A stretch of 64,000 nt of DNA, taken from Pegea sp. RAD2-039. Its lineage: Eukaryota > Chordata > Thaliacea > Salpida > Salpidae. The notes under the pieces are model-generated. The model saw only the letters and a program-made list of their open reading frames with translations, was not told where the DNA came from and searched no databases. The stretch covers positions 1 through 64,000 of the forward strand of contig JAQGEQ010000123.1 of NCBI GenBank assembly GCA_034620365.1, in the 5' to 3' direction. Below are positions 1 to 64,000 of this stretch, piece by piece. Numbering within the stretch: the first letter of the stretch is position 1; each line of letters opens with the position of its first letter. Both the position numbers and the translations under genes were made by a program.

Positions 1-1930
1 TACAGTCTAACAAGTTTGTAATATTAATATCATTCTAATTTCGTAGGCGCTTTCACATGCCTTTTTCTCTGAATCCTTTTTGAAGCCACAAATGGAAAAC
101 TTAAAATGGTTTTTATATGCGTAAAAATATTAGCAGAAGTGTTCAGATCATGAAATTCCAACCTTACTATTTTTGTAGACTGTAAACTTTTACGGTCGAA
201 ATAAACCTTCAATTATGAACTTTGTTCAGCAGAAGAATCGATTCTGATATCGTAACGACACAGAATTGGTGCTAATGATGACGTCACAAGCAATTTACTT
301 GCCGGTAAACTCGTATAAAACGTTTACCTATTTTAGTCTGAGAACCTTACAAGCAGCAGATAGAGGAAGAAGTGATGCACTGATTCATTAATTGTTCTTC
401 ATCTAATCAAAGCAATTCACTAAATACTCTGTAATATTTAATAATTTGAGTCCTTTTCATCTACAAATTAAAGTTCAGATGAGGAAGTTACACGATGTTT
501 CCGTTGCAATTTGCAATTAGTTCGACATCTATAGATTTTTGTTGTTTAAAGACTGGAAATATCAAGTAGTTCATGCAAGACTTCTTGAAAGATCAGGATA
601 AAGATGAAAAATGTGTATCATTTTATTAGTAGTATCTTGAGTTTGAGTGATTAAGTAACCAGGTTATACAAGATGGCGTTGAAGATGTTCAAGTGATAAG
701 AAAAAACAAAATATTAAAAAAGAGAGATGCAGAAGTTGGAAAGAATCTTTTTTGTAAAGATCAGTAGACACTGTGAATACTAATTTCTAAAACTTTTAAG
801 CTTCAATTGAAATTAATGAGCTTTTAGAAAACAAAGATAGTAAATCATGTTGGGCTGTAATCATGTAGAGGTCATTGAAGTTTGTTAAAAAACATCTTTT
901 ATAATTCAAAACAATTTCTTCAAAAATTGAACAATTTTGTAAATCTTATCTCAAATTGTTCTTCAAATTTTAAACTTCAAAAAAAAATTAAAAGATATAA
1001 AAAGCAACAATTTAGTATCACCTCAGGTTTTCTAAATTAACTTCTTTCTCTGAGTTCACTTTCATAGTTTTTACCTCATCCAATGAAACGTCGTTATCAG
1101 AATGCTTAAAATGCAAAAGACATTTAATTAGCAAAACTAATTAAAGTTATTTTTGAAAATTTTTTTCTGCTGAATAAAGTTTGTAATTGAAGTTTATTTC
1201 GACCGTGAAAATTTACAGTCTACAAAAATTTCATCAGTTCATGTTAATAACTGTTTCTTCTGCAAATATTTTACGTGTATACAAACCACTTTAAGTTTTC
1301 GATTTGAGGCTTCAAAAACGAATAAAAAAAGAAAGCATGTGAAAGCGCCTAAGAAATTAGAATGATAATATTAAACAGTACTAAAGTAAAAAATTTTCGT
1401 CTAATATTCGTTCAGGTAAATTTTTGTTTTTTTAGCGGCAAGTTTGCTTCTTGTCTGCATTTCTACTTTGATAGCAACATGTTCTCATACGGAAGAGATG
1501 ATGACGTCAAAAGCTACGTCGAAGGTACCGATTTCATCATTTTTTTTACAGTGTTTCTTGTTACTATCTAGTTTGTTCACCAACTTTTTTACCTGTGAAT
1601 GATGACTTTATCACTACACAGTCTCACCAATGACGTCAGTAATTCACTTTGATGTACTACATCTTATTAGCACTTCATTGTTCGATATTCATAAATAACG
1701 ATTTTCATCTTTTCTTCATTACGTGTTGATTGTTAACATCACTTTGAAAAGATCAAAATTTCTTTTTAATTTTTTTATTAGATCCTTATATCCTGCATCA
1801 ATTTGTACTACTATGGGTACTTAAGGAACAAAAAAAGAATTAATTTAAACAAAATATATTTAACAGCCAATTATTTCAAATTAACTTCTAAATAAAAAAG
1901 GGTTCTTTGAATAATTATATAAAATTACTA
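1..1930. repeat. Foldback-type repeat unit, first copy
   Basis: The stretch has an inverted-repeat layout. A left arm (about 20-235) carries the landmark GTAGGCGCTTTCACATGC. A middle part (about 240-1,160) follows, then a right arm (about 1,160-1,920) carrying the reverse complement GCATGTGAAAGCGCCTA. The left arm recurs directly at 8,180-8,400 and 16,860-17,090 and inverted at 9,415-9,640. The right arm recurs directly at 22,140-22,900 and inverted at 20,400-21,200. The middle part recurs directly at 14,400-15,010 and inverted at 8,470-9,360 and 21,210-22,085. No open frame of note was seen and no transposase was recognised. The window starts inside the repeat, so its true left end is not visible. 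Confidence 0.75.
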
Positions 1931-3972
1931 ATTACAGTTAGTTTTTGAATTTTAGGTAAATGTTTTAAATGAGTTTACCGACAAGTAAAGTGCCTGTGAC
2001 GTCATCATTAGCACCGATTCTTTGTCATTTGGAGAACAGAATCGATTGTTATTTTCTAATAGAAAATTGTTTACTACAAACACCGATAAAGATGTCATCG
2101 ACTTGATGGCAAGATTCGTTTCAAGACCACCATTGATCACCTGATCTCAATGAAAAAGCTGTAAACGTTCGGAAGCATCGAGTTATGTAGCGCTTATAAG
2201 ATGTAGTACATCAAAGTGAATTACTGACCTCACTGGTGATGCTGTGTACCAATGAAGTCATCATTCACAGTTAAGGAAATTGTTGCACAAGCTAGATCCC
2301 AACTAAAAACAATTTCCAAAAAATTGATGAAATTGGCATCTTCGATGTTTTTTGTGACGTCATCATCTCTTCCTTATGACAACATGTTATTAACTTCTAA
2401 TAAGTTGACAAGGTATCTTGTTTCAAACTGCTAATTTACAACTACAACAACTTGTTACGAAATTTGGTTGTTACGACAACCTGTTAGCAACTGATCGTTG
2501 GTTTCTACGATAATGTGGCACTACTGTTGTTTTTTTGTAAGGAAAATCAGTTATTAACTTCAAAGTAGTTCCTAGAAGTTCATCTTCTACAGACTCTGGT
2601 TTAAATTATTGTACAATTGATTATCAATTATAAGATTTTTATCACACAACCTATAAACAGAGTCTTAAGTCCGTAAAATCAGTCTGCAGAACTTTATTGA
2701 TCTTTCCTTGTATCTTTTCGCTGTTTTTTTGTAAATCTTTTAAATTTCTTTTTAGGAATGTCAATTTTGATGAAGTCATCTTACTAACACCGAAGATTGT
2801 CCTGCAATTTTGTATCTTTTAGTTTTCTAATGTTGTAAGTTAAATTTTGATAAAATAGTCAAAATATGCAAATAAGCTTAGACTTTGTTAATTTTCTTTT
2901 TTTCGAAAACATTTTTACTTTTTTTAAAATCACAGACGATTACGTTTAGTTATCTACCAGACAACTTTGTGACGTCATCAACGAGGAGTTATGAAAAATG
3001 ATATTATTGATAGAATTGATTATAATTTATAATATTGAGGTTTGCTGCGTTTCTATTCTAATTATAGCAGAGAAAAAAGTATGGTGATCTATTTTTAAAT
3101 CAAAAAAAAAAGCTTTAAGCTCCACAAGTGACGACTGCAGTTATTTTTTCATTACTTTCTTGTTTATATCACAATAGTCTGTTGTCAATCTATTTGAAAT
3201 TCATCATAAGCAAATCGTTCTGAAAATTTTTGTGTGATTACGTAATTTGTAACAAGCTATTAATAAAAACAGTTTCAAATTTTAATTACAGATATTATAG
3301 TTTTTACTAAAATTCTCTTATTTGTTTATTTTTTAAACTAACAAACTGTTACAAATTTTATCTACTTTTATTGTAGATATGAATCCCCTAGATAAACAGC
3401 GACTCACTTTCATCTGATATTGTCCTTTAAGTTTACCTTACTTTTCATTCTTACATATGGAAAACAAGCAATTAAAGAAAAAATCCATATATTTATTGCA
3501 TCTTTATTAATATTAGTCTAACTTGGTCATATAAATTTATCTCAATAATGCCTCATATAGTAAAATTGTATAAAATAATACAGAAAGAAAAACTAATAGA
3601 ATGATGAAGAGAAGAAAAAATAACTTTAATTATCCATTTCGAATTTTAAAGAAGTTTATAGAAATTTGATGGATATTTCAGCTGCTTAAAAATATGTTAT
3701 TCAGATCACTTGCCTGAAACTATTGCAAAAAGTCAAACGCTGTTAACAACAACAAAATTTGACTTTGTTTAATTCTATTAATTTCAGTTTTTACAAACTT
3801 TTCCTAATTGTCTATTTTCAAATCAAGAAATTTTAATTTTTTTACTTTTTGTAAAATTTTGAAGTTTAAACAAATTTTTTCAAAATATTTTCTTTTATTT
3901 TGATTTCAATTGTGTAAGGGCTTTCACATAATATCTCGCAGCAATAATAAATTAACTTTTCAAATGATAAAT
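1930..3972. repeat. Dispersed repeat module, copy lacking a 420-bp insert
   Basis: Positions 1,900-3,230 are nearly collinear with 5,190-6,510 in direct orientation and with about 9,990-11,300 in inverse orientation. Positions 3,230-3,972 match 6,930-7,680 and 15,600-16,350. At 3,224-3,236 this copy joins sequences that are about 420 bp apart in the other two copies, so it looks like an empty site. No gene was recognised. Confidence 0.7.
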
Positions 3973-5060
3973 ATATTTTGCATTTTATTCATTCTGATAA
4001 CGACGTTTCATTGGATGAGGAAAAAACTATGAAAGTGAACCCAGAGAATGAAGTTGATTTTGAAAACTTGAGGTGATACTAAATTGTTGCTTTTTATATC
4101 TTTCAATTTCTTTTGAAGTTCAAAATTTGAAGAACAATTTGAGATAAATATACAAAATTGTTCAATTTTTGAAGAATTTATTTTGAATTATAAAATATGT
4201 TTATCAACAAACTTGAAAGACATCTGTACATGATTACAGCCCAACATGATCTACTATCTTTGTTTTCTCAAATCTCCCGAATTTCAAGAACAGCTTAAAA
4301 GTTTTGGAAACTAGTATTCACAGTATCTACTGATCTTGACAAAAAAGATTCTTGTTTACTTATGCATCTCTCTTTTTCAATATTTTATTTTTTCTTATCA
4401 CTTTAACATCTTCTACACCATCTATTTTATAGATTTTTCTTTTTTATGGTCTTACAGAGTACAAAAAAATTAAGTAGTTGGCACATTTGACGTTGTCTGT
4501 GACGTCATCATCTCTTTCTTATAACAACATGTTACTAACTTCTATTAAGTTGACAATATAACGAGTTTCTAACTGCTAACTTTAAATTTTAAGGACATTA
4601 AACAGTTTTTACACTTCTTGGCGAAATTATTAATATGTTGTTGATATTACCAACAGCTTTATGTTTATTTTATAATTTTGTTTATAGTTATTGTCAGTTT
4701 TACCACTAAAGTTAATATATAATTAAACTAAAATTTAAAAAATTGTTTATATTTTATTTTTTAGTTATCAAACCACTTGAGAAATGTCTAGCCAGCTTGT
4801 TTATATTACAATTGTTTCAAATCAAGTTTTAATTAACAAAAATATTCTGTAAATAAACATTATAATCAAACAATATTAATAATTACACTTCTTACAATAA
4901 TATTTATCATTTAAAAAGGTGTTTTATAATTGCTGCGAGATTTTATGTGAAAGCTCTTACACAATTGGAAACAAAATAGAAGAAAATATTTCAGAAAAAA
5001 TTTGTTTAAACTCCTTTAAAACATAAAATCTCGCAGCAATAATAAAATAACATTTCAAAT
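3973..5060. repeat. Inverted copies of dispersed modules
   Basis: Positions 3,975-4,440 are the reverse complement of the foldback middle part (compare 700-1,120). Positions 4,470-5,000 are the reverse complement of 7,610-8,125 and 16,290-16,800. The motif of 'ctcgcagcaat' with 'gtgaaagc' occurs in both orientations around 4,930-5,045. This is a junction of rearranged repeat pieces with no coding potential seen. Confidence 0.6.
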
Positions 5061-8000
5061 GATAAATATACACAATTATTAATTCACTAACATGGGTACT
5101 TAAGGAACAAAAAAAAGAATCAACTTAAACAAAGTATGTTTAACAGCCTATAAACTCAAATTAACTTATAAATAAAAAAAGGTTCTTTGAATAATTATAT
5201 AAACTTACTAATTACAGTTAGTTTTTAAATTTTAGGTAAACGTTTTATACGAGTTTACCGACAAGTTAAGTGCTTGTGACGTCATCATTAGCACCGATTC
5301 TTTGTCGTTTTGAGAGCAGAATCAATTGTTATTTTCTAATAGAATTTGTTTACCACAAACACTGACAAAGATGTCATCGACTTGATGGCAAGATTCGTAT
5401 CAAGACCGCCATTGATCACCTGATCTCAATGAAAAAGCTGTAAACGTTCGCAAGCATCGAGTAATGTAGCGCTAATAAGATGTAGTACATCAAAGTGAAT
5501 TACTGACGTCATTAGTGACACTGTGTAGTGATGAAGTCATCATTCACAGTTAAGGAAATTGTTGCAGAAGCTAGATCCTAACTAAAAACAATTTCCAAAA
5601 AATTGATGAAATCAGAATCTTCGACGATGTTTGTGATGTTATCATTTCTTTCTTATGGCAACATGTTTTTAACTTCTAATAAGTTGACAAGATATATTGT
5701 TTCAAGCTGCTAATTTGCTAATAAAACAATCTTATGCTAAATTTGGTTGTTACGACAACCTGTTAGCAACTGATCATTGGTTTCTACGGTAATATGGCAA
5801 TAATTAATGTTTGTTTGTAAGGAAAATCAGTTTTTAACTTCAATGTAGTTCCTAGAAGTTCATCTTCTATAGAATCTGGTTTAAATTATTTTACAATTGG
5901 TTATCAATTATAAGATTTTATCACAAATCCTTTAAACAGAGTCTTAAGTCCGTAAAATCAGTCTACAGAACTTTATTGTTCTTTCCTTGTATCTTTTCGC
6001 TGTTTTTCTGTAAATATTTTAAAATTATTTTTAGCAGTGACAATTTTGATGAGATCATCTCACTAACACTGAAAATTGTTTTGCAATTTTTGTATCTTTT
6101 AGTTTTCTAATGTTGTAAGGTAGATTTTGATAAAACAGTCAAAATATGCAAACTACTTTTAATTTGTTAATTTCCTTTTTTTCGAAAACATTTTTACTTA
6201 TTTTTAATTCACAGACGACTACGTTTAGTCAGCTACCAGACAACTTTATGACGTCATCAACGAGAAGTTATAAAAGTGACATTATTGATAAACTTAATTA
6301 TAATTGATAATATTGAGGTTTGCTGCGTTTCTATTCTAATTATAGCAGAGAAAAAAGTATGGTGATCTATTTTTAAATCCAAAAAAAAAGCTTTAAGCTT
6401 CACAAGTGACGACTGCAGTTATTTTTTCATTACTTTCTGGCTTATATTACAATGGTTTGTTATCAATCCATTTGAAATTCATCATAAGCAAATCCTTCTG
6501 AAAATTTTGCGAAATTTCATCATTTGCCGATTTTAACGTAAAAATCATTCCTTTTAAACAAATTTTTATCTTCCTTACTTCACATTTTTTGTGTTAAAAT
6601 ATCACTTGGAAAACCTTAAAGTCTATAATCATGATTACCTTCCTTTTATTACTATTGCAATATAGAAGAAAAAAAAGTGAAATGAAAGTTTTTTGATAAA
6701 TTATAAACATTATTATTTATAAATATTTACAATATTTATGAATATTTAGTTTAAAAAAGTAACTAATTTTAAAAATATTTAAACAAGAAAAATTTAATAT
6801 AAAATTGTCATTAATTACAAAATCTCAACTATTTGTGAATTATTAACAAATTTAATTCATAATCCAGCTCCTTAAATAATATTTATTTAGATTATTTGTT
6901 ATTCACATGATCAATTCAGCAATTTCTGTGATTATGTAATTTGCAACAAGCTATTAATAAAAAAAAGTATAAATCTTTAATTACAGATATTATAGTTTTT
7001 ACCAAACTTTTCTTATTTCCTTATTTTTTAAACTAACAAACTGTTACAAATTTTATCTACTTTTGTTGTAGATATGAATGTCCAAAATAAACAGCGACAA
7101 ACTTTCATCTGATATTGTCCTTGAAGTTTATCTTGCTTTTCATTCTGATAGATGGAAAACAAGCAACTAAAGACAAAATCCATATATTTTTTGCATCTTT
7201 ATTAATATCAGTCTAAGTTGGTCATATTAATTTTTCTCACTACTGCCTCAGATAGTATAATTGTATAAAATAAAAAAGAAAGAAAAACTAATAGAATAAT
7301 GAAGTGAATAGAAAATAACTTTAAGTATCCATTTCGAATTTAAAAAAAATTTAAACAAATTTGATGGATATTTCAGTTCCTTAAAAATATGTTATTCAAA
7401 TCAATTGCCTGAAAACTTTGCAAAATGTCAAAGCTGTTAACAACTAAAATAGTTTGAAATTTTATAATTTTAAAAATAATAGTTTGTACTAAACTTCTTT
7501 AATTGTTTATTTTGAAATCAAGAAATCTCTAATTTTTGTACAATTTTGTAAATTTTTGAAGTTTAAACAAATTTTTTCTGAAATATTTTCTTTTATTTTA
7601 ATTCCAATTGTGTAAGGGCTTTCACATAAAATCTAGCAGCAATAATAAAACACCTTTTTAAATGATAAATATTATTGTAAGAAGTGTAATGATTAATATT
7701 GTTTGATTATAATGTTTACTTACAGAATATTTTTGTTAATTAAAACTTGATTTGAAACAATTGTAATATAAACAAGCTGGCTAGACATTTCTCAAGTGGT
7801 TTGATAACTAAAAAATAAAATATAAAAAATTTTTTAAACTTTAGTTTAATTATATATTAACTTTAGTGGTAAAACTGACAATAATTATAAACAAAATTAT
7901 AAAATAAACATAAAGCTGTTGGTAATATCAACAACATATTAATAATTTCGCCAAGAAGTGTAAAAACTGTTTAATGTCCTTAAAATTTAAAGTTAGCAGT

Positions 8001-8180
8001 TAGAAACTCGTTATATTGTCAACTTAATAGAAGTTAGTAACATGTTGTTATAAGAAAGAGATGATGACGTCACAGACAACGTCAAATGTGCCAACTACTT
8101 AATTTTTTTGTATAGTGTTTTTAGTTAAGATCTAGATTGTGCAAAAATTTCTTTAAATGTAGATGATGACTTCATCACTA
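5060..8180. repeat. Dispersed repeat block, second copy with insert
   Basis: Positions 5,094-6,510 repeat 1,813-3,230. Positions 6,360-8,465 are a direct duplicate of 15,040-17,140, with a constant offset of about 8,676 bases. This copy carries the insert at about 6,510-6,926 that the 1,930-3,972 copy lacks. Positions 7,610-8,125 are the inverse of 4,470-5,000. No gene was recognised. Confidence 0.7.
6510..6926. mobile_element. Putative short non-autonomous insertion (~420 bp)
   Basis: The interrupted copy reads ...aaaattttg then about 417 bp then caattt..tgtgatta. The uninterrupted copy at 3,220-3,240 reads ...aaaatttttgtgtgatta. The same insertion is at about 15,184-15,602, flanked there by AATTTTG on both sides, which fits a short target-site duplication. 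Part of it is also present inverted at about 9,805-9,985. The ends show at most a weak terminal inverted similarity (GCTAAC / GTTAGC-like). No open frame is visible and the element class is unknown. Confidence 0.4.
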
Positions 8181-9660
8181 TACAGTCTAACAAGTTTGTA
8201 ATATTAATATCATTCTAATTTCGTAGGCGCTTTCACATGCCTTTTTCTCTTAATCGTTTTTGAAGCCACAAATGGAAAACTTAAAATGGTTTTTAAATGC
8301 GTAAAAATATTAGCAGAAGTGTTCAGCTCATGAAATTTTAACCTTACTATTTTTGTAGACTGTAAACTTTTACGGTCGAAATGAACCTTCAATTATGACC
8401 TTTGTTCAGCAGAAGAATCGATTCTGATATCGTAACGACACAGAATTGGTGCTAATGATGACGTCTAATGAAAACTATGTTCAGCAGAAAAAAATTTTCA
8501 AAAATAACTTTAATTAGTTTTGCTAATTAAATGTATTTTGCATTTTAAGAATTCTGATAACGACGTTTCATTGGATGAGGTAAAAACTATGAAAGTAATC
8601 TCAGAGAAAGAAGGTGATTTAGAAAACCTGAGGTGATACTAAATTGTTGCTTTTTATATCTTTTAATTTCTTTTGAAGTTCAAAATTTGAAGAACAATTT
8701 GAGATAAATATACAAAATTGTGTAATTTTTGAAGACAATATTTTGAATTATAAAAGATGTTTATCAACAAACTTGCAAGACATCTGTACATGATTACAGC
8801 CCAACATGTTCTACTATCTTTGTTTTCTAAAAGCTCTTTAATTTCAAGTGCAGCTTAAAAGTTTTACAAATTAGTATTCACAGTATCTACTGATCTTTAC
8901 AAAAAAGATTTTTTCTAACTTCTGCATCTCTCTTTTTTAATATTTTATTTTTTCTTATCACTTGAACTTCTTCTACGCCATCTTGTATAATCTGGTTACT
9001 TAATCACTCAAAATCAAGATAATACTAATAAAATGATACACATTTTTCATCTTTATTCTGATCTTTCAAGATGTCTTGCATGAACTACTTGATATTTCCA
9101 GTCTTCAAACAACAAAAATCTATAAATGTCGAACTAACTGTAAATTGCAACTGAAACATCGTGTAACTTCCTCATCTGAACTTTAATTTGTAGATGAAAA
9201 GGACTCAAATTATTAAACATTTCAAAGTATTTAGTGAATTGCTCAGATTAGATGAAGAACAGTTAATGAATCAGTGCATCACTTCTTCCTCTATCTGCTG
9301 CTTGTAAGGCTATCAGACTAAAATAGATAAACGTTTTATACGAGTTTACTGACAAGTAAATTGCTTGTGACGTCATCATTAGCACCAATTCTGTGTCGTT
9401 TCGATATCAGAATCGATTTTTCTGCTGAACAAAGTTCATAATTGAAGGTTTATTTCGACCGTAAAAGTTTACGGTCTACAAAAAATAGAAAGATTCAAAA
9501 ATTCATCGAATGAACACTTCTGCTAATATTTTTACGCATATAAAAACCATTTTAAGTTTTCCATTTGTGGCTTCAAAAACGATTAAAAGAAAAAGGCTTG
9601 TGAAAGCGCCTACGAAATTAGAATGATATTAATATTACAGACTGGTTACACTGTATAGTG
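8180..9660. repeat. Foldback-type repeat unit with ~220-bp inverted arms
   Basis: The left arm (8,190-8,410) and right arm (9,415-9,645) are near-perfect reverse complements. Both carry the GTAGGCGCTTTCACATGC-type landmark at the outer end and GTTCAGCAGAA at the inner end. The interior (8,470-9,360) is the reverse complement of 240-1,150. The arms could pair into a long hairpin. No coding sequence was seen, so the unit would be non-autonomous if mobile. Confidence 0.65.
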
Positions 9661-12436
9661 ATGAAGTCATCATCTACATTTAAAGAAATTTTTGCACAAT
9701 CAAGATCTTAACTAAAAACACTGTACAGAAAAATTAAGTAGTTGGCACATTTGACGTTGTCTGTGACGTCATCATCTATTTCTTATAACAACATGTTACT
9801 AACTTTTTTTCTTCTATATTGCAATAGTAATAAAAGGAAGTTAATCATGATTATAGACTTTAAGGTTTTCCAAGTGATATTTTAACACAAAAAATGTGAA
9901 GTAAGGAAGATAAAAATTTGTTTAAAAGGAATGATTTTTACGTTAAAATCGACAAATGATGAAATTTAGCAAAATTTTCAGAACGATTTGCTTATGATGA
10001 ATTTCAAATGGATTGATAACAAACTATTGTGATATAAACAAGAAAGTAATGAGAAAATTACTGCAGTCGTCACTTGTGAAGCTTAAAGCTTTTTTTTTGG
10101 ATTTAAAAATAGATCACCATACTTTTTTCTCTGCTATAATTAGAATAGAAACGCAGCAAACCTCAATATTATCATTTATAATTAATTTTATCAATAATGT
10201 CACTTTTATAACTTCTCGTTGATGACGTCATAAAGTTGTCTGGTAGCTGACTAAACGTAGTCGTCTGTGAATTAAAAAAAAGTAAAAATGTTTTCCAAAA
10301 AAAGAAATTAACCAATTCAAATTAGTTTGCATATTTTGACTATTTTATCAAAATTTACCTTACAACATTAGAATACTAAACGATACAAAAATTGCAAAAC
10401 AATTTTCGGTGTTAGTGAGATGATCTCATCAAAATTGTCACTGCTAAAAAGAAATTTAAAATATTTACAGAAAAACAGCGAAAAGATACAAGGAAAGAAC
10501 AATAAAGTTCTGCAGACTGATTTTACGGACTTAAGACTCTGTTTAAAGGATTTGTGATACAAATCTTATAATTGATAATCATTTGTAAAATAATTTAAAC
10601 CAGATTCTATAGAAGATGAACTTCTAGGAACTACTTTGAAGTTAAAAACTGATTTTCCTTACAAACAAACAATAGTTAGTGCCATATTACCGTAGAAACC
10701 AATGATCAGTTGCTAACAGGTTGTCGTAACAACCAAATTTAGCATAAGATTGTTTTATTAGCAAATTAGCAGCTTGAAACAATATATCTTGTCAACTTAT
10801 TAGAAGTTAAAAACATGTTGCCATAAGGAAGAGATGATAACGTCACAAACATCGTCGAAGATTGTGATTTCATCAATTTTTTGGAAATTGTTTTTAGTTA
10901 GGATCTAGCTTGTGCAACAATTTCCTTAACTGTGAATGATGACATCATCACTACACAGTGTCACTAATGACGTCAGTAATTCACTTTGATTTACTACATG
11001 TTAACAGCACTACATAACTCGATGCTCCCGAACGTTTACAGCTTTTTCATTGAAATCAGGTGATCAATGGCGGTCTTGATACGAATCTTGCCATTAAGTC
11101 GATTACATCCTTGTCAGTGTTTGTGTAAAACATTTTTCTATTAGAAAATATCCATTGATTCTGCTCTCGAAACAACAAAGAAACGGTGCTAATGATGACG
11201 TCACAAGCACTTTACTTGTCGGTAAACTCGTATAAAACGTTTACCTAGAATTCAAAAACTAACTGTAATTAGTAATTTTATATAATTATTCAAAGACCTT
11301 TTTTATTTGGAAGTTAATTTGAGTTTATAGGCTGTGAAATATACTTTGTTTAAATTAATTCTTTTTTTGTTCCTTAAGTACCCATAGTAGTACAAATTGA
11401 TGCAGGATATAAGGGTTTAATAAAAATTAAAAAGAAATTTTGATGTTTTCAAAGTGATGTTAACAATCAACACGTAATGAAGAAAAGATGAAAATCGTTA
11501 TTTATGAAAGTCGAGTTATGTAGCGCTAATAAGATGAAGTACATCAAAGTGAATTACCGACGTCATTGATGAGACTGTGTAGTGATGAAGTCATCATTCA
11601 CAGTTAAAAAAGTTGGTGAACAAACTAGATAGTAACAAGAAACACTGTAAAATAAAAGATGAAGTTGGTACCTTCGACATGCTTGTGACGTCATCATCTC
11701 TTCCTTATGAGAACATGTTGCTATCAAAGTAGAAACGCAGACAGGAAGCAAACTTGCCGCTAAAAAAAACAAAAATTTACCTGAACGAGTATTAGACGAA
11801 ATTATTTTACTTTAGTACTGTTCAATAGCATCATTTTAATTTCGTAGGCGCTTTCACATGCTTTCTTCTTTTAATCGTTTTTGAAGCCTCAAATGGAAAA
11901 CTTAAAGTGGTTTGTATATACATAAAAATATTTGCAGAAGAAATAGTTATTAGCATGAACTGATGGAATTTTTGTAGACTGTAAACTTTTACGGTCGAAA
12001 TAAACTTCAATTATGAACTTTGTTCAGCAGAAGTAAAATTCAAAAACTAACTTTAATTAGTTTTGCTAATTAAATGTCCGTTGCATTTTGTGCATTGTGA
12101 TAACGACGGTTCATTTGATGAGGTAAAAACTATGAAAGTAAACTCAGAGAAAGAAGTTGCTTTAGAAAACCTGAGGTGATACTAAATTGTTGCTTTTTAT
12201 ATCTTTTATTTCTTTTAAAGTTTAAAATTTGAAGAACAATTTGAGATAAAATTTACAAAATTGCTCAATTTTTGAAGACATTGTTTTAAATTATAAAAGA
12301 TGTTTATCAACAAACTTGAATGACATCTGTACGTGATTACAGCCCAACATGATCTACTATCTTTGTTTTCTAAAAGCTCCCGAATTTCAAGAGCAGCTTA
12401 AAAGTTTTACAAATTAGTATTCACAGTATCTACTGA
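9660..12436. repeat. Inverted copy of the dispersed block, then a truncated foldback unit
   Basis: Positions 9,725-9,800 repeat part of 4,470-4,550. Positions 9,805-11,270 are the reverse complement of about 5,205-6,670. Positions 11,250-11,840 resemble the long foldback arm, being the reverse complement of about 22,345-22,900. Positions 11,840-12,010 are the short arm. Positions 12,030-12,436 are the start of the foldback interior, which stops where the first LINE copy begins. This stretch is duplicated at 17,140-18,374. Confidence 0.65.
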
Positions 12437-14013
12437 TTAATGATTAATATGTGAAGACTTTCACAAATTTGGAAGAATGCTATTATTACTCCAATTTATA
12501 AGAAGGGTCCCAGAAACACTGCACTTAACTACAGACCAGTTTTGCTGACTTCGGTTTTCTGCAGAACTCAAGAACACATCATTCACAACCATATAACTAG
12601 CCATTTGACGGAGCATCATCTAATATCTGATGTCAAGCATGGCTTTGTTAAGCAAAGATCTTCTTTGACTTAACATCTCACTTCTTGCAATGAGCTTACA
12701 GCTCATTACGAAAGTAATACTCCATGTGACATCATATACCTTGATTTTGATAAAGCGTTCGATTCTGTTTCGCTCAACAAGCTCATTACTGTATTGAAAA
12801 ACATAAAAATCAGCAACTCTATCTTAAAATGGATTGAAGATTTCTTATCAGGTAGAACCCAACGAACCCGTGTAGAAAGATCTTTATCTACTCCTAGTAA
12901 AGTCACCAGCGGCGTTCCTCAAGGTTCCGTCCTTGGTCCACTTTTCTTTTTGATTTTCATTGAAGACCTCATCAGAAGACTAATAACAGCAGAAAATGTC
13001 AGTGTGTTTGTGTATGCAGATGACATCAAGCTATTATCTGGTTCTCACTCAAAACTTAAAAACTGCACTAAACATTGTAGAAAACTGGTCTGCGAATTGG
13101 CAACTTAAAATCCAGCCAACAAAGTCTAAAGTTATAACATTCTCCCGTAAGCCAGCTGCCAACTTCAGCAACCAATACTACATCAATGGATCTATTCTTG
13201 AACGAGTATCCTCAGTCATAGACCTCGGCATTACTCTGACATCTGACTTCAAATGGCACAGTTATGTTTCCAGAATCTTTGGAAAATCTATCAAGCTTGT
13301 CCACCTCATCATAAAGATTTTTAATTCTAAAGATCCATGGTTTTTCGTCAACCTCTTCAAGCTGTACATACGCCCTATTCTTGAATACAATGTAAGTGCA
13401 TGGATGCCATATCAAGTTGGTGATATCAGAAAAATCGAATCTGTTCAGGCAACATTTACGAGATTGGTTTGCAGGAAACTTAATATCAAATACGAGAGTT
13501 ATAAGCATCGTCTCAGCTTCATCAATCTAGATACTTTAGAAATCCGAAGAATTAAATACGACCTTATTCTGATTTTTAAAATTATTCACAACCTAATTGA
13601 TCTTCAGTTTGATGACTTCTTCTCCATTAGTCCCTCCCTCAAGTTATATCAAATCAGAAGACATAAACTACATCTTAATAAGCCCACTCCACCAGCTACG
13701 TTAACCAGATTAAGTTTTTCCTCATACCGCACAATCAGTACATGGAACAATCTGCCATCAGAGAGATTGTCATGTCAAAATCACTTGTGTTGTTCAAAAA
13801 AAAGCTGAATTGTTATAATACCGCCAACATTGCCATTTGTAAACTGTGAATTTTTCTCTTTTATAATACTATAATTCTGTGCAATCCTTCATTGTCATAT
13901 GCTTTTTCGTTTACACGTCAAATAGATCTAATTTGGGAGAATGTGTGTTAGCGAGAGGTGCTCTCTTTAGGCACCCTCCGTCACATTTATTGTAATAAAT
14001 AAATAAATAAATT
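12437..14013 (+). pseudogene. LINE retrotransposon copy 1, broken reverse transcriptase
   Basis: This is a 5'-truncated non-LTR retrotransposon of the CR1/Jockey type. It holds the reverse-transcriptase region and 3' end, almost identical to the copy at 18,375-19,953. RT signatures are visible, including GVPQGSVLGPLFF and FVYADDIK (near 12,915-13,035). Compared with copy 2 it has three disabling changes. A C-to-T change makes an in-frame TAA at 12,671-12,673, there is a +1 frameshift around 13,050-13,062, and there is a +2 insertion near 13,758. The 3' end carries a short hairpin (13,951-13,980) and a (TAAA)n tail. No endonuclease domain is present. Neither element end shows an obvious target-site duplication. 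Confidence 0.85.
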
Positions 14014-15010
14014 ACTACAAGTTAGTAACATGTTGTCATAAGGAAGAGATGATGACGTCACAAACAAGTCGAAGATGCCAACTTCTTCAATTTTTGGAAA
14101 TTATTTTTAGTTCAGATCTAGCTTGTGCAACAATTTTCTTAAGTGTGGATTTCCTCAACTTCATTACTACACAGCATCACCAGTGACGTCAGAATATCAC
14201 TTTGATTTACTACATCTTGACAGCGCTACATAACTCGATGCTCCTGAACGTTTACAGCTTCTTCATTGAGATCAAGTGATCAATGGCGGTCTTGATACGA
14301 ATCTTGCCATCAAGTCGATGACATCCTTGTAGTGTTTGTGTTAAACAATTTCTATTAGAAAATAACAATCGAATCTGCTCTCGAAACGACAAAGAATCGG
14401 TGCTAATGATGACGTCACAAACACTTTACTTGTCAGTAAACTCGTATAAAACGTTTACTTATTTTAGTCTCATAGCTTTACAAGCAGCAGATAGAGGAAG
14501 AAGTGATGCACTGATTGATTAATTGTTCTTCATCTTATCAAAGCAATTCACTAAATACTTTGTAATATTTAATAATTTGAGTCCTTTTCATCTACAATTT
14601 AAAGTTCAGATGTGGAATTTACACGATGTTTCCGTTGCAATTTGAATTTAGTTCGACATTTATAGATTATTGTTGTTTGATGGCTGGAAACATCAAGTAG
14701 TTCATGCAAGACATCTTGAAAGATCAGGATAAAGATGAAAATTGTGTATCATTCTGTTAGTAGTATCTTGAGTTTGAGTAATTAAGTAACCAGGTTATAC
14801 AAGATGACCTAGAAGATGTTGAAGTGACAAGAAAAACTAAAATATTAAAAAAGAGAGATGCCGAAGTTGAAAAGAATCTTTTTTGTAAAGATCAGTAGAT
14901 ACTGTGAATACTAATTTGTAAAACTTTTAAGCTTCACTTGAAATTAATGAGCTCTTAGAAAACAAAGATAGTAAATCATATTGGGCTGTAATCATGTAGA
15001 GGTCATTGAA
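14014..15010. repeat. Repeat modules downstream of LINE copy 1
   Basis: Positions 14,021-14,455 match 19,959-20,395 with an offset of 5,938. They also resemble the inverse of the 2,000-2,400 module. Positions 14,455-15,010 match the foldback interior in direct orientation (310-880). TGACGTCA occurs at 14,053, 14,184 and 14,410. No gene was seen. Confidence 0.6.
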
Positions 15011-17140
15011 GTTATTTAAGTTATAAAAAAGTGTGGTAAGCTATTTTAAAATCCCCAAAAACAGCTTTAAGCTCCACAAGTGACTACTAAAGTTAGTTTT
15101 TCATTACTTTTCTTGTTTATATCACAATAGTTTGTTGTCAATCCATTTGAAATTCATCATAAGCAAATCGTTCTGAAAATTTTGCTAACTTTCATCATTT
15201 ACCGATTTTAACGTAAAAATCATTCCTTTTAAACAAATTTTTATCTTCCTTACTTCATATTTTTTGTTTTAAAATATCACTTGAAAAATCTCAAAGTCTA
15301 TAATTACATTTAACTTCCTTTTATTACTATTGCAATATAGAAGAAAAAAAAGTGAAATGAAAGTTTTTTGATAAATTATAAACATTATTATTTATAAATA
15401 TTTACAATATTTATGAATATTTAGTTTAAAAAAGTAACTAATTATAAAAATATATAAACAAGAAAAATTTAATATAAAATTGTCATTAATTACAAAATCT
15501 CAACTATTTGTGAATTATTAACAAGTTTAATTCATAATCCAGCTCCTTAAATAATATTTATTTAGATTATTTGTTATTCACATGATCAATTCAGCAATTT
15601 TGTGTGATTATGTAATTTGTAACAGGCTATTAATAAAAAAAAGTATTAATCTTTAATTACAGATATTATAGTTTTTACCAAACTTTTCTTATTTCCTTAT
15701 TTTTTAAACTAAGAAACTGTTACAAATTTTATCTACTTTTGTTGTATATATGAATGTCCAAAATAAACAGCGACTCACTTTCATCTGATATTGTCCTTGA
15801 AGTTTACCTTGCTTTTCATTCTGATAGATGGAAAACAAGCAACTATAGATAAAATCCATATATTTTTTGCATCTTTATTAATATCAGTCTAAGTTGATCA
15901 TATTAATTTTTCTCACTACTGCCTCAGATAGTATAATTGTATAAAATAACAAAAAAAGAAAAACTAATAGAATGATGAAGTGAAGAGAAAATAACTTTAA
16001 TTATCCATTTCGAATTTAAAAAAAGTTTAAACAAATTTGATGGATATTTCAGTTCCTTAAAAATATGTTATTCAGATCACTTGCCTGAAAATATTTCAAA
16101 ATGTCAAAGGCTGTTAACAACTAAAATAGTTTGAAATTTTATAATTTTAAAAATAATAGTTTGTATTAAACTTTTTTAATTGTTTATTTTGAAATCAAAA
16201 AATCTCTAATTTTTGTAAAATTTTGTAAAATTTTGAAGTTTAAACAAATTTTTTCTGAAATATTTTCTTTTATTTTGATTCCAATTCTGTAAGGGCTTTC
16301 ACATAAAATCTCGCAGCAATAATAAAACACCTTTTTAAATGATAAATATTATTGTAAGAAGTGTAATGATTAATATTGTTTGATTATAATGTTTACTTAC
16401 AGAATATTTTTGTTAATTAAAACTTGATTTGAAACAATTGTAATATAAACAAGCTGGCTAGACATTTCTCAGGTGGTTTGATAACTAAAAAATAAAATAT
16501 AACAAATTTTGTAAACTTTAGTTTAATTATATATTAACTTTAGTGGTAAAATTGATAATAATTATAAACAAAATTAAAATATAAACATAAAGCTTTTAAT
16601 AACATCAACAACATATTAATAATTTCGCAAAGAGGTGTAAAAACTGTTTAATGTCCTTAAAATTTAAAGTTAGCAGTTAGAAATTCGTTATATTGTCAAC
16701 TTAATAGAAGATAGTAACATGTTGTTATAAGAAAGAGATGATGACGTCACAGACAACATCGAAAGTGCCAACTACTTAATTTTTTTGTATAGTGTTTTTA
16801 TTTAATATCTAGATTGTGCAAAAATTTTTTTAAATGTAGATGATGACTTCATCACTCTACAGTGTAACAAGTCTGTAATATTAATATCATTCTAATTTCG
16901 TAGGCGCTTTCACATGCCTTTTTCTCTTAATCGTTTTTGAAGCCACAAATGGAAAACTTAAAATGGTTTTTATATGCGTAAAAATATTAGCAGAAGTGTC
17001 AGATCATGAAATTCTAACCTTACTATTTTTGTAGACTGTAAACTTTTACGGTCGAAAAAAACCTTCAATTATGAACTTTGTTCAGCAGAAGAATCGATTC
17101 TGCTATCGTAACGACACAGAATCGGTGCTAATGATGACGT
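15011..17140. repeat. 2.1-kb direct duplication of 6,360-8,465
   Basis: The stretch is collinear with 6,360-8,465 at an offset of about 8,676, including the 420-bp insertion (15,184-15,602) and the short foldback arm at 16,880-17,090. The two copies differ by scattered substitutions and small indels. No gene was recognised. Confidence 0.75.
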
Positions 17141-18374
17141 CACAAGCACTTTACTTGTCAGTAAACTCGTATAAAACGTTTACCTAAAAATCAAAAACTA
17201 ACTGTAATTAGTAATTTTATATAATTATTCAAAGACCTTTTTTTATTTAGAAGTTAATTTGAGTTTATAGGCTGTTAAATATATTTTGTTTAAATTAATT
17301 CTTTTTTTGTTCCTTAAGTACCCATAGTAGTACAAATTGATGCAGGATATAAGGATCTAATAAAAAAATTAAAAATAAATTTTGATCTTTTCAAAGTGAT
17401 GTTAACAATCAACACGTAATGAAGAAAAGATGAAAATCGTTATTTATGAATATCGAGTAATGTAGCGCTAATAAGATGTAGTACATCAAAGTGAATTACT
17501 GACGTCACTAGTGAGACTGTGTAGTGATGAAGTCATCATTCACAGTTAAAAAAGTTGGTGAACAAACTAGATAGTAACAAGAAACACTGTAAAATAAAAG
17601 ATGTTATCGGTAACTTCGACGTCGCTTGTGACGTCATCATCTCTTCCTTATGAGAACATGTTGCTATTAAAGTAGAAACGCAGACAGGAAGCAAACTTGC
17701 CGCTAAAAAAACAAAAATTTACCTGAACGAATATTAGACGAAAATTTTTACTTAATTACTGTTTAATAGCATCATTCTAATTTTTTAGGCGCTTTCACAT
17801 GCTTTCTTATTTTAATCGTTTTTGAAGCCTCAAATGGAAAACTTAAAGTGGTTTGTATATACGTAAAATATTTGCAGAAGAAACAGTTATTAACATGAAC
17901 TGATGAAATTTTTGTAGACTGTAAACTTTTACGGTCGAAATAAACTTCAATTATGAACTTTATTCAGCAGAAGTAAAATTCAAAAACTAACTTTAATTAG
18001 TTTTGCTAATTAAATGTCTTTTGCATTTTGAGCATTCTGATAACGACGTTTCATTGGATGAGGTAAAAACTATGAAAGTAAACTCAGAGAAAGAAGTTGC
18101 TTTAGAAAACCTGAGGTGATACTAAATTATTGCTTTTTATATATTTCAATTTCTTTTGAAGTTGAAAATTTGAAGAACAATTTGAGATAAGATTTACAAA
18201 ATTGTTCAATTTTTGAAGAATTTATATTGAATTATAAAAGATGTTTATCAACAAACTTGAATGACATCTGTACATGATTACAGCCCAACATTATCTACTA
18301 TCTTTGTTTTCTCAAAACTCCCGAATTTCAAGAGCAGCTTAAAAGTTTTACAAATTAGTATTCACAGTATCTAC
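17140..18374. repeat. Left part of a 3.25-kb duplication
   Basis: Together with LINE copy 2 and 19,954-20,395, this stretch duplicates 11,200-14,455 at an offset of about 5,938. It contains the long-arm module, a short foldback arm and a truncated foldback interior that ends exactly at the LINE 5' junction, as in the other copy. TGACGTCA occurs at 17,135, 17,500 and 17,629. Confidence 0.75.
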
Positions 18375-19953
18375 TGATTAATGATTAATATGTGAAGACT
18401 TCCACAAATTTGGAAGAATGCTATTATTACTCCAATTTATAAGAAGGGTCCCAAAAACACTGCACTTAACAACAGACCAGTTTCGCTGACTTCGGTTATC
18501 TGCAGAACTCAAGAACATATCATTCACAACCATATAACTAGCCGTTTGACGGAGCATCATCTAATATCTGATGCCCAGCATGGCTTTGTTAAGCAAAGAT
18601 CTTCTTTGACTCAACATCTCACTTTTTGCAATGAGCTTACAGCTCATTACGAAAGTATTACTCCATGTGACATCATATACCTTGATTTTGCTAAAGCGTT
18701 TGATTCTGTTCCACACAACAAGCTCATTACTGTATTGAAAAACATAACTATCAGCAACTCTATCTTAAAATGGATTGACGATTTCTTATCAGGTAGAACC
18801 CAACGAACCCGTGTAGAAAGATCTTTATCTACTCCTAGTAAAGTCACCAGCGGCGTTCCTCAGGGTTCCGTCCTGGGTCCACTTTTTTTTTTGATTTTCA
18901 TTGAAGACCTCATCAGAAGACTAATAACAGTAGACAATGTCAGTGTGTTTGTGTATGCAGATGACATCAAGCTATTATCTGGTTCTCACTCAAAGCTCCA
19001 AACTGCACTAAACATTGTAGAAAACTGGTCTGCAAATTGGCAACTTAAAATCCAGCCAACAAAGTCTGAAGTTATAACATTCTCCCGTAAGCCAGCGGCC
19101 AACTTCAGCAACCAATACTACATCAATGGATCCATTCTTGAACGAGTATCCTCAGTTATAGACCTCGGCATTACTCTGACATCTGACTTCAAATGGCACA
19201 GTTATGTTTCCAGAATCTTTGGAAAATCTTTCAAGCTTGTCCACCTCATCATAAAGACTTTTAATTCTAAAGATCCATGGTTTTACGTCAACCTTTTCAA
19301 ACTGTACATACGCCCTATTCTTGAATACAATGTCAGTGCATGGATGCCATATCAAGTTGGTGATATCAGAAAAATCGAATCTGTTCAGGCAACATTTACG
19401 AGATTGGTTTGCAGGAAACTTAATATCAAATACGAGAGTTATAAGCATCGTCTCAGCTTCTTCAATCTAGATACTTTGGAAATCCGAAGAATTAAATACG
19501 ACCTTATTCTGATTTTTAAAATTATTCACAACCTAATTGATCTTCAGTTTGATGACTTCTTCTCCATTAGTCATTCGCTCAAGTTATATCAAATTAGAAG
19601 ACATAAACTACATCTTAATAAGCCCACTCCACCAGCTACGTTAACCAGATTAAGTTTTTTCTCATACCGCACAATCAGTACATGGAACAATCTGCAATCA
19701 GAGATTGTCATGTCAAAATCACTTGTGTTGTTCAAAAAAAAGCTGAAATGTTATAATATCGCCAAAATTGCCATTTCTAAACTGTGAGTTTTTCTCTTTT
19801 ACAATACTATGATTCTGTGCAATTCTTCATTGTCATATACTTTTTCGTTTACACGTCAAATAGATCTAATTTGTGAGAATGTGTGTTAGCGAGAGGTGCT
19901 CTCTTTAGGCACCCTCCGTCACATTTATTGTAATAAATAAATAAATAAATTAC
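18375..19953 (+). mobile_element. LINE retrotransposon copy 2 (5'-truncated, CR1/Jockey type)
   Basis: This copy begins within the repeat module at the same junction as copy 1 and ends with a short hairpin (19,889-19,918) followed by (TAAA)n (about 19,930-19,953). It carries an open reverse-transcriptase frame. The identical 5' junction in both copies, inside identical flanks, shows that they arose by segmental duplication after a single insertion rather than by two insertions. Endonuclease and ORF1 regions are missing. CR1 or Jockey clade membership is inferred from the RT motifs and tail and needs a phylogeny. Confidence 0.85.
18396..19787 (+). CDS. Reverse transcriptase domain of LINE ORF2, partial
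   Basis: The product would copy retrotransposon RNA into DNA at a nicked chromosomal target. The frame is open from 18,396 (after TGA at 18,393-18,395) to TGA at 19,787, about 463 residues. The ATG at 18,546 is internal, so the protein is 5'-truncated. Numbering from that ATG, the YLDFAKAFDSVPH palm motif is at 45-57, SGVPQGSVLGPL at 102-113 and the catalytic FVYADD at 135-140. The two aspartates of YADD are intact. A C-terminal part rich in Lys and aromatic residues follows, typical of LINE RT ends. Upstream residues read WKNAIITPIYKKGP, the usual start of the RT fingers. The endonuclease is absent, so this copy cannot be autonomous. Confidence 0.85.
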   Translation, partial: RLPQIWKNAIITPIYKKGPKNTALNNRPVSLTSVICRTQEHIIHNHITSRLTEHHLISDAQHGFVKQRSSLTQHLTFCNELTAHYESITPCDIIYLDFAKAFDSVPHNKLITVLKNITISNSILKWIDDFLSGRTQRTRVERSLSTPSKVTSGVPQGSVLGPLFFLIFIEDLIRRLITVDNVSVFVYADDIKLLSGSHSKLQTALNIVENWSANWQLKIQPTKSEVITFSRKPAANFSNQYYINGSILERVSSVIDLGITLTSDFKWHSYVSRIFGKSFKLVHLIIKTFNSKDPWFYVNLFKLYIRPILEYNVSAWMPYQVGDIRKIESVQATFTRLVCRKLNIKYESYKHRLSFFNLDTLEIRRIKYDLILIFKIIHNLIDLQFDDFFSISHSLKLYQIRRHKLHLNKPTPPATLTRLSFFSYRTISTWNNLQSEIVMSKSLVLFKKKLKCYNIAKIAISKL

Positions 19954-20399
19954 TACAAGTTAGTAACATGTTGTCATAAGGAAGAGATGATGACGTCACA
20001 AACAAGTCGAAGATGCCAACCTCTTCAATTTTTGGAAATTGTTTTTAGTTCAGATCTAGCTTGTGCAACAATTTTCTTAACTGTGGATTCCCTCAACTTT
20101 ATTACTACACAGTCTCACCAGTGACGTCAGAAAATCACTTTGATTTACTACATCTTGACAGAGCTACATAACTCGATGCTCCTGAACGTTTACAGCTTTT
20201 TAATTGAGATCAGGTGATCAATGGCGGTTTTGATACGAATCTTGCCATCAAGTCGATGACATCTTTGTCAGTGTTTATGGTAAACAATTTTCCTTAAAAA
20301 AGTAACAATTGAATCTGTTCACGAACGACAAAGAATCGTTGGTAATGATGACGTCACAAGCACTTTACTTGTCGGTAAACTCGTAAAAAATATTTACCT
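19954..20399. repeat. Right part of the 3.25-kb duplication
   Basis: The stretch is collinear with 14,014-14,455. It ends near 20,395, where the two duplicates diverge: copy 1 enters the foldback interior and this one enters the long inverted-repeat arm. No gene was seen. Confidence 0.7.
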
Positions 20400-22897
20400 A
20401 AAATTCAAAAACTAACTGTAATTAGTAATTTTAAATAATTATTCAAAGAATTTTTTTCATTTAGAAGTTAATTTGAGTTTATTGGCTGTTAAATATACTT
20501 TGTTTAAATTAATTCTTTTTTTGTTCCTTAAGTACCCATAGTGGTACACAGTGATGAAGATATAAGGATATAATAAGTAATATTTAAAAAATTAAAAAGT
20601 AATTTTGATATTTTCAAAGTGATGTCAACAATCAACACGTAAATGAAGAAAAGATGAAAATTGTTATTTATATAAGTCGAGTAATGTAGCGCTAATAAGA
20701 TGTAGTACATCAAAGTGAATTACTGACGTCATTGGTTAGACTGTGTAGTGATGAAGTTATCATTCAAAATTAAAGAAGTTGGTGAACAAACTAGATAGTA
20801 AAAAGAAACACTGTAAAAAAAAAGATGAAGTTGGTACCTTCTACATGCTTGTGACGTCATCATCTCTTCCTTATGAGAACATGTTGCTATTAAGGTAGAA
20901 ACGCAGACAAGAAGGAACCTTGCAGCAAAAAACAAAAATTTACCTGAACAGATATTAGACAAAAGTTTTACTTTAGTACTGTTTAATATTATCATTCTAA
21001 TTTCGTAGGCGCTTTTACATGCTTTCTTCTCTTATTCGTTTTTGAAGCCTCAAATGGAAAACTTAAAGTGGTTTGTATATACATAAAAACATTAGCAGAA
21101 GAAACAGTTATTAACATGAACTGATGAAATTTTTGTAGACTGTAAACTTTTACGGTCAAAATAAACTTTAATTATGAACTTTATTCAGCAGAAAAAATTT
21201 AAAAAATAACTTTATTTAGTTTTGCTATATAAATGTCTTTTGCATTTTAAGCTTTATGATAACGACGTTACATTGGATGAGGTAAAAACTATGAAAGTGA
21301 ACCCAGAGAATGAAGTTGATTTTGAAAACTTGAGGTGATACTAAATTGTTGCTTTTTATATCTTTCAATTTCTTTTGAAGTTCAAAATTTGAAGAACAAT
21401 TTGAGATAAATATACAAAATATTTGAAGACAATATTTTGAATTATAAAAGATGTTTATCAACAAACTTGAAAGACCTCTGTTATTGAAAGACCTCTGTTA
21501 TTGAAAGACCTCTACATGATTACAGCCCAACATGATCTACTATCTTTGTTTTCTAAAAGCTCATTAATTTCAAGTGCAGCTTAAAAGTTTTACAAATTAG
21601 TATTCACAGTATCAACTGATCTTTACAAAAAAGATTCTTTGTAACTTCTGCATCTCTCTTTTTTAATATTTTATTTTTTCTTGTCACTTTAACATCTTCA
21701 ACGCCATCTTGTATAACCTGGTTACTTAATCACTCATACTGAAGATACTACTAATAAAATGATACACATTTTTCTTCTTTATCCTGATCTTTCAAAATGT
21801 CTTGCATGAACTATTTGATATTTCCAGTCTTCGAACAACAAAAATCTATAGATGTCAAACTAACTGCAAACTGCAACTGAAACATCGTGTAACTTCCTCA
21901 TCTGAACTTTAATTTGTACATGAAAAGGACTCAAATTATTAAACATTACAAAGTATTTAGTGAATTGCTTTGATTAGATGAAGAACGATTAATCAATCAG
22001 TGCATCACTTCTTCCTCTATCTGCTGCTTGTAAGGTTATCAGACTAAATTAGGTAAACGTTTTTTACGAGTTTACTGCTAAGTGCTTGTGACGTCATCAT
22101 TAGCACCGATTCTTTCTCGTTTGCAGAGCAGAATCGATTTTTTCTGCTAAACAAATTTCGTAATTAAAGTTTATTTCGACCGTGAAAGTTTACGGTCTGC
22201 AAAAAATTGTAAATGTTATGTCTATGGTTCATACTTATGCTAATATTTATGTATTTAAAAACCACTTTAAGTTTTCCATTTGTGGCTTTAAATTAGATTA
22301 TAAGAAAAAAGCATGTGAAAGCGCCAACGAAATTAGAATGATACTATTAAAGAGTACTAAAGTTAAAAATTTCGCCTAATATTCGTTTAGCTAAATTTTT
22401 GTTTTTTGTGCAAGGTTCCTTCTTGTCTGCGTTTCTACTTTGATAGCAACATGTTCTCATAAGAAAGAGATGATGACGTCACAAGCGATGTCGAAGGTAC
22501 CAACTTCATCTTTTATTTTACAGTGTTTCTTGTTACTATGTAGTTTGTTCACCAACTTTTTTACCTGTGAATGATGACTTTATCACTACACAGTCTCACC
22601 AATGACGTCAGTAATGCACTTTGATTTGCTACATCTTGACAGCGCTACATTACTCGACCTTCATAAACAACGATTTTCATCTTTTCTTCATTACGTGTTG
22701 ATTGTTAACATCACTTTGAAAACATCAAAATTACGTTTTAATTTTTTTATTAGATCCTTATATCCTGCATCAATTTGTATTACTATGGGTACTTAAGGAA
22801 CAAAAAAAAGAATTAATTTAAACAAAGTATATTTAATAGACAATAAACTCAAATTAACTTCTAAATGAAAGAATATTCTTTGAATAATTACAAAAAA
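20400..22897. repeat. 2.5-kb palindromic (foldback) repeat
   Basis: The left arm 20,400-21,205 and right arm 22,140-22,897 are long reverse complements. Shared landmarks include TACCCATAGT, the TGACGTCA sites, GTAGGCGCTTT and ACTTTAGTACT. A spacer of about 930 bp (21,210-22,085) separates them and is the reverse complement of 240-1,150. A 19-20 bp run, GAAAGACCTCTGTTATT, is repeated in tandem near 21,470-21,510. No transposase frame is visible. This is the most complete foldback unit in the window and marks the right edge of the mosaic. Confidence 0.75.
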
Positions 22898-25260
22898 ATT
22901 CTATTGATAGACTCACCTTATGAAAATTTAGTAAATTAATTTATTATTTAGTAAACAATTGTATCAAAACTTCTACTGGTTATATTTTTAACTTAAAATT
23001 TGTTAGAACTTTTTTGAAAAAAAAATATTTTGAATAATCAAGCAAGGAAATGTTTTAAAGTTGATGATTTATAAAAAATTTTATAACATTTAATAAAATG
23101 TATAACATTTTTTTCTTAAAACAAACAAACAATTTATTTACATTACGAATAAGTAAACAATTAAACACTTAATAATTCTAAAAGTATAGTTTTTGAATAA
23201 AAATTAATTTTTATTAAACATAAAATTTAATACTTCATTTCGTTTGTAGATATCATTATCATAAATTTTAGTTTGCCTAAGTAGCAAAGATCTGTAAAAT
23301 CTATCACTTTTTTCTTGTTTATTTTATCCACTCGTCTTTTCAAAATTATCTCTAGTGGATAAATTTGATCTAACAATTTGATGATTTTCATACTTATTCA
23401 ACGATTTATTTTATAAATAAGTAAGTTCTTTCACAAACAGAAAAGTTGAAATGTAACAACTACCATTAACAGAAATAAAAAGTCTAGTATGCAAACAATT
23501 ATACAGTTTCTAGGTATTAAATCTTCAAATTATTTGTGAGAATTCTAACAAAAAACAAACTACAAAAGAGAAAATGATATTTTGTAAAAAAGAATTATCA
23601 AGTTTTGATTTTATTTGTGAATTAGTTGCTATCATATAACTTGATTTCGAAGGATATATGACTGACTTGGTGTTGTTGGCCGAGGAGTTTTTACTAATAA
23701 AGGAGTTAGAACAAACAAAACCAATTTTTATCCTCGCATTGTTCGTGATCTTACTCTTGCTGTTTTCTTTTTAAATCATCATATTTCAAGTCTGTTTATA
23801 CATTGAAAGATGATCTTAAAATCTTTAAATCGAGTCAAATACAATAAAGAGTCATCTTTTAATGAGTCTCACTTTTAAGGCTTCTATAAGTGGTCATCAA
23901 TAAATATATTTTTATGGAAGAATCTGTTAACAAAATCTTAAATTGGAAAATCTATTTGCAAAAGTTTTTTGGTTTGTTTTTTCTTTTCATATCTCTTCTA
24001 ATCTTATTTTTTGCAATCAAACCTTAGATGACGTCATCTCTTGAAGAATGTAGTTCAATGAAAACCATTTTCTATTTGTTTTTGCTCTAATAAACCGACA
24101 TTTACTTTTCAAATTGTTCTCTTTTTTATTCCAACAGAATTCTGCTCGTTGGTAATTACCAGCTGACTGTATGACGTCATCAACACTAGCGTCATCTTCA
24201 CTTCTTCCATGTTTAACAAATTATTTTCAATTTATCGATTTCCCTTTTTTTACGTATCTATGAACCCTCAACAAAATTTCTTGTACCACAATCGTTGTAG
24301 TTTTGTTTTCATCAAATTAATCATCGTTCACCAGCATTACACAATAGTTCGTCAAATATTGATTTGCAATTTGTGAAAGTAAACACAAAGTAAATCTTAG
24401 AATTATATTTTATATCTAAACTTAATAAATATTTAATATTTGATAAAAAAAAGATCTTTATGAATAAAATTTGTGAAAAAAAATTTGTTGATAAATAATT
24501 TTCACTATTAGATGGTTGAAGTTTATTGTTTATCTGATCAAATATTAGTTTCTTAGCTGCACCTTTCCATCTTGTCTGCGTTTTTGCTTTGATTAAAGCA
24601 GAGAGTAAGTTTTGAGGAACTTGCGCCAATTTGCAGATTTGTTATCTGGTGGAGGAAATCGTCTAATGATATAAAACAGTGACATCAAAGTCAACAAATC
24701 TTTGAAATTACTTCAATAATCTTTCTTGCTTAAAATCAGTTCCACTTTCTACTTATTGTTCAAATATTCATTTGCCAATATAGTTTCATTTGACCAACAT
24801 GAGATTTTTTCATGACAAAAACGGCTTTATACACTTTTTACAATTTGTAGCAAGAATACTTTAAACGAATTTAGATATTTCAACAAATTGAAGATGAAAA
24901 CTGATTTTACAATCTTCTGTAAAACGTTACAAGCTAATTGAAATAGAATATATTCTGCTAAAAATTGACAAAATCACAACAATAGCTCTATTTCAAAACT
25001 TTTAATTTAATTGGCAATGATGAAAATTACTCAAATGAATTCAAATGTAAAACTTTCATTTTACAACAATAATCTTTTTTCTTTTTAGCCCTAAACAGAT
25101 AAAAACATATTAATTGTTTTTTATTTTTTAATCTATTTTTATTTTTCTACAATGCTTGATTTAACATGATTTAATTTTAATTAACAAAAGACTATTATGA
25201 TATAAACACAAAAGTAACGAGAAATTAACTCTGGTCGTCTCGAAATAAGAAATTAGATTT
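22898..25260. repeat. Diverged relics of the same repeat family
   Basis: The stretch is A+T-rich with no convincing gene. Around 24,160-24,200, 'accagctgactgtatgacgtcatcaac' type sequence resembles the module at 6,225-6,265. Positions 25,185-25,245 resemble the inverse of 6,410-6,450. Positions 24,560-24,600 resemble 22,425-22,455. One partial unit of the 107-113 bp repeat lies at about 23,665-23,715. The similarity is patchy, so these are probably old copies. Confidence 0.4.
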
Positions 25261-26429
25261 AACAGTATTTCTGATAAAACTTTTTGAAAAGTTTTGAAAT
25301 TTTTAATGTAATTTTGTCGCACAAACTAAACTTTTACTTCTAATTCAATTTTTTGATATTTTTATTTCATTCTATTTATATGAAATTTTATTATTCTTCA
25401 TTCATTTTTTGAAACAGTGACATCAATCTTGTTAATGTCCAGTAAGCTTTCTATCCGTTCTAAAAAAGTTTGCAGATATTTTCAGATATAAAACTTTATT
25501 AAAAAGTATCTGAAAACACTTAAAAAATATTTTAAATTTCTATTTTAAATAAACCATTTTTTCAGGGGAATTCCCACTACATCTAGAAATTGACTTTGAC
25601 CTACAGGCTTTGACTTACAGGCCCTCTAGATTACTTTGAAAGTAAAATTTAATCTGACTAGTTACAGGTTTTTATAAGAAGAAATTAATTTTTGTTTTTA
25701 TAAAAAGAAATTAATTTTTGTTGAATTAAATTTATTGAATTTATAAATTTAAAACTTTCAAAACAGTCCTTTTAAATTATTAATTTTATTTTTATGATTT
25801 TAGATTATTCTCTAAAAGGAATAATACTTTATTTAAATAATATCATACTTTTAACTAGAAAAATGTTTTTAGATTATTATAAAATATTAATATATTGTGA
25901 ATGTTTGATTATTGGGATTTATTTTTGATAAATTTTAAATAAATATTCTGATGTAAATAAAATATATTTATCACCATAAAGTAGGTTATTAAGTTTCTTC
26001 TAAATTTTATTATTCATCTTCTTAAGTCTCAATAATTATCTAATAAATTATATAATTGACTTTTTTTAATTAAATACTTATTTTTGTTGACTAATTTATA
26101 GAAAAATATTTTTTTATTCATATTTAGTAATATTATATTATTAAATATTATTTAATATTTTAAAATTCTTTATCATTAAAATTTTTATAATAAATTAATT
26201 TTGATCATTGTGGAATTCTTGACTCTTTCATTTATTAATTTAATGAAATATATGACTTCATTTTGGAAAAGATAGTTTTTAAACAAACAGAATATTATCC
26301 TTATCAATTATTATAAGAAAATTTACTGACTAAATGAATATCTATTTATCTTCTTCAATTCCTGAAGCTATCAGATACATGGTTAGTTCATTTTTTATTT
26401 ATTTAAATTATATTTAAAACATTTTATGA
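25261..26429. other. A+T-rich DNA, nothing recognised
   Basis: No splice-flanked open frame, RNA gene or repeat copy was found here. A slightly more G+C-rich patch at 25,565-25,640 has no recognisable content. Confidence 0.4.
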
Positions 26430-28447
26430 GTGTTTTTTTATGAAACTATAAATATATATTTGCCATGTAAATATGTTTAACAAAAATTATGAAAATATTA
26501 TTTAACCAAATATAAAGATATTATTAAAAAATTTATAGAATTTTATTTTAATATTTTGAAATTATATTTTTCGAGAATGGCTCCCTACTAATAGGTGCAT
26601 CATAAGCTTCTAATCTAAATTAGTAAATGTAGTTTAATAAATCATCGCCCAGAAATAACATTTCATTCATCAACTTTTAATATCAACCATATCTATTGAT
26701 ATTAGTTTATCTACTTTAAAAGTTACTTTCTGTCTCTAACGCATCATCTAAACTCAGCATTTAACCCACTTTATACTTAATTCATTAAATTTGTAATTAA
26801 TTTGTGACTTAATCTACACTCTGCAGAAAAAAATACTCTTAACTTTTAATTGTATTATTAGCCTTAAATCTAAAAATAGTAAACTATTTACTCTCTTTTG
26901 ATAATAAACTTTCAATTTTTGTTTTTTTATTTTTCCTTTAGAGCTTTTACTTTATGTTAGAAGCTTTTACTTTTACAACAGCTTTTACTTAAGTAGCTTT
27001 TACTAAACTAATCTTACTACGTTTTTTAGGCTCTTTAATTAATACTCTTTATTAGGCTGTATGTCAGCTGTTATTACAATTATTATCACAATTTCTTTAT
27101 GAAATTATTAATATGTGTTTACCATATAAATTTGTTTAGCAAAAATAAATAAAATATTACTAAATAAATAAATGAAATATTATCTAATGACTGATCCCAA
27201 ATTAATCACCCTTCCATATAAATCACCCAAAGATTTAATCCCAACTTTTTAGAGTTCCAAAACTGTTCCGATATTTCAAAAACCTTCAGATTGATCCTAA
27301 CATATAAATGGCCCTAAATTAATCTCACAAAAAATCCCACTTGAACGCAACATTGAGAAGTTCTCTATTTAATCTACTCTCTAGTAAAGATTCCAAGTTG
27401 ATTACATCATTCAAGAACTACTAATTTAATGAACCATCTGATGACGGCACCTAGTTTATCCAAATATTAACCAAATCCTAAATTAACCACGCATTAATCT
27501 AAATCTGTTATTTGATCCAATAATTCAGAGCTCTCAACTTAATTAGATATCTAAAACAAACTTCAATTTAATCTATATAAGACCCTTGATTCATCCTAAT
27601 TCTCAAATTTTCAATCATCGCCACCATTATTTTGTAACAATTTTAACTGCTCTCAACTTAATCTGATGGATTATCAACTTTTAATTTAAATCCTTATAAG
27701 CCCCTCACTAGATCCCAAGATTCAACATCAATAATAACAAAAAACTCCCATAAGAACGCAACAAACAGAAGCAAGAAGAATTAATCCTAACGATTAAGAG
27801 CTCCACAACTAATCTGACATTTCAAAAATCTTCAGGTATTTTATTTCCTAACATTTAAATTGATTTAATCTGAGATATAAACGCAACGTTCAGAAGCTAA
27901 CATTTTAATCACTAATAAAAATACAAAGTTTGTTCCATCATTAGCTACTAATTTAATCCAACATATAATGATGGCTTCCAGTTGACCCCAATTTTTAATA
28001 AATTTAAAATTAATTACATCTAACAGAAATACCAAGTTTGTTCCATCATTCAACTGTTTTCAATTTATTGCAGCATCCATAAAATTTTCTACTTAATAGT
28101 GACATTAATCCGCACCCAATCAAATCAGACATCTGTTTAAGGCTTCTAATTGATCCTAAAAATTTATTTTATTAAATATATCTAAACATTGAACAGATCC
28201 TAACTTCATCCTGCATTGAAGAAACGCTTCATATTGCTCCTAACTTTTATAACCTCCAAATTTAAAGTTTTACAAAAACACCAAGTTAATCCCATCATTC
28301 ATCAACTTTTAATTTGATCCAGCATCTGATGAAGCTTGCTAATTGATGTAGACATTTAATGAATTCTTATATTTTTATATCATTTCTACAAGCATTCATA
28401 ATTATTATATAAATTTCTACATTTATCTAAAATTATAACTAAATGAA
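26430..28447. repeat. Long low-complexity repeat, most complete copy
   Basis: Two parts lie in sequence. Part 1 (26,430-27,235) recurs at 35,840-36,605. Part 2 (27,170-28,445) recurs at 33,890-35,155. In those other places the two parts occur in the opposite order. Part 2 is itself built from degenerate related phrases of the type 'ccaagttnatnccatcattca' at 27,390, 27,927, 28,031 and 28,282. No coding potential was seen. Confidence 0.7.
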
Positions 28448-28448
28448 A

Positions 28449-31400
28449 AAGTAGTTTATCTATCTATTTATCTATCTATTTATCTATCTGTTTATCTATC
28501 TGTTAATCTATCTATTTATCTACCTGTTTATCTATCTGTTTATCTATCTATTTATCTACCTATTTATCTATCTCGTAATCTATCTATTTATCTATCTGTT
28601 TATCTATCTGTTTATCTATCTGTTTATCTATCTGTTTATCTATCTGTTTATCTATCTGTTTATCTATTTGTTTATCTATCTGTTTATCTATCTGTTTATC
28701 TATCTGTTTATCTATCTGTTTATCTATCTGTTTATCTATTTGTTTATCTATCTGTTTATCTATCTGTTTATCTATCTGTTAATCTATCTATTTATCTATC
28801 TATTTATCTATCTGGTTATCTATCTGTTTATCTATCTGGTTATCTATCTGTTTATCTATCTGTTCATCTATCTGTTTATCTATCTGTTTATCTATCTGGT
28901 TATCTATCTGTTTATCTATCTGGTTATCTATCTGTTTATCTATCTGTTTATCTATCTGTTTATCTATCTGTTTACCTATCTATTTATCTATCTGGTTATC
29001 TATCTGTTTATCTATCTGTTTATCTATCTGTTTATCTATCTGGTTATCTATCTGTTTATCTATCTGTTTATCTATCTGTTTATCTATCTGTTTATCTAAC
29101 TGTTTATCTATCTGTTTATCTATCTATTTTTCTATCTGTTTATCTATCTGTTTATCTATTTGTTTATCTATCTGTTTATCTATCTGTTTATCTATCTGTT
29201 TATCTATCTGTTTATCTATATGTTTATCTATCTGTTTATCTATCTGTTTATCTATCTGATAATCTATCTGTTTATCTACCTATTTATCTATCTATTTATC
29301 TATCTGTTTATCTATCTGTTTATCTATCTATTTATCTATCTGTTTATCTATATGTTTATCTATCTGTTTATCTATCTGTTTATCTAACTGTTTATCTACC
29401 TATTTATCTATCTCGTAATCTATCTGTTTATCTATCTGTTTATCTATCTGTTTATCTATCTGTTTATCTATCTAGTTATCTATCTGTTTATCTATCTGTT
29501 TATCTATCTGTTTATCTATCTGTTTATCTATCTGTTTATCTATCTATTTTTCTATCTGTTTATCTATCTGTTTATCTATCTGTTTATCTATCTGTTTATC
29601 TATTTGTTTATCTATCTGTTTATCTATCTGTTTATCTATTTGTTTATCTATCTGTTTATCTATCTGTTTATCTATCTGTTTATCTATCTATTTATCTATC
29701 TGTTTATCTATCTGTTTATCTATCTATTTTTCTATCTGTTTATCTATCTGTTTATCTATCTGTTTATCTATCTGTTTATCTATTTATTTATCTATCTATT
29801 TATCTATCTGTTTATCTATCTGTTTATCTATCTGATTACCTATCTATTTATCTATCTGGTTATCTATCTGTTTATCTATCTGTTTATCTATCTGTTTATC
29901 TATCTGTTTATCTATCTGTTTATCTATCTGTTTATCTAACTGTTTATCTACCTATTTATCTATCTCGTAATCTATCTGTTTATCTATCTGTTTATCTATC
30001 TGTTTATCTATCTGTTTATCTATCTGTTTATCTATCTGTTTATCTATCTGGTTATCTATCTCGTAATCTATCTGTTTATCTATCTGTTTATCTATCTGTT
30101 TATCTATCTGTTTACCTATCTATTTATCTATCTGGTTATCTATCTGTTTATCTATCTGTTTATCTATCTGTTTATCTATCTGTTTATCTAACTGTTTATC
30201 TACCTATTTATCTATCTCGTAATCTATCTGTTTATCTATCTGTTTATCTATCTGTTTATCTATCTGTTTATCTATCTGTTTATCTATCTGTTTATCTATC
30301 TGTTTATCTATCTGTTTATCTATCTGTTTATCTATCTGTTTATCTATCTGTTTATCTATCTGTTTATCTATCTGGTTATCTATCTGTTTATCTATCTGTT
30401 TATCTATCTGTTTATCTATCTGGTTATCTATCTGTTTATCTATCTGTTTATCTATCTGTTTATCTATCTGTTTATCTAACTGTTTATCTACCTATTTATC
30501 TATCTCGTAATCTATCTGTTTATCTATCTGTTTATCTATCTGTTTATCTATCTGTTTATCTATCTGTTTATCTATCTGTTTATCTATCTGTTTATCTATC
30601 TGTTTCTCTATCTGTTTATCTATCTGTTTATCTATCTGGTTATCTATCTGTTTATCTATCTGTTTATCTATCTGTTTATCTATCTGTTTATCTAACTGTT
30701 TATCTACCTATTTATCTATCTCGTAATCTATCTGTTTATCTATCTGTTTATCTATCTGTTTATCTATCTGTTTATCTATCTGTTTATCTATCTGTTTATC
30801 TATCTGTTTATCTATCTGTTTCTCTATCTGTTTATCTATCTGTTTATCTATCTGTTTATCTATCTGTTTATCTATCTGGTTATCTATCTGTTTATCTATC
30901 TGTTTATCTATCTGTTTATCTATCTGTTTATCTATCTGTTTATCTATCTGTTTATCTATCTGGTTATCTATCTGTTTATCTATCTGTTTATCTATCTGTT
31001 TATCTATCGGTTTATCTATCTGGTTATCTATCTGTTTATCTATCTGTTTATCTATCTGTTTATCTATCTGTTTATCTAACTGTTTATCTACCTATTTATC
31101 TATCTCGTAATCTATCTGTTTATCTATCTGTTTATCTATCTGTTTATCTATCTGTTTATCTATCTGTTTATCTATCTGTTTATCTATCTGTTTATCTATC
31201 TGGTTATCTATCTGTTTATCTATCTGTTTATCTATCTGTTTATCTATCTGTTTATCTATCTGGTTATCTATCTGTTTATCTATCTGGTTATCTATCTGTT
31301 TATCTATCTGTTTATCTATCTATTTTTCTATCTGTTTATCTATCTGTTTATCTATCTGTTTATCTATCTGTTTATCTATTTGTTTATCTATCTGTTTATC

Positions 31401-32340
31401 TATCTGTTTATCTATCTGTTTATCTATCTGTTTACCTATCTAATTATCTATCTGTTATCTATCTGTTTATCTATCTGTTTATCTATCTGTTTATCTATCT
31501 GGTTATCTATCTGTTTATCTATCTGTTTATCTATCTGTTTATCTTTCTGTTTATCTATCTGTTTATCTATCTGTTTATCTATCTGTTTATCTATCTGGTT
31601 ATCTATCTGTTTATCTATCTGTTTATCTATCTGTTTATCTATCTGTTTATCTATCTGTTTATCTATCTATTTATCTATCTGTTTATCTATCTGTTTATCT
31701 ATCTGGTTATCTATCTGTTTATCTATCTATTTTTCTATCTGTTTATCTATCTGTTTATCTATCTGTTTATCTATCTGTTTATCTATCTGTTTATCTATTT
31801 GTTTATCTATCTGTTTATCTATCTGTTTATCTATCTGTTTATCTATCTGTTTACCTATCTAATTATCTATCTGTTATCTATCTGTTTATCTATCTATTTA
31901 TCTATCTATTTATCTATCTGTTTATCTATCTGTTTATCTATCTGTTTATCTATCTGTTTATCTATCTGGTTATCTATCTGTTTATCTATCTATTTATCTA
32001 CCTGTTTATCTATCTGTTTATCTATCTGTTTATCTATCTGTTTATCTATCTATTTATCTATCTATTTATCCATCTGTTTATCTATCTATTTATCTATCTG
32101 TTTATCTATCTATTCATCTGTGTATTTATCATTTAATCTATTTATATTATCACCTATTTATTGATTTATCTGTATATCTATCTATTTACTTATCTATGTG
32201 TCATTTTGGTTATCTATCTATCTATCTATTTATCTAAATATTTATCTATCTGTCTATCTTTTTATCTATCTATCAATCTATCGATATATCTATTTATCTA
32301 TTTATATATCTATTTATCTTTCTTGTTGTATATTTATGTA
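28449..32340 (+). repeat. 12-bp satellite array 1, consensus GTTTATCTATCT
   Basis: Roughly 320 tandem units of a 12-mer built from TATC tetranucleotides. Variants include ATTTATCTATCT, GGTTATCTATCT, CGTAATCTATCT and GTTTATCTAACT. A compound marker (CTAACTGTTTATCTACC followed by TCTCGTAATC) recurs at 29,384, 29,936, 30,188, 30,476, 30,692 and 31,076. All spacings are exact multiples of 12. Single-base losses near 31,453 and 31,871 shift the phase. Because 12 bp is four codons, the array reads as long LFIY or CLSI open frames, which are not genes. The right end (32,100-32,340) decays into degenerate units. Confidence 0.95.
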
Positions 32341-32429
32341 TTTATTTCTTTATTAATTTTTATTTTAAGAAAGTCCTCAAAGCATATAACAGTGAATAAT
32401 CTCATAGAATTATAATAATATTAAAAGGA

Positions 32430-32700
32430 TGAAATATTTGTAGTTTAGAAATGGTAGTGTTGGCAATATTATAACGGTTCAACTTCTTTTTGAACAACAG
32501 GAGTGATTCTAACATGACAATGTCTTATGGCAGCTGGTTCCAAGTACTAATTGTGCGGTATGAGAAAAAAAATTGCTCTGATTGACCTACCAGGTGATAT
32601 GGGCTTATTAAGATGTAATGTGTTGTCCGAGCTGATATAATTAGAGGAAACGTCTAATGGAAAAGAAATCATCAAACTGATTACAGGTGAGATGAAACCA
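32430..32700 (-). pseudogene. Antisense relic of LINE 3' coding end
   Basis: Read on the minus strand, this resembles the last ~90 codons of the LINE at 18,375-19,953. Matching landmarks are CATCTTAATAAGCCCA, CTCATACCGCACAAT, TTGTTCAAAAA and the final CCATTTCTAAACT. It has frameshifts and stops and lacks the hairpin and tail. It lies between the 12-bp satellite and the A/T repeat. Confidence 0.75.
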
Positions 32701-32879
32701 TGTAAGGCATTTAATACATTATATTGCCAAATCTTCACCAGAGCAAATTTTATGCAGGATTGGTAATTGCAAGCTTGTTTCGAAGAAGTTGGTTTAGCAG
32801 AAATTTTTCTTTATATTTGAACATAAGGTCTTGCAATTTTTATTTGGATCCACTATAGTTTGTCACCATCCAAAATATA

Positions 32880-33366
32880 TAATATATATATAATCAAAAT
32901 ATTAAAATATAATATTATATTAATAATATATTTAGTAATAAAAATAATTATATATATAATAATAAATATAATAATAAATATAATAATTAATTTAGGAATA
33001 AATTTAATAATAAATATGATAATAAATATAATAATAAATATAATAATAAATATAATGTTAAATATAATAATAAAAATAATAATAAATATAATAATAAATA
33101 AAATAATTAATTTAGGAATAAATTTAATAATACATATGATAATGAATATAATAATAAATATAATAATAAATATAATAATTAATTTAAGAATAAATTTAAT
33201 AATAAATATTATACTAAATATATTAATAAATATAATAATAAATATAATATTAAATATAATAATAAATATAATAATAAATATAATAATAAATATAATAATA
33301 AATATATTATTAAATATAATAATAAATGTAGTAATAAGTATAATTTTAAATAGAATAATAAATGTA
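32880..33366 (+). repeat. A/T-only 12-bp repeat, consensus AATAATAAATAT
   Basis: Tandem units contain almost only A and T. A longer phrase, ATAATTAATTTAGGAATAAA, recurs at about 32,981 and 33,101 (120 bp, ten units apart), and a variant lies near 33,175. The INII-type open frame through it is an artefact of the period. Confidence 0.85.
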
Positions 33367-33689
33367 TAACTAACTTATAGATACTTATTAAAATAAAAAT
33401 TTATATATATTATAAAATAAAATTTATGATTTGAAATTTTTTATGGAAATAAAGTTATATTTTATATCAATTAGTTTTTATATAAATTGTTTATCTAGCT
33501 TTTTTCATTTAAATATTCACTTATTTTCTATTAAGTTATAAAAATACCTCTTAAAGAATCTTTATTAACCAAAATTCAAATAAACAAAAATCTTTTTGAA
33601 TTTTTTAATTCTATGAATTTTGATTCATTCATTAATACTTTATTCTAATAATGTAATTTTATTTTATAGATTGAAGTAGTAAATAATTG

Positions 33690-35155
33690 TTGGACTCAAT
33701 CAATATCTATTTATATTCAACAAATGAATCAAAAAGTTTTCAGTTACATGGTTAGTTCATTTTTCTTTATTTTAATGACATCTAAAGTAGTCTAGGAGGT
33801 GTTTTGTTTATGAAATTATAAATATGCGTTTACCATGTAAACCAGTTTAACAAAAATTATGAAAATTGGATCTAATCACTAAAAAATAAATGAAATATTA
33901 TCTAATGACTGATCCCAAATTAATCACCCTTCCATATAAATCACCCAAAGATTTAATCCCAACTTTTAAGAGTTCCAAAACTGTTCCGACATCTCAAAAA
34001 CCTTCAGATTGATCCTAACATATAAATGGCCCTAAATTAATCTCACAAAAAATCCCACTTGAACGCAACATTGAGAAGCTCTCTATTTAATCTACTCTCC
34101 AGTAAAGATTCCAAGTTGATTACATCATTCAAGAGCTACTAATTTAATGAACCATCTGATGACGGCACCAAATTTATCCAAATATTAACCAAATCCTAAA
34201 TTAACCACGCATTAATCTAAATCTGTTATTTGATCCAATAATTCAGAGCTCTCAACTTAATTAGATATCAAAAACAAACTTCAATTTAATCTATATAAGA
34301 CCCTTGATTCATCCTAATTCTCAAATTTTCAATCATCGCCACGATTATTTTATAACAATTTTAACTGCTCTCAACTTAATCTGATGGATTATCAACTTTC
34401 AATTTAAATCCTTATAAGCCCCTCACTAGATCCCAAGATTTAACGTCAATAATAACAAAAAACTCCCATAAGAACGCAACAAACAGAAGCAAGAAGAGTT
34501 AATCCTAACGATTAAGAGCTTTATTTATTTCCTAACATTTATATGGCAACTTTATTGATTTCCCAACTATTTAGATTAATTTAATCTTAGATATAAACGA
34601 TACATTCAGAAGCTAACATTTTAATCACTAATAAAAATACAAAGTTAGTTCTATCATTAGCTACTAATTTAATCCAACATATAATGATGGCTTCCAGTTG
34701 ACCCCAATTTTTAATAAATTTCAACTTAATTACATCTAACAAAAATACCAAGTTTGTTCCATCATTCAACTGTTTTCAATTTATTGCAGCATCCATAAAA
34801 TTTTCTACTTAATAGTGACATTAATCCGCACCCAATCAAATCAGACATCTGTTTAAGGCTTCTAATTGATCCTAAAATTTTGTTTTATTAAATATATCTA
34901 AACATTGAACAGATCTTAACTTCATCTTGCATTGAAGAAACGCTTCATATTACTCCTAACTTTTATAACCTCCAAATTTAAAGTGATACAAAAACACCAA
35001 GTTAATCCCATCATTCATCAACTTTTAATTTGATCCAGCATCTGATGAAGCTTCCTAATTGATGTAGACATTTAATGAATTCTTATATTTTTATATCATT
35101 TCTACAAGCATTCATAATTATTATATAAATTTCTGTAAACATAAATATAAATAAA
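33690..35155. repeat. Second copy of the long low-complexity repeat (part 2 only)
   Basis: Positions 33,690-33,880 match 35,700-35,870. Positions 33,890-35,155 match 27,170-28,445 at high identity. There is an indel-rich difference near 34,520-34,590, where 27,790-27,880 differs. Part 1 is missing, as if deleted between short A+T-rich sequences. Confidence 0.7.
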
Positions 35156-35689
35156 TGAAAAAGTAGATTTATGTTTTTAAAATTGATTAATATGATTTTA
35201 AAAAGTTTTAATTTCATTAATTAAATTATATCATTTTATTTAATTAATATATTTTATAATATTAATAGTTTTAAAAGATTTATATATTTTATATGTTTAT
35301 GTTTTGGTTTTTTATAAAAGTTTTTATGGAATTCTTCTCTTTTGAATAAAAATAAAATTTATTTATTACTTTCAAATATTTTTATTCATCAAATTTTTAT
35401 AATCTGACTTTTATCATAAATTTTATTAATCAACTACTTTTTCTATATACTTATATATATATATTTACACATATTTATATATTATTATGATTATTTTTAT
35501 ATATTGTTTAATTGAATTTTGCTTATTTTTTTTTTTTTTTTTTTTGCTTTTTTTTAAATAAATACATTTTTATAAATTTTATCAATTAATATTATAATGG
35601 TGAAATAATTCTATTATTAATATTATGAGTTTTTTAATTGAATGAATTAAGATCTATTCATTTATTTATCTGATTTTATTTTATAGATT
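35156..35689. other. A+T-rich spacer
   Basis: The spacer includes a long T run at about 35,527-35,545 and TATATA stretches near 35,450. Nothing else was recognised. Confidence 0.4.
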
Positions 35690-36605
35690 GAAGTAGTAAA
35701 TAATTGTTGGACTCAATGAACAACTATATAAATTCATCAAATGAATCAAAAAGTTTTCAGTTACATGGTTAGTTCATTTTTTTTTATTTTAATGACGTCT
35801 AAAGTAGTCTAGGAGATGTTTTGTTTATGAAATTATAAATATGCGTTTACCATGTAAATTATTTAAAAAAAATTATGAAGATATTATTTAACCAAATATA
35901 AAGGTATTATTAAAAAATTTATAGAATTTTATTTTAATATTTTGAAATTATATTTTCCGAGAATGGCTCCCTACTAATAGGTGCATCATAAGCTTCTAAT
36001 CTAAATTAGTAAATGTAGTTTAATAAATCATCGCCCAGAAATAACATTTCATTCATCAACTTTTAATATCAACCATATCTATTGATATTAGTTTATCTAC
36101 TTTAAAAGTTACTTTCTGTCTCTAAAGCATCATCTAAACTCAGCATTTAACCCACTTTATACTTAATTCATTAAGTTTGTAATTAATTTGTAACTTAATC
36201 TACACTCTGCAGAAAAAAAATACTCTTAACTTTTAATTGTATTATTAGCCTTAAATCTAAAAATACTAAACTATTTACTCTCTTTTGATAATAAACTTTC
36301 AATTTTTGTTTTTTTATTTTTCCTTTAGAGCTTTTACTTTATGTTAGAAGCTTTTACTTTTACAACAGCTTTTACTTAAGTAGCTTTTACTAAACTAATC
36401 TTACTACGTTTTTTAGGCTCTTTAATTAATACTCTTTATTAGGCTGTATGTCAGCTGTTATTATAATTATTATCACCATTTCTTTATGAAATTATTAATA
36501 TGTGTTTACCATATAAATTTGTTTAACAAAAATAAATAAAATATTATGAAATAAATAAATGAAATATTATCTAATGACTGATCCCAAATTAATCACCCTT
36601 CCATA
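35690..36605. repeat. Third copy of the long low-complexity repeat (part 1 only)
   Basis: Positions 35,690-35,840 match 33,670-33,830. Positions 35,840-36,605 match 26,430-27,235. The copy breaks off at 36,605 after TTCCATATA and then repeats a piece of its own interior (36,606-36,730 resembles 36,275-36,385). Confidence 0.7.
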
Positions 36606-36719
36606 TATTACTCTCTTTTGGTAATAAACTTTCAATTTGTGTTTTTTTGTTTTTCCTTTAGAGCTTTTACTTTTACAACAGCTTTTACTTTAGTAGCTTT
36701 TACTTTACTTTAGTAGCTT

Positions 36720-36768
36720 TTACCTTAGTAGTAGTAGTAGTAGAAGTAGTAGTAGTAGTACATTTGAG
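36720..36768 (+). repeat. (AGT)n microsatellite
   Basis: A run of TAG/AGT triplets with one AGA interruption, at the end of the partial internal duplication. Confidence 0.9.
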
Positions 36769-38570
36769 TTTCATCAGCACGTCAGTTAATTTGGTTTAGT
36801 GCCTTGAGATGAATTTTCAATATTTAAAGATTTCTCTTAACTCTAATTATTGCGATAAAATATCAAAAACTTCACGTGAAAAAATGAAAAACATTTTCTT
36901 CTATTAATGTTATTTACTTTATTGTTAAATACAATAATTATTTTTATTTTTCTCTTTTATTTTTATTTGGTTCCAATTTAATATTTGCTGAGAAATAATT
37001 AGTTATAATTATCAAAAATTTAAATTATTATTATTCAATATACTTTTTATCTTATTATTAAATAATTATTTTTAAGTTTTTTGAGTTTTTATAAAAAAGC
37101 GTTTTTATTTGAAACTTATAAATGAGCTTAATTAAGCGCTTTATTAAAGGTTTAGTTGAATTTAAATTCTTTACATTTTTTTTAACAGAAAAATTTTTTA
37201 TTAATTTAAATTGATAAAATAAATTTTAAAATATTTAAAAAAGTTTTTTTTATTTATAAACAAATTATTTTTAATAATTCTAAATTCATACTAATTTTCT
37301 AAATTGAGTTTAGAAATAATTTTTTAAATTTAAAAGATTTATTTTTTTTTGTTGGAAGACTTTAATGAAAAATTTTTCAAAGAATTTTGAAAGAAGCGAA
37401 AATTAAATTCTTCAAAAATCTCAAACTTTTTTTACTTCAACTTGACTTGTTTTCTTTTTATAAGAAATACTTTTTCTTAGGAAATAAAAAATACAAATTT
37501 GATATGATTTTTATATCTAATGTTTGAAAGTTAAACTTAACTAATTAATTAATAATAATTATAAAATCAATACCAATAATATATCAATTTGTTCCCAATT
37601 ATGATTATATTTATTGTTTATCTGCTTAGTTATCTTAAGTTCTTTGTTCGAATTAGTTGAAACAGCGCCGCTTAGCGGTAGAAATTTTAGGATTAAAAAA
37701 CATATTTTAATATATTATAATTTTTCTTCTAGATTTAATAATTAATTTTTTTAATTTCACAACTAAAGAAAATATGCTTAAAATTAGTATTTAAAACAAT
37801 AATAGAAAACTTGATGAAATTTAAAGGTAGTTTTTATGAGCGATAAAATTTGCTGATAAAATTGCTGTTGCTGTAATAAACTTATAGCTTTTGATATAGC
37901 TTTTGATATCATATCAATTTGTTTGTGATATTAACATTATTTTCCTTTTTATAACTTTATTATTTTTAGTCGAGTTTTATTTTGTCGTTTTTATTACAAT
38001 TGAATTAATTCTCAATAAAATTGTAAGATTTTTGCACTATCTGATAAATTTTCTGAATTTTAAACTACTTAGTCTTAATTACATACTTAAATGTAACTTG
38101 CTCTTCTAACTAATTATTAACTAATTAATTGTTTTCAATCTAATCATTAATCGATCTTTTAAAGCACTGATTCTTGGTTACAAGTCTTGGATTGTACGAA
38201 ATTGCTAAAAATGAGAAACCTGAGAATATGAAATAGTCGGAAGCAAACTTTTCAGATGAAAAGGATGGAGACACATGAGTGAAGATTTCTTCTCAACGTG
38301 AATATTTCGAAGCCAAAGTCTTTTGCTAAAATGCCGGTTAGTTGATGTTGTAAGAGTCTTAATGTCATCTCTAAGTGTTTGATTGACTTTGTAATAAATT
38401 AAAGACTAAATTACAAACACATCTCTTTTTTAAATTTTCTGAGTCATTTGTTTGTGAATCTTTAAAAAAAAATCTTTAAAACTTATCTTAATCAAACAAA
38501 CTTTTTCATATTTTGACATTCTTTTATCTTTTAATCTTTCAATCTCAAGATGACTGACTTAAATAAATCT
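36769..38570. other. A+T-rich DNA without a recognised gene
   Basis: No exon with consistent splice sites was found. A CTCF-like motif lies at 37,664-37,679. The stretch 38,160-38,400 is somewhat richer in G+C and could hold an undetected exon or UTR, but all plus frames are broken. Confidence 0.35.
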
Positions 38571-38795
38571 TTACCGCCAATACCAAGTCAATAATAACTT
38601 GTCTTACAAACAAATCTTGTGTTTGGTGGTTGAAGTTACTGAAGACTCACTTGCTTCTAGCACCTTGACTTGTAAAAACTACTCGACCAACAACACCAAG
38701 TCAATAATAGCTTGTCTAACAAACATCTTGTGTTCAGTGGTTAAAGGGGCTGAAGACTGATTTGCTTCTAGCACCTTGACTTGTAAAAACTCATC
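38571..38795 (+). repeat. Two tandem units of a ~112-bp dispersed repeat
   Basis: Units at about 38,571-38,680 and 38,684-38,795 share ACCAAGTCAATAATA, CTTGTCT, GCTTCTAGCACCTTGACTTG and TAAAAACT. Two units in the opposite orientation occur in an intron at 49,027-49,250, and a partial unit lies near 23,680. Confidence 0.8.
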
Positions 38796-38829
38796 GACTT
38801 TCAGTTTCTTTCTAATTATTTGTAGTTAT

Positions 38830-38905
38830 TATTATTATTAGTCAAAAGTATTTAAATCAAAACTCAATATTTTGATATGTTTTGACGATAGTTTGATGTC
38901 TTAAA
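38830..38905 (+). repeat. Satellite-flanking repeat (copy at 43,240-43,312)
   Basis: The ~70-bp phrase around TCAATATTTTGATATGTT and GACGATAGTTTGATGT directly precedes the second satellite array. It recurs at 43,240-43,312 with no array next to it. Confidence 0.75.
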
Positions 38906-40655
38906 TCTATTTATCTATCTATTTATCTATCTGTTTATCTATCTATTTATCTATCTGTTTATCTATCTGTTTATCTATCTGTTTATCTATCTGTTTATCT
39001 ATCTATTTATCTATCTGTTTATCTATCTGTTTATCTATCTGTTTATCTATCTGTTTATCTATCTATTTATCTATCTCGTAATCTATCTGTTTATCTATTT
39101 GTTTATCTATCTATTTATCTATCTATTTATCTATCTATTTATCTATCTATTTTTCTATTTGTTTATCTATCTGTTTATCTATCTATTTATCTATCTGTTT
39201 ATCTATCTGTTTATCTATCTATTTATCTATCTGTTTATCTATCTATTTATCTATCTATTTTTCTATCTGTTTATCTATCTGTTTATCTATCTGTTTATCT
39301 ATCTGTTTATCTATCTCGTAATCTATCTATTTTTCTATCTGTTTATCTATCTCGTAATCTATCTATTTTTCTATCTGTTTATCTATCTGTTTATCTATCT
39401 GTTTATGTATCTGTTTATCTATCTGTTTATCTATCTGTTTATCTATTTGTTTATCTATCTGTTTATCTATCTATTTATCTATCTATTTTTCTATCTGTTT
39501 ATCTATCTGTTTATCTACCTATTTATCTATCTGTTTATCTATCTGTTTATCTATCTATTTATCTATCTGTTTATCTATCTATTTATCTATCTGTTTATCT
39601 ATCTATTTATCTATCTGTTTATCTATCTATTTATCTATCTATTTATCTATCTGTTTATCTATCTGTTTATCTATCTATTTTTCTATCTATTTTTCTATCT
39701 GTTTATCTATCTATTTATCTATCTGTTTATCTATCTGTTTATCTATTTGTTTATCTATCTGTTTATCTATCTATTTTTCTATCTGTTTATCTATTTGTTT
39801 ATCTATTTGTTTATCTATTTGTTTATCTATTTGTTTATCTATCTATTTTTCTATCTGTTTATCTATCTGTTTATCTATCTGTTTATCTATCTATTTATCT
39901 ATCTGTTTATCTATCTGTTTATCTATTTGTTTATCTATTTGTTTATCTATTTGTTTATCTATCTATTTTTCTATCTGTTTATCTATCTGTTTATCTATCT
40001 GTTTATCTATCTATTTATCTATCTGTTTATCTATCTGTTTATCTATTTGTTTATCTATTTGTTTATCTATTTGTTTATCTATCTGTTTATCTATCTATTT
40101 TTCTATCTGTTTATCTATTTGTTTATCTATTTGTTTATCTATTTGTTTATCTATCTATTTTTCTATCTGTTTATCTATCTGTTTATCTATCTGTTTATCT
40201 ATCTGTTTATCTATCTGTTTATCTATCTGTTTATCTATCTGTTTATCTATCTATTTATCTATCTATTTTTCTATCTATTTTTCTATCTGTTTATCTATCT
40301 GTTTATCTATCTATTTATCTATCTATTTATCTATCTGTTTATCTATCTATTTATCTATCTGTTTATCTATCTATTTTTCTATCTATTTTTCTATCTGTTT
40401 ATCTATCTGTTTATCTATCTATTTATCTATCTGTTTATCTATCTGTTTATCTATCTGTTTATCTATCTATTTATCTATCTTGTAATCTATCTATTTATCT
40501 ATCTATTTTTCTATCTGTTTATTTATCTATTTATTTATCTATTTATTTATCTATTTATTTATCTATTTATTTATCTATTTATTTATCTATTTATTTATCT
40601 ATTTATTTATCTATCTGTTTATCTATTTATCTATCTATTTATCTATCTATTTAGC
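38906..40655 (+). repeat. 12-bp satellite array 2
   Basis: This is the same 12-mer family as the array at 28,449-32,340, about 145 units, with more ATTTATCTATCT and ATTTTTCTATCT variants. Positions 40,510-40,612 are a homogeneous sub-array of ATTTATTTATCT. The array keeps the 12-bp phase throughout, producing a 539-codon LFIY frame that is not a gene. Confidence 0.95.
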
Positions 40656-40734
40656 CATATCAGATATATGATATTTACTTTCAGAATTATTTATTACCCA
40701 GTTGCAAAGCATTTCTAAAATCATTTTAATTACA

Positions 40735-40961
40735 GGATGATCTTTTAAAAGAAGAGCAACTTCATCAAACATTTAGAAAAGCTGAGTTGAGAAGTTTCTT
40801 CATCTGGAACAAAGTGGCGAAGTGACTTTATCTTTGAAGCTGAGTGAAGAGGATGCTGATTCCTTCTCCGTAAGTTTGTTGAAGATCTTTTCATCCTAAC
40901 TTTTTTGGATTTTATTTTTAATTATCTGAAATAGCTGTATGATGAACTGAATGATGAATGA
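40735..40961 (+). CDS. Possible terminal exons of an unidentified gene
   Basis: A good acceptor (TTTTAATTACAG, ending 40,734) opens a frame reading DDLLKEEQLHQTFRKAEL and then a stop near 40,831. One frame over, 40,789-40,869 reads EKFLHLEQSGEV, LSLKLSEEDADSFS and ends at a perfect GTAAGT donor. After a ~65-nt intron, an acceptor at 40,934 adds LYDELNDE and TGA (40,959-40,961). AATAAA follows at 41,030. The composition looks like protein, but joining the first two pieces needs a 1-nt shift or a second acceptor (GCTGAG at 40,786). No upstream exons were found and the product was not recognised. It could be a pseudogene or the 3' end of a gene. Confidence 0.3.
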
Positions 40962-41039
40962 TGGAAAGAAAAAATCTTTTTGGAATTTTTGTTTTAAAAT
41001 GTTTTTTTATATTTTTTATTTGTTTATCAAATAAAACAA

Positions 41040-44000
41040 TTAAATACTTTAAGAGTGATTTTTTATCTATTGTTTGAAGTTTAAATATTTAATATGTTTA
41101 AATAATAAGTTTATAATAAATACTAACTCAGTAAATCAGTTTTTATTTTTATTATTTATTTCGTTTATTTCAAGATTATTGTGAATCGTTGGAGACATCA
41201 TCAGTTTTATTTACAAATTCATCGATCTCTTTGCTAATTTTTTTATGATCTCTGTTTGCCTCATACTTTTTCGTATATAAATTTGTATTTCTTTTTTGAA
41301 ATTTAATTTATTAAGTTTTTATTTCATATAAATTGTTTAATGTTTATTTATCTAATAATTTTCTTTTAGTTTCTTTCTTTTAGTCTTGGTCATTTATAAT
41401 GATTTTTAGGAGTTTTTATACAAATCAAATTCCAAAATATACAAAATTCAAATTTTAGAGGATATATTTTTAATATTTCAATATAAAAGTTTGAAAGAAA
41501 AATTCATAAATGTTTTGTTGATATATTTACTCTTACTCAAAATTATTTTCAAAGCGCCCACTAGCGGTTGATTTTTTTCCCAAAACTTTTTTTTTAATTC
41601 CTTTATTAAACTTAGGAATTCATTTATTAGAAAATTAAAACTAGTATAATAAATAGGAAATGATTCAAGTTTTGAGATAGTTGTAACTTGATCTTTAATC
41701 TTGATCTATTATTAATAGCATAATAGCATTAATAGTATTAGGATAAATCTAGTTCACAAAGCCGCTTTCATTTGGAGTTTTTAAACGTTGTCAATTAAGC
41801 GCTCCCTCAGAGGTATCAGCAAAGTTTGAATAATTTACTTTTTCATCTTTTGTAATTTTGCTTTAAAATTTATGTTTATGATTAAAATTGTTAATTATTT
41901 TAATTAAAATTTAATATTTGTGATATAAAATATTTTCTGGTTTCTGTATTTTGTTGCTGATTATTTTTTTCGTTATATTCTTAATATTTTTATTTAATGA
42001 ATATTTATAATCCTATTTTTCAATTCAATTTAGATATCAATACTTTTTCTACTTCATTTTAGTATTTATTCATATTTTTTACAATTTTATCTGAGTGAAT
42101 ATAAAATTCATAATTCTATTTTATATTTGGTTTTATTCATTGGTTTAGTGCATATTGAAATCATGTTGAAAGTTAGAAAACTGTTTTCATCACTGGAATA
42201 ATTTAATCTAACAATATTTAAGCGTTTTACTAACCTTTAGCTGAGTGATAGTCCTGCAAAAGACAGTTTTCTAATCTGATTAAAAATCATTTAATAAAAT
42301 TAGGTTTTCTTTATGGCAAAATCTGCTATAAATTCGTATTTATTTATAAACTACTTTTTTCCTCTTTCCTTTTGAAGCTTATGTCTTTCTTTTAAAACTG
42401 TATTGAAATTCATTAAGTATGAAAAAGTATTTTTCTCATAAAAAAAGCAGTTATTACTTCATGCAAAGTATATTTAAAGATGAAGTTAAGTTTGAAAGAC
42501 TGTTTGAAAAAGAAACTATTGCTTTCAACATTGTCTATAAAGTTTTCTATTATTTTTGTTATTTTCTATTACATGCACCTTTCTTTAAAGTTATATATGC
42601 TCGCTATAACAACTGTACAAGTTAGAATAACAAATTATCCTATGCCAATTGAACTTTCAGCACATTTAAAGCTTACTAATTTATTCATCAAAATAAAATA
42701 AAATCGAAACTACTGACGAATAATTTGTTTGTTTTTATCAAAGTCTTTTTACAAATGAAATTTTTGCAAATTTATAATAAATTTTTATAGTTGTCTGTAG
42801 ATAAATAAATCTTCCAATTTAGATTATTTGTTAAATTCATTAAACAAAACAAGGATTTTTAAATAAAAATTTTATCAAGACTTTTATCAATCACATTGTT
42901 TTTGTTCTTTGAGATGCAATTTTTAAAGGAAAACTGATTTTATCAAACTATAATTAAAGTTTTGTAAAAGTATTTAAAATAAATAAACAAAAATAAAGTA
43001 ATGAAATTTGCTTTTCATTTTACTATAATTCATTTTGTAAACAGTTGAAAATAAATGTTGTTTACATATCAATTACAAATAAAGAAAATATTGTGAAAAT
43101 GTTTTTGTTTATTCAACTAATTTAGTCTGAGGTTATTACATCAAGTCAAAAAATTGTTTAGAATTCTTAATTTCACTTAATTCACTAAATATTTTTGTAA
43201 TATCACAATCGTTATAAGATAATTATGCGCGTTATTATTATTCTTATTCAAAAGTATTTCAATCAAAACTCAATATTTTGATATGTTATGACGATAGTTT
43301 GATGTTTATAGATACTCTATCAATAATTTAAAGTGATATTTTCGAATATTTATTTTAACTAAAAATAATAATAACTCGAATATTTCTGAGGAATAACAAA
43401 CCAACGAATAATAAAGCCTGCTTCGGCTGAGAACGCCTAACAGCTAAAAAACTCCAAATTTTTTTAAGGATTCTCCCTTTTTTAGGGTTTTCTTCTTTAT
43501 CTTTCAGTTGTTTGTGGATTATGAATTTATGTGATATCTCACAAACTGATGTTGAAAGATTTAATTCCATAGCAAGTATCTTTAAATAAAAATAAAAATT
43601 ACTAGCCTTGGCTTGCTTAGTATGCCGAACGTTGTACAGAACAGCATATAGTTGAACACCTATTACAATATTTCTTTTCTTACTTTTCCGAATATCTTTG
43701 TAATTAGCGAAAATCATATTCAACCAGGAAAGTATTTAAAGGAAAGCACTTTATGAAATTTTATAATAAACATAAATACTAATTAACTTACTTTTCAATA
43801 CAATTTCAGATACATTTGAAATAATTTATTTTTGATCAAAACAATCGATTTTTTCCCAACATTTCTAATTTATATAATATATTAAAAAATTATATTTGAT
43901 TAACTAACTAATAATTTTTACAATTGGTTAAGTATTTACCTTGGAATAGTTGTACTTCAGTTATATAACAAATTTACGAAATTATAAATCTTAAAATTGT

Positions 44001-44720
44001 TTACAAAAGAACTGTTCAGTTTATTCGACGAAGAAAATCTTCCCAGAGATAGTAAAATGGTATTAGAAATACAAATTATATTAAGTTACGTATGGAAACA
44101 GTGACACCTAGCGGAAATTGATGTTATAACTTTTTCAAATCAATTTTGTTATTTTTACGTCTTCTTCTTTATCTTATGTTTTTGTAAACGTTAATCTTAA
44201 TATAATATATTAGATTAATATGATAGATTATTTGCAAATAGTTATCAACAATTTATAGAAAATTATATAACGGAATAAACTTAATAAACTCAAGTATTTT
44301 AAGTTTTGTTGCTTTTTTATGTATAAAAAAGTAAACATAAATTAAGAAAATACAACAAAGTAGACCCTAAGTTATTTGATATGATTTTATTTCAAGAATA
44401 ATTATTTTTTATCTATGGTTTGTCTAAAGTTGCTGCGTTATAATTACTCAAAATTAAAAAAATGTGTAATTAATAATATTTTTCAAAATAATACAAAATA
44501 TTTTGCTATAAATTTCAAAACTAATCAATATATATACAATGTTGTGATATGAAATAATATTCTCTAATTTCAAGAAAACAATTTGTTTATCTTTACCTAC
44601 TTTAAAATATTGAATATAATTTTCCAAATATTTAATTATTTAACTAATATCTGAACATTACAAATCTGTTTTGTAATATTTGACCATAAAACACAAAAGG
44701 ATACATTTCAGTAACAACAA
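41040..44720. other. A+T-rich intergenic DNA
   Basis: CTCF-like motifs lie at 41,553 and 44,101, and a copy of the satellite-flanking repeat at 43,240-43,312. A 122-codon minus-strand open frame (43,355-43,723) is Lys-rich with a hydrophobic C-terminus. It has no recognised homologue and is not flanked by clear splice or promoter signals, so I do not call it a gene. Confidence 0.4.
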
Positions 44721-44722
44721 AA

Positions 44723-44728
44723 TTTATT
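44723..44728 (-). terminator. Poly(A) signal of the ZP-domain gene
   Basis: AATAAA on the minus strand lies 74 nt beyond the stop codon of the ZP-domain protein. This is a normal position for a short 3'UTR. Confidence 0.6.
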
Positions 44729-44801
44729 TACAAGATTATAATGAATTTAAACTTGTCATCATCATATACATACAAAGATGTTGTATCTTTTATATAAGAT
44801 T

Positions 44802-47137
44802 TTAGATAGATCTTATTTCGTTAGGAGTATCAATCAAACGAATTTTATTTTCCTTTGTAACTTTTTTGTAAGTTATATTTTTACTTTTTTGGTTTGTTTT
44901 ATATTTTCTAAACATTTTGAATGTTACAAAATTAAGAATTATATTTATAAATATCAGAAAGAATACATCCAAGTATTTAGTTTGTTTTTCTAGTAATTTC
45001 GAAATGGCAAGTGCTGTAGAGCCTAAAAAATAAAAATACAATTAGAACTAAATAAATAAATCAATAAAAAGATTAAAGTTTAGTTTATAAAGCCAAAAAT
45101 GTATTTTTATTGAAGATATTAAGTAAATATTAATCAATAATAATTCTTAGTGATAAGTTATTAAAACTTTCATTCAAGTTATCAACATAAAAAACATAAA
45201 TAAATAATTTTTTTAGTTTATTTTATAGTTATTTAATTAAATTATTATTTACTTCATTAATAAATCATAAATTTATAAAACTAATTTCATTGAAATTTAA
45301 ATTTTTTTTCAATTTTGATAAAAGTTTAAACATTTATTATAAGCTTACTAATGCAAGTAACTCGATCCTTTGACAAAGTAAATCCCGGATTACAGAAGCA
45401 CTTAGGACCTTCTGATGATAAAACACATCCTTGGGTACATCTCAATTCATCCTCCTATAAAATCACAAAAATTATCTCCAAAAAAGAACTATTTTCCAAC
45501 CTTAGAACAAGACTTAATCCAATTTGATCCGACGATAAAAATTTCTTGAGAAGAAGTCGGTAGTCTTTGAACTGTGTCTTCAGATTCAGCAGAAAATCTT
45601 CTATTTCGACCATTACAAGTCTATAATCATTAAAATTAAACTAAAGAAACTTATAGGAAGTCTCTGATATCACCGGTTTTATCGGACACAGCACATTTTT
45701 TATTTGGAAGCAAACATCAATTTGACATTGCAAAAAGATTTTGTTTTTCTTCGTTTCTTGGATAGTGATGTAATCCGTAAATGTGAATGCTTCGAAAGCA
45801 AACCTCGCAAATTTACCGGCGTTTGTAACAGAAATTTCAGCTCCATTTTTAGCACAACTAAAATGAGATTATTGAAATGTAAATAAAGTTACTTGAAGCT
45901 ACTTACCCTTCTTCAACAAGTACAAAATTGTCGGTCATATTTGTAGTTTTTGTGTTTGAAGCCCAACAATTTATCAGCTGATAAAAAAGTGGTTTTTGTA
46001 GACAACAAATTAATACAAAATTTATTTAATTTAAATTAAAAAAAAATCAAAATGTTGAAATTTAAAAGTTTAATTTAGAAAATACTAATAATGAAGACAT
46101 CTTTTAATCCAATTTTAAAATTATTTAAACAAATCAAATCGATTAGAAAACTTCTTCACATACATTTATCATGTGAGTTGATTCAATTTCAGGATCCATA
46201 ACTATTTCCAAGCTAAGTGTATTGCCCACTTGGATTGTAATGTCACCTTGAACTGGTATCTGTGTGGTGTAGGTCTCATCGTAAAAAAGCCATTTTGGTC
46301 GAAACCTCGGAATAGTGGAGTTCAAGACTTCTTCAGAATATCTAAATTTATAATTTTGAAAATTTGTAAATAATTTTATTTTAAATTATCGGATTTATGA
46401 ATTATTAAAGAAGAAACTAAAAAAGTATCACTTAATCAAAGTGTTTGATCCAGAAGTTGTTCTTGAAAAGTCGAGGTTGTATTCACAAACTAATTTATAA
46501 TGAGGTATTTTATGAATCAACAGATAAATAGAATCCGAAGGTGATTCCACGTTTATGACTACAGAATATTCAATTTTCAGGACTCGATTTGGAATTGTTC
46601 CGACAACCTAAATAATAATAATGACTCTTTAGCGTCACCTAGCGGTTAAAACTTACAGAAATTTTCTTAGAACATTGTCCAATTTGTTGATCTAACACAA
46701 AATCTTCTCCTCCAGTTTTTAAGCATCCTGGAATTGTTGATCCTGACTCATTTACAAAAAAATATTCGTAGGATGAGTTTTCTGGGTAGATATTACTGAT
46801 GTTGACTGAACTGAAAATATTTGTATGATGAAATCAAGGTAAGATGAGTTGTTTAAAATTTGTAATTTATATATTCAATTATTTGAAGATTAATTTGAAG
46901 TTTTCTTACACTTCGACAAAACTTCCATTTCCACAGTTCATGCTAACCACTTTATCACTCGAAGTCACTGAAAGAATATATAAAAACTCAAGTTAAATTT
47001 GAAATTGATTTTATTTCTTATTTACAAACCAATATTTATAACAAAAATTTTTGAAATTTAAATTAACCTTCTTTGACAACGAATGGAGTTTTTTGAGCGT
47101 TACAGGTTACGACAAGAATAACAAAATATAAAAACAT
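44802..47137 (-). CDS. ZP-domain, EGF-like transmembrane protein
   Basis: ZP modules polymerise extracellularly into egg coats, cuticles or epithelial matrices. Ten coding exons were assembled by hand: 47,137-47,068; 46,967-46,910; 46,810-46,657; 46,607-46,432; 46,341-46,164; 45,977-45,907; 45,857-45,674; 45,620-45,501; 45,454-45,349; 45,022-44,802. All phases agree, giving 445 residues. Order of parts: signal peptide 1-14; ZP-N with C35, C72, C89 and C135 (VCEYN); ZP-C with C216, C237, C280, C285, C293 and C299 and the RFAFEAFTF strand; furin-type site RNRR 302-305; a six-cysteine EGF-like module (C335, C343, C347, C356, C358, C371); a transmembrane helix about 389-407; and a basic tail of ~38 residues. 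Cleavage at RNRR would release the ZP part from the EGF-membrane stub. Which tissue uses it cannot be told. An acceptor (TTTTTCAG) lies 17 nt before the ATG. Confidence 0.9.
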
Positions 47138-47154
47138 TTTTTTGTTGCTATTTA

Positions 47155-48279
47155 CTGAAAAATAAGAGTTAAGATATAAACTAAATATAAAGCTGAATAA
47201 TTGAATTAATTTCAAAATATAAAATAACTCTTGTGTTTATAAGACATGAAATATAAACAAATAATAAAAAGAAATTTATATTTTAAAGCACTTATCATCT
47301 GCTACAACTAATCTGAATTTTTTAAATAATTTTTAACTAACAAATACTTTTTGTTAAACTATTTGTCAAAAAATACATATCTGAAAATCAAAAGGTTTGT
47401 AGGAAAGAAAATGATTTCATATTTCCGTTGATTTTAGATAAAAAAATTATTTTTGTTTTAATTTATTTTTCTAAGATTTCATAAATCTTAAAAATTTATT
47501 TTTTAGTTTGGACTAATTCGTCTCCAATTTTATACTTATCATATCGCTGTAGATAGCAAATTACTGATAGCATATACATTTACTCTTAAAAAGAACAAAC
47601 ATCTGAAGAATTAAAAAGAAAATGTTTGAATTCAAGAGTTCAGTGATTTAGACAAAATCGGAAATTGTTTTTTACAAACTTATAAATTTTTTTGTTTAAA
47701 TCACTTAAAAATATTTAATTATTTTATTTGAAAAATTAAATCTGTTCATAATAAAAATTCTAAATAATTAATAAAAATTCATAATAAAATAATAAAAATT
47801 CATCTGATTAAAATCAGCTTTTACATGTTTCAACTTAAACTTTATTTTAAGTTTTTAATAATTTAAAATAAAAAATTGGTTTGATTATAATTTAGATTAT
47901 TTTTATTCAACAAAATAAACGGTTTTATTGCTAAGTTTTTTGATCAATTTCATTTGATAGAAATACTTTAATTTACTTTAAAATTAGATAATAAATTAAA
48001 ATCGAAAAAACCACAAAATTATTAGAATTTTTAAAGCAAAGATACAGAGATTTTTGGAATATTTTTTACTAATTTTATCCAACAAACCTATAAACATGCT
48101 ATTGACAGATCTTGATTTAATTTATTATTTTTCTACGCTTAATGTTCAGTCTTTATCTAAACTTTTTTTTGTATATCCTAAGATAAATTTCAAATACTAT
48201 CTGCTACTATATGAATCTTTGTAAAAATTTTCTACAAGATTAAATTTACTGATAGAGTTTTCACCAAAAAATGACAAAA
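47155..48279. other. Intergenic spacer between the ZP and PTTG1IP genes
   Basis: About 1.1 kb of A+T-rich DNA. It presumably holds the ZP gene promoter or a 5'UTR intron, but no specific element was recognised. Confidence 0.4.
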
Positions 48280-48285
48280 TTTATT
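48280..48285 (-). terminator. Candidate poly(A) signal of the PTTG1IP gene
   Basis: AATAAA on the minus strand lies about 370 nt beyond the stop codon. A nearer ATTAAA variant occurs at 48,436-48,441. Either could be used. Confidence 0.4.
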
Positions 48286-48653
48286 ATAAAAGTTGAATTG
48301 TTGTCAATAACGATAGAAATAAGTATTTAAAATAAAATTTAGATGAATTTTGATATGAATATATTTTGTTTGCAATTTACTGTTTCAGTGATTATAATAT
48401 TTTTGTTGTGTATCTCTAGCAGTATTAACTTGAGATTTAATCAAGAAAATTTAAACAGGTAATAAAAGATAAATAAAATAAAAGTTTAAATAAACGAGAA
48501 AGTAAAAACAGTACAAGCCAAATTTATAAATGTGAAAAAATGAAAAAGTATTTTCACAAATATCAAAAATTATCAAAAATTTGCGAATGCAAAATTTACA
48601 TCTTAAGATGGAATAGTTGAAACCACATAACACAATCTTAAATTTTGAGATCT

Positions 48654-50359
48654 TTACGTTGCAGTATTTTCAAACTGTCTATACTGATTCGTTCCATAAG
48701 CGTTTTGGACTCCATATTTAAGCATCAATTCTTGACGTTTAGCTTGTCGCTCCAATTCACGTTCTAATCTTCTCATACTTCGCTTAGCTCTTCGAGAGGC
48801 TGCCCAGTCTCCACCTGAAGCTTTAATAAGAAGATGAAGAAGAAGTTTTAGGAATTAACTTACAGTTGCAACATCCACAGCAGCAGATGATGTGGAACAA
48901 GTCTTTGATACAAGTACAAAAGCGAACTAAGCAGCAGCAGAATGTGATAAAGAGAATTGATCCTAGAAAATTTTAAAAAAGTTTTTATTTTTTGCTTTAT
49001 AAATGGGATAAGATGCTAGAAGTCCTCAGCACCTTCGACCACCAATCACATAATTTGTTTGTAAGACAAGTTATTATTGACTTGGTGGTCGAGGATTTTT
49101 TACAAGTCAAGGTGTTAGAAGCAAGTGAGTCTTCAGCACCTTCAACCACCAAACACAAGATTTGTTTGTAAGATAAGTTATTATTGACTTGGTGTTGTTG
49201 GTTGAGAAGTTTTTACAAGTCAAGGTGCTAGAAACAAGTGAGTCTTCAGCACAACCAACTAGCAAACGTAAGGTAGTGTTAGAAGATTTATGAAGCAAAC
49301 ATAGAACTGCTACATTGGTTTCAAATATATATCAGCATTTTAAGATAGTCGACATGTAAACAAATTAAATTATTTTTCCAAACTTACCAATTACTCCTAA
49401 AGCAATTACCAATGCTCTGAAATCCAACCAACAAACACCCCATCGAGCTTCAGTCCACTTACAGTCTTCAGTTTTGGGCCATATGTGTCTAATCGGGTAA
49501 TGCATACATCTGTAATTGATCAAAATTATATAAAGATTTTTAATAATTGATAAAATTTCAACGGAAATTTTGTTGTTGATTTCAATTTCAAATTATTTAT
49601 GAGTGAGTTATCCAGTTAAAATAAAATTATCATATAAAATAAATAAATAATAAAAATAATTTACTTATAATTATAGTAATTATTCTGTTTCTTATCATTT
49701 TCTTATTACAATATATCATGACTATTTATAATTATATATTTGGTGTTATTTTGATATCTATTCAATTTGAAAAAGAAGAATTAATAAATAAATAAAATAA
49801 AAACTTCAAATTCTTCAAATTCGATAACATCAAATTTTTTGGTAAAATCTGTAATTTCAGAGATTATATTTTATAAAAATTTAAAATTTAATATTAGTCA
49901 AACTAAAAAAATAAAATTAATTTTAAAAATAACAAGAGTAACAAAAGCGAGAACAAAACAATAAAAATAATAACAGAACAAAAAAAAATTAAAACAACAA
50001 CAAAGTAACAATAACAAAGTAACAATCTAACACCTTCCTTCTCCTTCACCACACCACATACACTGATACTTCTGTAGATCAACACATTCTTCACAAGATG
50101 AAGTTTTTCCGCAGATTTTTTGGTTCTCAGATTCTTGAAATAAAAATCAAAAATTAAACTTAAAAAAAATGTTTAATTTGATATAAAATAGATAAATAAA
50201 GAAACAAAGGTGTTGAAAGAGTTGGTGAAAAAAATGAAAATATTTACTTTTTACATCTCTTTTATCTTTCATTAGTATCTGTGATTGATTCACATGGTTC
50301 GCTCCTTCAGAAGAGTAAAGAGTAAAGTTGAGGAGGAAAAAGATAATTAGTGATTTCAT
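48654..50359 (-). CDS. PTTG1IP: PTTG1IP family protein (PBF-like)
   Basis: This is a single-pass membrane glycoprotein of the family that binds PTTG1/securin in vertebrates; the role here is inferred from homology. Five exons: 50,359-50,248; 50,133-50,034; 49,509-49,388; 48,962-48,864; 48,814-48,654. Phases agree, giving 197 residues (human is about 180). Signal peptide about 1-20. A PSI-type cysteine module spans 45-97 (C45, C51, C54, C62, C65, C72, C87, C97), ending in the family hallmark EARWGVCWLDFRAL. A transmembrane helix lies at about 101-124. Next come juxtamembrane cysteine clusters (120-122, 127, 129, 138-145), likely palmitoylated, and a charged Arg/Glu helix 150-180. The C-terminus keeps the YG...QFEN ending of the family. 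Intron 3 contains two copies of a ~110-bp repeat. An acceptor (TTTTTTGCAG) lies 32 nt before the ATG. Confidence 0.93.
49027..49250 (-). repeat. Two tandem units of a 107-113 bp dispersed repeat in an intron
   Basis: Units start at 49,027 and 49,134, with a third start at 49,247 (spacing 107 and 113 bp). They are the reverse complement of the pair at 38,571-38,795. They lie in the intron between PTTG1IP coding exons 3 and 4 and create a spurious short open frame. Confidence 0.8.
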
Positions 50360-50364
50360 AGTAA

Positions 50365-50374
50365 GTCACGTGAT
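50365..50374. promoter_or_regulatory. E-box GTCACGTGAT in the PTTG1IP leader
   Basis: The palindromic CACGTG core (bHLH-ZIP type, e.g. USF or MITF/TFE) lies about 6 nt upstream of the PTTG1IP ATG, inside the predicted leader exon. The same GTCACGTGAT occurs at 57,878-57,887, and CACGTGAC at 62,919-62,926. Function is inferred. Confidence 0.3.
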
Positions 50375-50391
50375 CACTTCGGGTTTAAACA

Positions 50392-53260
50392 CTGCAAAAA
50401 ATTGTTTTAAATTCAATTCAATCCTTTGTGTTTGTTAAAAGCTTTTCTAGTTTGAAAACTTTATTTGCTTTTAAAATACAATTAAAATCAACTTTGTGAG
50501 AATTGAACATTTTAAGTTTGTTTCTTAAATAGCTGAGTTTCTAAAAAACAAAAACTTAATCGACTGAACAACCAAAACACTAAATATCATTTACTGATTA
50601 CTTTTATAAGTGATGTATTAGTTTTAAAGAAAACAAGTTTCTAGATGGAAATATTTTTAACGATCTACAGACAACAATTTTCAAATTGTATAAATGAATA
50701 TTAATGAATCACTGAAAAAAGCAACTAAACACAAAGTTATTTGTTTAATCCCTATAAAATATTATCTAAATACTAAATATACGATTAAAACTTTGATTGC
50801 CTTTAAAATCAATAATTAGATTAACATTAAAAGAAAGTTTCAAACTTTTCAAAAAAATATGTTTCATTCAATTAGTAAATTTCTTTCCTTTTAAAAGATC
50901 AAAAAATAATTCTAAACGAATTAAGTTTCAGTGAAAAAATACGAATTAAGATAATAATTAAAAACATAATAAATCATATTCAACAAGATCATTTTTGATT
51001 TTCTCTCGGCCAAAGTCGAAAGATTTCTAATAAAAGCGATTTCTAATAAATAAGATATCTGATATATCTTCTAATGTCTAAATCAAAATAGTTTGTTATG
51101 CTTCACTAATGGTCCATGAAAATCTCCAAGACCATTTTGAAAATTCAACATAACTTTTTATATATCATCAAATTTGAAAAGGTTTCAAATGAACAAATAG
51201 GTAAAGAAATCATAAAAATGTAAAATTAGTGATGTAAAAACCTTAGAAGAAATCAATAGAATCATGTTTTATATTTAGAACAGTTTTCTTGGCTACAACA
51301 AAACTTTGTTGTTTTATTTTGACAACATTTAATCATAATACACTCTTCTTTTAAAACTGCAACTAATTAATTAAATTTTTGTTTTGAAAACAAGAAACCT
51401 AGTATATGTAAAAACTTAAAACAACTTTCTAATTTTTGTTTTAACGGTTTATTGTACATAATAAATTCCAAATCTTGAAAAAATAATTAGATATTACTTA
51501 AGGATGCAATTTAAAAACAGATTTCTGATCTAATGAACACTTAAATCATCACTTAAAAATAAGTTTCATTTCTTAAAATATCGAAAAGTTCATCAGATTT
51601 TGTTTGTAAATAAAACAACAATTTTTAAAACTTTATTCTTTTTCGATGAATTTTAAATTTATAGCACTGAAAAATATTTAAAACACAAAAAATGAAAAGT
51701 TCAAAAATCATTCTGACCTTTCTATACATCGATCAAACGTCAGTTGACTGTAAAATTAAAACTTCTCTTTTAAACAATTTCAACAAATGATATTTAAAAA
51801 TTTTTTTCAAATATTCCTCTTCTAACAATTTTTCTACCAATTCATCTAGATCTAATAAAAATAATTTTTTTCAAATCTGATTAAAAATAATAATAAAATT
51901 TATATTATAATTAACAAATAAAGTTGTTAACTCAAAAATATCCTAAAGATAACATTTATCAAAACAGCAAGTTTTAAAACTAACTCCACCTAACTCTAAC
52001 CACTTTGTCTAAAACCATTGATATTTCTCAAACAAAGCAACAAATTTTTTTTATCTAATTGAAATAAAAAGCAAAGGAAATGAACTTTAAAAATAAAAAA
52101 TGTTCTTTTTTCAAAATGTACTCAGTCAAGTGTGATTAGACTGATAAAAAGTAAAAAAAACGTTTTGAAATAGTTGTTAAACAAGATTACTTTCGCCAGG
52201 CCTTAGGCCATTTATGTTGTATTATTTTTCATGCTTTTTAAATAGAATTAATGAGCAATATATCATTGTAGAGTTTTCATATTGTATGTTAGAAAAATCG
52301 ATTCGAAAATGAGGTAATATTTATCTTTTAATAACTAAATTTTAACATTAAAATTCAGAAGTTGAAATTCGTTCCAAATAAATTAATTTATTCTAACTTT
52401 GCTAGTTTCTGATTTTAAAAAATAAGTCTGTTTCGGTTGTATCTGACCGTACTGAAAAATACATGATACCTATTTCTAGCAACTTTAGAATTTCAAAATT
52501 TAATAAAATAGTTCGAAAATAGTTATAATCAATTTAAATAAAAATGGTTTAAGTACCGTTATGAGCTTGAGTATAAATAAAATTATTATTATTTAACTAT
52601 GTTAACAAAATATAATAAAGTTATTATTATGCTAAATAGGTAGATAATTTCACTGAAACTTTTGATGCTGATTGATTACTAGTAAATAATTAATTCAATT
52701 TTCATCTACATTTGCAACTTATTTCCATTTAAGTTACAGAAGCTCAAATTTATCAACACGTGTTTATCATCAGCAGATTATAATCACAAGTTTAGAAGAT
52801 GATATATAAATGTATTTCATACTTCACTAAGCTAACTTATAAAATGTTATATTTTAGATACTGTGTTTATAAAATTCTTGGCAATTATCTTTATCTAGTA
52901 ATTTAAAAGCATGAAGTTAAATTGAAAATGTTTTAAGTTGGTTTTTAACAACTAATTTAATTGATTTTAATTAGTTTAAAGTGGATAAAGCATTTTATTA
53001 AAATTGTTTTATTAATTAATTGTAAAGTACTTATAATATATATCACTTTTAATAATTCGATAAATATTTAATAAAATTAATTTAACTGAAAATAAGTTGG
53101 TTATTAAACTAAATAAACTAAATAAAAAAATAATTTTTTAAAGCTATCATATTTTTAAAAAGCAAATAACTAAAAAATTTTTTACTAAAATCTTTTAAAT
53201 AGAAATTTGTAATTTATACTAATTTCAATTAAACGTTATATTGTATTGGGACTTCTGAAA
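50392..53260. other. A+T-rich intergenic DNA
   Basis: No exon, RNA gene or repeat copy was recognised. The region upstream of the PTTG1IP leader should contain its promoter, but I see no distinctive motif. Confidence 0.4.
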
Positions 53261-53314
53261 TGCCATGAGTTACATCTTTTTCTTTCTTTATTTGTATCCT
53301 AATTATACAAAGTA

Positions 53315-53393
53315 GTGTTTGTGAAATTGTGTGTTAGCGAGAGGTGCTCTTTTCAGACACCCTCCTTCGCATTTATTGTAATAAAATAAAAAT
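53315..53393 (+). mobile_element. 3'-tail fragment of the LINE
   Basis: GTGTGTTAGCGAGAGGTGCT, then CACCCTCCTTCGCATTTATT and GTAATAAAATAAAAA, match the 3' ends of the LINE copies at 13,940-14,010 and 19,880-19,950. It is a severely 5'-truncated insertion; similarity upstream of 53,315 is weak. Confidence 0.8.
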
Positions 53394-53395
53394 TA

Positions 53396-55300
53396 AAGGT
53401 TTTCGTTGGTGATAGAATATCAATTCTTCAAATTTACCAAAATTCATTAAACTTTTAATCTTAAAACTCTTAAAGATAATTTTATCTATGTCTTCTAGAA
53501 CTAAAAAAAATTCTAAAAATTCATATAACACTTTTTATCCAATACAAAGCAAACTTTGTAGCTAAAAATAAATTTAAAAAATCATTAATCAAAAAACTAA
53601 ATAGAAATTTGTTAAACTTCTTTGAAATTTCAACCTCAAATGACAAGATTGCTGGCAAGATCATTTGATTAGTGAGCTTAATAATAAAAGTGTTGGCTAC
53701 AAAAAAGTGATTAAAAGAAAAAATAAATTTTCTTATTAAAATCAAAGAGTTGAAATTTGACGGTAAGAGTTTGTATGCAAATTTGTTGTTTTTTATTTTC
53801 AGAAAGAATAATCTTGAAAAGAAATAGATTTTTTTAACTTTATCATTCTAACTATAAACAAGTGATTATAGTTTGATTATTTTACTGATTAGAATCAAAA
53901 GCAATTTATAAACTAAATAAAATCTATTAAATTATATTTGATAAATATTTTATTAAAATTATAGAATTTTTAATAAACTCTTAGCACCTGAATTGTAGAC
54001 TTCCAATTCTGATTTCCATGATTTATAATTGAAGTTTATTCAGGTAAGTTTAAATAAACAGATTTTTTTTAAACATTTGTTAACATCGATTATTCAAATC
54101 AACCTTTTGATTGAAACCATAATTTACGTTAATTAGATTAAATTAAGTAATATAAAAACCAAATTGTCGAAACTTTTTAAACACATTTAAAAAAACAAAA
54201 TTGAAAAAAGTTGTTCCTATAAAAATTAAGTAACAATTTTTAATGTTTTAATTATTTTAGAAAAATTACAACTATTAGAGTTTTTGAAAGATTTATTTTT
54301 ACCTTTTATTTTTAAAGTATTACTATATCAATTAGACAAAACAAAAAAGATTTAAAATACTTAAAAGACTAAAAAATATTTCTAAAATTTATCTAAATTT
54401 CACAGTTTAAATTTAAAAATTAATTCATATAAGTTATATTTTATATTATAACTAAAATGTATAAACTATTTGATAAATATATTTCATAAACCAACCATGA
54501 ATAAAAAATGACTATAAAGAAATTTATATTACTTTCTAGTTAAACAGTGTATACTAGTTCGACAATTGCAGAATAGTTTAACAGTTTCCGGTTCCATCTG
54601 CTGAAAAAAACCTTTAAAATCTGTTTTTCACCTCACAGAGAAATCTTTTAAAAGTTTTTTTGAATCAAAAAAAAATTTCTGTTATTTTTAATGTAAATAT
54701 TTTTGAAATACTTTTGTTATTCCTAAAAAATCTATTTTGTTAAGAAATGTGAAATTTTGTATAAAAGTTTAATTTTAAGCTTTGATATTCAAAAAACAAC
54801 CTTTGTTGGAAAATTGTTGGTGGTTTTTTTTGGAAAATTGTTGGAAACCAGAACAAGTGAAAGAAGAAATTAGAAAAGTCAAAATTTCGTTTTATGTTTC
54901 TTTTAAACTTCTTTGTTTACAAAAATATTTTTTATCTTTTCATCTCATATTTATTTTCAAAAATTATAATTCATTTAAAAAAAACTGTTTCTAAAATGTT
55001 GACTGAAATTCAATAGTTCAAAACTTTTTATCTAATTTCAATTTTGAATAAATAATTTAACTTTTCTTTCTAAATGACACTTAAAACTTTTTCTTTTATT
55101 TTCTGCTCATGTTGTTTTTTGTTTTCTATAAGAGTTGTTTAACTTATAGTCATGCGTTAAATAAAATAGATAAAATCACCACAAAAAACTATTTCCGTTA
55201 GGTGGCGTAAGAGAGTATTATTTTAATCAACATAAAAACATCTGAAGAAAGTTAATAAAAAAATGACGCAAACCAAATATAAGTGCTTTGAATAATTGGA
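53396..55300. other. A+T-rich intergenic DNA
   Basis: No gene was recognised. A short internal repeat, GGAAAATTGTTGG, occurs twice at 54,808-54,845. A CTCF-like motif (minus strand) lies at 55,195-55,207. Confidence 0.4.
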
Positions 55301-55306
55301 TTTATT
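55301..55306 (-). terminator. Candidate poly(A) signal of the C-clamp gene
   Basis: AATAAA on the minus strand lies about 690 nt beyond the stop at 55,995. I saw no nearer canonical signal. Confidence 0.45.
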
Positions 55307-55539
55307 TACAAGATTTAACCGAAACATCTAAAACTGTTCATAGAAAGCCAACAAAGAGACAATATAAAGAGAAAGAAGACCAATAAATCTGTACATAAAA
55401 TAAAGTTTTGCAAATAAAAGCAGAAATAAAACAGAAACAAAACATATAGAGCGTTTAGATAAAAAGGTAAACAGAAAAATGGAAAAAAATAGAAAGTCAC
55501 TGAAAGAAAATTGTTACTGTATCAGACATACTGTACCAA

Positions 55540-55553
55540 GTCACCATGGTAAC
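55540..55553. promoter_or_regulatory. X-box-like palindrome GTCACCATGGTAAC
   Basis: The sequence matches the RFX-factor X-box pattern (RYYNYY spacer RRNRAC) with near-perfect dyad symmetry. It lies in the predicted 3'UTR of the C-clamp gene, so the role is uncertain. A second dyad, ATTGTGGA-C-TCCACAAT, lies at 55,582-55,598. Confidence 0.25.
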
Positions 55554-55994
55554 CAACCAGGGCAGTTATGAGTTGGTTGCTATTGTGGACTCCACAATAT
55601 GATTCAAGATTATTTGAGAAACCATAAATGGTTTGAAGAGCTGCTTGGTTGTAAATAAAACATCAAAAAAAAGAGAAAAAAAAACAAACAAAAGATTCGA
55701 CGATTAGTTGGCAGCAAACAAGTAGTTTTTTTTTTACATCTTTTTTACAGAAAATAATAAAAAGAAGAAGAACGTATTTTCTGCTGGTTAGAGTTTAAGC
55801 TGATAATGGCTAGCAGCTAAACTTCAAACGAAAATTCGAAAAATGAAACAGTGGACTTGAAAGTCATCAAAGAATCCCGAAGACATTTTCGGAGACGATT
55901 TTGGAACGGAAAGTCGAATAGTTTGAAAATTTTTTTTACAAAATATACATGTGGTAGTGACGTTTGATTTGGAACATGCAAACGGGGTTAAAGA

Positions 55995-58900
55995 TCAATC
56001 TGGGAACCTCTGACACGCCTTCTTCCACCTACAAGCCGTACACCAAAGATCTCTACGTTCCATCCCATAAACTTTTCGGCATTTTTTACCATCACCTCTA
56101 ACCTTCCTGAAATAAAAAAAAGATCTTTGAAAGACTGATAAAAAAATGGATTTGCATCCGTAAGCTACATCTTTAAAAAAGTAACAGACTCATTTCTGCT
56201 CCTTTATCTAAAAGAGATGAAAAAAAAGAAATTGTTCACCATAGAAATTCAATTTAACAAAAATAAGTTCTACAAACAGATAAACTAACAGTAAATTAGC
56301 CGCTTGTGTAGTTTCAGTTTACATAAAACTTCCCCTAACCAATTACCAGATCTCGTTGTAACAGATTAAACTACAGATTACTAAATCTAATATCTTTCAA
56401 TATTGTCGACAGACAACAACAAGTCATAAAATTGATTGCTTAAGGTGATTCATCACGAGATTTCTACAAGAGGTGATGTAGACTGGAAACTATCATTATC
56501 TTATCAAGGCCACATTAACAAGAAGGTCAACAACATGGATTACGTAGATCCACGGACGAATAGGGTGAAAGTTAGTGGAAAAACCTTTCTGAGGATATTT
56601 CTCATTTAAGATGTGAATAATATTTACTTGACCTGTTTACTTTTGGATATTTATCTTTTGATAAAGTGTCCTTGTTTAGCCTTACTATTAAATCAATATT
56701 TCAAAAAAAAATTGATAAGAAAGTGCTTGTCATGGTTAATAGTCAATTTACTACTAATGAAATTGGTTTATAGGAAAAGAGTTGATTTATTTAACTAATA
56801 AAACAAGTTGTTGTGACATATTTGAGGGATAAACTAAATCTCCAAGGTTAAAAATGTTTGTTTATAAATCAATTGGAAAAAATAAACAGAGTCATTGTTG
56901 ACTAACAGAACGACAGAAAGAAAAGCGCATAATTACATTGAGATTAAGAATTCGGTGAATAAAATGAATATATGTGAAATAATTGATGAATAAAAAAATA
57001 AGGTAAAAAAATTCTCTATTTTTAATGTAAAAGTTCCAGATATAAAAAAATAGTAAAATAAACATTTGGAAAATTTTAAGGAACTGTTTTTGTTTGAGGT
57101 TTCTTTTGAAATAACTTGGAATTATGTAGATGTAGGTCAAACAGGTCGTCAAAGTCAAGTACTTAAGAGTTTATTGGATAATTTGGCTTTTTTCTATAAA
57201 TGTTTTCGAACAATTGTAGATAATACGCCAAATTAACCAGAAAAATAAAATTAATATAATTTTAGTAATTACTTTGGAAATTTGTTTAATAAAATTAAGT
57301 TTTACTTTAATTTGAATAAAATTTGTAAAATAAATAAACATTGAAATATCATTTTTAAATTAAAACCAATCAAAATGTTTACAATTTTGAAACTTAAAAC
57401 TTCAAAAGAAAAACTCGAAACAATTTTGACAAGTTTTATAAACAACAAAATGTTGATCGAAAAAATTTCTTATTTCACACCAAAATTTCCTAATTTTTAT
57501 CAAAATATTATTTGAAACTCACCTGCCAATAGGAAGCGGCTTTGAAGCCATCGAAAAGCCCATTTTAGGTGAAGCAAGTTGATGAATTTGTTGTCGTTGA
57601 TGAACAATAGAAGGTTTTGGCGAAAACTGAAAAAATCAACCAATCAGAACGCTTCATTATCAACTAAACAACATACAGAGCTGGTTGGTTCATTTTGCCA
57701 TGAAAAAGATTTAGTGCTGGTCACTCCAATTGGGGCACTTCCTATTACTGGTCCTCTTCGTTGTTCATACAAATATGCGGCCCTGCTGACCGGTGGAGGG
57801 ATTGCTAAAGGTGCAGATTGAATCGTTGTACTGGGTCGTGTTGGACTCACTGCTAAAGATGTCCTTGATCGCTAGAAGTCACGTGATTTTCAGGTTGGTT
57901 GCTATGGTGGTTTGGGTTAGTAACAACTAACTTTTGAATGGTCGGTTGGTGAGAATGAAAGATTGGCTATTGGAACTGGTGAGGTTGGAAACGGGTAAAA
58001 TGTAGCAGGTTTGTTGGTGTTTGGTGAACTAGTTGAAGTTGATGAGGTTACTGATTCATCAGATACCTGAAAATTGAAGATAAATTGAAGATGATTTTAA
58101 TTAATTAGTTTCAAATAAGTTGTTGAAAAAAAGCTAACTGGAAAAGAATTAGAATAATTTTTACGTTTGATTCACTAAAACTTCGAACTTTTAAAGACAT
58201 TTTTAAATCAAATGATAAATTCACATAAAACGAAGATACGTAGCGACGGCGATCGAATCTTGCAGAAAAATATTTAAAAAAAGAAAAAATGAAATTTAAG
58301 TTAATTTCTAACAACAATTTTAAAGGGAAAAAAAAGTCCCAATAAATGTTCTAATTAAAAGATAGAAATTTATCTCAAATTGTTTTTTAATTAAATATTT
58401 TATTCATCTAAAAATCATCAACTACGTCACAACCGCGATTAGATGACGCAGATAAAACCAATAATTGATGAAAGACAAAACCTGTCATTAAAAATTCATC
58501 ATTGCAGTGATGACGTCATCAAACAAACAACCAATCAAATTACTTTATGATAAGGACTCGGCCGATGATGATGCATCCGATATGAGATCTTTCCATCAGA
58601 AGTGTGTCCCAAAGATGAGGATGAGAGATCAGCTTGTCGAGGATTTGAGATCATTACAGGTGTTTGAAGAGGTGAGAGATGGAATTGAAAGTCTGGAGGA
58701 AGACTCGTTGCTAGGGGATGCCTGACAACGCTGTGTGGAAAGATGTAGGGATGGTAACGAGATAACATCACTGGAAACGGAACTGGTGCTGTGACGTCAG
58801 ACGTTGGTTGTGAAGTGGACGGCTGTTGCTCTTCCATAGGTGTGTCTTTAGGAGGTTTCTGGACGCTTAAACGCGGAATACGAAGATCCTGAGGTTCTTC

Positions 58901-61900
58901 TTGAACTTCTTCACGATTTATCGAACTTTTAGGCGTCGGTGTTCGACAATTGATGAGGATCATATTGACGTCATCATCACTCGGGTCATCGCTCGGAGTC
59001 AGCCGTAATTGTTGCTCTGAAGCCCCGCTGACGTTAGCAGTTGTCGTCGATGTCGGATTACGAGTTGGAGACATATGTTCAAACTCTGCTCCACTACTAC
59101 TGAGACTTTGTGGGCTTGTTCCTGTGATGACGTCATAGAAGATTAACGCGTGACTTCATTACAGATGTCATAGTTTAATTATAATATTACTGAGTAATCA
59201 AGTATAAATGTGAATATTCGTGAATATTTTTGAATAGTTAGCGCTTAGATAAAAGTATTTTTGGAAGCGATGAAAGGCAGCTGGTTTAGCGGTAAAAGCC
59301 AAGTTCGTTGTTGTTTGATCGATTCAAAGAATTTGTTTGTAGGAAATTGTTTGGATATTTTTGTACCTATTTATTAATAAGAAACTGTTCTAGGAGTAAC
59401 CGTTAATAAGTTTCTCATTAAAAGTTATTTAGAAGGAACTAAAGTTGTAATCGATAATTATTTTAAAATGTTTTTCAATTGCGAAAATTGAATGCTGAAA
59501 AATAATTCGAAATTTCATTTTTAGATATTTAGATACTTTCTGTTCTAATGTTTAACTTGCTAGCTGTCAAATAATGAAACTAACATCTGTTCTTTAATTT
59601 CAAATTAGCTTTTATAGAAGGTGTAACAAAATAATTAAATTAAATTTCCACCACTTTATCCAGAAAATAATTTTCAGTACAAAGCTTGTATCTTATGCTT
59701 ACTACTAGTATTCCAGATGTATTTGATATTTAGGCTTAAATTTTTGTAAAAATTGTTTGTTCCAAAGTTTATCATAAGTCGCTGAGGTTCCTTAAAAGAT
59801 GGTTTGAAGTCAGCAACAACTTTTTAAAAACTTTAAATCACTTTACAAAGGAGAAACTAACAAGTTACGTCATCGATTTTATGTGAAATTAAATCAGTAT
59901 TTCAGTCTCTACAAAAACTGTTTCAGTTAATTTTTATAAAAATCTATCTGTTGACAGTGATAGGAAGCTTTTGATTCGACACACCAATGCATTAACATCA
60001 TGACTTTTTATCATCTATTTCAAGTTTTCGTTCATAGCCAAGGACTCTCTGAAGATATTATGAGCTTCCTAAAGATCCTCTAAGCTCTCTGAAGATACTC
60101 TGAACTTCTGGCCTCACGCTTTAAACTCTCCAAATATATTCTAAACGTCCTGAACAATCTTTGGGACCCTTGAATATTTTCTGAACCCTTTAAATATGTT
60201 TTAAATTCCTTGAACATGTTATTAATCCCTAGAAGCTTTTGGTTCCCAACAAAACGTACATCCTGTACAGATTTTTAGATACAAGTTCATACATACCCTG
60301 GTACCCCTGATCATCTGAAAAATCTCAACAAAACCTTCATTAGTACAAGAAATAAATCCTTAAAAATAGATCCTTTGAAATAAATCCTTAGATGTATATC
60401 TTTCCTCACTGAATTTATCTCATAATATTTTAAACTTTTTTGGCGAAACAGATTCAGTAGAAATTTGAGTCATCAGCTTCTGTGTGAGTTTTATTTAAGT
60501 TTAAAGATGAAACATCAATATTCCAAATTGTAGCTCCTTTTTTAATCCATTCAGAGGTGATTTGATTAATATTATGGATGACCTTGTAATCCTTGAATAA
60601 GTGTTTTTGATCAAGTAACAAAAAGAACTTTTAAAAAACGAACTTTTTGGAAAGTGTTTCTAATGTTAAGAAGTTCTAAGATTCGATAGTCAAAAAGTTT
60701 TTATGATTTCAGCTTACAAACCTTTCAATGTTAAATTGTTTAATCTTAAAGAAGATTTGAAAATAGATCGTTGTCTATTGTATAACATCACCACGATAAA
60801 AGAAGAAGATTTTTTAATCTCTTGGATTTAATCTTTTTTAAATTTTAAGTAATTTAATGTGAGTTAAACCTCTAGCAATAACTCTTGACTACAAACAACT
60901 GAATATTTCGAAATGACTTGAGTAATAATCTGGTACATTTATATATAATTAAATGAAGTTATTAAATGAAATTGGAAAATATCAACGTTATATCCTTGAT
61001 ATAACCAAAAGTTATAAAAAGTTTTTGATAATCAAACAGAAAAAAAATTGATGATAATTGGTTGATAGAATTCTGGTACATTTATCTAAGTTGATAAAAA
61101 AGGTAAAACAACATCAACAAGTTAGTTGAAAGGTAATCAATGACCAAGAATTTTTGAAAAAAACAACTTGATAAAAAACCTATTTGATAAATTAATTTAA
61201 CAATTACTAACAATCAAATATTATTTTCTATATTGGATTTTTATTATAGTATTTCTTGAAAGTTATAATGAGAAAATTGGAAAAAATAAATAATAAAATA
61301 ATTGAAAAAAAATATTAAAATTATATTTGTGGTTTTTACTGGTTTTAAAAAGAGCTTTTTAGTGTATCCGACAATTCTGAAGATTTTAAACAGTTAAGAT
61401 CAAATAATAACTAATCATTTTAAATTTAATAATTCTATTAATTAGCATCAAAGAAAATATCAAATTAAATAGATAGATCTAATTAGATATCTCAACTAGA
61501 TAAATTTAATTATTAAATAAATTTTATTAATTTTGCAAAACAGATTTTAATGATTTATATTATAATTTTATTTTATCAAATCAAATATGTTTTTATAGAA
61601 ACTTTTGATAAAATTAGAATATGTAGAAAATTTAAGTAGTTATATTAAAACGCTTTTCACTTGGTTTGGATTTACTTAGAGAATTTTAAAAACTATTTTT
61701 AGCAGAAAACTTATTGACAAAATTGGAATAATTTGAAAAAAATTTAAAAATAAAAATTTTGTTTTAACATTTAGAAAATAAATTTAGGAAAATAACGGAA
61801 AATTTTCTAAAGGAATTGAAAAAAAAAAGAATTTATTTAGGTGAAATGTTTTTATTTAGAAAAAATATATAATTTAACTTTTAAATTAAACTAAATAAGA

Positions 61901-62696
61901 AAATCGATAAAATACCAAATAAATTAAGATAAAAAATTAATTAAAATAATCAGTAATATAAACTATTAATTGAATTCAAATATTATTATTATATCATAAT
62001 TATTGTATTACAAATAACCGATGTTTTCATTGACAAATTTATTAAATAGTTTAAAGAGAATATGATTAAATAGATTATTATGAAGTATTTTAGAATGAAT
62101 TGATACAGAAAAAATGAAATTTATTTTCAAGATACAAATTGTTAACTTAAGAAGTTGATTTTAACTTTCACTTATTCCAATACTTATCTTTCATTCAATT
62201 ATTTATGATGGTAACAGTGTTAAAGTCATGAAAAAGAGAAGATCTTATTTTAAAGACTTTTGCAGCAATTAACAAATCAGATTTTTGAAAATGTTGGATT
62301 TACTTAAAATTCTTATTTCAAACTTTTGTGGAAATTTTTTTGCAAGTTTAGTTTCAAAATCAAATATCAAATATTTGATATTTTTAAATCTAAACTTTTA
62401 ACAAGTAATTTAATGGAATATTTCCAATTTAGGATAAACCTGTCTTATTATCAACCACAGCAATTTCACATCCTAAAACTGATGACGTCATACGATCATG
62501 TCTCATCTAACTCTCAACTTTAATCTCAACTTCCATTCATCATTTGATGAAATTTCAAAAAATCCCATCATCATCAATTAATCCTAAAAATAAGATAAAA
62601 AAGTCACATACCAAGATTAGATGAAGCAGGTTGGTTGTGGAAGACAGGGCTACACGATAACTTGCTCAAAACCATCGCAGCTATCAGCTCTGTCAT
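55995..62696 (-). CDS. ZNF395/ZNF704/SLC2A4RG-family C-clamp transcription factor
   Basis: A sequence-specific DNA-binding regulator of the GLUT4-enhancer-factor/HDBP family. Six coding exons: 62,696-62,612 (the exon itself starts at 62,727); 59,121-58,544; 58,066-57,928; 57,852-57,677; 57,626-57,523; 56,106-55,995. Total 397 residues. Residues 1-17 ([17 protein letters not shown]) match the MDEMMAAMVLTSLSCSP block of human ZNF395; the codons before this ATG also resemble the family (NRKTSEEPT), so a longer N-terminus is possible. The middle is Ser/Pro/Thr-rich and disordered. The C-terminal C-clamp has C370, C383, C386 and C392 (C-x12-C-x2-C-x5-C), with [10 protein letters not shown] and [14 protein letters not shown]. 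The single C2H2 finger of the family is not in these exons. The exon 3/4 junction needs a weak donor (A/GTTGTT) to keep frame; the others agree. Confidence 0.85.
56107..57522. other. Last intron of the C-clamp gene
   Basis: Mostly A+T-rich. An island of higher G+C at about 56,430-56,615 carries a plus-strand open frame of about 56 codons without a start, ending at TAA 56,611-56,613. It includes [20 protein letters not shown]. No homologue was recognised. Confidence 0.35.
59282..59325 (+). promoter_or_regulatory. Pol III-like A box and B box pair
   Basis: TGGTTTAGCGG (59,282-59,292) fits the A-box consensus and GATCGATTC (59,317-59,325) fits GWTCRANNC. They are 35 nt apart, shorter than in a normal tRNA gene, and no cloverleaf folds by eye. 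This may be a tRNA-derived SINE relic or chance. Confidence 0.2.
60045..60245 (+). repeat. Degenerate 20-bp tandem repeat, ~10 units
   Basis: Units of 19-21 bp resemble CTCTCTGAAGATACTCTGAA. Successive units begin CTCTCTGAAG, CTTCCTAAAG, CTCTCTGAAG, CTTCTGGCCT, CTCTCCAAAT, CGTCCTGAAC, CCCTTGAATA, CCCTTTAAAT, TTCCTTGAAC, TCCCTAGAAG. It is intronic and heavily diverged. Confidence 0.7.
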
Positions 62697-62727
62697 GGTT
62701 GGTTCTTCAGATGTTTTACGGTTTAAT

Positions 62728-64000
62728 CTGCCAATGATCAGTGACGCATGAAAGATTTTGAAATCATATAAATCGATTACTAAAATGGTGACCTAGCAAC
62801 AACTGTCGCTAGCAACCGGTAAAGCCGGTTGTCATGAAAATAAGGTTATAAATGAATAAGTGAATGAACGTTGAGAAGTTTTTATTGAGATAGCTACATA
62901 TTTATGTCAGGTGTTGACCACGTGACTTGCCCGCAAAAAAACAAGTCGTGATGAAAAGCAGCTTCAACAACAACCAAAACGGCTTCAATTAAATCAAGAA
63001 AAAGTGTTCTAGAAACTTCACTGACAACACTGATCAAAGTTTGACCTTTGAACTTCACTTTAAGAGGCGCTACACAATTAGTAGTAAACGTCATCACAGC
63101 TAAGAAGAAATGAATAATAAAGAAAAAAAAAACCGGTTGAAAAAAAAATATAAAAATACGCGCGCAATGCACACACGCGAACATAAGTTCACGTGGTTGG
63201 CTGGTTATGGTTGAGTGAACATGAAGGTTTAGAGAGCTATTAAAAGAGAAAAAGCGATGCTGCGCGCGCGCGCTTCTATTTTCGTGAGCTTTGTTTTGGT
63301 AACTGCATTTCTACACTTGAGCATGTGACTAATCTACTAGCGCTTATGATGTCAACAACATAAAGCGTTTTGTGACGTTTCTAAGTTTTGTGAGTGATTA
63401 ATTGAAATTGACTATTAAAAGTAACTTCGAGAAAGTATTAGTGACGTCATATGTGTGACGTCAGAGCAAGTTCAATCTGGATTGAGTTTTAAAGTTCAAA
63501 GGCGTTTTTTTTTAAACGGTAAATTACTTTCGACAAATATTTCTAATCAATTTAAAAATTTTTAGCAATTCAGTAAATTTATGGTGAACAAAAATTTACA
63601 AAATTATGTTGCCAAACAGAAATCATTAAAAAAATCCCAAAAAAATTATTTAAATTTTCAAAATAACTTTCACAAAATCACTAAAAGTTAATTGACATTG
63701 AAAATTATCTTAAACTTATAACAGCAAACCAATAACAGGAAAACGATAAACAACATCTAAAGTTGTGTTTATTCAATATCAAAATCAATTTTTGCAGTTT
63801 TATAAAACATCTGAGCTTTTATCTAAGGACTTTCACCTGATTTGGATTTTCAGCGACTTAAGATAATTGGTTGTCATCTCAGCAAATTTTTTACTGAGTT
63901 TTTACAAGTGGTTGTTGTTTAAAAAAAGATTTGTTTTTTAGAATAATATTATTGAAGTAATTAGCCGGAAACACAAAATAATGTTGCAGTATTTCAAACA
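62728..64000. other. Upstream region of the C-clamp gene
   Basis: The region is richer in CpG than the rest of the window between 62,750 and 63,480. It has repeated CTAGCAAC half-sites and an AACCGG-CCGGTT inverted repeat near 62,796-62,840, an E-box, alternating GC runs and paired TGACGTCA sites. The 96-codon minus-strand frame at 62,894-63,184 has no recognised similarity and may be leader sequence. Nothing is recognised beyond 63,490. Confidence 0.4.
63140..63470 (-). promoter_or_regulatory. Candidate promoter of the C-clamp gene
   Basis: This stretch contains TGACGTCA at 63,442-63,449 and 63,456-63,463 (14 bp start to start), an alternating purine-pyrimidine run TGCGCGCGCGCGCT at 63,260-63,273 and other CpG-containing words in otherwise CpG-poor DNA. 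It lies 0.45-0.75 kb upstream of the first usable ATG on the minus strand. Assignment as promoter is inference from composition and motifs. Confidence 0.4.

Follow-up and report, generated by a model that had tools for sequence, protein, structure and literature searches.

Nested inverted repeats clustered at a single locus of Pegea sp. RAD2-039, likely grown in place

Galileo/Foldback elements of Drosophila, as described in excerpts of PMC3573991, have long, internally repetitive inverted arms, occur as chimeric copies, and lengthen their arms with recruited internal sequence. The repeat block at the start of a contig of Pegea sp. RAD2-039, described here, is like them in all three respects. 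According to the same excerpts (PMC3573991), Galileo is represented by 170 annotated copies in D. mojavensis, most of them with identical 7-bp target-site duplications, and has a P-type transposase. In contrast to Galileo as portrayed there, the block occupies one locus, has no convincing target-site duplication, and shows no transposase in the frames scanned (PMC3573991). A second likeness is to complex segmental duplication by breakage-replication/fusion, for which excerpts of PMC12807874 describe inverted-segment amplification and short pieces inserted at joins, both features of the block. The cases covered in those excerpts come from human disease genomes and experimental evolution, whereas the block is germline DNA with copies of several ages (PMC12807874).

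Satellite DNA resembles the block in being multi-copy DNA at one locus; however, the block is not arranged head-to-tail. Its modules range from ~50 bp to 3.3 kb and lie in both orientations, and only two short tandem arrays were listed in positions 1-22,903. Pack-type elements and Helitrons are transposons that carry gene fragments. The block is like them in having a host-gene exon and intron within a repeat module, and unlike them in having no dispersed copies, no defined ends, and only one captured gene found. We class the block as a local inverted-duplication cluster that behaves like a mix of complex segmental duplication and Galileo-like arm exchange; dispersal, by which transposons are defined, was tested for and was not observed.

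Architecture and confinement of the repeat block

The window analysed is the first 64,000 positions of a 369,023-bp contig (C122) in a genome assembly of 105.7 Mb and 387 contigs. It is AT-rich, with GC content from 19% to 35% across 2-kb stretches, and no Rfam family at gathering score and no tRNA gene was found in it. Self-comparison showed that a mosaic of nested direct and inverted repeats, proposed by a sequence-only reading of this DNA, is real. Only 62 bases of the block lack a second internal copy (defined as 60 bp or more at E 1e-8). Inside the block are 19 direct and 20 inverted pairs (at least 150 bp and at least 86% identity), a number far beyond chance expectation. Grouping of aligned positions reduced the 22,903 positions to 5,603 classes, which is a lower bound for distinct sequence because palindromes cause over-merging. 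The 2.1-kb and 3.25-kb direct duplications and the inverted pair claimed by the earlier reading were all recovered by self-BLAST, with slightly shifted borders (Table 1).

Table 1. Positions of the repeat block, its main repeat pairs, modules and cargo, and the relics beside it
Feature	Position	Strand	Evidence or remark
Nested direct and inverted repeat block, whole	1-22,903	.	Self-comparison, signed module order; left side cut by contig end
Inverted copy of 19,947-22,349	22-2,406	+	Self-BLAST, 87.4% over 2,437 columns; absent from the earlier list
Inverted copy of 9,804-11,391	5,086-6,675	+	Self-BLAST, 95.2% over 1,592 columns
Direct copy of 15,025-17,141	6,351-8,465	+	Self-BLAST, 95.2% over 2,118 columns
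Direct copy of 17,093-20,400, LINE inside	11,154-14,461	+	Self-BLAST, 94.9% over 3,315 columns
Palindromic level E-I ... I-E	5,515-8,191	.	Self-BLAST, signed module order
Palindromic level E-A ... A-E around C-B loop	8,035-9,805	.	Self-BLAST, signed module order
Most complete palindromic unit (G-F-E-D-A, loop C-B, A-D-E-F-G)	20,423-22,903	.	Arms 20,423-21,198 / 22,137-22,903, 86%
Module B in hybrid H-B-C	14,364-14,461	+	All four informative sites H
Module B in hybrid A-B-G	17,092-17,186	+	Four informative sites A, A, H, H
CACNB fragment, reversed	840-1,106	-	73.3% to C341
CACNB exon and intron fragment, decayed	3,990-4,254	+	75.6% to C341
CACNB fragment	8,548-8,814	+	74.0% to C341
CACNB fragment	12,030-12,357	+	68.7% to C341
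CACNB fragment	17,970-18,298	+	71.4% to C341
CACNB fragment	21,250-21,463	+	77.8% to C341
5'-truncated LINE, copy 1	12,438-14,008	+	96.7% to dispersed copy
5'-truncated LINE, copy 2	18,379-19,946	+	97.8% to dispersed copy; 413-aa reverse-transcriptase frame
Module J relic, diverged, outside block	23,851-24,054	+	Profile search, E 6.2e-8
Module D relic, diverged, outside block	24,540-24,592	+	Profile search, E 0.0011; best of 25 control sequences E 0.55

The left end of the block is the contig end. Thus, the contig starts within the block, which is truncated on that side. The sharp end that had been placed near 22.9 kb holds for the recent copies, which stop at 22,903, but diverged relics of modules J and D lie beyond it. 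Profiles of modules A, B, E/F, G, C, K, P and H gave no match in the flank. The J and D relics at 23.9-24.6 kb suggest that the amplified block may have arisen next to older sequence of the same kind.

The signed module order in the right part is G- F- E- D- A+ C- B- A- D+ E+ F+ G+. Here the most complete unit has arms of about 780 bp around a loop of ~0.94 kb. Most of this unit recurs in reverse at positions 1-1,952, where the contig end clips it. Symmetric orders E-A...A-E, with E of opposite orientation beside the A-unit, and E-I...I-E were found further inside, indicating that several levels of the block are inverted repeats themselves. Copies of module E fall into three groups, with 75-82% identity between and 84-97% within groups. 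Module A has two groups (80-86% between, 91-98% within) and one outlier (80-83% to the rest), and copies of modules G, C and H are 87-97% identical. These layers of divergence indicate that an old family was later re-amplified.

Greedy tiling of the block with internal donors gave 15 switches: 10 lie where donors share 25-1,647 bp, one has 2 bp, and four have 5-73 bp of filler; alignment overlap at a donor switch is by itself no proof of exchange there. Module B (~95 bp) has A or H on one side and C or G on the other, and all four combinations (A-B-C, A-B-G, H-B-C and H-B-G) are present. Two A-B-C and three H-B-G copies served as references for B, one further A-B-C copy being excluded, and sites outside B are uninformative because the neighbours are unrelated. 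In the H-B-C hybrid no switch is visible inside B, and any switch lies at or after the last informative site. The hybrids fit exchange within or at B as judged from only four informative sites, and gene conversion could mimic some exchange patterns. The 10 switches in shared sequence and the presence of both reciprocal B hybrids support the earlier proposal of a rearrangement hotspot amplified by recombination.

Genome searches placed 42 of the 44 matches of 20,400-22,897, 14 of the 16 matches of 2,406-4,423 and all 8 matches of 5,686-8,040 on C122. Three 25-27-base patterns, searched with as many as three mismatches allowed, had 4/4, 6/7 and 13/14 of their matches there; all these counts are lower bounds. 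The five off-contig matches are short and lie on C341, C94, C11 and C3. A relative of module C on C341 was matched by two of the long queries (76% over 265 query bases with 2,406-4,423), and the other matches of long queries were pieces of 43 bp on C94 and 50 bp on C11. The patterns matched C341 once more, as well as an intron on C3 in a gene that we take, from reading it by eye, to be DDB1. Apart from such short matches, no dispersed copies of block modules of the Foldback/Galileo kind were found in these genome-wide searches. High-identity direct and inverted copies occur in one region only, and the joins lie in shared homology (10/15), with the remaining five as described above; both are marks of local segmental duplication with inversion. 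From these searches, the modules are nearly confined to C122 and do not look like a dispersed transposon family. Ordinary dispersed and unclustered elements, the outcome by which the earlier reading would be refuted, were not seen, the high-copy LINE being the exception.

Gene and LINE fragments carried by the block

Two components of the block had escaped the earlier reading: a module derived from a CACNB gene, and a truncated LINE in both copies of the 3.3-kb duplication. The C341 relative of module C is an exon and the following intron of a CACNB gene. Exons on C341 matched calcium-channel beta-2 (E 3.8e-50) and Pfam VGCC_beta4Aa_N (E 1.1e-4, under the curated cut-off), and the module C profile matched C341 with E 3.3e-43. 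Similarity between block and gene begins inside the exon, crosses the splice donor and continues into the intron. Because the intron is included, the piece was most likely copied as DNA and not from spliced message. In the block copies the CACNB frame soon runs into stops, and it is probably non-functional. A CxxHF-like run in module M, read by eye, was considered as a THAP/P-transposase and this reading was rejected, M aligning to the CACNB exon and intron; a 35-residue piece gave no Pfam match.

On C94, ~98 bp resemble the end of A together with the beginning of the module that follows it (81%), and the similarity ends shortly before the point at which CACNB similarity starts in the block. 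This relic may be a remnant that predates CACNB capture; a single short relic proves little.

The LINE frame 18,546-19,787 matched RVT_1 with E 2.7e-31, and the frame 12,996-13,808 matched it with E 0.022. The 3' tail is a simple repeat (TAAA), and the match to a longer dispersed copy begins at base 16, showing 5' truncation. The family is high-copy: a first look gave 5,044 candidates, and the 101 that were scored, the window's copy included, all had at least 95% protein identity. With reverse transcriptase, simple-repeat 3' tail, 5' truncation and dispersed relatives all present, the element is, by its sequence, a LINE of a young high-copy family. No target-site duplication was found at either block copy. 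The LINE lies between two different modules (M and E), and no simple insertion site is therefore left. Both junctions are common to the two copies, indicating that they represent one insertion that was duplicated afterwards. Identity to the dispersed copy is 97.8% and 96.7%, and that between the two halves of the duplication is 94.9%; the duplication thus probably came soon after LINE insertion.

LINE 3'-end fragments were also seen in the flank at 32,379-32,680 and 53,318-53,397, with 77-86% identity to the block LINE. A profile search of the flank matched the LINE at 32.4-32.7 kb.

Origin of the block

We consider it likely that the nested inverted repeats of the block form a cluster specific to this locus, which grew in place by local duplication, inversion and exchange. 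Growth would have started from old local sequence with inverted modules. The inverted-repeat locus would have acquired part of a CACNB-type calcium-channel exon and intron, and would later have received the LINE insertion. The block would have grown on the spot through repeated rounds of local duplication and inversion, its shared modules exchanging sequence. DNA may have broken, or forks collapsed, at the inverted repeats; repair would have proceeded by homologous recombination or template switching against another copy, and the few joins with short filler may reflect end joining. Breakage or fork collapse followed by repair from another copy would explain the direct and inverted duplications, the hybrids and the filler. 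Long inverted repeats are fragile. Excerpts of PMC7999016 likewise describe them as fragile (PMC7999016).

The main rival is a non-autonomous DNA transposon of foldback or long-inverted-arm type that hopped mainly into itself or nearby, captured a gene piece, and has died out elsewhere in the genome. The earlier reading had proposed a foldback-transposon cluster, and in shape the block is foldback-like: the unit at the right end has long terminal inverted arms (~780 bp, 86%) around a loop, units are nested, a gene piece has been captured, and a short A-end relic lies on C94. The modules are, however, on one contig except for short diverged relatives. Target-site duplications were sought at 14 unit definitions. 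In 11 of these no more than 4 bp are common to the two ends, and in three A-type units words of 6, 7 and 8 bp recur at both ends (nominal P 0.09, 0.02 and 0.02, with 14 definitions tried), and the two longer words could be taken in favour of transposition. The shared words are AT-rich, specific to each unit, and either overlap arm ends or lie in symmetric flanks. They were therefore not counted, though they may be target-site duplications; no convincing one was seen at the 14 definitions. Unit flanks are inverted copies of each other, which is not expected from independent insertions. No transposase was found in the four frames scanned of the nine window frames of at least 120 aa. The earlier statement that none was seen holds for these four; the earlier reading had missed the reverse-transcriptase fragment that is present twice. 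The missing dispersed copies and the symmetric flanks make a transposon hopping into itself disfavoured, and we regard it as unlikely. The C94 relic, together with the short C341, C11 and C3 matches, leaves room for ancient mobility. Local rearrangement is the more likely source of the block than a jumping element.

A resident palindromic element is a further, tentative idea. It would multiply only at its own locus, its inverted modules breaking and being recopied in place, with CACNB and LINE sequences as cargo; such an element would have foldback-like form without a transposase.

An assembly artefact through misjoined reads of a larger or different repeat is very improbable. Hard repeats are places where contigs start, and this one begins within the block; however, the copies differ by about 2-25% and are hence distinguishable, and the old and recent layers and the shared LINE junctions are orderly. 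With such differences, collapse of identical copies during assembly is also unlikely. Least probable is a functional locus under selection, either one that yields hairpin RNA or one with a structural role in the chromosome (centromere or subtelomere), for which the long inverted repeats and the adjoining 12-bp satellite, with exact dimers all in the window, could be cited, but the window has no conserved frame or Rfam family, the LINE apart, and the CACNB pieces match the gene at 69-78% identity. Silencing of CACNB by hairpin RNA was also considered and is improbable, as the same divergence would be too great for it.

Neighbouring repeats, octamer excess and meaning

Beyond the block, a 12-bp satellite, (GTTTATCTATCT)n, occupies 28,454-32,353 and 38,905-40,653. 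Its exact dimers number 167 genome-wide and all lie in the window; this satellite thus seems confined to the locus too. A second local duplication (26,328-28,459 / 33,803-36,607; 93-94%, direct, with halves in swapped order) flanks the first satellite array. A two-copy tandem of ~111 bp occurs at 38,578-38,798 and 49,021-49,267 in opposite orientations, with 83-87% identity. Translation by the ciliate code (table 6) was tried and rejected. The long frames that it gave included several on both strands, the longest lying over the 12-bp satellite; under the standard code the LINE frame stays open, and the introns of genes read by eye are of the GT-AG type.

The palindrome TGACGTCA, an ATF/CRE-type site, occurs 27,792 times in the 105.7-Mb genome, compared with 969 for its reversed control. 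Window examples are at 58,511, 59,128, 62,483 and 63,442. TCACGTGA, a CpG palindrome of the same composition, occurs 4,614 times genome-wide and its reversed control 237 times; part of the TGACGTCA excess may therefore be common to ACGT-centred palindromes. The 14-mer TGATGACGTCATCA was found 1,972 times genome-wide and its reversed control not once. Three loci picked as TGACGTCA-rich (29.5 kb) contain 100 copies of the octamer, and no one-mismatch variant exceeds 12. Of 99 copies in these loci, 74 are without a similar context in their own locus and 25 have one, part of them in tandem arrays. The copies are thus not simply a repeat family; the picture resembles retention or spread of this exact octamer. 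Short tandem arrays around TGACGTCA, with units of ~19-20 bp by eye, lie in C1:3,612,000-3,621,500 at about 4,343-4,561 and 8,857-9,180 within it.

The block itself has 32 copies of TGACGTCA, consistent with the genome-wide habit and module amplification. A role of TGACGTCA as break site was rejected: of 79 module borders, 6 have a copy no more than 15 bp away, against a shifted-control mean of 3.4 (P 0.12). The median border distance was 51 versus 251 (0 of 2,000 shifts as small), a result that we discounted because the small multi-copy modules themselves carry TGACGTCA. An earlier account of the excess was sought in the literature, and nothing relevant was seen among the matches listed. Compared with the block, the excess of TGACGTCA across the genome may be more unusual, and it could outweigh the block in importance.

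Foldback-like structures are usually read as transposons, and the block has such a form without clear signs of transposition. If confirmed by reads and related strains, it would offer a natural series for the growth of inverted repeats and the exchange of their parts.
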